IMG/VR virus record: IMGVR_UViG_3300029985_000073
Location: 1 to 43,436 of that record
DNA: 43,436 nt
Strand: one strand, 5' to 3'
DNA from: a virus
In this document: piece after piece, positions 1-43,436 of the stretch
How the letters are laid out: each line of letters begins with the position of its first letter
Position numbering within the stretch: the first letter of the stretch is position 1
Translations under genes and position numbers: made by a program
Notes under the pieces: model-generated
What the model saw: the letters and a program-made list of their open reading frames with translations, nothing else
What the model was told of the DNA's origin: nothing
Databases searched by the model: none

Positions 1-26
1 AGAAGTTCTTTTTTAGCACTATCCAT
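1..26 (-). CDS. 5' end of an unknown gene, cut by the window edge
   Basis: An ATG on the minus strand at 26 opens a frame reading MDSAKKEL before the window ends. It follows the stop of the upstream gene by 5 bases and keeps its direction, as in the rest of this leftward gene string. Nothing can be said about function. Confidence 0.45.
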
Positions 27-31
27 ATAAA

Positions 32-673
32 TTATTTTTTAATCGAGCTTAGAATTTTTTTGGACTTGTTAAGTAACAACACTTCACGCATCGTGAGAAA
101 TGGACGTTTTGAATATGTCTCACAAAGAGATTCCAACTTCTGGACTTTTTCATGTTCCGGCGTCAATTTCTCATCCACTTCAATGTCAACTTCGCCGGAT
201 TGTGGTGAAACTCCACCAGAATTTGAGGCGTCGATATCCATCTCTGTCTTGTGGCTTTTTTCGGTCTCGCCAGACTGAATTTGATGTGGATGTTCTTCTT
301 CAGATGTAGACGGCTCATCATTTTTTAATTTCGATGGGTCGTTTAGTTCGGAGTTTTCAGGAGTTTTATCGACAATCTCACTGTTATTTTTTTCGTTGTC
401 GATTGGCTCGTAACCTGAGAGTGCATTTTTAGATGGAACCTCACCGGTTGCGGTGGTGCTCGTGGATGACCCCTTAACCGCAATTCCAATTATATTTGGA
501 GATACTACTTTTGCGTCTTGAGGACTTGTGAGTGGATTGTCCTTGGCGGCGGGGGTGTTGGTGTCGGAATTGGCATCGGCTGGATTTAATGGGTTCTTGT
601 TAGACTCATTATCCGTATTTAATACGAACTCGTTAAGCCCGCCAGTTTTAATAAAGTATTTGTTATTGCTCAT
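32..673 (-). CDS. Low-complexity hydrophilic protein, possibly virion or assembly related
   Basis: A 213-residue protein not recognised as any named family. Residues about 20-170 are rich in Ser, Thr, Asn, Pro, Glu and Asp and look disordered. Only the N-terminus (MSNNKYFIKTGGLNEFVL) and the C-terminal 45 residues, with a basic end, look folded. It has its own -35-less promoter-like motif 4 bases before the ATG, shared with the next gene upstream. That motif and the MSN start suggest a late, virion or prohead role; this is inference from context only. Confidence 0.75.
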   Translation of the reverse strand: MSNNKYFIKTGGLNEFVLNTDNESNKNPLNPADANSDTNTPAAKDNPLTSPQDAKVVSPNIIGIAVKGSSTSTTATGEVPSKNALSGYEPIDNEKNNSEIVDKTPENSELNDPSKLKNDEPSTSEEEHPHQIQSGETEKSHKTEMDIDASNSGGVSPQSGEVDIEVDEKLTPEHEKVQKLESLCETYSKRPFLTMREVLLLNKSKKILSSIKK

Positions 674-677
674 GTAT

Positions 678-687
678 TATAAATATA
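678..687 (-). promoter_or_regulatory. -35-less phage promoter motif (class II)
   Basis: TATATTTATA on the minus strand ends 4 bases before the ATG at 673. No TTGACA-like box lies 15-18 bases upstream. The same decamer recurs at about a dozen starts here. Its reverse complement contains the T4 late box TATAAATA, but the orientation relative to the gene is opposite to T4. Use as a late promoter is inferred. Confidence 0.55.
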
Positions 688-715
688 AACACAATGAGCT
701 ATAACGCCAATATTA

Positions 716-1312
716 TTAATCTAATTTATCTTTAAAATCAAGCTTCCGTTTATTTTTATTGGCTACCGACTCCCTAAATGCATCTATAATGCGGGAATCA
801 ACGTCATACTTGTTTTCATGTGCCTTAAACATATCAGCAAATATTTTCTTAGTTTCTGAAATATTAACTCCGCCACGTATATCGTCAGTATTCATATTTT
901 CTCGTATATTTTGGGTAATTGCATCTTCTGATGAGTTGAGTTGGTTTAAATCCCGATAATAATGTGGGTCTTTTCTTAAATTTCCAATTACAATGCCCTT
1001 AGCCACTGCCTTGTCTTTTTTAATCATTTTACCCATTTCATACTGAAGACCACTTATTACATCGTCTGGGGTTGGAGTTTCTTTCTTTGACATTATTTGA
1101 TTAACTCCGGCCTTTAACTCCGCAGGAGAAACCAACCCTTTACTTGTGTTGCTAGTAGACCCCATTGCCTTATTAGCATTGCTTCCCTCAAAATGGTCTG
1201 GGTCTTGCACGGCATCTGGACTCGAATATGTCCCATAAGAACCCCCAAGTCCCGACATTCCTCCGGCTCCGCCACCACCACCCTCAAAATTATTTTCTCG
1301 TATATTACTCAT
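716..1312 (-). CDS. Gly-rich N-terminus phage protein of unknown function
   Basis: A 198-residue protein. Residues 9-30 are very Gly-rich, residues 30-60 are polar and disordered, and the rest is a mainly helical, charged domain (about 60-198). It resembles conserved hypothetical proteins of large myoviruses in style, but I cannot name the family. A class II promoter motif ends 4 bases before its ATG and 42 bases separate it from the downstream gene, which has its own motif. Late expression and a structural or assembly role are inferred. Confidence 0.75.
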   Translation of the reverse strand: MSNIRENNFEGGGGGAGGMSGLGGSYGTYSSPDAVQDPDHFEGSNANKAMGSTSNTSKGLVSPAELKAGVNQIMSKKETPTPDDVISGLQYEMGKMIKKDKAVAKGIVIGNLRKDPHYYRDLNQLNSSEDAITQNIRENMNTDDIRGGVNISETKKIFADMFKAHENKYDVDSRIIDAFRESVANKNKRKLDFKDKLD

Positions 1313-1316
1313 ACAC

Positions 1317-1326
1317 TATAAATATA
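1317..1326 (-). promoter_or_regulatory. -35-less phage promoter motif (class II)
   Basis: TATATTTATA followed by GTGT and then ATG at 1312. The GTGT-ATG junction is repeated at 34990-34996 and closely at 39484-39491. No -35 box is visible upstream. Confidence 0.55.
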
Positions 1327-1351
1327 CGAGATAATATCAAATAAATAATTA

Positions 1352-1588
1352 TTATGCCTTATTTCCGTCTCTATCTACGGTGGTAAAGAAGTATTGCAGT
1401 CCCTTTGATTGGACAAATGCAACCACATTCTTTCGTTCCATAATCGGGATGTAATTCACTTTAAATTCCAATGTGGGACATCCGGTTTCGGGATGGTTGA
1501 CATAAATAGTTGCGTCTCGGAACCATTCTTGTTTTCCAAAATTGCTAACTACCTCGTTTAATATCTGCTTTTGTTTTTCTTCAATCAT
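1352..1588 (-). CDS. Small conserved-looking phage protein, unknown
   Basis: A 78-residue soluble protein containing a segment reading ATIYVNHPETGCPTLEFK and then a hydrophobic KNVVAFV strand; likely a small alpha/beta fold. Family not recognised. It is the last of a leftward series starting with the clamp loader, with a 6-base gap to the gene upstream, so co-transcription with replication genes is likely. Confidence 0.65.
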   Translation of the reverse strand: MIEEKQKQILNEVVSNFGKQEWFRDATIYVNHPETGCPTLEFKVNYIPIMERKNVVAFVQSKGLQYFFTTVDRDGNKA

Positions 1589-1594
1589 AACTGT

Positions 1595-1795
1595 TTATCC
1601 TTGTATTAGTTGTTTTCCCGATTTTTGTTCGTTTACTTTGCTTTTCGAGAGTAATATCTTATGAATTTCTATTGCTTGCTCCCCATCAAATTGATAATTA
1701 GTTCCCTCAGAAACTAATTTTAAAATTCGACCGTCATCGTCATAAAAAAAATAACTTACTTCATTTAAATTTAATGGTTTAATCTTTTGGTTCAT
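1595..1795 (-). CDS. Small protein, probable paralogue of its upstream neighbour
   Basis: A 66-residue protein. Its centre (a tyrosine/aspartate strand, a D-G turn, a second strand, then a helix ending HKILLSKS) matches the layout of the gene at 1792-2016, suggesting a tandem duplication. Its ATG overlaps the stop of that gene by 4 bases (ATGA), indicating translational coupling. Function unknown. Confidence 0.65.
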   Translation of the reverse strand: MNQKIKPLNLNEVSYFFYDDDGRILKLVSEGTNYQFDGEQAIEIHKILLSKSKVNEQKSGKQLIQG

Positions 1796-2016
1796 ACTTT
1801 GTTTGTTTCGGTTAATAACTGTTTTTTATTGGATTGAGTATATATATCATCCATGGAGATTAATAATTGATAAATTTCTTCGGTATACTGTTTCGGGACT
1901 GGTTGAGGATTGCCATCAACCGAAATCACCAATATCTTTGTGTTTGGATTATAATCAAACTGACCAACTTTTGATAGGTCAATCATTTTTGTCTTATCTG
2001 TATTATACCATTTCAT
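1792..2016 (-). CDS. Small protein, probable paralogue of its downstream neighbour
   Basis: A 74-residue protein starting MKWYNTDKTKMIDLSKV. It has a FDYNPNTKILVISVDG beta-hairpin followed by an amphipathic helix (YTEEIYQLLISM), the same order of elements as the gene at 1595-1795. It begins one base after the clamp loader stop and is probably translated from the same mRNA. Function unknown. Confidence 0.65.
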   Translation of the reverse strand: MKWYNTDKTKMIDLSKVGQFDYNPNTKILVISVDGNPQPVPKQYTEEIYQLLISMDDIYTQSNKKQLLTETNKV

Positions 2017-2017
2017 A

Positions 2018-2977
2018 TTATTTCTTAACTGTTTCTATAATTTTATGCATCGCCGCAACAAACGTAATCTCACGCTCAAATACCAATGAACTTTGATATA
2101 CTGCCTCAGCCAAATTTAGAATAACCTCAGCGGCATTATTGCCAGAGTAGTCATCAACCTTATTAAATAAGTATTTGTAAACTTCATCATAATTTGAAAA
2201 TGCGGCGTCCATAACTAATTGGCGGATTTCTTTAAACGCATCTCTATTACTCTTGGATGATTTTAATAATTCGACCAATTTAACTTTATAGTCGTGGTCG
2301 AGGGAACTTGACTTTGTAAGTATCAACGTTCCATCTACTGATGATTGTTGGGTAAAATTAGTTATTTTACGGATATCTGGATAATAACTATTGACTATAA
2401 ATGCCACGTCTTCTTTCTGAAAGATAATCTTCTCGGAAGTTAGTATTTTGACAATAAGTTTCATCACGTCAATCTTAGATGGTGGCTTAATTTCGAATGA
2501 TTGACATCTAGAAGTTATCGGTTCAATTATCCGTTCTTTATAATTTGCAGTTAAAATAAATCTAACATTGGCAGAATAAGTCTCCATTAAATTACGCAAT
2601 AGGCACTGAGCCTCTGGCGATACTCGGTCAAACTCATCAAGTAGAATTATCTTTAGTGGCTGAACCCCCATAGTCATTGCAAAATCTTGAACCTTGTTCC
2701 TCATTGAGTCAATACCAGTCTCGTCCGAGGAATTTACTATTAATGAGTCACATGGGATATTCTTAATTAATAGTTTGGAAAGACTGGTCTTACCTGTTCC
2801 CGCAGTTCCAAATAAAAATAACTGAGGAGTTTCTTTATTTTCAATCCATATTTTGGAAGATTTTACAATATCATCACTACCAATAAAGTCTTCCAATTTG
2901 TCAGGTCGGTATTTTTCCGCCCAGATACTTGAAGTCTTACTTGGGTCTTCTTGCTCTTCTAGTTCAAATTTAAACAT
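2018..2977 (-). CDS. Sliding-clamp loader large subunit (AAA+ ATPase, T4 gp44 type)
   Basis: A 319-residue AAA+ ATPase of the RFC/gp44 clamp-loader family, which uses ATP to open the clamp ring and place it on primer-template DNA. Visible motifs: WAEKYRP near residue 20 (typical of RFC proteins), Walker A GTAGTGKT at 57-64, Walker B ILLDEFD with D114/E115, sensor-1 TAN near 143-145, and the arginine-finger SRC at 156-158. Length equals T4 gp44 (319). It overlaps the 74-residue gene upstream by 8 bases and shares the early promoter at 3231-3258. The clamp is encoded nearby at 4243-4995. No obvious T4 gp62-like small subunit was recognised. Confidence 0.93.
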   Translation of the reverse strand: MFKFELEEQEDPSKTSSIWAEKYRPDKLEDFIGSDDIVKSSKIWIENKETPQLFLFGTAGTGKTSLSKLLIKNIPCDSLIVNSSDETGIDSMRNKVQDFAMTMGVQPLKIILLDEFDRVSPEAQCLLRNLMETYSANVRFILTANYKERIIEPITSRCQSFEIKPPSKIDVMKLIVKILTSEKIIFQKEDVAFIVNSYYPDIRKITNFTQQSSVDGTLILTKSSSLDHDYKVKLVELLKSSKSNRDAFKEIRQLVMDAAFSNYDEVYKYLFNKVDDYSGNNAAEVILNLAEAVYQSSLVFEREITFVAAMHKIIETVKK

Positions 2978-3194
2978 ATAATTTGTTATAATCTACTAAT
3001 TCTTCATATTTTACCACGTGCCTCTTACATAAATCGGATAAATTATTATACCACGCATCTCGTTCCATATACGATGAAAACAATCGTTGATATGTTAATT
3101 GATGAAGTTCATATGCCGAAATATCAGTCTGAATATTAAGACGATATGCATTGACTCCAATCTTGGGCTGTTTCTTTCTAAATATTTTAAACAT
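2970..3194 (-). CDS. Small basic protein upstream of the clamp loader
   Basis: A 74-residue basic, Tyr-rich protein starting MFKIFRKKQPKIG; family not recognised. It overlaps the clamp-loader start by 8 bases and is the first gene after the promoter at 3231-3258, so it is co-expressed with the clamp loader. A small clamp-loader accessory role is conceivable from position, but nothing in the sequence shows it. Confidence 0.6.
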   Translation of the reverse strand: MFKIFRKKQPKIGVNAYRLNIQTDISAYELHQLTYQRLFSSYMERDAWYNNLSDLCKRHVVKYEELVDYNKLYV

Positions 3195-3230
3195 ATTATG
3201 GTTTAATTTTACAAATGTTATGATATAATC

Positions 3231-3258
3231 ATTATATCAGATAGTATGGGATTAACAA
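3231..3258 (-). promoter_or_regulatory. Sigma70-type early promoter for the clamp-loader genes
   Basis: TTGTTA (3253-3258), 16 bp, then TATAAT (3231-3236) with a TG extended -10 on the minus strand. It leaves an unusually long 36-base leader here. The -35 overlaps the last codon region and stop of the HNH endonuclease (stop at 3252-3254), so the endonuclease gene ends inside the promoter. Confidence 0.55.
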
Positions 3259-4172
3259 CTTATTTTATCCCCTTTTTCTAAATTTCCAATAGAAGTCATA
3301 TCACCATTTTCTCTAGCTATTGCCGTCGTAGCCCATAGTGGTTGAATGTTAGTATAATGAACTGCTTTTAAAAATTCTTCTCTGTTTGTCAAATCAAAGG
3401 AAGAAAGAGGAATAATATGGTCAAGATGCCAAGCATTTCCATAATTCTCCCACGTCATTCCGGTTATAAATTTACCAGAAATATAATGTTTAAAGTATTT
3501 TAATGAGCAGCCTAAATCCTTGGCGGCAGAACCAACCTTAGTTTTTCCTCGTATTGCTTGCCACATCCGAATTCTTAAATAACATGATAACTTATATGGT
3601 ATATCGCTCTGCAACCTAAGGCGTCTCCGCATGTTTATTCTATCTCGATTTTTTGATGCATATTCCTTAATTTTATCCTTATTCTTTAGATAATACTCTT
3701 GATTTCTTTTATTTCTAAAAATTCTATTCTTTATTCCCCAGTCTTTTGCGTATGCTTTACGTTCGGATATATGATTTTTATAATATTCTTTATTTCTAAT
3801 ATCTATATATTCTTTATTTTTTAAATAATATAATGATTGTTTACGTCTTATCGATTCTTTATGTGTTGCTATGTATGTGCGTTCATATTCTCCCCGCTGT
3901 TCTCGTGTTTTAAATCTGTATTCTTTATCTTTTTGTTTTATCTTTTCTATATTTTTATTTCTATAATCTATAAAATATTGCGTATTATTTTTTCTAAAAT
4001 TTCTACTACGTGCATTGTTTTTCTCTTTATTTTTTAGATGCCACATTGCCCTTTTTTCTTTTAGAGTTAAAGTAACTCTGCATTCTTTTTCGTTTACATT
4101 CTTCTCTATTTTTTGCATAGTAATCTCGCCGCCACTTACGTTGGGCGATTTTAAGTTGTTCTCTTGTTTCAT
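3252..4172 (-). CDS. HNH homing endonuclease with basic YY-repeat N-terminus
   Basis: A 306-residue free-standing HNH nuclease. Residues about 45-190 are repeats of lysine/arginine-rich helices with YYLKNKE-like motifs, as seen in many phage and giant-virus HNH proteins. The HNH core is near the C-terminus: HLDHIIPLSS, then NIQPLW. The ATG at 4172 lies inside the MGRKK leader ORF (4027-4191), in its +1 frame, and has no ribosome site of its own. Either internal initiation or a +1 shift near 4027 joins the two; residues after the leader stop continue the same kind of basic repeat. It sits between the clamp and clamp-loader units. Confidence 0.85.
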   Translation of the reverse strand: MKQENNLKSPNVSGGEITMQKIEKNVNEKECRVTLTLKEKRAMWHLKNKEKNNARSRNFRKNNTQYFIDYRNKNIEKIKQKDKEYRFKTREQRGEYERTYIATHKESIRRKQSLYYLKNKEYIDIRNKEYYKNHISERKAYAKDWGIKNRIFRNKRNQEYYLKNKDKIKEYASKNRDRINMRRRLRLQSDIPYKLSCYLRIRMWQAIRGKTKVGSAAKDLGCSLKYFKHYISGKFITGMTWENYGNAWHLDHIIPLSSFDLTNREEFLKAVHYTNIQPLWATTAIARENGDMTSIGNLEKGDKISC

Positions 4173-4191
4173 ATATTTTTTTTCGTCCCAT
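4027..4191 (-). CDS. MGRKK leader ORF of the HNH cassette
   Basis: A 54-residue, highly basic peptide (MGRKKIYETREQ..., then RRDYYAKNRE). A class II motif runs directly into AAGGAG, giving a good Shine-Dalgarno site 11 bases before this ATG. It is therefore the best-supported translation start of the cassette. It ends at AAA-AAA-TAA within the HNH ORF, which is in the +1 frame. Related leaders occur at seven other loci in this window. Function unknown; a DNA-binding or regulatory role, or the N-terminus of a frameshifted nuclease, are the options. Confidence 0.6.
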   Translation of the reverse strand: MGRKKIYETREQLKIAQRKWRRDYYAKNREECKRKRMQSYFNSKRKKGNVASKK

Positions 4192-4205
4192 AATTAGGTT
4201 CTCCT

Positions 4206-4215
4206 TATAAATATA
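4206..4215 (-). promoter_or_regulatory. -35-less promoter motif plus Shine-Dalgarno of an endonuclease cassette
   Basis: TATATTTATA on the minus strand followed immediately by AGGAG and then, after 10 bases, the ATGGG start at 4191. An almost identical arrangement lies at 6141-6150, and a close one at 9833-9842. Confidence 0.55.
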
Positions 4216-4242
4216 TAACAAACAACAAAAAACTCCATACAA

Positions 4243-4995
4243 TTAAGATTTATTATTACTAAATTGATAATAGTTACATGTAAACGTTGGATTCTTAAAT
4301 GATATATGTATCATATTCTGAGCATTGTTAATAAATAATACTCCACCGGCCATATCGGAATTCGATTTCAAAATTTCACATATATTCTTAATCGGGAATT
4401 GCATTGCCGAGGTTAGTTTATTCTTAACGGAGTCCGTGGGTGGCGTTAGACGTATTTTATTTGAATTTGAAGTTAAATACCCAAACACCATTTCAAATAC
4501 ATTTTTCTTATTCATTCCAACCGCAAATAAATCAACATCCTTCAATGCCATTTTAGACTTTATAATTTTTTCAATAAGGTCGTCAGTCAAGGGAATAATA
4601 ACGTCTGGAGCCGGAAGTGCGTCCACATTCTTCGGAACTGCATCGATTGATATTGGGTCTGCCGCTGCACAGTAGACTTCACAATCAACATCATTGAGAG
4701 TAACTCCTAATACTCTGTCCCCGCTGTCGGTCTTATTCACCGCCATGGTAATATCTTCTCCAAAAGGTTTTAACATTCCCTTCATTTTATCAACATCACC
4801 CACGCAAATAATAGCATCATCAATCCCAAATCCATCAAAATCATTTAAAATTACGTCTACCATAAAACTACGATTGTCGCATACAGCACGAGCATGTAGA
4901 GTTTTATTAGCGGCTGTATATTTGAGTTTAACTTTTGGAATTACACCTTCCAAACTAAACTTTTTTATAAATAATTCTAGAATTGATTTTTTCAT
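4243..4995 (-). CDS. DNA polymerase sliding clamp (T4 gp45-like)
   Basis: A 250-residue protein identified as the processivity clamp by its repeating beta-strand architecture, acidic character, length close to gp45 (228 in T4) and location beside the clamp loader and polymerase. Recognisable elements are an N-terminal helix (LELFIKKFSLEG), strands in VCDNRSFMVDVILNDFDGFG, and a second-domain helix PLTDDLIEKIIKSK. Sequence conservation in this family is low, so the call is by pattern and context. It has its own promoter at 5005-5033. In T4-like phages the clamp also activates late transcription, which would fit the two promoter classes here. Confidence 0.8.
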   Translation of the reverse strand: MKKSILELFIKKFSLEGVIPKVKLKYTAANKTLHARAVCDNRSFMVDVILNDFDGFGIDDAIICVGDVDKMKGMLKPFGEDITMAVNKTDSGDRVLGVTLNDVDCEVYCAAADPISIDAVPKNVDALPAPDVIIPLTDDLIEKIIKSKMALKDVDLFAVGMNKKNVFEMVFGYLTSNSNKIRLTPPTDSVKNKLTSAMQFPIKNICEILKSNSDMAGGVLFINNAQNMIHISFKNPTFTCNYYQFSNNKS

Positions 4996-5004
4996 TTATA
5001 TGAT

Positions 5005-5033
5005 ATAATAGCATTTATACTCTATAGAGTAAA
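5005..5033 (-). promoter_or_regulatory. Sigma70-type early promoter of the clamp gene
   Basis: TTTACT (5028-5033), 17 bp, TATTAT (5005-5010) on the minus strand, 9 bases before the ATG at 4995. The expected transcript start falls within about 3 bases of the ATG. The upstream endonuclease gene stops 2 bases beyond the -35. Confidence 0.5.
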
Positions 5034-5034
5034 C

Positions 5035-6108
5035 TTATTTTAATTTCCGTTCCAATATTTTATCGATTGACATTATCTCTCGATACGAAATTCTAATCAA
5101 TCGTATGTTATTTTTCACACAATATTCATTTTTAATTCTATCCCGTATTTTTTGACGTTTAAATTCTTCATCCGTCATAATATGACCTCTAAGATTACAT
5201 CCTTTTTTATAATGTTGCTTTCCATCAAATTCTATTAATATATTTTTAATTGGAATATAAAAATCAAATATCAATTTTAGATTTGTTTTGGGATTTCTAC
5301 AATCGGAATATTTCTTTTGATGTATGTATGGTATATTCTTAAACCGTAAGAATTTTAATATTTTAAGCTCTCCTTTAGATGTTTTGCATTTCGGACATCC
5401 CCTTCCACTTAAATGGTCAACCGGCGTTTGTAGGAATTTGGTGCTGCATTTATTGCATATGATATCTACTTTTGTTTTTGCGTTTTCATATTTCACATAC
5501 TGATAATTATAATCATCACCATGAATTCCGATTGCTTTAATAATAAATTCATCTGTATTAGAACTGATTGCCTTAGCTCGGTATTGGATAGCACAGTCCG
5601 AACATCCATGTCCGCTGAGATGCTGGTTTGGGGTTTGCTCAAATATTTTTCCACATGTATTACACTTAATCGTTACTGGTGTTCTAGAATTGACATATTC
5701 AACAGATATATAATCGTAACTGTTATTATGCATCTCAGCGGATTTAGATATAAAAACATCGGTTGTTAATCTACGTTTAAGTCCCATAGCTATAAAGGAA
5801 CAATCACGACATCCTTTACCACTTAAATGATTGCTTGGTGTCTGTTTAAACGTCTTTCCACATGAGTTGCATTTTATACTGACTGGTGTGAGACTATTAG
5901 TATATTTAACATCATCATATGTAAATTTATCTCCATGCAACTCAATTGCCTCTTCTATAAATTTATCTTGCCAACATAACTTACACATTTTTCGAAACTT
6001 TTTTCCAGTATGCTCGCATTCTCTTTTCGGAGAGTTCTTTTTTGTGTCGTTGATAATACAACCTGTTATCTTTTTGTTTAGCGTCTCGTTGCTGTTCGAG
6101 TGTTTCAT
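5035..6108 (-). CDS. Zinc-ribbon repeat plus Vsr-like homing endonuclease
   Basis: About 357 residues from the ATG at 6108. The N-terminal two thirds hold four Cys-pair modules: one CEHTG...CKLC, then three repeats of the form Y-N-T-V-I-C-C-G-F-Q-P-HLSG-GC-C. Each repeat carries a helix ending in HGD or HNN. The C-terminal domain has FDFYIP, LIEFDGKQHY and a following D-R-K-N-E-Y helix, the pattern of Vsr-like (EDxHD, I-Bth0305I-type) nucleases. The frame stays open to 6156, but that ATG precedes the promoter motif, so I reject it. The chosen ATG lies inside the leader ORF at 5981-6127, +1 frame. Inserted between the clamp and a block of small genes. Confidence 0.82.
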   Translation of the reverse strand: MKHSNSNETLNKKITGCIINDTKKNSPKRECEHTGKKFRKMCKLCWQDKFIEEAIELHGDKFTYDDVKYTNSLTPVSIKCNSCGKTFKQTPSNHLSGKGCRDCSFIAMGLKRRLTTDVFISKSAEMHNNSYDYISVEYVNSRTPVTIKCNTCGKIFEQTPNQHLSGHGCSDCAIQYRAKAISSNTDEFIIKAIGIHGDDYNYQYVKYENAKTKVDIICNKCSTKFLQTPVDHLSGRGCPKCKTSKGELKILKFLRFKNIPYIHQKKYSDCRNPKTNLKLIFDFYIPIKNILIEFDGKQHYKKGCNLRGHIMTDEEFKRQKIRDRIKNEYCVKNNIRLIRISYREIMSIDKILERKLK

Positions 6109-6127
6109 ATTTTTTATTTCTTCCCAT
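5981..6127 (-). CDS. MGRNKK leader ORF of the Vsr-like cassette
   Basis: A 48-residue basic peptide (MGRNKKYETLEQQ..., NRLYYQRHKK, KRMRAYW). A class II motif merges into AAGGAG, followed by ATG 11 bases on. It ends inside the nuclease ORF, which lies in the +1 frame. The RMRAYWKK segment matches leaders at the other cassettes. Confidence 0.55.
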   Translation of the reverse strand: MGRNKKYETLEQQRDAKQKDNRLYYQRHKKELSEKRMRAYWKKVSKNV

Positions 6128-6140
6128 AATTGGTTCTCCT

Positions 6141-6150
6141 TATAAATATA
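6141..6150 (-). promoter_or_regulatory. -35-less promoter motif plus Shine-Dalgarno of an endonuclease cassette
   Basis: TATATTTATA directly followed by AGGAG on the minus strand; the leader ATG follows at 6127. The block from the motif to the ATG is nearly identical to that of the HNH cassette at 4191-4215. Confidence 0.55.
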
Positions 6151-6191
6151 AAACACTTATCATAAAATACTGATTATTTTTATTTATTTTT

Positions 6192-6380
6192 TCATTTTTG
6201 TTCTTCGTGAAAGTTATATTCTTGAGCATCTTGTGCCGAGTCAAATACTAATTCTGCGGCGTTGGTCATTTGTTCTATTAGCTTTGGATGAATTAATTGT
6301 TCCCACAATCCATCTTCACAACCATCAATTATTACTCTATTAATGGCTCTTTGTAATTTTACTTTTAATTCTATATTCAT
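6192..6380 (-). CDS. Small acidic protein, unknown
   Basis: A 62-residue helical protein with a WEQLIHPKLIEQM segment and an acidic C-terminus. The ATG overlaps the upstream stop by 4 bases. No family recognised. Confidence 0.6.
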   Translation of the reverse strand: MNIELKVKLQRAINRVIIDGCEDGLWEQLIHPKLIEQMTNAAELVFDSAQDAQEYNFHEEQK

Positions 6381-6607
6381 AAATTTTGAAATTCGACGTT
6401 TAGAATATCGATTTGATTTTCCAATACTTTTTTATATTGTGATTTAAAATCTACCATATGTCCTAACATATATTTCTTAATATGGGGTGCCGCCATATAA
6501 TCAACCGGATAATCTAAATTATAATTATCAATATTATTCAATTGTAATTTTAAATCGCTTATCTGTTTTAAAATATCTTGTCCGTGTTGAAGTTGTTCTC
6601 TTGTCAT
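6377..6607 (-). CDS. Small helical protein, unknown
   Basis: A 76-residue protein starting MTREQLQHGQDILKQIS; two predicted amphipathic helices flank a Tyr/Pro-rich centre. It is ATGA-coupled to the gene at 6192-6380 and lies 31 bases after the gene at 6639-7160. Function unknown. Confidence 0.6.
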   Translation of the reverse strand: MTREQLQHGQDILKQISDLKLQLNNIDNYNLDYPVDYMAAPHIKKYMLGHMVDFKSQYKKVLENQIDILNVEFQNL

Positions 6608-6638
6608 ATTGTGAAGTATATCAACTTTTAATTCTTTA

Positions 6639-7160
6639 TCAACTTATTTTAAATTTTACGGCGTGAGTATTATGAGGAAACTTGATATTTAATTTGGGAT
6701 ATAATACTTTACCATCAATCTTAATAGTTTTAAATTTAACCGGAAACCATTTGGTAAGATGTAGCTTTTCTTTTATCCATTTCCAAGGGTCACATTCAAA
6801 TGTATGGGAAATTACAGTATCATCAGCATATAGTCTATAAAATAACTCAGTTTTCAATTTTCCAGATATATAATCTTGATATTCATTTATTTCCATATCT
6901 ATATCACTTGGAAATAAGTCATTTTCGGCCAATATTGTAAAATTATGTGCCTTCAATGACTTTTCCTGATATGTTCGTTTTTCAATTGCCAGTGCAGACT
7001 CTACCACAGGAATACCATTAAAATTACACTCTATAAAATTAAAATTTGGACTTGGACTATCATTTAAATTTTGCATTTCATTCCTTGTTAGTTGGATATA
7101 TCTTGGGACTATCAAATTAGACCTATACTCATTAATATATTTGTATATCTTGTTAATCAT
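6639..7160 (-). CDS. Unknown protein, 173 residues
   Basis: A soluble protein with no signal peptide or membrane segment. It contains SPSPNFNFIECNFNGIPVVES, followed by basic strand-rich sequence (KWFPVKFKTIKIDGK) at the C-terminal end. I do not recognise the family. Its ATG overlaps the upstream stop by 4 bases, so it belongs to the short-gene block from 8525 down to 6192. Confidence 0.6.
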   Translation of the reverse strand: MINKIYKYINEYRSNLIVPRYIQLTRNEMQNLNDSPSPNFNFIECNFNGIPVVESALAIEKRTYQEKSLKAHNFTILAENDLFPSDIDMEINEYQDYISGKLKTELFYRLYADDTVISHTFECDPWKWIKEKLHLTKWFPVKFKTIKIDGKVLYPKLNIKFPHNTHAVKFKIS

Positions 7161-7432
7161 AATATCTCCACGTTGAATTCATCACACCTACACCACTCAC
7201 CATCTTCACGTTCATCTCCAGATTTAAATCCCATTCCATTCTCATTTGGATTATCGTCGCATACTCGTATTCCACAAACATATATCCCACCACCTCCCCA
7301 ATCACCCATTGATTTTTTCCAATATTCTAACGTAATATGTTTTTTATCTGAATATGGATAATCATAATCATATACTTCCGTTCCTTCTTTAAACCAAGTA
7401 TCTTTTTTTGCCGTTAATTTAACGTATTTCAT
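7157..7432 (-). CDS. Small Gly-rich, Cys-containing protein, unknown
   Basis: A 91-residue protein starting MKYVKLTAKKDTWFKEG. It has a glycine run (MGDWGGGGIYVCG) and an acidic C-terminus ending in EWCRCDEF. The TWFKEG-EV beginning resembles small beta-barrel proteins, but no family is certain. Coupled by ATGA overlaps on both sides. Confidence 0.6.
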   Translation of the reverse strand: MKYVKLTAKKDTWFKEGTEVYDYDYPYSDKKHITLEYWKKSMGDWGGGGIYVCGIRVCDDNPNENGMGFKSGDEREDGEWCRCDEFNVEIL

Positions 7433-7779
7433 ATTCTAGTTAATTGATATGGCTCTTCTATCATCATATATTCAGACAAATAAACTTTAGACGGGCTATG
7501 CTTTTTCATCCGTATATTTTTAATTTTAATTTGAACAACATATCTATGCTGTTTATTTTTAAACTTCTTAGAGTATTTTAAACACTCTTCCCGTGTTCCC
7601 AGTGAATGGAATCCGCTCAAATATTTCTTACCATTGACTCCCTCACTTACCATTTTAATGTCGGCACGTATCCATGTATTAATAGGAAGTTTCCGAGACC
7701 CATTAATTCCATGGAATAGAGTCTTTAAGTTTCCACATTTATCTTGTTCTACTAATCTATAGGTTGTTTTTATTTCCAT
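7429..7779 (-). CDS. Unknown phage protein, 116 residues
   Basis: A basic 116-residue protein with a central SGFHSLGTREECLKYSKKF segment, a pattern common in small uncharacterised phage and bacterial proteins in which a strand-helix unit follows GFH. No catalytic motif seen. It overlaps the upstream gene by 10 bases and the downstream gene by 4. Confidence 0.6.
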   Translation of the reverse strand: MEIKTTYRLVEQDKCGNLKTLFHGINGSRKLPINTWIRADIKMVSEGVNGKKYLSGFHSLGTREECLKYSKKFKNKQHRYVVQIKIKNIRMKKHSPSKVYLSEYMMIEEPYQLTRI

Positions 7780-8081
7780 AAATATTTAACAATCTTTCCG
7801 GCATTCTTGGCATATTCAATTTCCGATTTAGTAGAATTACCGATATAATGATTTACGTTAATTATCAACACCTCATCGGCCAAATCGATTTTTCTCTTAT
7901 GTAATTCGTCCAACATTACTTTCATTTCGCTGGACATATCAAAATTTGGTTCGTGATGTCCAAATAATCCAACCGTCAATACAATGTTACCTTTTAGGGT
8001 TTCGTCTCTGTTGGCTTGTATAAATTCATCTTTAAATTTGGTGGAACCACATAAACATACTATTGTAGGGGGGTTAATCAT
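7770..8081 (-). CDS. Nucleoside 2-deoxyribosyltransferase-like protein
   Basis: A 103-residue Rossmann-like protein. N-terminal strand IVCLCGSTKF, a central KRKIDLADEVLIINV strand, then YIGNSTKSEIEYAKNAGK are typical of small nucleoside 2-deoxyribosyltransferase-like (DUF4406-type) proteins. The catalytic-type glutamate would be in the STKSEIEYA helix. Members either move deoxyribose between bases or cleave nucleotides. A role in nucleotide salvage or conflict with the host is plausible; the actual substrate cannot be read. Confidence 0.75.
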   Translation of the reverse strand: MINPPTIVCLCGSTKFKDEFIQANRDETLKGNIVLTVGLFGHHEPNFDMSSEMKVMLDELHKRKIDLADEVLIINVNHYIGNSTKSEIEYAKNAGKIVKYLWK

Positions 8082-8224
8082 ATTTTATTTTTAAGTTTAC
8101 TTATTGTTTTCTTGCCACATTCTTGACATACCCAATATCCATTAAATAATCGACGATATAAAGATTGTAACGTCCAGTCTCGCTTACAATTACAATATAC
8201 AAGGGCATTAAATATTTTAATCAT
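8078..8224 (-). CDS. Small zinc-ribbon-like protein
   Basis: A 48-residue basic protein with a CNC pair near residue 12 and a CQEC pair followed by GKK near residue 36, spaced as in a zinc ribbon. Its TGA overlaps the next ATG (ATGA at 8081), supporting real translation. It is probably a small nucleic-acid or protein-binding finger. Confidence 0.5.
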   Translation of the reverse strand: MIKIFNALVYCNCKRDWTLQSLYRRLFNGYWVCQECGKKTISKLKNKI

Positions 8225-8242
8225 ATTATTTTAAATTTATAA

Positions 8243-8377
8243 TTATATTGATAATGGAAAGTTATAATTCCCAGTTATGAATCTTCTGACTATACATTCA
8301 CATTTAGCATAGTATGTATTTCGACTACTAGTTAAGAAATCCAAGATTTCTTCGGAATCATAAATATAATCACTCAT
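8243..8377 (-). CDS. Very small acidic/basic protein, unknown
   Basis: A 44-residue frame starting MSDYIYDSEEILDFLTSS. The ATG overlaps the stop of the gene at 8370-8525, as elsewhere in this operon. This coupling is the main support. No function suggested. Confidence 0.45.
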   Translation of the reverse strand: MSDYIYDSEEILDFLTSSRNTYYAKCECIVRRFITGNYNFPLSI

Positions 8378-8525
8378 AATGTATTCCAAACCAACAATAT
8401 ACCGCAAACCATTTATTCGGCTTATTTTTAATATAATATTTATTTTTATGGAATGATAATTTATATTCTTTACTCAATTGTAAATGATAACTTCCAAATC
8501 GAATGTTAAATAGTAAATTGCTCAT
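8370..8525 (-). CDS. Very small basic protein, unknown
   Basis: A 51-residue frame starting MSNLLFNIRFGSYHLQLS and ending in an aromatic segment (WFAVYCWFGIHYE). It starts 12 bases after the endonuclease stop and overlaps the next small gene by 8 bases. The C-terminal aromatic segment resembles tiny phage proteins of unknown role. Confidence 0.45.
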   Translation of the reverse strand: MSNLLFNIRFGSYHLQLSKEYKLSFHKNKYYIKNKPNKWFAVYCWFGIHYE

Positions 8526-8537
8526 TATCAAATATTC

Positions 8538-9782
8538 TCATTTATTTAGTTTTTCTCTAAGTATCTCCGGTATTCTCTTTATATTGTAATATGGAATTCG
8601 CAATAAGTCAATATTATTTATTTTAGCGTATTCATTTTTACGGCGGTCATGTTCTTTTATTTTGGCAAACTCCTCGCTAGTCATTGTATGACCTCTAAAA
8701 TTACACCCTAGTTTATAATGTTGAACTCCATCAAATTCTATTAATAAATTATATTTCGGGATAAAAAAATCAAACGGAATCGGCAAATTTCCCAACCCTC
8801 TGCAATCAGCATATCTTTTTTGACAACTATAATCGATAATATTGTCATCTAAAAAATTCATAATTGAAATTTCTCCCTTTGACATTCTACAATACGGGCA
8901 TCCATTTCCAGATAAATGTTCACTTGGCGGCTGGAAAAATTCCTGCTCACACTTATTACACATTATAGTTCCATCTGTATGAGCACCACTATAGATAAAT
9001 TTATCATAATTAAATCTATTTCTATGGATTTCCTCAAATTCCAATATACATACCTGAGTTGTTTTGTGTTTACCGGCACAATAAGGACATCCTTGCCCAT
9101 TCAAATGACAGTCGGCTCGTTGACTAAATATGTTACGACAAGTATTGCATTTCATATCTATTTCGATTTTATTATTCGTGTAACCGTCCAGATAATATGT
9201 AAACTTATCACCATGCACTTTTCTGAAGTCCAATAACACATCTTCTATTTTCTTTCGAGAATTTATCGATGCAATATTTCCTTTGCATTTTGGACACCCA
9301 TGGCCAGCCAAATGACTATAGGGTTTCTGTGAAAATATATACTCGCATATATTGCATTTGATAATTATATCGGTATGAGCATCAATATACGTAACCAATC
9401 CATAGTCGAATCTAGAAATTCCATGTATTACATTGGCATCTATTGTAAATCTAGATAAATCAAATCTATGTATTAAACTAACTTTTTTAGCTTTACATGA
9501 TGGGCATCCCTGACCCTTTAAATGATTATGTGGAGTTTGAGGATATATACTATCACATGATATACATCGTATATTAACTTTTTCTTCGGATTGTATATAT
9601 CGAACATATGAATAATCGTTATTTAATAATTGTTCGTCCGTAAGTTTCTTAATGAATCTATTATACTTACATATATCACATTTTATGCTGAATTCCTTCC
9701 CAATATGATTGCATCCGTTTTTTGCATATGATTTTCTTATGTCGTTGATAATATCTTGCTTGCCTAATTCGTCGTTTTTCAT
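8538..9782 (-). CDS. Zinc-ribbon repeat plus Vsr-like homing endonuclease (second copy)
   Basis: A 414-residue paralogue of the nuclease at 5035-6108. It has five Cys-pair modules, one more than the other copy; the repeats carry HL-GQGCPxC or HLAGHGCPKC-type ends. The C-terminal nuclease contains FDFFIP, LIEFDGVQHY, and a D-R-R-K-N-E-Y helix. The ATG at 9782 lies within the leader ORF (9676-9816), +1 frame, 34 bases after the leader ATG. The cassette lies between the DNA polymerase gene and a run of very small genes. Catalysis and target are unknown; the repeat array probably recognises DNA. Confidence 0.83.
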   Translation of the reverse strand: MKNDELGKQDIINDIRKSYAKNGCNHIGKEFSIKCDICKYNRFIKKLTDEQLLNNDYSYVRYIQSEEKVNIRCISCDSIYPQTPHNHLKGQGCPSCKAKKVSLIHRFDLSRFTIDANVIHGISRFDYGLVTYIDAHTDIIIKCNICEYIFSQKPYSHLAGHGCPKCKGNIASINSRKKIEDVLLDFRKVHGDKFTYYLDGYTNNKIEIDMKCNTCRNIFSQRADCHLNGQGCPYCAGKHKTTQVCILEFEEIHRNRFNYDKFIYSGAHTDGTIMCNKCEQEFFQPPSEHLSGNGCPYCRMSKGEISIMNFLDDNIIDYSCQKRYADCRGLGNLPIPFDFFIPKYNLLIEFDGVQHYKLGCNFRGHTMTSEEFAKIKEHDRRKNEYAKINNIDLLRIPYYNIKRIPEILREKLNK

Positions 9783-9816
9783 CTTTATGTTCTTTAGATT
9801 TTGGTTTTCTTCCCAT
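9676..9816 (-). CDS. MGRKP leader ORF of the second Vsr-like cassette
   Basis: A 46-residue basic peptide (MGRKPKSKEHK..., ARYYQRHKK, KRMQSYW). It is preceded by the class II motif and AAAGG 8 bases before the ATG region. It ends 107 bases inside the nuclease ORF, which is in the +1 frame. Confidence 0.52.
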   Translation of the reverse strand: MGRKPKSKEHKDEKRRIRQARYYQRHKKIICKKRMQSYWEGIQHKM

Positions 9817-9832
9817 AAATCATCCTTTCATT

Positions 9833-9842
9833 TATAAATATA
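9833..9842 (-). promoter_or_regulatory. -35-less promoter motif plus ATGAAAGG leader
   Basis: TATATTTATA then AATGAAAGG on the minus strand. The ATGAAAGG segment recurs at 25429, 28918 and 31252 in the same relation to a downstream start, acting as a Shine-Dalgarno-containing short leader. Confidence 0.5.
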
Positions 9843-9881
9843 ACGTAGTTACATAAAACGTAGAAATATTTTCATTTATTT

Positions 9882-12452
9882 TTACCAAGTCTCCTCAAAG
9901 TTAAATATTTTAGATGCTTGAAGACTTCCACGATTAGGAAATGGTCGTCTCATAGCAACGTATATTTTTAATAATTTCTTTTTTAATTCGTGAGTATACA
10001 TCTTTTTCTTGTCTCCATATTTATCTATAAATTCTAATACTACATCGGGGTCTGTGTCGTCTCCCCTAAATGCGAGTGCCTCTAATGAATATGGATTCCC
10101 ATCGGATAAATACATCAATTTAACTTTATCACCCGATACGAATGTTCTAAATTGATTATCTAATTTCAACACCTTTAATATATCGTTGTAGGCAAGGGCA
10201 GACTTTACAGATATAGGAGACCCCTTAATAAATTCAAAAACTCCTCGTTCTTTAGGATTATATTTCTTATCTCCCTTTTTAGAAATCATTTTCACACTCG
10301 TTCCCTTACTTAAATTTATTGGCGATATTTCTTGAATAGACTCTTCAAATTCCATCACATCATCATCGATAAGTTTAAATTCTTTGTCCCGCAATACATT
10401 CTCCAACACATTGCCCAACATTTTCTGAAATGCTTGTGGAAAGCTGCTGCGGATTACATCAACCCCCTTATGTTCAATCTTCCCATCTTTTCCATTCTTA
10501 TCCTTAATTTCTTTCATCTTCTCCATATCAAAAACTTTTAATAATGAATATCTTTTTTTACCTAACCAAATTGCTCGTTTAGCAATTACATCAGGAATAA
10601 TCCTAATTCGATTTTGTTCAGTTGGGACATTAAATACAACGGGTAACATATGACTATACATCTCATTTATTTTATCAGCAATATATGTCAATTTATCAAT
10701 CGAATACTTTACCTTATCGTTTTCATTTATTTTATCATTTTCCATCAATAAATTGAAAGAAAAATACAAACTGTCAGTATCAATCGCTACCACCCTATCC
10801 TCGGTTTCAGAAGTATTCAGTTTAGTATTAATAATACTGTTTACCAGACTCTCTCCACTCTTTATAATAGACTGTCCAGACAATGTGACTGCTTCGGCAT
10901 TTACGACATTATACCAGCGTCCACCGGGCATTCCAGTTGACCCATAAATTGAATTAAGAAATACTTTTTCACGTTTTTGTCTTCGGTCGTAAAACTCTTC
11001 TTTTTCTTTATTTCCGTCTTTCGCATATTGTCCTGCCAATTTTCGATAATTAACACGCTCAGAAAACCAGCGTTCAAGTATCATCGGTATAACACCTCGT
11101 TTTTTTAAAGTATAAACGCCACCATTAACACCAATAGAAATCGAGTTATTGGATTTCATTTTGTCAAATTCATATCGGGTATATACAAAATCATTTATCT
11201 TTATCTCATTAATTTCTCCTTTTTTATACAATTCCCAATTCCAATTCTCAATCTTTCCAATTAAAGTTTCATTAGAGATATTTAACGACATAATTGTGCT
11301 TGGGTATAGTGAAGTAATATCACATGATACTATCCATGAAAACAAATTTGGTTCGGCTTCCTTAACATATGCGCCGATAAATCCATCATCATCAGACTTT
11401 TCTTGCTCTTCATACAATTGTCTGTGATTGGCTGGTCTATTCGGCCCAATTAATCCATTTACATGTAAATAATCCAATATAGCACCATCAATAAACCAAG
11501 AACTAAATTTAAATCGTTCGTATGAAATCTTCCCCTTCGTGCAAACTGCAATTGCTAGATTAATAAAATCATATTTCCTATCTAAATCTCGTATTACCTT
11601 AACATCCTGTAAATTGTAATTTATAAACTGTTCTATTTGATTTTTATATAAATCGTCCAGATTTCCCTTATATGTTAATTTTTGATGTGCTAATTCTTCG
11701 TCTTTTCCTACCGACGCTAAACTATAACTGTTTTTCATTACGGGACACCACTTTTTATACAGTTCGATATAATCCAATGATGATATTCCGCCCATAACCA
11801 ATCTCTTTGTAAATTGATTTTGGTAAACGATTCCTAGAGGTGATAATTTATAAGTTGCTTTTTTCCCCAACACTACTTTAATACGATTATATATGTATGG
11901 GTCATCGAAGAACCAATTATTCCAGCCGGAAATTATAGTAGGATTTAATTCTCTCCAGAGGGTTAGGAAATTATTTAATAGGCCAACTTCTGTTTCAAAT
12001 GCTCTTAATATTTGATTTCCTTCGATTTTATTTTGGACTTTCTTATCTTTATCGAGAATTAGAGAGTAATACTTATCCGATGTATAATTATATAATGCAA
12101 TAGCCGTAATTGGTTTATCACCGGTATTTACATCAGGAAACCCTCCCTCGGTTGACGTTTCAATATCATAAATAACAATTCTATGTCCTTTTGGAACTTC
12201 TTCATTACCTTTATATAAATCTAACAATACCTTCATTTCAATGTTCAAATCTGACTCAAACAAATCGGTATCCGTTTCATCAAACGAAGTTATTTTTTCA
12301 AGTTTATCTCCATATATTGAAGTGAAATTACCAGATGGTGACTTCCGGTAAGCATAATGAAAGTCGGAAGCTGGATATTGCTGCCAACCATGCACGTCAT
12401 CATCTACATGGATTACACCGCTAAGTTTATCATTAAAAATATTACGATACAT
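9882..12452 (-). CDS. Replicative DNA polymerase, family B (T4 gp43-like)
   Basis: An 856-residue family B polymerase with 3'-5' exonuclease, close to T4 gp43 (898). Exonuclease motifs: DIE at 96-98 (Exo I), N178/N..FFDD with D183 (Exo II), YNLQD 279-283 (Exo III). Polymerase motifs: DITSLYPS at 378 (Pol A), K-x3-NSIYG around 496-504 (Pol B), DTDS at 558-561 (Pol C), and GKKRY downstream. All catalytic residues are present. The C-terminus ends in FNFEETW, possibly the clamp-binding tail, but that is a guess. It is transcribed from the promoter at 13045-13072, through a 147-residue and a 46-residue gene. Confidence 0.97.
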   Translation of the reverse strand: MYRNIFNDKLSGVIHVDDDVHGWQQYPASDFHYAYRKSPSGNFTSIYGDKLEKITSFDETDTDLFESDLNIEMKVLLDLYKGNEEVPKGHRIVIYDIETSTEGGFPDVNTGDKPITAIALYNYTSDKYYSLILDKDKKVQNKIEGNQILRAFETEVGLLNNFLTLWRELNPTIISGWNNWFFDDPYIYNRIKVVLGKKATYKLSPLGIVYQNQFTKRLVMGGISSLDYIELYKKWCPVMKNSYSLASVGKDEELAHQKLTYKGNLDDLYKNQIEQFINYNLQDVKVIRDLDRKYDFINLAIAVCTKGKISYERFKFSSWFIDGAILDYLHVNGLIGPNRPANHRQLYEEQEKSDDDGFIGAYVKEAEPNLFSWIVSCDITSLYPSTIMSLNISNETLIGKIENWNWELYKKGEINEIKINDFVYTRYEFDKMKSNNSISIGVNGGVYTLKKRGVIPMILERWFSERVNYRKLAGQYAKDGNKEKEEFYDRRQKREKVFLNSIYGSTGMPGGRWYNVVNAEAVTLSGQSIIKSGESLVNSIINTKLNTSETEDRVVAIDTDSLYFSFNLLMENDKINENDKVKYSIDKLTYIADKINEMYSHMLPVVFNVPTEQNRIRIIPDVIAKRAIWLGKKRYSLLKVFDMEKMKEIKDKNGKDGKIEHKGVDVIRSSFPQAFQKMLGNVLENVLRDKEFKLIDDDVMEFEESIQEISPINLSKGTSVKMISKKGDKKYNPKERGVFEFIKGSPISVKSALAYNDILKVLKLDNQFRTFVSGDKVKLMYLSDGNPYSLEALAFRGDDTDPDVVLEFIDKYGDKKKMYTHELKKKLLKIYVAMRRPFPNRGSLQASKIFNFEETW

Positions 12453-12455
12453 AAA

Positions 12456-12596
12456 TTATTTTAAATATTTTTTAAATATATCGAATATTGGTTTAGATAA
12501 CAATTTCTGAACTCTTTTAAGAGGCATTCCTTCCTGATAGTGATTAAGGATAGTGGCGTCTTTAGCCGACATGTAAACTCGTTTTATTTTCTTCAT
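12456..12596 (-). CDS. Small basic protein just upstream of the DNA polymerase
   Basis: A 46-residue basic protein (MKKIKRVYMSAKDATILNHY...). Its ATG overlaps the stop of the 147-residue gene by 4 bases and it ends 3 bases before the polymerase ATG. The central segment (DATILNHYQEGMPLKRVQKLL) looks like a small helix-turn-helix. A DNA-binding role is possible but unproven. Confidence 0.5.
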   Translation of the reverse strand: MKKIKRVYMSAKDATILNHYQEGMPLKRVQKLLSKPIFDIFKKYLK

Positions 12597-13036
12597 ACTT
12601 TCACTTCCGATGAACCAGTTATCGTAGGTTCTATTTTAGGAACTTCTGCCGATTGAGTAGTGGCTGGGTCTGGCACTATCTCTACATCTGGAATAACATT
12701 AACCATAGGAATACTACCGGAGGTATCAATATTTCCAATTTCGGGTGGAGATATTTCTATAATGGGTTCCTCGATTTTCTTTGGCTCTTCTTTCTTGATT
12801 TCTACTTTAACCCCGAATTTTTCCATTAACGATATAAAGGTTGGATGTCCTTCTGGCGTTAATTTATCAAAGGACGACACTAAATTTTGAGCCAATACAT
12901 CCTTTCTAAAAAATTTCAAATCATTAATCTCAAACTGAATTTTATGAGAGAGAGGACGACTTGCCACATTCACAAAATAAAGCAACATTCCCATCTCTTC
13001 CTCAGAGAGTGAATTTATAAAATCTGACGATAACAT
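12593..13036 (-). CDS. Unknown protein with Pro/Glu-rich tail, upstream of the polymerase
   Basis: A 147-residue protein. The N-terminal 85 residues form a helical domain (SLSEEEMGMLLYFVNVASR), and the C-terminal 60 are Pro/Glu/Ile-rich and probably disordered. Family not recognised. It is first in the polymerase transcription unit, with an ideal early promoter 8 bases before its ATG, so it is probably expressed early and in step with replication. Confidence 0.65.
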   Translation of the reverse strand: MLSSDFINSLSEEEMGMLLYFVNVASRPLSHKIQFEINDLKFFRKDVLAQNLVSSFDKLTPEGHPTFISLMEKFGVKVEIKKEEPKKIEEPIIEISPPEIGNIDTSGSIPMVNVIPDVEIVPDPATTQSAEVPKIEPTITGSSEVKV

Positions 13037-13044
13037 ATTGTCGT

Positions 13045-13072
13045 ATTATATCAGAAGAACAATGAATGTCAA
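13045..13072 (-). promoter_or_regulatory. Sigma70-type early promoter of the polymerase unit
   Basis: TTGACA (13067-13072), 16 bp, TATAAT (13045-13050) with TG extended -10, on the minus strand. Only 8 bases separate the -10 from the ATG at 13036, so the mRNA is expected to be leaderless or nearly so. The -35 overlaps the stop of the gene upstream. Confidence 0.7.
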
Positions 13073-13383
13073 TCAATTTTAATCAAATGTAATTTTTGAC
13101 ATTCGATTTCTGATGGGTCTTCGTCTTTATTCCAAATTTTTGTTTCCGTTTTAGTCCACGTATATCCAAGATGGGGAAGTATATGAGAAATTAGATGTAT
13201 ATATCGATTATCAAATATTGCTCGGTATCCGTCAATTTTAACTATGCCGGCGTATAATTGCCACTGAAATGCAATTGCATTTACCTTATCAATCAGTGAT
13301 ATAGGTGGATTTAATATATCAATGTCGAACCCAATGTTCCCATCTGGAAATTTGACCGGTGTGTATTTGTTTATTTCATCCAT
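13069..13383 (-). CDS. Unknown protein, 104 residues
   Basis: A soluble protein starting MDEINKYTPVKFPDGNIGFD, with a HILPHLGYTWTKTETKIW segment. No recognised family. It overlaps the FecR-like gene stop by 13 bases and ends inside the next early promoter. Confidence 0.6.
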   Translation of the reverse strand: MDEINKYTPVKFPDGNIGFDIDILNPPISLIDKVNAIAFQWQLYAGIVKIDGYRAIFDNRYIHLISHILPHLGYTWTKTETKIWNKDEDPSEIECQKLHLIKID

Positions 13384-14093
13384 ATGCCAATCAACTTTCC
13401 TTGGATTGTAAAAAATTCAACATTGGTCGAGGAATTCAATTCTTCTATCAATTCATTATACAATTTAATCTGCCCATTCGATGGAACATAATTTTCCGTA
13501 GTTGTCAAATTGAACCTCGGATTTATAAGTAACTGAGCACCTTTCGGAGTATCTTCGATTTTTTGCTGGTTTAGAATTCGTTTAATATTTCCATGGGAAT
13601 ACGATACTACTGAATTGGTAGTTACATCAAATATAAACGAGCCACCACTCAATTGAAATGCACTGTCTTGGGCAGATAAAGAAATGGCGGAGTATTCGTT
13701 TGTGACGGATAATATCCCCACAGTTCCTTTAGAAATAGTAATCGCAAGGTTATAATTTCCAAATTTTGCTCTTCTTGGGGTGTCTGATAAATTTAAAATC
13801 TCCTGTTCAAATATATCAATTGAAAATTTTGAATTTCCATCTGCAATTATTAAAATTCCACCACTTAAATAAATTGATGTTAAGTTAGTGGGTGAAAATT
13901 CTAGAATTGCATTGCCGGTCATATATGAAATCCCCATTTCAAGTTGGTTTGTCAACGTTCCATTATGGGCAGATACCAATCTACACTCAATTGGATGGTC
14001 GGAATATATAAATCCGTTGGTATACGTTGACTGCGCCTGTGCTGATACTATCATCGATAAGATTAATAGTAGTATAGTTATTATTTTTTTCAT
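13371..14093 (-). CDS. Exported FecR-like protein
   Basis: A 240-residue protein with a clear signal peptide: MKK, a hydrophobic core (IITILLLILSMIVSA) and an AQA cleavage site near residue 21. The mature part is almost all beta strand, with repeated elements such as KGTVGILSVTNEYSAISLSAQDS and GGSFIFDVTTNS. This resembles the FecR-type periplasmic domain common in Bacteroidota, Planctomycetota and Verrucomicrobiota proteins. The expected location is the host periplasm or surface. It lies in a transcription unit with a nuclease and a small Cys-rich gene, next to the DNA polymerase unit, which is unusual for a secreted protein. FecR similarity is by pattern and needs a profile search. Confidence 0.6.
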   Translation of the reverse strand: MKKIITILLLILSMIVSAQAQSTYTNGFIYSDHPIECRLVSAHNGTLTNQLEMGISYMTGNAILEFSPTNLTSIYLSGGILIIADGNSKFSIDIFEQEILNLSDTPRRAKFGNYNLAITISKGTVGILSVTNEYSAISLSAQDSAFQLSGGSFIFDVTTNSVVSYSHGNIKRILNQQKIEDTPKGAQLLINPRFNLTTTENYVPSNGQIKLYNELIEELNSSTNVEFFTIQGKLIGIWMK

Positions 14094-14097
14094 AGTT

Positions 14098-14283
14098 TTA
14101 GTATTTTAAATTTTTACTGTCGAGTTTATCTTCAAATGCCGCACATCTCTTTATATCCATATTTTTAATTGTAAGTCCATTAAAATTACAATGTTGTTTT
14201 CCTTCTTGATGAATACATTGGTCACACGAATTTATCCATGACTTGGTTATTCGGACTGGCGGATATTTGAACATTTTTTTCAT
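14098..14283 (-). CDS. Small Cys-rich protein
   Basis: A 61-residue protein with C-x2-C-x7-C and a further C near residue 49, consistent with a metal-binding or Fe-S fold (SCDQCIHQEGKQHC). Its ATG overlaps the nuclease stop by 4 bases, so it is translationally coupled to it. Its pairing with an Fe-S-type nuclease suggests a partner role; this is inference. Confidence 0.6.
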   Translation of the reverse strand: MKKMFKYPPVRITKSWINSCDQCIHQEGKQHCNFNGLTIKNMDIKRCAAFEDKLDSKNLKY

Positions 14284-15167
14284 AGGTTTATGGGAGTCTT
14301 CTTCTTATCACATGAACCATCCTTGGAGTATTGACAGTATTTACATTGCTTGTCAGACGGCATTTTCTTATATTCCTTTGCCGGAAGATATTCACCCGTC
14401 TTAGTAAATACGCCATTTACAAACTTCGAAAATTCGGAGAGAGTTTCGTCAATTTCCGGTTTATATGACGTTGGTTTAAACGGAACGAGCCTAGTTTGGG
14501 GATATGCGACTTTTGAATTGTCATATACTTTTCGTTTAAGGATAAAAAACTCAACATGAATTTTATTCAGGGGAATATTGAATTTTTTACTGTATAGTGC
14601 CTTATACATTCGCAATTGAGACAGCTTGGTGAAGTCTTCCTTTTCCGAAGACCAGCCACGAGTTGAGGTTTTAAAATCTATAATTTTAATGTCACCTGAC
14701 ATTTTTTCTTTCAACACTATATCAAGAAATCCAACGATATTTAAATTGTTGAATATTGGTTCGTTGATTTCAACTTCAATCCCGATTAATTCATATTTTT
14801 CACGGGGAAAATACCGGCGTCTATTTTCGGGAAGAACAAACTCCTCTAAAATTAATCGTCCATCCTCAATAAATTCGGCCAGTTCTTCGGGGGTATGTTT
14901 AATCTTTTTTTCGGTTACTATTTTTTTAAATTCGGCAGTAAAATTCAACACCAAATCAATCAACTCCGCATCTTTTTCAGAGACCGTATAAAGAGTTTTT
15001 AAATATGATTGGATTGTTCCATGAATTGCAGTCCCAAATGACATGTTAAGTGAATCTTCAAATACCTTCTTCTTCAAGATATAATCATTCAAAAATTTAA
15101 ATTCACAGCCATACCACGTGGAAAACTGGGAATATGATATTCTTTTTCGGTCTTTTATAATGCTCAT
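14280..15167 (-). CDS. PD-(D/E)XK nuclease, Cas4/RecB-like, with Fe-S cysteines
   Basis: A 295-residue nuclease of the PDDEXK_1 (RecB/AddB/Cas4) type. Seen: C21, FGTAIHG with H49, GFLDIVL with D149, IIDFKTS with D164/K166 (the D-x-K core), a Q-RMY helix around 184-188, and C275, C278, C286. One N-terminal plus three C-terminal cysteines are the AddB/Cas4 [4Fe-4S] arrangement. Such enzymes are Mg-dependent DNA exonucleases, here probably for recombination or end processing. It heads a leftward unit with its own promoter. Confidence 0.9.
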   Translation of the reverse strand: MSIIKDRKRISYSQFSTWYGCEFKFLNDYILKKKVFEDSLNMSFGTAIHGTIQSYLKTLYTVSEKDAELIDLVLNFTAEFKKIVTEKKIKHTPEELAEFIEDGRLILEEFVLPENRRRYFPREKYELIGIEVEINEPIFNNLNIVGFLDIVLKEKMSGDIKIIDFKTSTRGWSSEKEDFTKLSQLRMYKALYSKKFNIPLNKIHVEFFILKRKVYDNSKVAYPQTRLVPFKPTSYKPEIDETLSEFSKFVNGVFTKTGEYLPAKEYKKMPSDKQCKYCQYSKDGSCDKKKTPINL

Positions 15168-15174
15168 TTTTCCA

Positions 15175-15203
15175 ATGTTATCATAGATTATCTAGATAGT
15201 AAA
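15175..15203 (-). promoter_or_regulatory. Sigma70-type early promoter of the nuclease unit
   Basis: TTTACT (15198-15203), 17 bp, TAACAT (15175-15180) with TG extended -10, on the minus strand; 7 bases to the ATG at 15167. It is divergent from the ribbon-helix-helix gene. Confidence 0.55.
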
Positions 15204-15230
15204 CTTTTTATATTTTAAAAGATGACAGAT

Positions 15231-15250
15231 TTCTACGATTTTCTACGATG
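15231..15250. repeat. Two tandem 10-bp repeats between divergent promoters
   Basis: TTCTACGATT is followed directly by TTCTACGATG. The pair lies between the nuclease promoter and the class II motif of the ribbon-helix-helix gene. One helical turn per repeat fits an operator for a small regulator. Confidence 0.5.
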
Positions 15251-15255
15251 TAACA

Positions 15256-15265
15256 TATATTTATA
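15256..15265 (+). promoter_or_regulatory. -35-less promoter motif (class II)
   Basis: TATATTTATA on the plus strand, 5 bases before the ATG at 15271. It is adjacent to the tandem repeat, so a protein bound there could block it. Confidence 0.5.
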
Positions 15266-15270
15266 TTTAC

Positions 15271-15429
15271 ATGAAGAAAAAAGTTATACCTAAATGTTCC
15301 ATACAAATTTCACAAGAAGTTAGTGATGCGTTACATCTGTTCTGCAAACGTGGCGGGTTTAAGCTGAGTAGCTTCACTGAAATTGCCATTCGGCTTGCGA
15401 TTTCTGGGAGCAATAATATAATAAAATAA
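15271..15429 (+). CDS. Small ribbon-helix-helix DNA-binding protein candidate
   Basis: A 52-residue basic protein. Residues 8-15 (KCSIQISQ) would be the DNA-contacting strand, followed by helix EVSDALHLFCKRGG and helix SSFTEIAIRLAISG, matching the Arc/CopG layout. It is first in the plus-strand glycan island, 3 bases before the split glycosyltransferase. A role as (auto)regulator through the 15231-15250 repeats is inferred. Confidence 0.6.
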   Translation: MKKKVIPKCSIQISQEVSDALHLFCKRGGFKLSSFTEIAIRLAISGSNNIIK

Positions 15430-15432
15430 AAT

Positions 15433-15981
15433 ATGAATAAAAAAAAGAAAATACTGTTTATCGGGGATGATATTAGGTTTTTCAGCGGCGTTGCCGTTGC
15501 CTTAAAAGAAATGGTCGCCCAAACCGTTCATAAATATGACTATGCTCTCATAAGTGGAGCACATAACCACCCAGAAGTAGGTAAAGTATGTGACATGTCG
15601 GCTGAATTTAATAATATTACCGGTATAAAAGATGCGTATGTTCGTCTATATCCGGCAAATGGATATGGCGATGCCAATATATTATTTCAAATAATTGATA
15701 TAGAAAAGCCAGACGCTATTGCCTTCATTACAGACCCACGACAATATGGTTGGCTGTTTTCGATTGAAGCGCAGATTCATTCGATGGAGATTCCGCTTAT
15801 ATATTGGAGCATATGGGATTGCAACCCATTTCCTATGTGGAATAGACCGGCATATGATAGTTGTGATTTATTGATGGGTATTAGTAAACAAAGTCATAAT
15901 ATCCATAAGTGGGTTCTTTCGCCTGAACGATGTCTGAGTTTAACTGGTGAATTTGATAAGGATGGAAATTTAATTAAATAA
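15433..15981 (+). CDS. GT-B glycosyltransferase, N-terminal half
   Basis: A 182-residue Rossmann domain (KKKILFIGDD at the start; AIPLIYWSIWDCNPFPMW-type segment near residue 130; DLLMGISKQS near 153) typical of the acceptor domain of GT4-type glycosyltransferases. It ends at a TAA (15979-15981). The next frame, in the same phase, starts 3 bases later and holds the donor domain, so the two together equal one normal enzyme. Either the stop is a mutation or the enzyme works as two chains. Confidence 0.75.
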   Translation: MNKKKKILFIGDDIRFFSGVAVALKEMVAQTVHKYDYALISGAHNHPEVGKVCDMSAEFNNITGIKDAYVRLYPANGYGDANILFQIIDIEKPDAIAFITDPRQYGWLFSIEAQIHSMEIPLIYWSIWDCNPFPMWNRPAYDSCDLLMGISKQSHNIHKWVLSPERCLSLTGEFDKDGNLIK

Positions 15982-15984
15982 ATT

Positions 15985-16977
15985 ATGTATAATATAAATA
16001 ACAAAATAGTAGACAAACGGCTAATTTCATATTGTCCCCACGGAATTTCGGATAAAGTGTTTCATCCGGTCAATTCCACCGACCCCCGATTGGTAGAATT
16101 TAGAAAACGACTAACTCAAAATCGAGATTATAATTTCATATTATTATATAATTCTAGAAATATTCAGCGCAAAAGAACGAGTAACATAATTCTGGCATAT
16201 CGGCAATTTTGTGACAGTTTAACAACGGAAGAGGCATCTAAATGTTTATTGGTGCTACACTGTGAAATAGCATTGGACGCTGGCACTAATTTAGTGGCAG
16301 TTAAGGAATCCCTATGTCCAAATTATAATATACTATTCTCACCCGGTAAATTAGCACCTGAAGATTTAAATTTATTATATAATTGCGCCGACGTTACGGT
16401 GTGTGCGTCTAGTTCGGAAGGATTTGGACTGTCAACTGCTGAGAGTATCATGGCGGGGACTCCTATCGTGGCAACCGTTACTGGTGGTCTGCAAGACCAG
16501 ATGGGATTTGTCGATGATAATGGAAATCCACTTGAATATACCGGTAATTGGGGGAGTAATAGTGATGGGAAATATAAAACATGTGGCAATTGGGCATATC
16601 CAGTATTTCCCGCCGCCAGATATATACAAGGAAGCATTCCGACCCCATATATATTTGACGAAATTGCAAAATGGGAAGATTTTGCCGAGGGATTTATGTA
16701 TTGGTATATGACTCCTCCCAAAACTCGAAAACAATATGGAAAAGAAGGGCGGGATTGGGCATTGGGGGCGGGTGGGATAAACGCAAAAAATATGGGAGAA
16801 CAATTCATAACCTCCATGGAGTTTGTATTTAAAAATTGGGTTAAGCCAAACCCATTTGGAATATATTCGGTTGTAGATTATGTCGGAAATACCGTCACTC
16901 GAAATAATTTGGGATTTGAAATTCCTAAAATTGACAAGTCAAAAATAGAAGATAAAATAAAATCTATAAAAAGTTGA
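15985..16977 (+). CDS. GT-B glycosyltransferase, C-terminal (donor-binding) half
   Basis: A 330-residue protein. Starts MYNINNKIVDKRLISYCPHG, the usual GT4 linker, followed by a nucleotide-sugar-binding Rossmann fold: FILLYNSRNIQRKR, and E-G-F-G-L-S-T-AESIMAGTPIVAT with the conserved E-x7-E. It has no N-terminal domain of its own. Same frame as the preceding half, separated by TAA-ATT-ATG. First enzymes of the glycan island; target sugar unknown. Confidence 0.8.
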   Translation: MYNINNKIVDKRLISYCPHGISDKVFHPVNSTDPRLVEFRKRLTQNRDYNFILLYNSRNIQRKRTSNIILAYRQFCDSLTTEEASKCLLVLHCEIALDAGTNLVAVKESLCPNYNILFSPGKLAPEDLNLLYNCADVTVCASSSEGFGLSTAESIMAGTPIVATVTGGLQDQMGFVDDNGNPLEYTGNWGSNSDGKYKTCGNWAYPVFPAARYIQGSIPTPYIFDEIAKWEDFAEGFMYWYMTPPKTRKQYGKEGRDWALGAGGINAKNMGEQFITSMEFVFKNWVKPNPFGIYSVVDYVGNTVTRNNLGFEIPKIDKSKIEDKIKSIKS

Positions 16978-17002
16978 TACTCGATATCAAATAAGTTATA
17001 AT
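16974..17002 (+). promoter_or_regulatory. Sigma70-type promoter of the dUTPase gene
   Basis: TTGATA (16974-16979), 17 bp, TATAAT (16997-17002), 6 bases before the ATG at 17009. The -35 overlaps the end of the glycosyltransferase gene. Confidence 0.6.
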
Positions 17003-17008
17003 TTGAGA

Positions 17009-17527
17009 ATGAATATTAAACGTCTAAATGAAAAAGCAGTAATTCCATCCAAGGGAAGTTCACATTCTGCCGGATATGACCTATACTCAACCGAAACCTT
17101 TACATTAAAACCTCTCGAACGTAAATTATTTAAGACTGGCTTGGCAATGGCAATTCCAAGTGGAATGTATGGTAGAATTGCACCAAGAAGTGGGTTGGCC
17201 TTTAAACAGGGTTTGGATGTTATGGCGGGAGTTATTGATGAAGATTATAGAAATGAAGTTGGGGTCGTTTTAATTAATCTAAGCAATGAGGACGTTACCG
17301 TTCCGGTTATTAAAGATGGAAAGGAAACTGCCATTGCTCAAATAATTTTCGAATTTTATAATAATGTTAACATAAATGTCGTTGAAGATTTAAATTCTAC
17401 TGACCGAGGCTTGGATGGGTTTGGGTCAACTGACATCAAATCTAATATATTAAAAGAATATAAAAAACACGAACTAACTCCACACATACCTTACGAACAA
17501 CAAATTAAAGAACAACAGAATAAATAA
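17009..17527 (+). CDS. dut: dUTP diphosphatase
   Basis: A 172-residue trimeric-type dUTPase converting dUTP to dUMP, keeping uracil out of DNA and supplying dTMP synthesis. All five motifs are visible: HSAGYDLYS (I), PRSGLAFKQG (II), GVIDEDYRNEVGV (III), G-x-TAIAQIIF (IV) and RGLDGFGSTD (V). The frame extends to a TTG at 17003, but the ATG at 17009 is preferred: it lies exactly where transcription from the promoter should begin. A 20-residue polar tail follows motif V. Confidence 0.95.
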   Translation: MNIKRLNEKAVIPSKGSSHSAGYDLYSTETFTLKPLERKLFKTGLAMAIPSGMYGRIAPRSGLAFKQGLDVMAGVIDEDYRNEVGVVLINLSNEDVTVPVIKDGKETAIAQIIFEFYNNVNINVVEDLNSTDRGLDGFGSTDIKSNILKEYKKHELTPHIPYEQQIKEQQNK

Positions 17528-17528
17528 G

Positions 17529-18866
17529 ATGAATAATATATTAAACAACAAGCCACTGGTAGTATTTCAGTCTAGTTTATTTAGTGCCAGCGGATATGGA
17601 CGATATTCATTGGATATCGCCAAGGGTCTTTTAAAGTATTGCAAGAAGAAAGACTATTCTTTAAAGATTATTCCACATGGATGGGGAAGCTGTTCCAATA
17701 GAAACATTGAGGAACTATCAAAAGACCCAGAAACACTAGAATTAATGAAATTGGTGTTGCGTGAGAATTTGACGAAAAAACCAGACGTTTGGTTTCAGGT
17801 TTCGTTGCCGTGTGATTTTAAACCAAATGGAACTTATAACATTGGAGGGACTGCGTTCATTGAAACTAGCGTGGCATCCGCACCGTTTATAGAAGCCATG
17901 AATTTGATGGATTTGAACATCGTAATGTCAGAATTTAATAAGGACGTTGCCCTTAAAACGGAATATGTGAAGAAAAACCCCAATGGTTCCCAAGAACCTC
18001 TAAAACTAACAAAATCAGTTGAAACTTTAATGTGGGGTCTGGACGATAAATTATTCTCCGAGATTGGAAGTGTAGAGTCGATAGATGTTGAGATGAATAA
18101 AATACCAGAGACATTCGCATTTTTTTATAGTGGAATGTGGGGCGGAAACATGAATAGTGATAGGAAAAATACCGGTAAACTTATAGAAACATTTCTTAGA
18201 ACTTTTGCGGGCGTTGATAATCCACCGTGTCTTATCCTGAAAACGAGTGGTCCTCAAATTGGAACGGTTGACCGGCACGATTGTATTGCTAAATTAAACG
18301 AGATTACAAACATGGTAAAAAATCAACTTCCAAACGTTAAATTACCAAATGTTTATTTAATGTATGGTATGTTGACCGAAAATGAAATGGCATATCTACA
18401 CTCACATGAGAAAGTTAAGGTATTTATTTCATTTACATTTGGAGAAAGTTGGGGCGCATCCGGCCTGTCCTCAACCTTCGCCTTAAAACCCACAATTCTA
18501 CCGGCATATTCGGGACATATGGATTATATGAATAAAGAATGTGCAGATTTATTTGAAGGGAAGATGACCGAAGTTCATCCCGAAGCTTGTAATGATTGGA
18601 TATTGAAGGGGAGCCAGTGGTTCGAGGTAGATTATGAAAAGGCATCTGCCAAGATGAAAGATTATTTTAATAATTATTCGCAAGAAAGAATTGATGCGGC
18701 AGTTAAATTGGGGCTTGAGAATAGGGAAAAATTTAATCTACAGAAAATGGAAGAAAGATTGTTTCATTTACTGGATAAATATGTTCCGGAAATTCCTAGA
18801 CATCAACCGATTATTTTACCGGCACTTAAGAAGCCATCAATTCCGACCATAATCCCAACCAAATAA
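17529..18866 (+). CDS. GT-B glycosyltransferase-like protein
   Basis: A 445-residue protein with two Rossmann-type halves. The first opens PLVVFQSSLFSASGYGRYS (glycosyltransferase group 1 style, Gly-rich after strand 1). The second contains FYSGMWGGNMNSDRKN, an LYMxYGMLTENEMAYLHS helix and FTFGESWGASGLSSTFALKP, corresponding to the donor-site E-x7-E region. It starts one base after the dUTPase stop. Acceptor and donor unknown. It probably decorates a phage or host surface glycan. Confidence 0.8.
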   Translation: MNNILNNKPLVVFQSSLFSASGYGRYSLDIAKGLLKYCKKKDYSLKIIPHGWGSCSNRNIEELSKDPETLELMKLVLRENLTKKPDVWFQVSLPCDFKPNGTYNIGGTAFIETSVASAPFIEAMNLMDLNIVMSEFNKDVALKTEYVKKNPNGSQEPLKLTKSVETLMWGLDDKLFSEIGSVESIDVEMNKIPETFAFFYSGMWGGNMNSDRKNTGKLIETFLRTFAGVDNPPCLILKTSGPQIGTVDRHDCIAKLNEITNMVKNQLPNVKLPNVYLMYGMLTENEMAYLHSHEKVKVFISFTFGESWGASGLSSTFALKPTILPAYSGHMDYMNKECADLFEGKMTEVHPEACNDWILKGSQWFEVDYEKASAKMKDYFNNYSQERIDAAVKLGLENREKFNLQKMEERLFHLLDKYVPEIPRHQPIILPALKKPSIPTIIPTK

Positions 18867-18869
18867 CTT

Positions 18870-19439
18870 ATGAGCACCATATTAAACAAATTAAAAGAAT
18901 TAGCAGCATATTTCAATGTTAATCGACGGGTTGGACATACGACCAGAATGTTAAATGGGGCATTTTCTATTTCTAAAAATGGATATGATGCTACGTGTAT
19001 AGTATTAACTCACAGTTCGGATTTTTCTAACTACTTAAATAAAGGAACAATAAACGGAAACTTAGACAAATCATATACCGCAATTCCGTTTACAAGTAGA
19101 AACTATGATAGAGTATTGAGGGGGCATCGCTCCCCATTATTAATTGATAATGCATTATTACAGAGCCTATTTTCGGAAGCTGTCGACGAATTGCAAATAC
19201 TGTCAACGGATGTTAATCGATATAAACAAGACAATATTACCTTAAATCAGTTTAATAAGAAGTTAGAAGATGAAAAGAAAGAATTGGCTCAAGTTATAAC
19301 AAAATTAAAATGTGAGTTATTGGATTATCAAGAAGATGATGTTAAATCGACTACGAAATCATTCATATCACCGATTGATATTTTAATAGAAAATAAAGAA
19401 GTGAAGTCGATTGAGGTTAAAATTGAGTATCACGAATGA
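18870..19439 (+). CDS. Unknown protein with P-loop-like start and coiled coil
   Basis: A 189-residue protein. Near residue 20, RRVGHTTRMLNGA resembles the degenerate Walker A of some phage proteins (G-H-T-T), but no Walker B is clear. Residues 110-150 form a coiled coil (NQFNKKLEDEKKELAQVI). The stop overlaps the next ATG by 4 bases. It has no glycan-related feature despite its neighbours. Confidence 0.6.
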   Translation: MSTILNKLKELAAYFNVNRRVGHTTRMLNGAFSISKNGYDATCIVLTHSSDFSNYLNKGTINGNLDKSYTAIPFTSRNYDRVLRGHRSPLLIDNALLQSLFSEAVDELQILSTDVNRYKQDNITLNQFNKKLEDEKKELAQVITKLKCELLDYQEDDVKSTTKSFISPIDILIENKEVKSIEVKIEYHE

Positions 19440-20137
19440 AAATATCATACCTAATAACTTGCTGTAATGAAAAGGATACACTAAAACGTCTATTGGAAGT
19501 TATTGGAACTCTTGTTAAGAATAGTGACGATGAAGTTGTTGTCGTAATTGACTCTGATGTAAAAGATAATATGGAGACAACCCAATTATTAGCAGATTTC
19601 GCTGGACAGATGCCATATGAAATAGTAGAGAAAAAAACATGTAAAATAATAATGCATGGACTGAATAATGATTATGGGTCTCATAAAAATTTTGGGGTGG
19701 AGAAGTGTTCGGGAGATTGGATTATACAATTAGATGGTGATGAGATGCCACCAACAAGTCTTACGGGCGAAAATTTACACACTCTAATAGAAAGTAATCC
19801 TACAGTTGAAGCATATGCAGTTCCTAGAATTAATGATTTTAGAGGAGTCACGGAAGAACATGCCAAGCCATGGGGGTGGAGATTAACAATATCAACGACT
19901 CTCAATCGTCCAATTGTTAATTTTCCGGATTATCAGTTGCGATTATTTAAAAATATTCCAGCTATTAGATTTAAGAAGAGATTGCACGAGAGGATAGATG
20001 GATTTAAGACTTTTGCGACACTTCCGGCTGATGAAGAATATGCGATATATCATGATAAAACCATAGAAGCCCAAATTTCTACGAATATTCGGTATAATAA
20101 AGAATTTACAAAAAACGAAAATTTAGGGAATGGATAA
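19436..20137 (+). CDS. GT2-type glycosyltransferase (GT-A fold)
   Basis: A 233-residue protein. MKISYLITCCNEKDTLKRLL is the GT2 first strand and helix, and IIQLDGDEMPP carries the DxD-type metal/nucleotide-sugar site near residue 100. The C-terminal part (FPDYQLRLFKN, RLHERIDG) matches the acceptor side of small GT2 enzymes. The ATG overlaps the upstream stop. It transfers a sugar from a nucleotide-sugar donor; specificity unknown. Confidence 0.85.
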   Translation: MKISYLITCCNEKDTLKRLLEVIGTLVKNSDDEVVVVIDSDVKDNMETTQLLADFAGQMPYEIVEKKTCKIIMHGLNNDYGSHKNFGVEKCSGDWIIQLDGDEMPPTSLTGENLHTLIESNPTVEAYAVPRINDFRGVTEEHAKPWGWRLTISTTLNRPIVNFPDYQLRLFKNIPAIRFKKRLHERIDGFKTFATLPADEEYAIYHDKTIEAQISTNIRYNKEFTKNENLGNG

Positions 20138-20769
20138 TGAAACCCAGAAAACTTTTAATATCTATATTAAATTATGGAAATCATCAATCGTCATATTTAA
20201 AAATGATAGAGGATGAATTCCGTAATTATAAAGAATTTGAAGTAACAATACTTCATGGAGAGACTAAGCTTTCGCATAGAACCGATTTATATAATAAAAT
20301 AGAAGAATATGATTTATTCTTATATGTTGAGAATGATATTCGTATAAAAGAAGATGCTATATTGGCATATCTCAAATATGATTGGGAAATCCCAATCAAT
20401 AATTGTATTGGCTTCATACGATATGAAAATAGACCGAATAGTGATATTAAATACATTCCCGACCAAAATCCAAACCTAGCTAGAGGATGTGAGATAATAG
20501 AGAATATATTGGAAATAAATGGTAAAAAATATTTCACACTTTTAAATGTTCATCAGGGATGTTGGTTATTGACACGAAAAAAATTAAAAGAAGCTGCAAA
20601 ATCATTAAATTTCTATTCGCTCCCACACCCTGCCAAGTTGGAATGTGCGGCGAGTGGTCTTTTTTCGAACTGGCAAAACTGGGGAGGAACGGTAAGGCCA
20701 ATATTTCCAATAGACCCCCCAAGACTTAGAAAAATTGCTGATACACCATCTACCAAACAAATATTGTAA
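20137..20769 (+). CDS. Glycosyltransferase-like protein, probably frameshifted near its 3' end
   Basis: A 210-residue frame. It has a small GT-A-like fold: KLLISILNYGNH at the start, LFLYVENDIRI with an E-N-D site in place of DxD, and VHQGCWLLTRKKL. The last about 18 residues look foreign. If one C is removed from the C6 run at 20715-20720, the frame continues as ...LIHHLPNKYCNRPEPEW... to a TGA at 20843-20845. That stop overlaps the next ATG in the ATGA fashion seen at most junctions here, giving about 235 residues. The break is therefore probably recent, or a sequence error. Confidence 0.75.
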   Translation: MKPRKLLISILNYGNHQSSYLKMIEDEFRNYKEFEVTILHGETKLSHRTDLYNKIEEYDLFLYVENDIRIKEDAILAYLKYDWEIPINNCIGFIRYENRPNSDIKYIPDQNPNLARGCEIIENILEINGKKYFTLLNVHQGCWLLTRKKLKEAAKSLNFYSLPHPAKLECAASGLFSNWQNWGGTVRPIFPIDPPRLRKIADTPSTKQIL

Positions 20770-20841
20770 CAGGCCGGAGCCAGAATGGACATCAAATTTA
20801 ATGACCTTTGACCGACTGAAGCAAGAATTATCGCATAGAAT

Positions 20842-21390
20842 ATGAACATACAAAACTCAACCCTTGATACCTTAGATTTGTCGCTACTATCAAACTGTGT
20901 CGTGGAAGACGAATTTAGAAAATACTTCCTAGACATTAGTGGTAAGGAGCATTATAGACTATTGGCATATTTAAGCACATTATATTCAAACTCTACCTTA
21001 TTGGACATAGGAACGTATAAAGGATGCTCTGCGCTGGCATTAGCATACAATCCATCTAATACCGTCCTATCATTCGACATAAAGAACAATCGAACTATAA
21101 CAAACCAGCCGCCCAATATACAATTTAATATCGCCGATATTCTAGACAAGTCATATAACGATACAATTTTAAAATCACTTGTAATATTACTCGACACCTT
21201 TCACGATGGAACATTTGAACATCAATTTATGAATCATTTACATTCGATTGGATGGACGGGAACATTAGTATTGGATGATATTTTCTTAAATCCACAAATG
21301 ACATCATTTTGGAACTCGATTATAAATCAAAAGGAAGATGTCACTAAAATTGGACATTTTTCGGGAACTGGAATAGTTACCATATCATGA
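20842..21390 (+). CDS. Class I SAM-dependent methyltransferase-like protein
   Basis: A 182-residue protein. LLDIGTYKGCSALALAYN is motif I (SAM-binding, G-x-x-x-G), LSFDIKNN motif II, and ILLDTFHDG with LVLDDIF later. This resembles the CmcI/rhamnosyl O-methyltransferase-like group often found with glycosyltransferases. Likely modifies a sugar. Start overlaps the restored stop of the preceding gene. Confidence 0.75.
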   Translation: MNIQNSTLDTLDLSLLSNCVVEDEFRKYFLDISGKEHYRLLAYLSTLYSNSTLLDIGTYKGCSALALAYNPSNTVLSFDIKNNRTITNQPPNIQFNIADILDKSYNDTILKSLVILLDTFHDGTFEHQFMNHLHSIGWTGTLVLDDIFLNPQMTSFWNSIINQKEDVTKIGHFSGTGIVTIS

Positions 21391-21944
21391 ACGAAAAATT
21401 TTTAATAGTTAATGGAGTCATAGCGGCACAAACTCCGCTTGTAGTGGTTCCATTCAAAAAAATATTACCTATGTTTGATGTAATTATAGAAATAGGATAT
21501 AACCGAGGAGCATTTTCCCAGTGGATATTTGACAATAAAAAAGAAGCCGCTCAACTATATTGTTATGATATATCAGACCAATTTAGAGAAATAAAAAACT
21601 CAAACATAAATTTTATAGTTGGTGATTGTTTTTCACCAACAATATTAACTAACATATCAAATCAAATCAAACGTGGAAGATGTTTGATATTATGTGATGG
21701 TGGCAATAAAGAAAAAGAATTTGAAATATACTCCAACATGATGAAAGTTAATGATGTTATCATGTGTCATGATTATAGCCATTCTCCAGAAATATACAAT
21801 TCCACAAAATATAAATCAAATTGGCCAAGTGCTAGTGAGTCCCATCGCCACAACATTCAATCAAGCATAATAAATAATAATCTCCAAGAATTTGGATATG
21901 AAGAATTTTATAACGTTTTTTGGGGTTCATTTATAAAAATATGA
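21387..21944 (+). CDS. Methyltransferase-like protein (cephalosporin hydroxylase-like)
   Basis: A 185-residue protein. VIIEIGYNRGAFSQWIFD is a SAM-binding-type motif I, YCYDISDQF motif II, and RCLILCDGGNKEKEF plus VIMCHDYSHS correspond to the metal/substrate region of the CmcI-like family. Overlaps both neighbours by 4 bases. Sugar methylation is inferred from the cluster. Confidence 0.7.
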   Translation: MNEKFLIVNGVIAAQTPLVVVPFKKILPMFDVIIEIGYNRGAFSQWIFDNKKEAAQLYCYDISDQFREIKNSNINFIVGDCFSPTILTNISNQIKRGRCLILCDGGNKEKEFEIYSNMMKVNDVIMCHDYSHSPEIYNSTKYKSNWPSASESHRHNIQSSIINNNLQEFGYEEFYNVFWGSFIKI

Positions 21945-22672
21945 AGATAGCAACTATAATAAATTACTGCACCAACGACCATCGGTTTATAAATACGTGT
22001 ATATCACAAGCCAGATTATTTAGTGAACAGGTGATAGTTCCAATATCATCTCACTTTTATAACGGACAGCTAGAAAACCAAGAATTATTGGAAAAGACAT
22101 ACTCAAATAAGAATGTAGATTTTATAAATTATACATGGAATTCGTCCAAACCTTCCAGATACTGGCACAATTACTCCAGAATGATAGGATATCAGAATAT
22201 TAAATCTGATATTGATTGGGTATTATATCTGGATGCAGATGAGATTGTGGAATATGATGAATTTAGCAAGTTTATAAGTTCGGGACACATTAATACCCAC
22301 GACAGCTTTGATTTACTATGTTATTGGTATTTTCGAGATGCTACATATAGAGCAACGTCATTTGAGTCGGCAGGGACGTTGGTTAGACGTGAACTTGGAA
22401 ATATAAATCCAGACAGCAATTCCGAGAGAGGTCAATTATTGAGAGGTAGGTATTGGCAACATGCAAGTATAAATAATGTTCCAATCATCCATCATTATAG
22501 TTGGGTAAGAACAAAAGAAGAAATGTTAAGTAAGGTAAAATCATGGGGTCATAATCAAGATAATATTGATTGGGTATCTCTAGTGGAACACGAGTTCTCA
22601 CATCCATTTAACAGAACCGATTTTGTTCATCATTATGGATATGATATAGTGGAAAACAAATTTAATATATGA
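21941..22672 (+). CDS. GT2-like glycosyltransferase
   Basis: About 243 residues from the ATG at 21941. The frame is open to 21920, but 21941 gives the ATGA overlap typical here and the expected first strand MKIATIINYC. VLYLDADEIVE carries the DxD-type site near residue 95. RYWQHASINN and FVHHYGYD are probable acceptor-side segments. Predicted GT-A fold; specificity unknown. Confidence 0.8.
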   Translation: MKIATIINYCTNDHRFINTCISQARLFSEQVIVPISSHFYNGQLENQELLEKTYSNKNVDFINYTWNSSKPSRYWHNYSRMIGYQNIKSDIDWVLYLDADEIVEYDEFSKFISSGHINTHDSFDLLCYWYFRDATYRATSFESAGTLVRRELGNINPDSNSERGQLLRGRYWQHASINNVPIIHHYSWVRTKEEMLSKVKSWGHNQDNIDWVSLVEHEFSHPFNRTDFVHHYGYDIVENKFNI

Positions 22673-23556
22673 ACATACTAATTAAAACAACTGGATTTAT
22701 CGGAGATATATTATTTGCATCATCAGTTGCCGAAGTTTTATGTCGAGAATTATCTCTCGGATATTCCGGAATTGATTTTTTAATTGGATTTCCACAGCCA
22801 TATGAGTTATTAAAACTAAACCCTTTTATTGGTGAAGTTTATTTATCCGATAAATTTGGACCATATCCAATATCCAATATAGAAAAAAATTATGATGTAG
22901 TTTATACTATGCCACATGTGAATCAAAATGAGGTTCCAACTATTCAATTTCAATCCGCATGCAATGTCAAATCTCCAACTAATAATTTCAAAATATACAC
23001 CAATAAAAACATAGATTCTATAGTAAGAATTCAAATTGACAATTTAAAATCTAACACCAATAAAAAAGTAATTGGTTATGTTGCAAATTGGAAGCAGTCT
23101 ACCGTAGAATATACTCCAGAACAATTTAAGTCCGGAATTGTATTTCCAAATATATTTAATCATGCTCATATAAATACAAGAAATGTTGATTTTATATTAT
23201 CGGAGTTATCAAAAGAGTTCATACTTATTCCATTGGGATTTGAGCAATCCGTTAGTCAGTATGACTTGGGATTTGAGTCGTGTTCTCTATATTCTTATAC
23301 TGCATCACTAATCAAAAACTGTGACGTTATAATTGGTCAAGAAGGTGGATTAACTAACTTGGCGGCGGGAATTGGAACTAAATGCATAATAACAACCGAT
23401 TTCATGAATTATTTATATGGAAAATTTGGAAGAATGAAACAATTCAACGATGTAAAATTAGGACCTTCTAATATATGTCCCGATGGTAGACATATTCATG
23501 CTGACCCATATATTTCAGATAAAGAACTATTAAATTTAATAATTAACAATGTATAA
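22669..23556 (+). CDS. GT9/heptosyltransferase-like glycosyltransferase
   Basis: A 295-residue protein. KTTGFIGDILFASSVAEVL is the GT9 opening (G-x-GD), and DVIIGQEGGLTNLAAGIGTKC is the nucleotide-sugar-binding motif of ADP-heptose:LPS-type enzymes. The segment VIGYVANWKQS leads the second Rossmann domain. Enzymes of this fold add heptose or other sugars to lipopolysaccharide-like cores, which hints at a Gram-negative surface or a phage-made glycan. Confidence 0.8.
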   Translation: MNILIKTTGFIGDILFASSVAEVLCRELSLGYSGIDFLIGFPQPYELLKLNPFIGEVYLSDKFGPYPISNIEKNYDVVYTMPHVNQNEVPTIQFQSACNVKSPTNNFKIYTNKNIDSIVRIQIDNLKSNTNKKVIGYVANWKQSTVEYTPEQFKSGIVFPNIFNHAHINTRNVDFILSELSKEFILIPLGFEQSVSQYDLGFESCSLYSYTASLIKNCDVIIGQEGGLTNLAAGIGTKCIITTDFMNYLYGKFGRMKQFNDVKLGPSNICPDGRHIHADPYISDKELLNLIINNV

Positions 23557-24301
23557 TTTATTTATATTAGGATATAACGCTGCTTGGTTTCAAGATAAAC
23601 ATCTTGATTTGTCTTTATTTCCAAACACTAAATTCTATATTATAGACAATGGCCAGCAAACATATCCGGAAAGATTAAAATCATTGGTTTACTACACAAC
23701 CACAAAGAATATAGGATGTTCGGGCGGGTGGAATTTGATTTGTAAGATTGGATTTGAGCATCTTGGACTTGAAAAGATAATAATATCCAATGAAGATAAT
23801 CTATATTCCGAGGAATATTTGGAAGCATTATATAATCAATGCACACCCACCAACATAGCCGGAACTTATGACAAAGCATTTGAATTTTCATTATTCTGTA
23901 TTCATAAAGACACATATGAAAAAATAGGGAGATTTGATGAAAATTTCTTACGAGGTTGTTGTGAGGATGAAGATTATAAGTATAGATGTAAAATGAATGG
24001 CGTGACCGTATCATGCCTCGGAATACCGTCGAATCTTAATTATAATCTGGCGGCGGGGGATAGAATACCGGAATATCAGAAGAAGAATATTCAATATCTA
24101 AAAGAAAAATGGGGAAATTTCACATATACAAATCCATTTAATAGTCCAACCATAGATAAAAATATGAAAGTAACGGATGGCATATCTACGATTGATTGTA
24201 TATCTCGTGATATGGAAATAGAGTTCAATGGCGGAACTGGGAAATTCCCCAGTGAATTTCAGTATAAAAACTTTACAAAATTGAAAAATGATATAAAATA
24301 A
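23549..24301 (+). CDS. GT2-like glycosyltransferase
   Basis: A 250-residue protein. The IGCSGGWNLICK segment near residue 57 and GRFDENFLRGCCEDEDYKYR near 130 match the GGWN and ED/DED elements of rhamnosyl- or galactosyl-transferase-like GT2 enzymes. SNEDN near residue 80 replaces the DxD site. It overlaps the previous gene by 8 bases. Confidence 0.8.
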   Translation: MYNLFILGYNAAWFQDKHLDLSLFPNTKFYIIDNGQQTYPERLKSLVYYTTTKNIGCSGGWNLICKIGFEHLGLEKIIISNEDNLYSEEYLEALYNQCTPTNIAGTYDKAFEFSLFCIHKDTYEKIGRFDENFLRGCCEDEDYKYRCKMNGVTVSCLGIPSNLNYNLAAGDRIPEYQKKNIQYLKEKWGNFTYTNPFNSPTIDKNMKVTDGISTIDCISRDMEIEFNGGTGKFPSEFQYKNFTKLKNDIK

Positions 24302-24305
24302 CGAT

Positions 24306-24998
24306 ATGACCATCTATTACAGAATATCTAACAATTCATTTAAAAAGAACCGACTTCCACACGCAACGAAGGAACATTGTCTTGATAACTTTCTATCTGT
24401 TTTTGGTAAATACAATATAAATTTGGTGGCCGATAATGTTACAGAACCAACACTTCGTGAATTTATAAATTCAAAACAATCAGATAAATTTAAAATAGAA
24501 AATACCACCCTTGGGAACGGACAATGTTTCAAATATTGTCTGCATCGGGCATGTAATGAATTAAATTCCGGACAGGTATATTTCGTGGAAGATGATTACT
24601 TACACTTACCAAATAGTGACATAAAAATCAAAGAAGCATTAACCATTTCAGATTATTGCACTGGATTTGACCATTATGATAAATATATAAATTCGGATGA
24701 GGGCGGCAATCCCGAAATTCGAGATGGTGGTGAAATTACGAGAGTTATATTAACCAATTCATCTCATTGGAAACTATCTAACAGCACAACATGCACATTC
24801 GCTGTCAATGTAAATATACTGAAAGAAGATTTAAGTATATGGAATAAATATTTATATGACTCATATCCCAAAGATTATGCCGCATTTTGTGAACTAATAA
24901 AAATAAAAGGTAGAAGTTTATTAAGTTCTATTCCAGGGTTTTCAACCCATACGGAACTTCCGTGGCTATCGCCATTAATATCATGGGATAAGATATAA
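24306..24998 (+). CDS. Glycosyltransferase-like protein
   Basis: A 230-residue protein starting MTIYYRISNNSFKK. VYFVEDDYLHLP near residue 95 is a DxD-type acidic site on a strand, and LGNGQCFKYCLHRACN precedes it. This arrangement is seen in small phage and bacterial GT-A-like enzymes. It is the last glycosyltransferase of the contiguous run. Confidence 0.7.
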   Translation: MTIYYRISNNSFKKNRLPHATKEHCLDNFLSVFGKYNINLVADNVTEPTLREFINSKQSDKFKIENTTLGNGQCFKYCLHRACNELNSGQVYFVEDDYLHLPNSDIKIKEALTISDYCTGFDHYDKYINSDEGGNPEIRDGGEITRVILTNSSHWKLSNSTTCTFAVNVNILKEDLSIWNKYLYDSYPKDYAAFCELIKIKGRSLLSSIPGFSTHTELPWLSPLISWDKI

Positions 24999-25026
24999 AA
25001 TATTCCGTCGTTTTATGTTTCGACAC

Positions 25027-25036
25027 TATATTTATA
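25027..25036 (+). promoter_or_regulatory. -35-less promoter motif (class II)
   Basis: TATATTTATA, 6 bases before an ATG at 25043 and 32 bases before the MGRKK ATG at 25069. No -35 box. Confidence 0.5.
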
Positions 25037-25068
25037 TAGTATATGAATAATACAACAAATAAAAATTT

Positions 25069-25413
25069 ATGGGAAGAAAAAAGCTTAATCGAACCAGAGA
25101 AGAACTCATTGAACAAAAGCGTGTCCGAGACGCCCGATACTATGTCAAACACGGAAAACGAATTAAAAAAGAACGAATGCGAAAATACTGGAAAAAATGG
25201 ACAAAAAAGTGTCCTGATTGTGGGAGAGAACAAATTTATACGAATAAATATCATTTAAAAAATGCTATAGAGAAGACCAGTTTAAAATCGAAGGATGTTA
25301 TACGTATGAATAACATTATAAAAAATTTAAACTGTAGATTTTTTAGATATAATGAACGGAAAAATGAATTGTTGGAATATAAACTTAATGATGGGGATTG
25401 TAAAGTTTATTGA
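25069..25413 (+). CDS. MGRKK-type basic protein with zinc-finger pair
   Basis: A 114-residue protein. Residues 1-45 (MGRKKLNRTREELIEQ..., ARYYVKHGKR, RMRKYW) are the same module that leads the endonuclease cassettes. Here the same frame continues through KKCPDCGREQIY, one Cys pair, to a unique end, with no nuclease domain. It shows that the MGRKK frame is real coding sequence. An overlapping +1-frame ORF from 25043 (71 residues) is open but ends without a domain. Possibly a cassette remnant or a stand-alone DNA-binding protein. Confidence 0.6.
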   Translation: MGRKKLNRTREELIEQKRVRDARYYVKHGKRIKKERMRKYWKKWTKKCPDCGREQIYTNKYHLKNAIEKTSLKSKDVIRMNNIIKNLNCRFFRYNERKNELLEYKLNDGDCKVY

Positions 25414-25421
25414 TATTTATT
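25412..25421 (+). promoter_or_regulatory. Class II promoter-like motif plus ATGAAAGG leader
   Basis: GATATTTATT, a weak match to TATATTTATA, followed by ATGAAAGG at 25429 and then the probable start at 25444, the same layout as at 28906 and 31240. Confidence 0.4.
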
Positions 25422-25443
25422 AATATAGATGAAAGGATATAAT

Positions 25444-25776
25444 ATGAAATCATCATTAAAAACGATAGCGGTATGTTTGGATAAAGATAATACGACGGAG
25501 CACGTAGTTGATAAGGATATATTTCCCGACCCATTTTTAGAAGCTGTAACACGGGCAGTTGAATTGGGGGTTAATAACAAGCATATTTTGGTAAATATCA
25601 GACCAATCGCAACCTGTTGGGAAGTAAAATCTCCCAAAAAACAATACTCATATAACTCATACTTGCCAATCGTAAACGCCGGATTTCATGTTAAAGCCGA
25701 GTTGTTAAGGGAAAAGTTTAAAGCACAGTATGATATTGATTTAGCCACTCAACCAATCGGTGGCTGCTCAAACTGA
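25444..25776 (+). CDS. Unknown protein, 110 residues
   Basis: Starts MKSSLKTIAVCLDKDN. The frame is open from 25429, but the AAAGG there acts as a Shine-Dalgarno for 25444, as at the cassettes. It contains a PIATCWEVKSPKK segment and ends in a QPIGGCSN tail. Family not recognised. Confidence 0.6.
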   Translation: MKSSLKTIAVCLDKDNTTEHVVDKDIFPDPFLEAVTRAVELGVNNKHILVNIRPIATCWEVKSPKKQYSYNSYLPIVNAGFHVKAELLREKFKAQYDIDLATQPIGGCSN

Positions 25777-25788
25777 TTTAACTATATC

Positions 25789-26544
25789 ATGGAACCAGTC
25801 GTTACACATAGCATATCAATGCCAGAAAGTAGTCCTGCCCTAACCTATGAAACGGTTGGAGTGGAGCGGTTATTGTCTATCGCTCTTAGACGACTTGAAC
25901 AATTGGAAGAAGAAGTTAAAGACCTTAAAACCAATAAAATAATTGAAGAGACTCAATTGGATAGGACTATATTGGATGATAATGGTCTGTTACCTCCACC
26001 GGTCAGAAAAACAAAGAGGGGACGTGGGTATCGTCCACTATTACAATCTGAAATAGAAGATGCTCAGGAGAAAGCGGATACCGCAATGGGAGCGGCAAGA
26101 ATATTGGGAGTATCATATCCACTATTTCGAAAATATGCCAGGCGATATGGCATTCATAAAATAAACCGCTCGGCTACCAGAAAGCCAAATTTATATTCTC
26201 CGGAAAAAGGAAAATACCCCATCAGTGAAATATTAGACAATAAACACCCTCACCTGAATGATTATATAATAAAAGACAAACTTATCCGGTTTAATATATT
26301 AGAACCGAAATGTAATATTTGTGGGTATGATAAACGCCGGGTTGTTGATAATAAGATATGTTTGCTGTTAGACCATAAAGATGGAGATAGGAAAAATAGT
26401 AAATTGGAAAATTTGCAGTTATTATGCCTGAACTGCACCTTCGAATGTGGACGTGGATATATTAGAACTGGAAAGAAGTTATTTGACCCCGACTGGATGC
26501 AAGGCCAGCAAACGCATAATATAAGACCTGATAGCAGATATTAA
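25789..26544 (+). CDS. HNH endonuclease with helix-turn-helix-like region
   Basis: A 251-residue protein. Residues 40-65 form a coiled coil (LRRLEQLEEEVKDLKTN), 100-125 a helix-turn-helix-like unit (AARILGVSYPLFRKYARRYG), and 170-230 the HNH fold with CNICGYD, LLLDHKDGDRKNSKLENL and CLNC zinc ligands. It has no MGRKK leader. It could be a homing endonuclease or a phage-specific DNA-processing nuclease. Confidence 0.85.
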   Translation: MEPVVTHSISMPESSPALTYETVGVERLLSIALRRLEQLEEEVKDLKTNKIIEETQLDRTILDDNGLLPPPVRKTKRGRGYRPLLQSEIEDAQEKADTAMGAARILGVSYPLFRKYARRYGIHKINRSATRKPNLYSPEKGKYPISEILDNKHPHLNDYIIKDKLIRFNILEPKCNICGYDKRRVVDNKICLLLDHKDGDRKNSKLENLQLLCLNCTFECGRGYIRTGKKLFDPDWMQGQQTHNIRPDSRY

Positions 26545-26577
26545 ACAATTATATTTCCGATTATACATGTAGTGACT

Positions 26578-26587
26578 TATATTTATT
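26578..26587 (+). promoter_or_regulatory. Class II promoter motif, one mismatch
   Basis: TATATTTATT on the plus strand, 5 bases before the ATG at 26593. Confidence 0.45.
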
Positions 26588-26592
26588 AATAT

Positions 26593-27063
26593 ATGAGCGT
26601 TCAACCTATACATTTATTAAATAAGATGGGAGTTCTTAGTAGCTTTAGTGTCGCCAAGAAAATTACTGAAGATTACATCGCTAAATATTTTAAAAAACAA
26701 AAGAAGGCTGGTCGGACTGACGAGGAGATAAAGAGATTATTCATTCAGAGAGTTGAGAAAGATATTCTAACCGCAATGCATAATTATTCAATACCAGGAC
26801 TTTTAAAAGATGGTGGCCAATTTGATAGCAAAAATACATCAAATTTACCCAAAGATATCCGCTTGCCAGAAATAAATAAATTAATTGTATTTATGGCTCA
26901 TGGGATAATGGGTCAAAAATTAGATACTATGACATTATGCTATATAATAAATAGTCTAGTCAATCTTTTAAATCTATCCGAAGAAGACTTTGAAAAATTT
27001 CATGGGTTGCGTGATGATAGTGGTGATGCGGGTGAAAGCGATGGTGAAGGTGATGAAATATGA
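26593..27063 (+). CDS. Unknown protein with acidic tail
   Basis: A 156-residue protein. Two thirds is helical and basic (EDYIAKYFKKQKKAGRTDEE), and the last 18 residues are Asp/Glu/Gly-rich. Not recognised. Its own class II motif suggests separate, perhaps late, expression; a virion or assembly role is a guess. Confidence 0.65.
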   Translation: MSVQPIHLLNKMGVLSSFSVAKKITEDYIAKYFKKQKKAGRTDEEIKRLFIQRVEKDILTAMHNYSIPGLLKDGGQFDSKNTSNLPKDIRLPEINKLIVFMAHGIMGQKLDTMTLCYIINSLVNLLNLSEEDFEKFHGLRDDSGDAGESDGEGDEI

Positions 27064-27073
27064 TTAAAAATAG

Positions 27074-27101
27074 TTGACATTTAGATTTAATACTATATAA
27101 T
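27074..27101 (+). promoter_or_regulatory. Sigma70-type promoter of the dehydratase gene
   Basis: TTGACA (27074-27079), 16 bp, TATAAT (27096-27101), 10 bases before the ATG at 27112. Confidence 0.68.
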
Positions 27102-27111
27102 AAGTTACAAT

Positions 27112-28167
27112 ATGAGCAATAATATCGCACTAATAACTGGAGCCAACGGAATGGATTGTAAGACTTTAACCCACTTACTTTTAAGTAAGGGATATAAAGT
27201 AATCCTAACATATAGGAGAAATACATTTTTTACGGAACATTCATTAAAATCTATATTTAATGAAGATTTAATACAATACCCAACCTCCGAATTATATTTT
27301 GAAATTTGTGATATTTCATGTCAAAGTAGTGTGAATGAATGTATAAAATCAACCTTAAAAAAACATTCTAGGATTGACGAGTTATATCTTCTGGCGGCGA
27401 ATTCCCATGTTGGAGAGTCTTTTAAAAATAAAGAACTGAGTATCCAAACTAATGGGCAAAGCGTTTATTATTTTTTAGAGTGTTTGAAAAATAATAGTCC
27501 AAAGACGAGGACTTATTTTGCCGGAACTAGTGAATTGGTGGGTGGAATATACGAAGGAACTTTTAATGAGGAATGTGTGTGGCATCCACGCTCCCCATAC
27601 GCCATTGGGAAAGAACTTGGGGCAAGATGGATTGATATGTATAAAGAGGCGACGGACAGTAATTTGTTTTGTTGTTATGGGATTTTATTTAATCATAGCA
27701 ACACATATCGAAGTAAAGATTTTGTGGTTAGGAAAATTACCAATACAGCGGCAAAAATAGCAACTGGAAAAGCAACTGAGTTGAAGCTTGGACATTTGAA
27801 TTGGGGAAGAGACGAACATTTCAGTGATTTTGGATGTGAGGCAATGTGGAAAATGTTGCAGCAAGATATGCCGGAGAATTATGTGGTTGGGAATGGAGAA
27901 ACTCATTGGGGAGAGGAGTATGTCCAAATAGCATTTGAGTATTTTAATTTGGACTGGAAAAAATATATAAAATTTGATACTAATTTATTACGTCCAAACG
28001 AAGTAGTTCGGCTCATAGCCGACTCTTCCAAGGCTCAAAATAAATTAGGATGGAGGCCAAATAGAATTCCATTTAAAGAACATATTAACTTGATGTGTAA
28101 ATATGATTATGAACTGGAAAGTGGACTAACTCCAATTAGACCCGACGTATTTAAATTATATCCATAA
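27112..28167 (+). CDS. gmd: GDP-mannose 4,6-dehydratase
   Basis: A 351-residue short-chain dehydrogenase/epimerase. ALITGANGMDCKTL is the NAD(P)-binding Gly motif. AANSHVGESF, the G-T-S-E-L-VGG catalytic Thr/Ser/Glu region, and YAIGK (Tyr-x3-Lys) follow the GDP-mannose 4,6-dehydratase pattern, as do GILFNHSNTYRSKDFVVRKI and the R-P-E/N-EV region near the end. It makes GDP-4-keto-6-deoxymannose, the precursor of GDP-fucose, -rhamnose or -perosamine. No partner reductase or aminotransferase is seen in this window, so the host or another phage region must finish the sugar. Confidence 0.9.
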   Translation: MSNNIALITGANGMDCKTLTHLLLSKGYKVILTYRRNTFFTEHSLKSIFNEDLIQYPTSELYFEICDISCQSSVNECIKSTLKKHSRIDELYLLAANSHVGESFKNKELSIQTNGQSVYYFLECLKNNSPKTRTYFAGTSELVGGIYEGTFNEECVWHPRSPYAIGKELGARWIDMYKEATDSNLFCCYGILFNHSNTYRSKDFVVRKITNTAAKIATGKATELKLGHLNWGRDEHFSDFGCEAMWKMLQQDMPENYVVGNGETHWGEEYVQIAFEYFNLDWKKYIKFDTNLLRPNEVVRLIADSSKAQNKLGWRPNRIPFKEHINLMCKYDYELESGLTPIRPDVFKLYP

Positions 28168-28172
28168 ACAAA

Positions 28173-28197
28173 AAATCCCCGCTTTAAGCGGGGATTT
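28173..28197. terminator. Bidirectional terminator hairpin
   Basis: Inverted repeat AAATCCCCGC/GCGGGGATTT with a 5-base loop, A-rich on the left and followed by GTTTTT on the right. It lies between the convergent genes ending at 28167 and 28202 and can work in both directions. Confidence 0.85.
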
Positions 28198-28201
28198 GTT
28201 T

Positions 28202-28828
28202 TTAATGTTTATGGGTCATGAACAAATGCCAGTCCTGGTGGCGAGCTTTCCGCACTGTATTTGATATCGGAATTGGCCGTGGGTGGTAGGGATTTACAAA
28301 TAATCGAAGGCCCGCCTCCTCTACCGTTTTATTGCCTTTTCTATTATTGATAGCTTTTGTGGTTAAAATTGTGTTGTCGTAGGTATCGGTCCCACCTCTA
28401 CTTAATGGATTGACGTGCTCGATGGTCGCCTCGGACAAATCTATTTCTAGTCCCGTAAATCCATCCGTAAATCCATCACGAAGTCCCAAACCTTCCTTCG
28501 ACGGTTTCCCTTCGAATTTTTTAAATCTAACCTTACTATAATTTTTAGTAACTACCACCGTAGGAATTCTGATATTTAGATTCTTCGAGTGAATTACCAT
28601 ATCCCACGGTCTTATCGGAAGACATGCCCACACGTCCCAATCAACTGGATTAAAATAATCTAATTCGTTTGTGGGATTTCCATATTCATCAAGCTTATAG
28701 TTTATATCAAGTGCTTTAACAGTCCCCGAAACCAAGTCACATATTGTGCGGCCTACCGGTGCAATATCAGTAACGATAAAGTTGGAGTTAAGTTTAAGCA
28801 CTGTTGACCTATTTACAATGTTTTTCAT
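28202..28828 (-). CDS. HNH endonuclease-like protein
   Basis: A 208-residue protein. N-terminal VLKLNSNFIVTDIAPVGR segment and a C-terminal core TIEHVNPLSRGGTDTYDNT...NNRKGNKT, typical of the HNH family that includes many phage proteins beginning with a V-L-N-x-x-x strand. The usual DH is EH here; the second His/Asn pair and Lys are present. It has an early promoter at 28839 and no MGRKK leader. Confidence 0.82.
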   Translation of the reverse strand: MKNIVNRSTVLKLNSNFIVTDIAPVGRTICDLVSGTVKALDINYKLDEYGNPTNELDYFNPVDWDVWACLPIRPWDMVIHSKNLNIRIPTVVVTKNYSKVRFKKFEGKPSKEGLGLRDGFTDGFTGLEIDLSEATIEHVNPLSRGGTDTYDNTILTTKAINNRKGNKTVEEAGLRLFVNPYHPRPIPISNTVRKARHQDWHLFMTHKH

Positions 28829-28838
28829 AATTTTATAT

Positions 28839-28866
28839 AGTATACCGACTATTTATAAAAAGTCAA
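28839..28866 (-). promoter_or_regulatory. Sigma70-type early promoter of the HNH gene
   Basis: TTGACT (28861-28866), 16 bp, TATACT (28839-28844) on the minus strand, 10 bases before the ATG at 28828. Confidence 0.65.
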
Positions 28867-28905
28867 ATATTTTTTCATTATTTCGTTACTATTTTCGTTT
28901 CTGCT

Positions 28906-28915
28906 TATATTTATA
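28906..28915 (+). promoter_or_regulatory. -35-less promoter motif plus ATGAAAGG leader
   Basis: TATATTTATA, then ATATGAAAGG, then the MGRKK ATG at 28940. AAAGG serves as the Shine-Dalgarno. The ATG at 28918 opens only a short frame and is probably just part of the leader. Confidence 0.55.
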
Positions 28916-28939
28916 ATATGAAAGGTTACGATAAACATT

Positions 28940-29107
28940 ATGGGAAGAAAAAAATTAAATCGAACGAAAGAAGAAATCAATGAACGAAACAACATTAAAA
29001 GAATGCGATACTACTGGAAACACGCCAAACAAGAAAGAGTCAACGCCCTTAAACGATATTACAAACGTAAAAGAAAAGATAAGCGGAATATACAAGATAA
29101 TAAATAA
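28940..29107 (+). CDS. MGRKK leader ORF of a GIY-YIG cassette remnant
   Basis: A 55-residue basic peptide (MGRKKLNRTKEEIN..., RMRYYWKHAK, LKRYYKRKRK, NIQDNK). It ends at AAA-TAA inside the GIY-YIG frame, which is +1. Compared with the leader at 31274, most differences in the shared 3' half are synonymous in this frame. Confidence 0.6.
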   Translation: MGRKKLNRTKEEINERNNIKRMRYYWKHAKQERVNALKRYYKRKRKDKRNIQDNK

Positions 29108-29264
29108 GGTTAATGGGAAATATTATGTTGGTAGTTCTACTAATTTAGGTTTCAATCTGAAGTCAATAAAGACTTCGGAACGATTAAAGCATAACAATAT
29201 CAAGGGATTTTATTGGAATGCTTTAGGTAAGGAACCTATAGTTCCTCATGTTCAGAAAAACTAA
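28980..29264 (+). pseudogene. Truncated GIY-YIG homing endonuclease
   Basis: Only 94 residues. KISGIYKIINKVNGKYYVGSSTN is an intact start of a GIY-YIG domain, nearly identical to the intact copy at 31311, but after VGSSTNLG the sequence diverges and stops. The catalytic Arg, Glu and the DNA-binding region are absent. It is probably inactive, retained as a remnant with its leader ORF still open. Confidence 0.7.
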
Positions 29265-29335
29265 GTATATTTTTCAATATAATTAGTAACTATGTAGTGG
29301 AGAATACTCTCACACTCATGGTCTACATTTCAAAT

Positions 29336-29599
29336 TTAAGGTTTAATCTTAACTTCTTGTAGTTGTTTTGGAAGGAATTGTTGATTAACATGTCCTGCCT
29401 CACTGCATACAAACGTGGTTACTGGCATGAAGCCCGGTTTGCCAGTTCCTGATAATAGTCCAGATACAGAACGTAAAATAACTGCTTCTTGGAACGCTCC
29501 ACACCCACAGACTTCACATGTAACGGCTCCGGTGAGGCTTATATCAAGTGGTGCTTGTGCTGTCGTTGGTTGATTTGTATTAATTAAAGGTGTATTCAT
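29336..29599 (-). CDS. Conserved-looking phage protein with Cys-pair
   Basis: An 87-residue protein. TCEVCGCGAFQEAVILRSVSGLLSGTGKPG followed by PVTTFVCSEAGHVN looks like a rubredoxin-like or zinc-ribbon knuckle with a strand-rich core, a pattern seen in uncharacterised myovirus proteins. Early promoter 8 bases before its ATG. Function unknown. Confidence 0.7.
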   Translation of the reverse strand: MNTPLINTNQPTTAQAPLDISLTGAVTCEVCGCGAFQEAVILRSVSGLLSGTGKPGFMPVTTFVCSEAGHVNQQFLPKQLQEVKIKP

Positions 29600-29607
29600 A
29601 TCTTAAT

Positions 29608-29635
29608 AGTATATCAGAAATAAATAATTTGTAAA
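29608..29635 (-). promoter_or_regulatory. Sigma70-type early promoter
   Basis: TTTACA (29630-29635), 16 bp, TATACT (29608-29613) with TG extended -10 on the minus strand, 8 bases before the ATG at 29599. Confidence 0.65.
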
Positions 29636-29641
29636 CTTTTT

Positions 29642-29773
29642 TTATTTAAACTTTGAAGGTTTGAATCCCTTAATTTCATCCCAATTCACTCTAACTTTTT
29701 TAGGGTCTTCCACTCTTCGTTTGGAAAGCTTACCGTAGGTCTTTGTTGGTTGTTTAGCTGGCTGTTCACTCAT
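29642..29773 (-). CDS. Very small basic protein
   Basis: A 43-residue Lys/Arg/Pro-rich frame (MSEQPAKQPTKTYGKLSKRR) whose ATG overlaps the stop of the gene at 29770-29988. The coupling supports it. No function suggested. Confidence 0.5.
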   Translation of the reverse strand: MSEQPAKQPTKTYGKLSKRRVEDPKKVRVNWDEIKGFKPSKFK

Positions 29774-29988
29774 GATTTTAACATTTTTTCCAGTTCATCT
29801 ACATCTTCAAATCTAAATAACACCTGTGGATTATCAATTGAATATCCACAAGTATCTTGAACAAATCCAGACCCATCGCTATATAGATTCAATCTATACC
29901 AACGAGTAAACCTAAGACTTCCAGACTCATGTAATCGTGGTGCGTGTTTTTTCTCATATTTTATGAGGAGATTTAGTAGCTTTTTCAT
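29770..29988 (-). CDS. Small protein, unknown
   Basis: A 72-residue protein starting MKKLLNLLIKYEKKHAPRLH; strand-rich centre (FTRWYRLNLYSDGSGFVQD) and acidic end. ATGA overlap with the kinase gene, so it is co-translated with it. Confidence 0.6.
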   Translation of the reverse strand: MKKLLNLLIKYEKKHAPRLHESGSLRFTRWYRLNLYSDGSGFVQDTCGYSIDNPQVLFRFEDVDELEKMLKS

Positions 29989-30458
29989 AATTTAGAAATG
30001 AATTTAACTTCGTCAAATCCCTCGGACTGCGATGGACGTTCATATCTCGAAATGAAACTTTGAATTACATGAGTTGGAACATTACGACCACCTCCGGAAG
30101 CACGTTTAGCATTTCTTTCAATTGCAGTTGCTTCTGAAACTTCAAAAACAACAGCAATAGCTTTGGCACTATATTTTTTAGCAATATTAATCCAGTCCTT
30201 GCGGGATTTTTTATACATATTCGTCGCATCGATAATTACCGACTTTCCATTTTTAAGAGCGTCTTCCATTCGTTCTCTTGCTAAAGAAAACGCACGACCA
30301 GATACCGCTTGGTTACTTTCGTCTCCTGAAAGTTCTCCACGAATAGTATCGGGGCAAATAAGAACAATATCCTTATTTCCAGCAATTACATTTTTAGCCC
30401 ACGTCGATTTCCCGCCGCCGGGCGGAGATACCGTAACCCAAACAATTAATTCATTCAT
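29985..30458 (-). CDS. P-loop polynucleotide kinase-like protein
   Basis: A 157-residue AAA_33-type kinase. Walker A PPGGGKST at 12-19, CPDTIRGEL after strand 2 (substrate-binding), IIDATNM (Asp near residue 75-77) and an Arg-rich lid ERNAKRASGGGRNVP. It matches the 5'-kinase domain of T4 Pnk; the T4 3'-phosphatase half is absent. It would phosphorylate 5'-OH ends of RNA or DNA. The RNA ligase at 38361-39392 and the cyclic-phosphate receiver-domain protein at 32092-32526 fit an RNA repair role. Confidence 0.85.
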   Translation of the reverse strand: MNELIVWVTVSPPGGGKSTWAKNVIAGNKDIVLICPDTIRGELSGDESNQAVSGRAFSLARERMEDALKNGKSVIIDATNMYKKSRKDWINIAKKYSAKAIAVVFEVSEATAIERNAKRASGGGRNVPTHVIQSFISRYERPSQSEGFDEVKFISKL

Positions 30459-30468
30459 AATTTGAAGT

Positions 30469-30496
30469 ATTGTATCAACTCCACGCTAAATGTCAA
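30469..30496 (-). promoter_or_regulatory. Sigma70-type early promoter of the kinase unit
   Basis: TTGACA (30491-30496), 16 bp, TACAAT (30469-30474) with TG extended -10 on the minus strand; 10 bases to the ATG at 30458. It lies directly after the GroES terminator. Confidence 0.65.
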
Positions 30497-30501
30497 ATAA
30501 A

Positions 30502-30529
30502 AAACGCCACTAAATTAATAGTGGCGTTT
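30502..30529 (-). terminator. Rho-independent terminator after the co-chaperonin gene
   Basis: Inverted repeat AAACGCCACTA/TAGTGGCGTTT with a 6-base loop, followed on the minus strand by TTTTTTATTT. It begins 17 bases after the stop at 30546 and separates this unit from the kinase promoter. Confidence 0.82.
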
Positions 30530-30545
30530 ACGACCAAGCCTTAGA

Positions 30546-30833
30546 TTAATTTAAGACTCCAATGACATTTTCAAGTTCAACCATATAATATGATTTATCA
30601 TTTAACTTGATTTCTTTGCGGCTATAGGCTCCGATAAGAACGATATCACCAACCTCAACTCCTATAGGAATCTTCTTCCCGTTCAAATCTACCATTCCAG
30701 TTCCAATGGAGATTACCTTAGCTTCCCGCTCGGCATCCTCAGCATTGACTCGAATAATTGCACCTTTAGGTTGAACAATTTCAATCAATTCAACCAGAAT
30801 ACGATTTCCGAGTGGAGTAAGTGATTTCGCCAT
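30546..30833 (-). CDS. GroES-like co-chaperonin
   Basis: A 95-residue GroES-fold protein. LTPLGNRILVELIEI is the first strand pair (compare GroES L-H-D-R-V-x-V), the region around residues 21-34 is a shortened mobile loop, and VEVGDIVLIGAYSRKEIK plus YYMVELENVIGVL complete the barrel. It would cap host GroEL, as T4 gp31 does for capsid protein folding. It follows a 79-residue gene by 2 bases. Confidence 0.87.
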   Translation of the reverse strand: MAKSLTPLGNRILVELIEIVQPKGAIIRVNAEDAEREAKVISIGTGMVDLNGKKIPIGVEVGDIVLIGAYSRKEIKLNDKSYYMVELENVIGVLN

Positions 30834-30835
30834 AA

Positions 30836-31075
30836 TTAGTTTTTCTTGGCGAACTTTCGATTGTAAGTTCCACGGAAGCCCTTCAATGCCAAGATTGAAT
30901 TCTTGTGGATTTTGACGTAGTTGGATGCCTTTACAGGTTTAACTGTAACGTAATGTTGAGAAACCGCCACAACATTAACTGTTCCCGTATAATTAGGCGT
31001 GGTCAATGAAACAAAGGTTCCGTAAGTGTTATTAACAATGTTGTTAATCCGACGATATTGTGTAGTATTATTCAT
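30836..31075 (-). CDS. Small basic beta-barrel-like protein
   Basis: A 79-residue protein. GTFVSLTTPNYTGTVNVVAV and HYVTVKPVKASNYVKIHKNSI look like a five-strand SH3- or KOW-like barrel, with a basic tail (RGTYNRKFAKKN). First gene of the GroES unit, with 8 bases between the -10 and the ATG. Function unknown; RNA or DNA binding possible. Confidence 0.65.
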   Translation of the reverse strand: MNNTTQYRRINNIVNNTYGTFVSLTTPNYTGTVNVVAVSQHYVTVKPVKASNYVKIHKNSILALKGFRGTYNRKFAKKN

Positions 31076-31083
31076 AGGTAGTT

Positions 31084-31111
31084 AGTATATCAGATTTTAA
31101 TTATTTGTCAA
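31084..31111 (-). promoter_or_regulatory. Sigma70-type early promoter of the GroES unit
   Basis: TTGACA (31106-31111), 16 bp, TATACT (31084-31089) with TG extended -10 on the minus strand; 8 bases to the ATG at 31075. Confidence 0.75.
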
Positions 31112-31184
31112 GGATTTTCTTTGCCGACTCCAATACTGATATAATATTTTGTTTTCCCATATAGTTTATCTTACTAAATTCCAA
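31101..31184 (-). pseudogene. Displaced 3' end of a receiver-domain-like gene
   Basis: A frame reading ...KINYMGKQNIISVLES... to a TAA at 31101-31103. Nine residues, NYMGKQNII, are identical to the end of the intact gene at 32092-32526 (MNYMGKQNIISYIES), followed by further similarity (ES). The two copies flank a GIY-YIG cassette. An ATG within it (31160) sits 7 bases after a possible promoter, so a 19-residue peptide could be made. I read it as the original 3' end cut off by the cassette. Confidence 0.6.
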
Positions 31185-31195
31185 CTAAATGTCAA
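31168..31195 (-). promoter_or_regulatory. Possible promoter facing out of the GIY-YIG cassette
   Basis: TTGACA (31190-31195), 16 bp, TAAGAT (31168-31173) on the minus strand, 7 bases before an ATG at 31160. The -35 region sequence GTCAACTAAAA (plus strand) recurs at 34929, 38286 and 39426. Confidence 0.35.
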
Positions 31196-31239
31196 CTAAA
31201 ATTATTTCGTATTATTTTCGAGTTATTTATAAAGTCGTT

Positions 31240-31249
31240 TATATTTATA
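31240..31249 (+). promoter_or_regulatory. -35-less promoter motif plus ATGAAAGG leader
   Basis: TATATTTATA, AT, ATGAAAGG, then the MGRKK ATG at 31274; nearly the same as at 28906-28942. Confidence 0.55.
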
Positions 31250-31273
31250 ATATGAAAGGTTATAACAACTATT

Positions 31274-31438
31274 ATGGGAAGAAAAAAATTTAGAACTGAA
31301 CAGGAAAAACATGAACTTAAAAAACAATGGAGAATGCGATATTATTGGGAACACGCAGCCGAAGAACGCTCTGCCGCTCTCAAACGATATTATAAACGTA
31401 AAAGAAAAAATAAGCGGAATATACAAGATAATAAATAA
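31274..31438 (+). CDS. MGRKK leader ORF of the GIY-YIG cassette
   Basis: A 54-residue basic peptide (MGRKKFRTEQEKHE..., RMRYYWEHAA, LKRYYKRKRK, NIQDNK). Shine-Dalgarno AAAGG upstream. Stops at AAA-TAA inside the GIY-YIG frame (+1). Confidence 0.6.
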   Translation: MGRKKFRTEQEKHELKKQWRMRYYWEHAAEERSAALKRYYKRKRKNKRNIQDNK

Positions 31439-32105
31439 AGTTAATGGAAAGTATTATGTTGGAAGTGCCAATAATATTACTGGTATTGGCGGTAGATGGA
31501 ATATACATATAAATTCGCTGCGTAAGAATACCCATCATAATATATATTTACAGCGGGCTTGGAATAAACACGGTGAGAATGCGTTCGAATTTGTGATTGT
31601 TGAACTAGTAGATTTAATTAAGTTGCGTATAGTTGAGCAGACATATTTAGATAATCGAGATATAGATAAATGCTACAATATTAATCCGAATGCGACTGGT
31701 GGAGGATTGACAGGCGAATGTAAATTAAAAATGATAGCCTCTCTCAAATTATATTATAAAAACAATCCTAAGATATCTAAATTACAAACGCTGGGATGTC
31801 ATACTCCATTAGGAACATCCCATCGCACCAGTTCATTAAATAAGTATTGGAAAAATAATGAACGTGCCAGAGAGATAGCACGTAAAAGAACTAATAATTA
31901 TTTCAAATCTAAAGAAGTAAGAACACACCACGGAATTCAATTCAGAAGTCCGATAATACACCGGTTTCAAAATAAAATCTTAAATGTTATATTTGTAGGG
32001 ACACAATACGATTTTAGAATGAAGTATAATTTATCAAGGGGCGTTTCCTCCGGATTGGTTACTGGTAGAATTAAAGTGTCAAATGGATGGACTATAATAA
32101 AATAG
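31311..32105 (+). CDS. GIY-YIG homing endonuclease
   Basis: A 264-residue protein. KISGIYKIINKVNGKYYVGS is the GIY-YIG signature (residues about 36-55), followed by GRWNIH with the catalytic-type Arg, and FEFVIVELVD and the Glu of IVEQTYLD. The C-terminal 120 residues are basic, with a helix-turn-helix-like end (FRMKYNLSRGVSSGLVTG). The ATG at 31311 lies within the leader. Its stop overlaps the convergent receiver-domain gene by 14 bases, so the cassette adjoins that gene's 3' end. Confidence 0.87.
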   Translation: MNLKNNGECDIIGNTQPKNALPLSNDIINVKEKISGIYKIINKVNGKYYVGSANNITGIGGRWNIHINSLRKNTHHNIYLQRAWNKHGENAFEFVIVELVDLIKLRIVEQTYLDNRDIDKCYNINPNATGGGLTGECKLKMIASLKLYYKNNPKISKLQTLGCHTPLGTSHRTSSLNKYWKNNERAREIARKRTNNYFKSKEVRTHHGIQFRSPIIHRFQNKILNVIFVGTQYDFRMKYNLSRGVSSGLVTGRIKVSNGWTIIK

Positions 32106-32526
32106 ATTTATTATAACTTTCTATGTAAGAAATTATATTTTGTTTCCCCATATAATTCATGCTATGGACATAATATTCTGGATGTTTCGCTTTATGTTTA
32201 ATACATATATCTATTAGAAATTTACATGCATGATAACCCGTCTTTTCTGGGATATTATTATAATTTATAGTTTTATCTGATTGGTCGGCACGATGGTATT
32301 CAGAGTAAGATTTTTCTCCTAAATCATGGTCGTAACTGATAATTTTCGGAATGCCGTGATTAGTAACACATTCGACAAATTCATTATAATTACGAACTAT
32401 GACATATGGAACGAATGGTAATTCAATCCAATGTAATTTCTGAGGAATTCGATTTTCATCATCATCCAGGAAAAGAGCATATTCTCTAGGAATGTTATTT
32501 TTATTTTTACTATATAATATGTTCAT
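32092..32526 (-). CDS. Cyclic-phosphate-processing receiver-domain-like protein
   Basis: A 144-residue receiver-like alpha/beta protein. YALFLDDDENRIPQ is the acidic strand-1 end, YVIVRNYNEF strand 2, and PKIISYDHDLGE the Asp-His-Asp strand, followed by a TGYHACKFLIDICI helix. This matches the family described as cyclic-phosphate processing receiver domains, linked in the literature to RNA end repair. The C-terminal 20 residues adjoin the GIY-YIG cassette and have a displaced second version at 31101-31184. Confidence 0.72.
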   Translation of the reverse strand: MNILYSKNKNNIPREYALFLDDDENRIPQKLHWIELPFVPYVIVRNYNEFVECVTNHGIPKIISYDHDLGEKSYSEYHRADQSDKTINYNNIPEKTGYHACKFLIDICIKHKAKHPEYYVHSMNYMGKQNIISYIESYNKSILL

Positions 32527-32750
32527 AGTTCTGTATTTTTATAAAATCTAGGATGTCCTTCCTTTGCTTCATTATATCCACATGAATAATGCCATTTAAT
32601 CAATCGAGCAATTAATACTTTGATACTTGGCATGTCATCCAACACAAATGCCCATCCACAATTAAATCTCCACCACGCAGTCAAATCTTTACCTTCGGGA
32701 GTGCATCCCATCATTTTAAGACATTCAAGATTCTTTTGAGTTGGTTTCAT
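32523..32750 (-). CDS. Small protein, unknown
   Basis: A 75-residue protein with tryptophans in TAWWRFNCGWAFVLDD, then a helix (VLIARLIKWHYSCGY). ATGA overlaps both neighbours. No family recognised. Confidence 0.6.
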   Translation of the reverse strand: MKPTQKNLECLKMMGCTPEGKDLTAWWRFNCGWAFVLDDMPSIKVLIARLIKWHYSCGYNEAKEGHPRFYKNTEL

Positions 32751-32983
32751 ATATTGGCACTAATTTTTAAATTTTTTAGTCTATCTTCCTCAAATTTTAT
32801 TCGTTCATCATATTTCCCATCAATATTAATTGGTCGGTAAATGTTAATTTCTTGTTCTGCATATTTTGCTATGTGATTATATAATTTACGGCGTTCCTCT
32901 ATATTATCTGGCCATGTCCCACATCTAGAAAGAACATCCCACTCACTATCAATATTCCATTTACATTTGAGATGTTTACTCAT
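32747..32983 (-). CDS. Small protein, unknown
   Basis: A 78-residue protein starting MSKHLKCKWNIDSEWD, followed by helices with charged surface. ATGA overlap downstream and 8-base overlap upstream. Not recognised. Confidence 0.6.
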   Translation of the reverse strand: MSKHLKCKWNIDSEWDVLSRCGTWPDNIEERRKLYNHIAKYAEQEINIYRPINIDGKYDERIKFEEDRLKNLKISANI

Positions 32984-33164
32984 ATTTTTTAATTAATCCA
33001 TTCTTCTCATAACACCATTGACATTGAACTTGGATTTGTTCTGGAAAGGCATATGTAGAATATTGACAATTATTTCCCACATACCAGCCACAAACACCAT
33101 CACAGTTCGGGCAGATTGCCACTTTCAACAATTCAATTGCGGATTTTAAATCTTCATTCATCAT
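32976..33164 (-). CDS. Small Cys-rich, zinc-ribbon-like protein
   Basis: About 62 residues from an ATG at 33164. The frame is open to 33206, but the inner MMNEDLKSA start gives a short overlap with the upstream gene, as usual here. CPNCDGVCGWYVGNNCQ and a later C-Q-W-C pair look like a DnaJ-type or other zinc knuckle. Confidence 0.55.
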   Translation of the reverse strand: MMNEDLKSAIELLKVAICPNCDGVCGWYVGNNCQYSTYAFPEQIQVQCQWCYEKNGLIKKYE

Positions 33165-33429
33165 CTTTACTATATTCTTCAAGTTGTTTATTATATATTG
33201 ATACAATCTCTGGCTCCATCTCTTTTAAGAGAGATATAATTAAAGGAATATTTTTTCTTAAAGTTGGAATGTTATTCCATTTTTTAGTATTATCATATAA
33301 GGAGTCAAGTTCATTTAGAATATTATTCCAATGGTCGGTTTCATCGGAAAAATCATAATAAAATGGATTATATTCTTTAATTAGAAGTTTATCAAGTATG
33401 GATTTATATGATTTTTTGTTTGTATTCAT
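33154..33429 (-). CDS. Small acidic helical protein, unknown
   Basis: A 91-residue protein with acidic helices (DETDHWNNILNELDSLYDN). It starts 3 bases after the gene at 33433 and overlaps the next by 11. Not recognised. Confidence 0.6.
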   Translation of the reverse strand: MNTNKKSYKSILDKLLIKEYNPFYYDFSDETDHWNNILNELDSLYDNTKKWNNIPTLRKNIPLIISLLKEMEPEIVSIYNKQLEEYSKDDE

Positions 33430-33432
33430 AGC

Positions 33433-33816
33433 CTATTCTTTATTCTTGTTAAACCATTCGTCCAAAGTTAAGATTGATGGTTCATCATATTCTTTAGATT
33501 TAAGATATTTATCTCCCCAATCTCTCCAAACCGTAAATGAAGATGCTTCTAAATCGGGAATAGTTCCTAATTTAATATGATAATTAATTTTTGGCATCCA
33601 CTCCCAATAACTATTCCATTTTTCTTTACTGGCATTTTGTTTAGGTTCGTTTTTCTTTTTATATATGGTTTCGGCTAATTCTTCTTTTTGAACTCGTTGC
33701 CATTCTTCATGTAAATCATATTCTGCCTTTTCTTTTGATTCATATTCAAATGGAATATTACAATCATATGAATATGAGCAGTGGTCGGTAATTTGATATG
33801 TTAAAACAAGTTTCAA
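33433..33816 (-). CDS. Unknown protein with TTG start
   Basis: A 127-residue protein starting at a TTG (33816). There is no nearby ATG, and the TTG overlaps a TGA of the upstream frame (TTGA), mirroring the ATGA junctions. The centre is charged and Trp-rich (WQRVQKEELAE, WNSYWEWMPKI). Not recognised. Confidence 0.55.
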   Translation of the reverse strand: MKLVLTYQITDHCSYSYDCNIPFEYESKEKAEYDLHEEWQRVQKEELAETIYKKKNEPKQNASKEKWNSYWEWMPKINYHIKLGTIPDLEASSFTVWRDWGDKYLKSKEYDEPSILTLDEWFNKNKE

Positions 33817-33916
33817 TTTTTTGGATATTCTGATGGTGGCATTGACTTATAATATTGTCTATTTTCTGGTTTAATTTTACTAAAATCAAACTTACAAGTG
33901 CAAAAACTTCGGCGTG

Positions 33917-34459
33917 TTAAATATTCTTCATGTGTGTAATTTCTTTATCCCATGATTGTTTTTGATATGCTATATTTAAGTCTTCAAGGGCATTTCGTTC
34001 CGTGATTAGTTGGTCAATCATTTTGTTTTTTTCTTTAACGATACAAAAGATACAAGTGCCAGACTCTATAAGACTTGGACTCCAACTCTTACCACATATG
34101 TTACATTTTTCTTTATACATACAATCACATACGGGACTACCACTACCCGAACAAATATTACATTCTTCATTTTTATCGGTCAATTCTTCCAATAAAGAGT
34201 TTAATTTAATATTTGATTTTTCTTCGGTAGACCCACGCTTATTATCATATGGTTCAAAACAATTTTCACCACTTTCTTTGAAATATGTATGAGATGCATT
34301 ATAACATTCGATATGATATCTATTACTTTGGAAATCACATTCATATACACCAACATCTTTGGCGTGGAGTTCATTTATTAAAATAGATTCTCCACACCAG
34401 ATACATTTATGTTCTTTTTTTGCGGTGGGTAATGTGGTTGATATAACTTGATATGACAT
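33917..34459 (-). CDS. Multi-zinc-knuckle protein, probably frameshifted at its 3' end
   Basis: 180 residues from the ATG at 34459. The frame extends to 34501, but the inner ATG follows the previous stop by 4 bases. CIWCGES, CNICSGSG, CDCMYKEKCNICGKSW and CIFC form several zinc knuckles. The frame stops after KEITHMKNI. Removing two bases from the GTGTGT run (33932-33937) continues the protein as THEEYLTRRSFCTCKF... to a TGA at 33813-33815, exactly overlapping the TTG start of the next gene (about 214 residues). So the gene is probably broken by a dinucleotide slip or a sequence error. Confidence 0.65.
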   Translation of the reverse strand: MSYQVISTTLPTAKKEHKCIWCGESILINELHAKDVGVYECDFQSNRYHIECYNASHTYFKESGENCFEPYDNKRGSTEEKSNIKLNSLLEELTDKNEECNICSGSGSPVCDCMYKEKCNICGKSWSPSLIESGTCIFCIVKEKNKMIDQLITERNALEDLNIAYQKQSWDKEITHMKNI

Positions 34460-34463
34460 ATTA

Positions 34464-34676
34464 TTATCCTTTAATTGATTTTTTAATATTGTCCTTGGCA
34501 ACTTTATACATTTTATAGCATGATGGACAAAATAATTCTTTATATATCAGCATATTATTTATTAACGGATATATGCTAATAAGTTTCCAATATGGAGGAA
34601 TACCATTGGTATTGGTTGTTATGTGATTGCCACATGAATCACATTGATATTTCCAAGTTGTAGATTGAGTAATCAT
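34464..34676 (-). CDS. Small zinc-ribbon protein
   Basis: A 70-residue protein with CDSCGNH and CPSCYKM pairs and Trp/Tyr strands between. It probably binds one zinc. It follows the gene at 34678 by one base. Confidence 0.6.
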   Translation of the reverse strand: MITQSTTWKYQCDSCGNHITTNTNGIPPYWKLISIYPLINNMLIYKELFCPSCYKMYKVAKDNIKKSIKG

Positions 34677-34677
34677 A

Positions 34678-34896
34678 TTATTCTAATGCGTGTTCTGCAA
34701 TTGCTCTCATGTAATCTCTGGCTCCATTAGAACCATAGTCGCCTTCATAGGAAGTTTCATGTCCATTGATAAAATTACCCGTTCGAGGAAATTCACCGAA
34801 CCATTTGGCAATCTTTTTTAATGCTGCTTCATATTTTCTATTTTTAATACTTAAATCAGCAATTAATTGCAATTGTTCTTGTTCTTTGGTATTCAT
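34678..34896 (-). CDS. Small helical protein, unknown
   Basis: A 72-residue protein starting MNTKEQEQLQLIADLSIKN; a helix followed by a Gly-rich turn (GHETSYEGDYGSNGARDYM). First gene of the early unit running down to 32092; promoter 9 bases before the ATG. Confidence 0.65.
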   Translation of the reverse strand: MNTKEQEQLQLIADLSIKNRKYEAALKKIAKWFGEFPRTGNFINGHETSYEGDYGSNGARDYMRAIAEHALE

Positions 34897-34905
34897 AATA
34901 TTGAA

Positions 34906-34933
34906 AGTATATCAGACGCATATAATAAGTCAA
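34906..34933 (-). promoter_or_regulatory. Sigma70-type early promoter
   Basis: TTGACT (34928-34933), 16 bp, TATACT (34906-34911) with TG extended -10, minus strand; 9 bases to the ATG at 34896. Confidence 0.7.
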
Positions 34934-34979
34934 CTAAAATTATTTGTTACTTTTTTGTTACTTTTCTAAAAGTCGATGA

Positions 34980-34989
34980 TATGTATATA
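34980..34989 (+). promoter_or_regulatory. Class II promoter motif, degenerate
   Basis: TATGTATATA followed by GTGT and ATG at 34994, the same spacing and junction as at 1312-1326. Confidence 0.4.
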
Positions 34990-34993
34990 GTGT

Positions 34994-35998
34994 ATGAACG
35001 ATACCACAACAATAAACCAAAGTCAAGAGAAAGATGTTACATTATGGGAAGAATTAAAAAATACAACACAACTGAAGAAAAGCGAATTGCCAACAACTCC
35101 AAGCGAATGCGCTATTACGATAAACATAAAAGACTCGAAAGGAAACGAGCACTCGATAGATATTATAGGAATGTGGGGAGATTATTATAGAAAGAAGGTC
35201 GGCGTATATTTGATACATTGTCTGGGAAATAATAAAATCTATATTGGGTCGGCACTTAATTTATACATACGCATATATGACCATAGAAGATACCTTAGAC
35301 TAAATACTCACCCAAATACATATTTGCAAAATTCATATAACAAGTATGGGATTGATATGTTTAGATTTTATATTATTTCGGAATGTCCGATACTAGAAAA
35401 GGACGATTTGGAAACTTGGTATATAAAAAAATATGACAAATTCGGAATATTATTCAACGTAATTAAAGAAGCTCGTGGATCGATGGGACGTAAAATGTCA
35501 CAAGAAAGTAAAGATAAAATTTCACGAGCAAACACCGGAAAACCATCGAATAAACTAGGAGTTCCAATGTCTATAGAACAGAGGAAGTTATTGTCAATAA
35601 TAAAAACTGATACAATTGGAAAACACATAAAAGTATTTACTTTAAATGGAGAATTTATCGAAACGATACGTGGAATTGGAAATACATATCGAAAGTATAA
35701 TATTAGAAAACATATATTACAGCGAATATTAAGGGGTAAGATATATGGTAGTGATAATTATACTTTTAGATATGTCGAAGATGAGTTTGCAAAATATTCC
35801 TCAAAACTAAGACTATTGCAGCTAGAGCGGTCAGTTAAAATATATCAAACAATCACCACGACCGATTTTGATGTTAAGACACTGGCGCAGATGTTTGATT
35901 GTTCTGAAATAACCATTATACGACACATGGAGAAGTATATTTCTTCTATATATACCAAGATACAGTTATTTAGGAAAGCCAGTTCCTCTGAAGTTTGA
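34994..35998 (+). CDS. GIY-YIG homing endonuclease with C-terminal DNA-binding region
   Basis: A 334-residue protein. KKVGVYLIHCLGNNKIYIGS (residues about 71-90) is the GIY-YIG signature, followed by RIYDHRRYL and a Glu in DLETWYI. MGRKMSQESKDKISRANTGK and KLGVPMSIEQRKLLS are NUMOD3-like DNA-binding motifs. A helix-turn-helix-like end (KTLAQMFDCSEITIIRHM) follows. Unlike other cassettes, this frame starts upstream of the MGRIKK ATG. It overlaps the convergent radical SAM gene by 29 bases. Confidence 0.87.
   Translation: MNDTTTINQSQEKDVTLWEELKNTTQLKKSELPTTPSECAITINIKDSKGNEHSIDIIGMWGDYYRKKVGVYLIHCLGNNKIYIGSALNLYIRIYDHRRYLRLNTHPNTYLQNSYNKYGIDMFRFYIISECPILEKDDLETWYIKKYDKFGILFNVIKEARGSMGRKMSQESKDKISRANTGKPSNKLGVPMSIEQRKLLSIIKTDTIGKHIKVFTLNGEFIETIRGIGNTYRKYNIRKHILQRILRGKIYGSDNYTFRYVEDEFAKYSSKLRLLQLERSVKIYQTITTTDFDVKTLAQMFDCSEITIIRHMEKYISSIYTKIQLFRKASSSEV
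35044..35190 (+). CDS. MGRIKK overlapping ORF of the GIY-YIG cassette
   Basis: A 48-residue basic peptide (MGRIKKYNTTEEKR..., RMRYYDKHKR, LDRYYRNVG) fully inside the nuclease ORF, which is in its +1 frame. No Shine-Dalgarno. It keeps the RMRYY and RYY motifs of the other leaders. Confidence 0.4.
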   Translation: MGRIKKYNTTEEKRIANNSKRMRYYDKHKRLERKRALDRYYRNVGRLL

Positions 35999-36848
35999 CG
36001 CTCAAGTCAAAACTACTATTATAAAGTGACACCGGATCTGTAAACACCAAAAATTTCGATAATATTTCAGGAGGATATAATGAAATATCCCATTTTTTAA
36101 TTCTTGAAAGAAATGGGTGTAGGTTCGCACCAAATGCAATATCGTTCAATTCTACTATAGAGTCTACCCATTTTTCAAGAGCATCATACGCAATCGTCTT
36201 TGGATTTTTTTCTGCATATCCAACATTCATATGGGGAAGTAATACAAAATAATCAATTTTACCTTTATATTCATCATATAGTTTACTCAACGTATTTATC
36301 GACGATTCATCAGATACAATAAAATGAATATTAGTTTTGATTTTGTGTTTAATTGTTAAATCAATAGCTCTCCTCCAATGTGATTCTAAATGTGGGTGGC
36401 AGGTTATTGCCAGTCCACCACAATGTTTATTAGTTAATTCACATGCAGAATCATCAACCAATACTCCATTCGTAGTATAATTCGGGACTATATTCAAATT
36501 TTTAAGTGCCTCACACGCTGACCAAAATTCGGGATGTTCTAGACTTTCTTGCTGCCCACCAATCGCCACTTGAAATGGTCTTTGATTGTCTGTCATGTTT
36601 CCGAAGTATTTATTAATTTTTTTAACAATACCCGGATAATGTTTACCTTTTGGATTTCCTTTAGCGTAGCAAAAACTACATTTTCCAGTTTCACATTTAT
36701 TTCCAAAACTTAAATCCAAGAACTCCGGGTATTCCAACTCAGTAATTGGCTTCTTGGCATCCAATGGAATTCTTAACGTCTTCCCATTGAGAAACACCGC
36801 AGAATAATTTGCTTCTTTTTCAACTCGTTTACGAATTTTGTCTTTCAT
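35970..36848 (-). CDS. Radical SAM-like protein with unusual Cys spacing
   Basis: A 292-residue protein. NKCETGKCSFCY (C52, C57, C60) is C-x4-C-x2-C rather than the canonical C-x3-C-x2-C that holds the [4Fe-4S] cluster. GGQQESLEHPEFWSACEAL matches the GGE-like SAM-binding strand and helix, and NYTTNGVL the next strand, as in SPASM-type or phage radical SAM enzymes. A substrate cannot be read. Early promoter 7 bases upstream of the ATG. Its 3' end overlaps the GIY-YIG cassette. Confidence 0.78.
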   Translation of the reverse strand: MKDKIRKRVEKEANYSAVFLNGKTLRIPLDAKKPITELEYPEFLDLSFGNKCETGKCSFCYAKGNPKGKHYPGIVKKINKYFGNMTDNQRPFQVAIGGQQESLEHPEFWSACEALKNLNIVPNYTTNGVLVDDSACELTNKHCGGLAITCHPHLESHWRRAIDLTIKHKIKTNIHFIVSDESSINTLSKLYDEYKGKIDYFVLLPHMNVGYAEKNPKTIAYDALEKWVDSIVELNDIAFGANLHPFLSRIKKWDISLYPPEILSKFLVFTDPVSLYNSSFDLSVKLQRNWLS

Positions 36849-36855
36849 ATGGATG

Positions 36856-36883
36856 AGTATATTGATTATCTATTGGATGTCAA
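36856..36883 (-). promoter_or_regulatory. Sigma70-type early promoter of the radical SAM gene
   Basis: TTGACA (36878-36883), 16 bp, TATACT (36856-36861) on the minus strand; 7 bases to the ATG at 36848. Confidence 0.7.
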
Positions 36884-36888
36884 TAATT

Positions 36889-36987
36889 TTATCTGCACCA
36901 TTGACATTTTCCATTCTTCAACTCTCTACCACATTTCATACACGTCCACATGGCAGCAATCATTAATTTTATGACTTTATCCATCAT
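36889..36987 (-). CDS. Very small zinc-ribbon protein
   Basis: A 32-residue frame starting MMDKVIKLMIAAMW, then CMKC and CQWC pairs 9 residues apart. It overlaps the end of the gene at 36977 by 11 bases and ends 6 bases before the next promoter. Small size makes it uncertain, but the paired cysteines are regular. Confidence 0.45.
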   Translation of the reverse strand: MMDKVIKLMIAAMWTCMKCGRELKNGKCQWCR

Positions 36988-37375
36988 GATTGGCCTCGAT
37001 ATTAAACAACGACGTTAAACTGGATAATAGTTTAGCAGTTGTTGCTCCGATTGGGTTATTAATATCTTTACACTTCACCAATAAGCGGATACTACGATAA
37101 TCATCATAATCATGGTCTTTTACCCATTCCTCATATGATTTACCACTATCACCATAATCATTATTCTTGAAATGTTCCAAATCAATTTCAACGGTAAATA
37201 AATCCTCACAGGTATATTTACTATCACCAACTTTAAGAATGCCATTGATAATTTCTTTAACGGATGAAACTGTATTTTCATCGGCAGCGACATAAATCTC
37301 GGTGCTGCTGTTCGTTATAAGGTCGACGAAACTGTGAATTTTAATTGTATAAGAATCTTGTAGTATATTTTTCAT
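36977..37375 (-). CDS. Unknown protein, tandem paralogue
   Basis: A 132-residue protein whose N-terminus (KIHSFVDLITNSSTEIYVAADE) nearly equals that of the adjacent gene at 37380-37820, followed by shared VKEIING and C-DLFTVEID segments. The two are clearly duplicates, 4 bases apart. Acidic middle. I do not know the function. Confidence 0.7.
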   Translation of the reverse strand: MKNILQDSYTIKIHSFVDLITNSSTEIYVAADENTVSSVKEIINGILKVGDSKYTCEDLFTVEIDLEHFKNNDYGDSGKSYEEWVKDHDYDDYRSIRLLVKCKDINNPIGATTAKLLSSLTSLFNIEANHDG

Positions 37376-37379
37376 ATTT

Positions 37380-37820
37380 TTAATAGTTACTGCTTTCTTC
37401 GATGGTAAATAATCCGGTTAAATCTGATAAAACCTCGGCAGTTTGCTTTCCAAGTTTACTGGTTGGGTCGGTGCATTTAACCAATAAGGAAACACCCCGT
37501 CCATAATCATTCTCTTCGTTTTTTTTGAAGAATTCTTTAGGAGTTAGTTTTTTAGATTTATCATTTTCAGTATATTCGTCTTCCTCTTCATAATCCTCGC
37601 CACCATAATCATCATAATATTTTTGATAGTCAATTTCAACGGTGAATAAGTCGTCACAAGTCAAATCACTCTTTGCCAAGGCAAGAATATTATTGATAAT
37701 TTCTTTTACGGCTTTTACGGTTTTATCACCGGCAGCAACATAAATTTCAGTGCTACTATTAGTTATTAAATCCACAAATGAGTGGATGGTTAGGACGTAT
37801 TTATTTTTTAATGTATTCAT
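37380..37820 (-). CDS. Unknown protein, tandem paralogue with acidic insert
   Basis: A 146-residue protein; LTIHSFVDLITNSSTEIYVAAGD matches the gene at 36977-37375. It carries an extra Asp/Glu/Tyr-rich run (GGEDYEEEDEYTENDK) around residues 75-92. ISLLVKCTDP-like end is shared too. Function unknown. Confidence 0.7.
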   Translation of the reverse strand: MNTLKNKYVLTIHSFVDLITNSSTEIYVAAGDKTVKAVKEIINNILALAKSDLTCDDLFTVEIDYQKYYDDYGGEDYEEEDEYTENDKSKKLTPKEFFKKNEENDYGRGVSLLVKCTDPTSKLGKQTAEVLSDLTGLFTIEESSNY

Positions 37821-37825
37821 ATTTT

Positions 37826-38044
37826 TTATTTATAGTTTACTTCAAATTTTAAAATTCTATCGGCAATTTTTGCTAATAACTCAGGTGCTTCCGAGGAGAT
37901 ATTATCATCTTGACAAATTGCTTCTCCGCTATAGGTGTTATGTTCTGCAAAGAATTCCATAATAGCATCATATAATAAATCCTTAGTTTTCTGGTCATTA
38001 TTAAATGATAAGGTATACTCTTCGGTTTCTTCTGTTTTTCTCAT
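37826..38044 (-). CDS. Small acidic protein, unknown
   Basis: A 72-residue protein starting MRKTEETEEYTLSFNND; mostly helical, acidic. Lies one base after the gene at 38046. Not recognised. Confidence 0.6.
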   Translation of the reverse strand: MRKTEETEEYTLSFNNDQKTKDLLYDAIMEFFAEHNTYSGEAICQDDNISSEAPELLAKIADRILKFEVNYK

Positions 38045-38045
38045 A

Positions 38046-38255
38046 TTATTTTTCTGCTGATATTACTTCAATTTTCGGCGGGAATTTTGGCAACTTTCTC
38101 CAGTATAATACAACCACATCTGTCATATTAGGATTATCGAATATCCAATGATTATCGATAAATTGAGCCACGCACATAATCTCTCCATCCGAGATTAATA
38201 GACGTTCATTTTCGTTTGGTTTGTTTACTATACATCTGTTCCATTCATCATTCAT
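38046..38255 (-). CDS. Small protein, unknown (DUF551-like end)
   Basis: A 69-residue protein. ERLLISDGEIMCVAQFIDNHWIF and VVLYWRKLPKFP match the strand pattern of short phage proteins with a C-terminal W-x-x-LP-x-P-P motif. First gene of its unit, 7 bases after the -10 of the promoter. Confidence 0.65.
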   Translation of the reverse strand: MNDEWNRCIVNKPNENERLLISDGEIMCVAQFIDNHWIFDNPNMTDVVVLYWRKLPKFPPKIEVISAEK

Positions 38256-38262
38256 AACCTCT

Positions 38263-38290
38263 ATTATATCAGATATTGGAGAATTGTCAA
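38263..38290 (-). promoter_or_regulatory. Sigma70-type early promoter
   Basis: TTGACA (38285-38290), 16 bp, TATAAT (38263-38268) with TG extended -10, minus strand; 7 bases to the ATG at 38255. Confidence 0.75.
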
Positions 38291-38360
38291 CTAAAAAATA
38301 ATTTCATTTTGTTTGACGTTTTTATTCACCGGCAGACTTAAATCTATATATGGATGGAAA

Positions 38361-39392
38361 TTATTCCAATCCAACGTTCTTATTTAATTTTCCAAAATAC
38401 CATTTTCTGGCTTGCTTGGAAATTGCACCATTAATGTCTTTGGGGGTTAATCCATTAGCAGCAATGGTGTCTGATTCTTCTTTATTAATATCATTAACTA
38501 ACCACCTCAAATAATCGCCCATCAATTTTTCGTCTATTGGCTTGTTTAGGGTTAATAAATAATCATATGCTTGCTGACAGCGACCTTCATCAACATATCG
38601 TTCCACAAAATCATCAATAGATTTTAATTTTACGGTATCAATGGTGGCTAGTTTAGTAACTTTACTTTTACTATGAGCCGCTCCCTTGCATTTGTAAACG
38701 TATTTAGATGATTTATATTCATCCTCAACACTTGAAAAAACAAGTCCTTCTCCAATGCCAGAAATACCAAACCACTTGGCAACCGGACATTCATTCTCAA
38801 CTTCCATGACCCATTCATTCATTTTATTAATATCATCGGCAGGATGCTCGAAATCAATCTCAATTTCTTTAACCCCGAATTGACGAATAGAATAAATATT
38901 ATATTTATTAAGTGGAGTTAAGTCTTTATCCGTTAACGTAATCCATTTAGATGTCCCTTCATCATCAGAAATTGTCTGGACACGAAAGATTGCCCATTTC
39001 TTATCTAATTGAGAAACCCCAACGGTATCTTGAATTCCTTTTCCAAATTCTTCGCCAAAAATGACGACATTATCACCGAACAAAGATTTGAGATAGTTAA
39101 TTGCTTCGATTGGAAGTGCCGCAATAAATTTAGCAAATCCATAACAATCATTAACAATATCAATTTCATTGTTACGTGATTGACATGTGATTTTATCACC
39201 TTCGATACGAATAGACATATTTGAGCCATGAATTTTCACGGTTCCTTCATATTTTACTTTCGGGAGTGTTGCTAAACGGTTCATAATGGGGTCTCCATTA
39301 CTATCAACTCCGACAAATTGTGCTTTATGCTGGATGTTTCGTAGAACGTTCCTAAATTGTTCCACGTCTGCGAATTTAATTAGTTTACTCAT
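38361..39392 (-). CDS. RNA ligase, T4 Rnl2-like
   Basis: A 343-residue nucleotidyltransferase. Motif I KIHGSN with nucleophile Lys53, CQSRNNEI (motif Ia region), NVVIFGEEFGKGIQ (motif III), EGLVFS (motif IV) and YKCKGAAHS (motif V) match Rnl2 RNA ligase, which seals nicks in RNA. The C-terminal part is the helical domain typical of Rnl2. Length equals T4 Rnl2 (334). Promoter 10 bases before the ATG. It probably works with the kinase at 29985-30458 in RNA repair. Confidence 0.92.
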   Translation of the reverse strand: MSKLIKFADVEQFRNVLRNIQHKAQFVGVDSNGDPIMNRLATLPKVKYEGTVKIHGSNMSIRIEGDKITCQSRNNEIDIVNDCYGFAKFIAALPIEAINYLKSLFGDNVVIFGEEFGKGIQDTVGVSQLDKKWAIFRVQTISDDEGTSKWITLTDKDLTPLNKYNIYSIRQFGVKEIEIDFEHPADDINKMNEWVMEVENECPVAKWFGISGIGEGLVFSSVEDEYKSSKYVYKCKGAAHSKSKVTKLATIDTVKLKSIDDFVERYVDEGRCQQAYDYLLTLNKPIDEKLMGDYLRWLVNDINKEESDTIAANGLTPKDINGAISKQARKWYFGKLNKNVGLE

Positions 39393-39402
39393 AATTTTTG
39401 GT

Positions 39403-39430
39403 AGTATATCAAAGTTAATTTAAATGTCAA
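39403..39430 (-). promoter_or_regulatory. Sigma70-type early promoter of the RNA ligase gene
   Basis: TTGACA (39425-39430), 16 bp, TATACT (39403-39408) with TG extended -10, minus strand; 10 bases to the ATG at 39392. Confidence 0.75.
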
Positions 39431-39451
39431 CTAAAAATAATTTCACTTTGT

Positions 39452-39483
39452 TTGACTCTTTTTGTTTTGACGATATATTTATG
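39452..39483 (+). promoter_or_regulatory. Promoter combining a -35 box with the class II motif
   Basis: TTGACT (39452-39457), 16 bp, TATATT (39474-39479), continuing as TATATTTATG. It therefore fits both promoter classes. It lies 5-9 bases before the ATG at 39489. Confidence 0.5.
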
Positions 39484-39488
39484 TGTGT

Positions 39489-40349
39489 ATGAATGATACA
39501 TTAACCAACCACCAAAGTCAAGAGAAAGATGTTATATTATGGGAAGAAAAAAACTCAACCGAACTAGAGAAGAGTTGCTTGAACAACAACGTGCCAGAGG
39601 CAAACGATACTACTATAATAATAGGGAAAGAATATCCATTATCAGAATGGAAAAATATTATAAATCAAAAAATAAGCGGAATATATAAGATAATAAATAA
39701 ACTTAATGGTAAATATTATGTTGGAAGTGCTAAAAATGTTAGGCAACGTTGGTATAGACACGTATGGAAACTTAATAAAGGGACACATCATAATAAACAT
39801 CTACAAAATGTATGGAGAAAATATAATCCAGATATATTTCGTTTTGTAATCGTCGAATATAGCATTCCCAATAATAAAACGCTATTGTTAATCGAACAGC
39901 GATTTTTAGATATTGCCAAGTCAGAAAGAGATATGGTATATAATATTGCGTTTATAGCAAGAGGTAATCCGGGATATGCTGGTCGGAGACATTCGCCAGA
40001 AACAATAGCAAAAATGAAAAAGTCAGCAAAAAATAGACCAATACGGAAGCATAGCGAAATAACAAAAATTCGAATAGGATTAAAAAGTGTCGGACGCTTT
40101 TATTCAAGTCGAACTAGATTAAAAATGAGTCAATCGGCAAAAAATAGACCGGAGATATCTTACACTACTCGCCAGAAATTAAAACAACCAAAAGATAAAA
40201 CCATACACTCATTCATTAATACAAAGACGGGAGAAATGTTTAGTGGATTTAAACATCACTTTATAATGAAATATGGCCTAAACAGGACATCCGTATACCA
40301 AGTAATAAATAAAAAATATAAGAAAGTAGGAGATTGGACGCTTATTTAA
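39489..40349 (+). CDS. GIY-YIG homing endonuclease
   Basis: About 286 residues from the ATG at 39489. The frame is open to a GTG at 39483. KISGIYKIINKLNGKYYVGS is the signature (residues about 64-83), with QRWYRH and the Glu of LLIEQRFL. NUMOD3-like GRRHSPETIAKMKKSAKN follows, then a helix-turn-helix-like end (MKYGLNRTSVYQVI). The nuclease frame is open from an ATG ahead of the MGRKK ATG. It ends 5 bases from the convergent gene at 40355. Confidence 0.87.
   Translation: MNDTLTNHQSQEKDVILWEEKNSTELEKSCLNNNVPEANDTTIIIGKEYPLSEWKNIINQKISGIYKIINKLNGKYYVGSAKNVRQRWYRHVWKLNKGTHHNKHLQNVWRKYNPDIFRFVIVEYSIPNNKTLLLIEQRFLDIAKSERDMVYNIAFIARGNPGYAGRRHSPETIAKMKKSAKNRPIRKHSEITKIRIGLKSVGRFYSSRTRLKMSQSAKNRPEISYTTRQKLKQPKDKTIHSFINTKTGEMFSGFKHHFIMKYGLNRTSVYQVINKKYKKVGDWTLI
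39539..39688 (+). CDS. MGRKK overlapping ORF of the GIY-YIG cassette
   Basis: A 49-residue basic peptide (MGRKKLNRTREELLEQ..., KRYYYNNRER, MEKYYKSKNK) inside the nuclease ORF; the nuclease is in the +1 frame. No Shine-Dalgarno. Same length and motifs as the leaders that do have ribosome sites. Confidence 0.4.
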   Translation: MGRKKLNRTREELLEQQRARGKRYYYNNRERISIIRMEKYYKSKNKRNI

Positions 40350-40354
40350 TAGCA

Positions 40355-40573
40355 TCAAGATGTTTTCAAGTCTGATTTTGAGATTTTCTTTTTGGTAACA
40401 ACTCTGCTTAATTTAGTCACATACACAGTTCCCACCATGTCTGGATTTGCTACACATTCAGTCGTAACCGAATAATATTTATCATCGGGCAATTTTAATG
40501 CTGTCCGAACTTCTTCATCCATAGCAACTGGACTTGCCAAATACTTTTCTAATAGTTGTCCTGTTAATTTCAT
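40355..40573 (-). CDS. Small protein, unknown
   Basis: A 72-residue protein starting MKLTGQLLEKYLASPVAMD, with strands in YYSVTTECVANPD and GTVYVTKLSR and a basic end. Not recognised. Promoter 7 bases before the ATG. Confidence 0.65.
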   Translation of the reverse strand: MKLTGQLLEKYLASPVAMDEEVRTALKLPDDKYYSVTTECVANPDMVGTVYVTKLSRVVTKKKISKSDLKTS

Positions 40574-40580
40574 GTTTTGG

Positions 40581-40608
40581 AGTATATCGATTTTAGATTG
40601 ATTGTCAA
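40581..40608 (-). promoter_or_regulatory. Sigma70-type early promoter
   Basis: TTGACA (40603-40608), 16 bp, TATACT (40581-40586), minus strand; 7 bases to the ATG at 40573. Divergent from the promoter at 40634. Confidence 0.72.
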
Positions 40609-40633
40609 TTCTTTATTTGAAAAATATAATAAT

Positions 40634-40662
40634 TTGACAATTTATCGTCTCTCTGATAAACT
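40634..40662 (+). promoter_or_regulatory. Sigma70-type early promoter
   Basis: TTGACA (40634-40639), 17 bp, TAAACT (40657-40662) with TG extended -10; 6 bases to the ATG at 40669. Confidence 0.68.
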
Positions 40663-40668
40663 TTTGAA

Positions 40669-41127
40669 ATGGGTGACATAGCCGACATGACGTTAGAATA
40701 TATGTTTGATGATATGGATGATTTTTATTCATATCCTACTGCTATTCGCCAACCACAATGCCGTGGTTGTAAGACTACGAACGTATCTTGGTCAAAGATT
40801 GTAGGTAAGTGGGTATTGGTAAATACTAATGGTGCTCCCCATAAATGTGGTAAGTATGAATGGCCATTTGAAGTATTGAAATATGTGGCCGATGAGAAAT
40901 TAAAAAAGCAAAGACAGGAACGAGATAATAAGATTTTTGAAAAATCCATACAGCACAATGGAATTAAAAAGGTTGTTATGTTCATGGGCAATGAACAAGT
41001 GCTTGATTTATATGCCAGATGGATTGCATATGCTGAACAAGATGCATGTTGCAATTCTAATGGATATAGAATGTATAATGGAAAACTTGCAGAACTTAAA
41101 CAGGAACTTTTAAATAGATTTAAATAA
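40669..41127 (+). CDS. Unknown protein with Cys/His knuckle
   Basis: A 152-residue protein. An acidic start (MFDDMDDFYSYP) is followed by CRGCKTTNVSWSKIVGKWVL and APHKCGKYEWPF, which together look like one zinc-binding unit. A basic helix then follows. The C-terminus has CCNSNGYRMYNG. Not recognised. First gene of the rightward early unit. Confidence 0.65.
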   Translation: MGDIADMTLEYMFDDMDDFYSYPTAIRQPQCRGCKTTNVSWSKIVGKWVLVNTNGAPHKCGKYEWPFEVLKYVADEKLKKQRQERDNKIFEKSIQHNGIKKVVMFMGNEQVLDLYARWIAYAEQDACCNSNGYRMYNGKLAELKQELLNRFK

Positions 41128-41129
41128 TT

Positions 41130-41777
41130 ATGAGTAAAAAATTAAAGAGTGATATTCGAAATATAATTACACCGGCATCACTATCAGTGGATTATAAGGC
41201 GGAACTTGATAAGAATTTATATCTTGTCAATACTGATAGTTTACCGACTCTTAGGATTAATATTCGTGGCGAAATTGTAAAAGTATGGCATAAACTACAA
41301 GATACATATGATTTTCTATGTCCTTGGTGGCGGCATGATAAATGGTATGGTATTAAGTGTTTTTTCTCTCCTAAAACGAAATGGATAAGAAAAGCAGTAG
41401 ATAATAGGTGGCATGATTTAGATTATTGTTATGTCGAACTTCTTTACGCTGGCATCATTAATTATGTTGAGGGTGAAAAATGTTTTGAAACTATTAAATG
41501 GGAAACTCCTAAAGAAAAAAGATATAAAAAGAAAATTGAAGAAATTTATAATTGGGCAAAGACGGGTAGGAAAGAATTACAATTAAAAATTGAGAATGCC
41601 TATCCTCCGTTTGAAATTGGTTGGATGACTAAATTAAACACTAAATCTCAGTCCGAATGTAAACTGGATTATGAATTGAAATATGGTGAGTTAAATCGGC
41701 TTGAGAAATTGTTATATGATACTGACAGTCAATATCTTATGTGGTTAATCAAATGGCGTAATACGTTGTGGACCTAA
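41130..41777 (+). CDS. Unknown protein, 215 residues
   Basis: A Trp/Tyr/Lys-rich soluble protein with no membrane segment (LCPWWRHDKWYGIKCFF; KRYKKKIEEIYNWAK). It begins 2 bases after the preceding gene. I cannot place it in a family. Confidence 0.65.
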   Translation: MSKKLKSDIRNIITPASLSVDYKAELDKNLYLVNTDSLPTLRINIRGEIVKVWHKLQDTYDFLCPWWRHDKWYGIKCFFSPKTKWIRKAVDNRWHDLDYCYVELLYAGIINYVEGEKCFETIKWETPKEKRYKKKIEEIYNWAKTGRKELQLKIENAYPPFEIGWMTKLNTKSQSECKLDYELKYGELNRLEKLLYDTDSQYLMWLIKWRNTLWT

Positions 41778-41783
41778 AATAAT

Positions 41784-42068
41784 ATGTATTATAAAATGTA
41801 TCCTGCTTTATATGCTAGTCCATCATATGTTCCCAATGGTGGGATTGATATAGATATTCTAACAATGAAGTTTGACTCCTTAAAGGATGCCGTGAGTATC
41901 GCCAAGGAAACAAAAATTGCGTTACGAGAAAGCAATTGGTTTGTATTTAAATGTAGTAGTTTCTTATTTGGCTCTAAGAGGATTTCGTTAAAATCTCTAT
42001 ATGATTTGGGATTATTTTCTAAGAGTATATCGGTCGATGACTTTGGTTCGTATTATAACTATAAATGA
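41784..42068 (+). CDS. Small protein, unknown
   Basis: A 94-residue protein starting MYYKMYPALYASPSYVPNGG. Alternating strands and helices (DSLKDAVSIAKETKIAL). Overlaps the deaminase-like gene by 4 bases (ATGA). Confidence 0.6.
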   Translation: MYYKMYPALYASPSYVPNGGIDIDILTMKFDSLKDAVSIAKETKIALRESNWFVFKCSSFLFGSKRISLKSLYDLGLFSKSISVDDFGSYYNYK

Positions 42069-42550
42069 GTAAGCATCGGCTAACTATTGAAGAATATGGA
42101 TGTATGTTATCCTTGATAGGTAAGGGTAGAAGTGAAGACCCCCACACTAAAGTAAGTGCCGTTGCCATATCAAGAGATAAACGAGTTTTGGGAATATCAT
42201 ATAATGGACTTCCTAGTGGTCAGAAAGTAGAAAAGTGGATGACTCTAGAAGAAAATAGAGTTGAAAAGGGAGAATGTTTTATTCATGATGTGGTTAATTT
42301 ATCGGCTCTATTGAAGGTAGGTGAGTGTGATTTGGTATGTGCAAATTTATCGCCATGTATATCGTGTTGTAGCATCCTTTCGGCTTTAAAAGTTAAACGG
42401 GTAGTCTTTCTTAAAGAATATCATCGCTGCAATAAGTTTAAAAAATTCTTTAAGAGACATAAAATTAAATGGCGGGAATTAACTAAGAAAGAAAAGCAAA
42501 ATATTAAAAATTACTTAATGGATATTACAAATTTTACGGAACTGGAATAA
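42065..42550 (+). CDS. dCMP deaminase-like protein lacking the catalytic glutamate
   Basis: A 161-residue homologue of dCMP deaminases. DPHTKVSAVAISRDKR and ISYNGLPSG are typical, and the zinc ligands H74 and C98/C101 (SPCISCC) are present. The usual H-A-E-V-N is H-D-V-V-N here, so the proton-shuttling glutamate is replaced by Val76. It should not deaminate by the normal mechanism. Possibly a regulator, a decoy or a decaying gene. Coupled to the gene upstream. Confidence 0.78.
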   Translation: MSKHRLTIEEYGCMLSLIGKGRSEDPHTKVSAVAISRDKRVLGISYNGLPSGQKVEKWMTLEENRVEKGECFIHDVVNLSALLKVGECDLVCANLSPCISCCSILSALKVKRVVFLKEYHRCNKFKKFFKRHKIKWRELTKKEKQNIKNYLMDITNFTELE

Positions 42551-42556
42551 TATACC

Positions 42557-42585
42557 TTGACTTATAACAAAAAATCTGGTAACAT
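42557..42585 (+). promoter_or_regulatory. Sigma70-type promoter
   Basis: TTGACT (42557-42562), 17 bp, TAACAT (42580-42585) with TG extended -10. It is followed by a 38-base A-rich leader before the ATG at 42624, one of the few long leaders here. Confidence 0.55.
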
Positions 42586-42623
42586 TAAAAACAGTTAAAT
42601 AACAACAAAAAATAAAATAAAAT

Positions 42624-43055
42624 ATGAAGTTTTCTATTGAACAAATCGAACAAACATTATCCGAGCGAAAAGTCGAACAGCCCAAGATTGTTGAAATCAT
42701 TAAGGATTTGCAACAGGCTGCTCTCGAAGAACAGGAAGAGAAAGAGGCAAATAAGTTGCCAAAACTCCTTTATAATTCATTAATTTTTATCAATGATCCG
42801 GAAGGCAAGATTAAAGATGAATTTGAAGGGTGGTGCGTGACCTATAAAGAAGGAACTCCATCCGAAACCGTATTGCAGCGTTTGCGGGATGCTGCAAAAT
42901 CCCAAAATGAGTTTACCAAAAAAAAGAAAAATAAGATTACTAATCTTGGGGAACTATTTCAACTAATTAAGCCCAAGTCGTTGAAGGAACATGGAATAAA
43001 AATTCGCACGAAGGAGTCGGTCCAAACTATTCCAATTAACGGTAAATTATTTTAA
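42624..43055 (+). CDS. Unknown protein, 143 residues
   Basis: A helical, charged protein starting MKFSIEQIEQTLSERKVEQ, with a Glu-rich helix (LEEQEEKEANK) and a LEELFQLIKPKSL-type segment. Codon composition is less AT-biased than most neighbours. Not recognised. Confidence 0.65.
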   Translation: MKFSIEQIEQTLSERKVEQPKIVEIIKDLQQAALEEQEEKEANKLPKLLYNSLIFINDPEGKIKDEFEGWCVTYKEGTPSETVLQRLRDAAKSQNEFTKKKKNKITNLGELFQLIKPKSLKEHGIKIRTKESVQTIPINGKLF

Positions 43056-43436
43056 TATAGTTTTTGATTAATATCATATAATGAACTTGGCCTAACCGTT
43101 CCAAGGATTTAGATACGATAGGATAAATTAATATACTTAGAGTTATGCCACAAAAATTTGAATGCTATGGATCAAATAATAAGAAATGAAGGTGGAGAAT
43201 CGGGAATCCTTCTATTAATCAAAAAATATTTTATGATTATATATGGCTTAATGCCGAGAATAGGGCATGGAAATGAACATCATGGGTGGTTAAGTAGAGA
43301 TTATCTTGATATAGACTGTCAAGCTATAGGTGTCTCTTTAATAAAGCACAGAAATGTGCGGTTCCTAGCATTTGTGAAATGGATGATACGGGCAAATGTA
43401 AAGGATTTAAAGCAATAGAATTGCCTAAAAATAATA
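43056..43436 (+). other. No confident gene; possible decayed coding sequence
   Basis: One frame is open from a TTG at 43158 to 43418, but its protein looks unnatural. Another frame, from an ATG at 43146, is broken by several stops yet contains better-looking pieces (NQKIFYDYIWLNAENRAW; CEMDDTGKCKGF). Either a degraded gene or noncoding DNA; the window ends before this can be resolved. Confidence 0.3.

Follow-up and report, generated by a model that had tools for sequence, protein, structure and literature searches.

I-TevI and other intron-encoded endonucleases of phage T4 are described as transcriptional autorepressors (PMC2988022; Edgell et al. 2004, doi 10.1038/nsmb823, cited therein). The free-standing seg and mob genes of T4-like phages encode intergenic homing endonucleases, some with late promoters and some with start codons that overlap the upstream gene (PMC2988022), but have no dedicated regulator ORF, and their overlaps with resident genes are of around 1–24 bp only (PMC2988022). 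In type II restriction–modification (R-M) systems, C proteins such as C.PvuII act as small autoregulatory DNA-binding proteins (PMC2997769, PMC3874152), and natural C-REase fusions exist (PMC3850674). Finally, a passage on the moraphages describes modules comprising CcdA- or HicB-like antitoxins and PacI-like homing endonucleases, on whose regulation the authors speculate (PMC12619734).

Selfish genes for DNA-cutting enzymes can be numerous in large uncultured phages, and a tiny gene in another reading frame overlaps each of them. Here, we analyse such a set of genes in a stretch of 43,436 nucleotides (IMG/VR record IMGVR_UViG_3300029985_000073, hereafter the window). The system that we propose works like I-TevI autorepression or the R-M C proteins, but differs from them in its protein family and in how its genes are arranged; an earlier note on this DNA knew of no described system of the kind, and we too found none with this layout in the literature searched. 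As with I-TevI, the expression of a phage homing endonuclease would be limited by a protein bound to an operator overlapping the promoter of the nuclease gene. Unlike I-TevI, where the nuclease is itself the repressor, specificity would be carried by a separate small protein family that is encoded in another reading frame and is common to unrelated nuclease families, and the putative operator is a tandem repeat. In common with the C proteins, the leader would be a small autoregulatory DNA-binding protein whose gene accompanies and overlaps that of a dangerous endonuclease, with independent translation initiation and natural in-frame fusion. Operator-like repeats near its promoter covary with leader residues and so make it a candidate for autoregulation. 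The C proteins are helix-turn-helix proteins, however, whereas the leader protein is predicted to form one long helix, and the reported C/R overlap is only ~20 nt, whereas the leader lies almost wholly within the 5′ part of the nuclease ORF. In the moraphage modules, likewise, the multicopy homing endonucleases of large aquatic phages are accompanied by a small regulator that putatively binds DNA, but the antitoxins belong to known, different families, and the passage describing them does not report overlapping frames, operators or a specificity code (PMC12619734).

The leader proteins

The earlier note had recognised eight MGRKK-type leader ORFs in the window. All eight are present (starts at 4191, 6127 and 9816 on the minus strand and at 25069, 28940, 31274, 35044 and 39539 on the plus strand; Table 1) and can be aligned as a single family in which M1, G2, R3, Y24, Y25 and Y40 are invariant. 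The ORF at 25069 reaches 114 codons because frame 0 runs on into what was once a zinc-finger stretch. Searches with single leaders as queries turned up homologous loci in other uncultured phages, around 100 of them distinct, with a maximum of 12 per genome, whilst tblastn against cultured phages gave nothing credible (low-complexity filtering may hide matches). The note had also argued that the leader is probably the main translated and selected product, to be checked by comparing dN/dS in both frames across homologues: over 126 homologue pairs, dN/dS is 0.28 in the leader frame and 0.95 in the nuclease frame. The constrained protein of the overlapping pair is the leader.

No significant Pfam match, to CcdA- or HicB-like antitoxins or otherwise, was seen for any of 52 leaders, and searches of the PDB by sequence and with Foldseek were empty. 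AlphaFold2 predicts a helix from residue 10 to residue 41 (pLDDT 93), which would place residues 16, 17, 20, 21 and 24 on one helix face. We conclude that the leader is very probably a sequence-specific DNA-binding protein of ~50 residues (45–60 aa), of a kind not described before, and the regulator of its own promoter.

Table 1 Positions of cassette features in the window
Feature	Position	Strand	Remarks
Tandem operator, cassette 39539	39451..39472	+	TTTGACT (39451-39457), TTTGACG (39466-39472), period 15
Promoter box TATATTTAT, cassette 39539	39474..39482	+	
Leader, 49 aa	39539..39688	+	Proposed DNA-binding autoregulator
GIY-YIG/NUMOD3 nuclease	39489..40349	+	+1 frame; ATG 7 nt past box, before leader
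Tandem repeat, cassette 35044	34944..34961	+	TTGTTAC x2, period 11
Leader, 48 aa	35044..35190	+	
GIY-YIG/NUMOD3 nuclease	34994..35998	+	+1 frame; start 50 nt before leader
Tandem repeat, cassette 31274	31205..31222	+	TTTCGTA/TTTCGAG, period 11; by eye (automatic scan picked a different pair)
Promoter box TATATTTATA, cassette 31274	31240..31249	+	
Leader, 54 aa	31274..31438	+	
GIY-YIG nuclease	31311..32105	+	+1 frame; ATG at leader +37
Tandem repeat, cassette 28940	28882..28901	+	TTCGTTAC/TTCGTTTC, period 12; same sequence as locus L007
Promoter box TATATTTATA, cassette 28940	28906..28915	+	
Leader, 55 aa	28940..29107	+	
GIY-YIG nuclease, truncated (decayed)	28980..29264	+	+1 frame
Tandem operator, cassette 25069	25004..25025	+	TCCGTCG/TTCGACA, period 15
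Promoter box TATATTTATA, cassette 25069	25027..25036	+	
Leader with frame-0 run-on, 114 aa	25069..25413	+	Decayed nuclease, +1 ORF 25043-25258
Tandem operator, cassette 9816	9844..9865	-	TTCTACG (9865-9859), AACTACG (9850-9844), period 15
Promoter box TATATTTATA, cassette 9816	9833..9842	-	
Leader, 46 aa	9676..9816	-	
phrog_559 nuclease (Vsr/DUF559-like, DUF4379 fingers)	8538..9782	-	+1 frame; ATG at leader +34
Promoter box TATATTTATA, cassette 6127	6141..6150	-	Followed by AAGGAG
Leader, 48 aa	5981..6127	-	
phrog_559 nuclease	5035..6108	-	+1 frame; ATG at leader +19
Promoter box TATATTTATA, cassette 4191	4206..4215	-	Followed by AAGGAG
Leader, 54 aa	4027..4191	-	
HNH-like nuclease with KEKxK repeats	3252..4172	-	+1 frame; ATG at leader +19

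The overlapping nucleases

The overlap of the nuclease with the leader in the +1 frame, a central point of the earlier note, is seen at all eight loci in the window and at 95 of 103 loci overall, rather than the two sharing one frame at every homologous locus. Its further claim that one leader family serves several nuclease families is borne out by Pfam matches across the loci (GIY-YIG, HNH, HNH_3, Vsr and NUMOD3), corresponding to GIY-YIG, HNH and Vsr-like enzymes. The GIY-YIG active-site residues are invariant across 26 aligned copies, in keeping with the catalytic domain of free-standing phage homing endonucleases. Within the window, Pfam and PHROG identify GIY-YIG nucleases at 31311, 34994 and 39483 (ATG at 39489), a short GIY-YIG fragment at 28980 and phrog_559 (‘HNH endonuclease’, Vsr/DUF559-like) at 5035 and 8538; ORF 3252–4172 has no significant match and an HNH-like DHIIP...NIQPLW motif that is seen by eye only. 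The nucleases at 25069 and 28940 have decayed, their +1 frames closing after 72 and 101 codons, respectively, as have those at three further loci (L045, L048 and L067). The loci are multicopy and paralogous. No relative with an empty insertion site was found, and using polB, RNA ligase and clamp genes as queries yielded neither close relatives nor empty sites.

A tandem repeat upstream of the leaders

Most leaders are preceded by a promoter box, TATATTTAT, and a tandem repeat of two 6–7 bp half-sites, the putative operator. These repeats, which covary with leader residues, are new here; the earlier note had overlooked both. The spacing of the best repeat is 15 bp at 48 of 80 loci and 12 bp at 17, and the half-sites are alike within a locus but unlike between loci (197 of 272 variable positions, compared to 108 ± 7 after random exchange of halves among loci). 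The tandem repeat is found almost only at leader loci: in eight whole records, the operator-plus-box pattern has 19 matches, 16 of them directly upstream of leaders, and the reversed control none. A clear tandem operator was not found at leaders 4191 and 6127, and an Rfam search of the window returned no RNA element. We also considered the box as a T4-type late promoter on the opposite strand but rejected this, as it consistently precedes leader starts and two ordinary genes.

The mutual information that leader residues share with the bases of the half-sites is highest at residues 16, 17 and 21 (z reaching ~10), with z of ~0–1 at most other equally variable leader positions; a signal is likewise seen at residues 14 and 29. 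When only distant pairs are used, residue 17 is present in all ten best residue pairs and in the top triples, whilst the triple 16/17/21 does not lead the 3847 triples but comes 52nd. Loci with the same leader residues have operator similarities of 0.83–0.85, as against 0.56, and in held-out loci the operator match is 0.77 against a baseline of 0.60, with none of 1000 permutations as good, although p-values are approximate because the loci are related. One locus (L202) is an exception to the expected residue-16 rule, and an orthogonality test indicated that operators within one genome are no more different than chance (0.60 versus 0.57 ± 0.04). The tandem repeats, and the way in which they covary with leader residues, point to a function for the leader.

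Proposed autoregulation by the leader

We propose that a promoter, an operator, a small regulator and a homing nuclease together make up a compact mobile cassette at each locus. The leader protein, predicted to be one long helix of a 45–60 aa polypeptide, would bind the half-site pair just upstream of, or overlapping, its own promoter and thereby regulate the single mRNA encoding leader and nuclease; in controlling its own promoter, it would therefore also control the overlapping nuclease. The nuclease would be translated from the same mRNA, without frameshifting, from its own +1-frame ATG lying 5–60 nt before the leader start or 19–140 nt inside the leader. We regard this account of the leader and its nuclease as very probable. 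Each cutter seems to travel with its private on/off switch, since the protein encoded by the overlapping gene appears to recognise a repeat at its own promoter.

Repression is the more likely sign of this regulation. That the leader instead activates its own late-type promoter, in the manner of MotA or a C protein, is a less likely but serious proposition: the cassette promoters lack a TTGACA-like –35 element, the operator of period-15 cassettes fills the –13 to –35 region, the repeat of some period-12 cassettes is in an activator-like position up to ~17 nt upstream of the box, and C proteins work both ways (PMC3874152). The box seems to work alone, however, because two non-nuclease genes use it without any repeat, and the best-studied phage precedent, I-TevI, binds and blocks a late promoter (PMC2988022).

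Translation of the nuclease

The earlier note had left coupling, internal initiation and a +1 shift as routes to the nuclease. The evidence supports independent initiation, from an ATG in the +1 frame, and not the shift: all 95 nucleases in the +1 frame own an in-frame ATG before the nuclease domain, upstream of the leader start or inside the leader, where about 39 would be expected after synonymous shuffling, and so no frameshift is needed. Start use is complementary, an internal +1 ATG being present at all 43 loci that lack an upstream one but at only 26 of the 52 that have one. Two details require correction: three nucleases in the window (25043, 34994 and 39489), not two against five, start ahead of the leader, and the starts said to lack promoter support do have a box 5–7 nt before the ATG where the +1 ATG comes first.

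Programmed +1 frameshifting, in which the leader would serve the nuclease as its N-terminal DNA-binding domain and be joined to it by a ribosomal shift near the leader end, would fit the conserved +1 relation and the one natural in-frame leader–nuclease fusion (L064), but is improbable in the face of these starts. The junctions have no shared shift site (the commonest heptamer occurs at only 26 of 76 loci), codon choice at conserved leader residues stays free up to the leader end, and at two loci (L072 and L195) the nuclease is an ordinary second gene after the leader.

Which protein recognises the repeat?

The I-TevI precedent raises the idea that the repeats are targets of the nuclease rather than of the leader. 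This is highly improbable: operator similarity is the same for matching and for different nuclease types (0.560 and 0.562, respectively) and is still 0.83 where the same leader residues accompany different nuclease types. The repeat tracks leader residues, not nuclease family, whereas in an I-TevI-type system operator recognition falls to a DNA-binding domain of the nuclease itself. Harder still to credit, the decayed nucleases notwithstanding, is the view of the leader as a relic without function, or a sequencing artefact, of a broken leader–nuclease fusion, given its low dN/dS, its conservation in ~100 loci from many samples, a +1 relation that is constant although junction lengths vary, and an operator that covaries with it.

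Implications

More tentatively, and at rather less than even chances, the leaders could form a new minimal DNA-binding class in which residues 16, 17 and 21 of a single recognition helix read a 5–6 bp half-site by a learnable code, dozens of specificities having evolved under selection for a private switch in each cassette, the regulator being inseparable from the nuclease because it is overprinted on the nuclease gene.

On the proposed account, a widespread same-strand phage overlap of ~150 nt can be functional in both frames, and short ORFs such as the leaders may be lost in standard annotation. If the proposed mechanism is correct, several unrelated homing endonuclease families in large phages would have a single plug-in regulator in common, with a DNA target largely predictable from a few residues, and the ~100 protein–operator pairs would constitute a natural data set for a minimal recognition code and a source of compact repressors for phage biology. 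The mechanism would also account for the tolerance, within one genome, of as many as ~12 selfish DNA-cutting genes.

Leader–nuclease cassettes in the window and beyond

All eight of the small MGR-type ORFs (leaders) reported in the earlier note are present, at 4191, 6127, 9816, 25069, 28940, 31274, 35044 and 39539, and at each of them a second ORF overlaps the leader in the +1 frame. The nuclease has decayed in two of the eight (see table). The source of the window is an uncultured virus (IMG/VR) encoding a T4-type family-B DNA polymerase, whose nearest cultured match is in Microcystis phage Mel-JY01 (36.5%). Two HNH-like ORFs of the window (25789-26544 and 28202-28828) have no leader, thus the module is not used by every nuclease of the phage. 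Elsewhere, tandem paralogues at 36977-37375 and 37380-37820 have IHSFVDLITNSSTEIYVAA in common.

Nucleases of the cassettes and genes with TTGACA-type promoters in the window
Feature	Position	Strand	Remark
Intact GIY-YIG nuclease	31311
Intact GIY-YIG nuclease	34994
Intact GIY-YIG nuclease	39489
phrog_559 nuclease	5035
phrog_559 nuclease	8538
HNH-like nuclease	3252		motif only
Decayed nuclease	locus 25069		+1 frame closed after 72 codons
Decayed nuclease	locus 28940		+1 frame closed after 101 codons
TTGACA-type promoter genes	13036, 28828, 29599, 31075, 34896, 38255, 39392, 40573	minus

Leaders ahead of nucleases, sought in other phages as the earlier note had suggested, proved to be present at many loci. 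Scanning viral contigs with a single leader as query identified 74 loci and with an alignment 77, mostly the same ones, giving 80 distinct loci (the window's own included) after de-duplication. Profile searches of 20 whole records added further copies, 12 of them in one 354-kb genome, and these were set aside as held-out loci. The leader, which stops after about 45–60 codons, has no significant match in Pfam or PDB, with weak, unnamed PHROG matches alone, and tblastn searches of cultured phages did not recover it. A single GTDB contig carries it (JAPLWP010000089.1), a 4.6-kb piece of a Candidatus Magasanikbacteria MAG that is perhaps phage-derived and a possible hint at the host. A divergent branch (L192, L195, L198, L186; MGRKxxNKTYEQxL..RAxEYY) has CGTTTA-like repeats upstream and a +1 frame that is frequently closed; here the nuclease may have a gene of its own.

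Selection and translation of the overlapping frames

Within the overlap, dN/dS across 126 pairs is 0.28 for the leader versus 0.95 for the nuclease frame, with mean amino-acid identities of 72% and 52%, respectively, which bears out the proposal that the leader is the selected product. The nuclease frame thus stays open and has its start, its N-terminal residues being nearly free, and the nuclease domains beyond the overlap retain their conserved catalytic residues.

The longest ORF downstream of the leader lies in the +1 frame at 95 of 103 loci, so that sequence error, which one-frame homologues would have implied, is not borne out. The exceptions are an in-frame fusion (L064), two loci whose nuclease follows as a normal second gene, in the third frame (L072, L195), and others that are broken or without nuclease. 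Ahead of the nuclease domain, the open +1 segment contains an ATG at 95 of 95 loci, against 39 expected on synonymous shuffling of leader codons. An internal ATG is found at all 43 loci without an upstream +1 ATG but at only 26 of the 52 with one (Fisher p = 3.5e-9, kinship among loci ignored). No junction heptamer common to the loci was found, and codon choice at conserved leader residues is free up to the leader end. At L048 and L186, the +1 frame is closed up to just ahead of MKISGIYK and MKSGIYK, respectively. From the ubiquitous ATGs, their complementary use and the lack of a common heptamer we conclude, on sequence grounds, that the nuclease starts by independent initiation. Among the routes previously envisaged (coupling, internal initiation or a +1 shift), it is the shift that loses ground. 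Frameshifting as the sole route is rejected, as the +1 frame would then need no start codon yet has one at all 95 loci, although it may yield a minor product alongside independent initiation.

Putative promoter box and tandem operator

Most leaders are preceded by a box, TATATTTAT(A), ahead of which sits the tandem repeat NNNNACG-TTTTATNN-NNNNACG. The box is also found, without any repeat, ahead of two non-nuclease window genes, whereas other window genes have TTGACA...TATAAT-like promoters. The box thus resembles a phage promoter, probably one of the late type, and the repeat is private to the cassettes. The two non-nuclease genes (minus-strand starts 673 and 1312) have TATATTTATA with the ATG ~4 nt behind and no Shine-Dalgarno, as if giving nearly leaderless late mRNAs; a Shine-Dalgarno is missing from most other window genes too. 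The second promoter class (TTGACA ... TGATATAAT/GATATACT, ~10 nt ahead of the ATG) is probably early. Behind the cassette box the first ATG follows within 4–7 nt at 55 of 97 loci, which suggests nearly leaderless mRNAs; across all 97 it belongs to the nuclease at 49 loci and to the leader at 36. Both paralogues at 28906-28940 and 31240-31274 also have a third-frame ATG (ATGAAAGGTTAC/TAT), 3 nt behind the box and before the leader, which would yield only a very short peptide.

With only the constant letters used as anchor, the two half-sites agree at 197 of 272 variable positions, compared with 108 +/- 7 (maximum 145) when halves are shuffled between loci. A free search for the best repeat at 80 loci placed the half-sites 15 bp apart at 48 loci and 12 bp apart at 17. 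The period-12 group is less clear, as are the operators of the leaders at 4191 and 6127. In eight whole records the operator-plus-box pattern occurs 19 times, 16 directly ahead of leaders and 3 at the mismatch limit, and the reversed pattern not once.

Covariation of leader and operator

At 46 period-15 loci, half-site bases track leader residues 17, 21 and 16 (mutual information, z up to 9.6-10.8); residue 29 follows, and for many variable positions the value is close to zero. When only distant leader pairs are considered, every one of the ten best residue pairs includes residue 17, and the triple 16/17/21 ranks 52 of 3847. Operator identity is 0.83-0.85 where residues 16/17/21 are the same and 0.56 where they differ, whether or not the nuclease type is shared. 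For leaders outside the set from which the idea was formed, earlier leaders predicted the operators at 0.77 versus a baseline of 0.60 (0/1000 permutations; the loci are mutually related, making p-values indicative only), with one held-out leader, L202, badly predicted.

Examples of leader motifs and their operator half-sites
Leader motif	Half-site
QSNxRSK	TTCACG
QTNIRSK	TTTGACG
QQRxRAK	TATGACG/A
ERRxRQM	TCTACG/A
QKRxRD	CCGTCG/TTCGACG
QNRIRQ	CCTAACG
LNRIRL	TCTAATG
QSxxRM	TCTTACG

A single-chain AlphaFold2 prediction made with 52 leaders (a dimer being beyond its reach) gives one helix at residues 10-41 (pLDDT 93). Residues 16, 17, 20, 21 and 24 therefore fall on one face of the modelled helix, as would be expected of a major-groove recognition helix. 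Residues 14 and 29 also covary with the half-site; they may contact the backbone or make second contacts, or the signal may come from kinship.

A proposed self-regulating selfish cassette

The proposed working of the cassette resembles the autorepression of I-TevI and the control that C proteins exert on restriction enzymes. There, too, the C and R genes overlap yet are translated independently (PMC2997769), and natural C-nuclease fusions exist (PMC3850674). In moraphages, PacI-like homing endonucleases come paired with CcdA/HicB-like antitoxins, a pairing for which regulation has been proposed (PMC12619734). The cassette falls outside all three systems: its protein family is different, the specificity would reside in a small protein of its own, and the overlap is near-complete. 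Its status as new is provisional, because the literature searched was open-access.

The best reading is a selfish cassette with a self-regulating small protein, the leader, which would bind the tandem repeat (the candidate operator) at its own promoter. Two points favour repression: the period-15 operators take up the stretch where RNA polymerase has to sit, and I-TevI represses likewise at a T4 late promoter (PMC2988022). By analogy with C proteins, which work in two ways (PMC3874152), the leader may instead activate or act as a two-way switch. One promoter and one mRNA would give two proteins from overlapping frames, a nuclease with its built-in regulator, and the overlap would hold the two together and in step should the cassette move.
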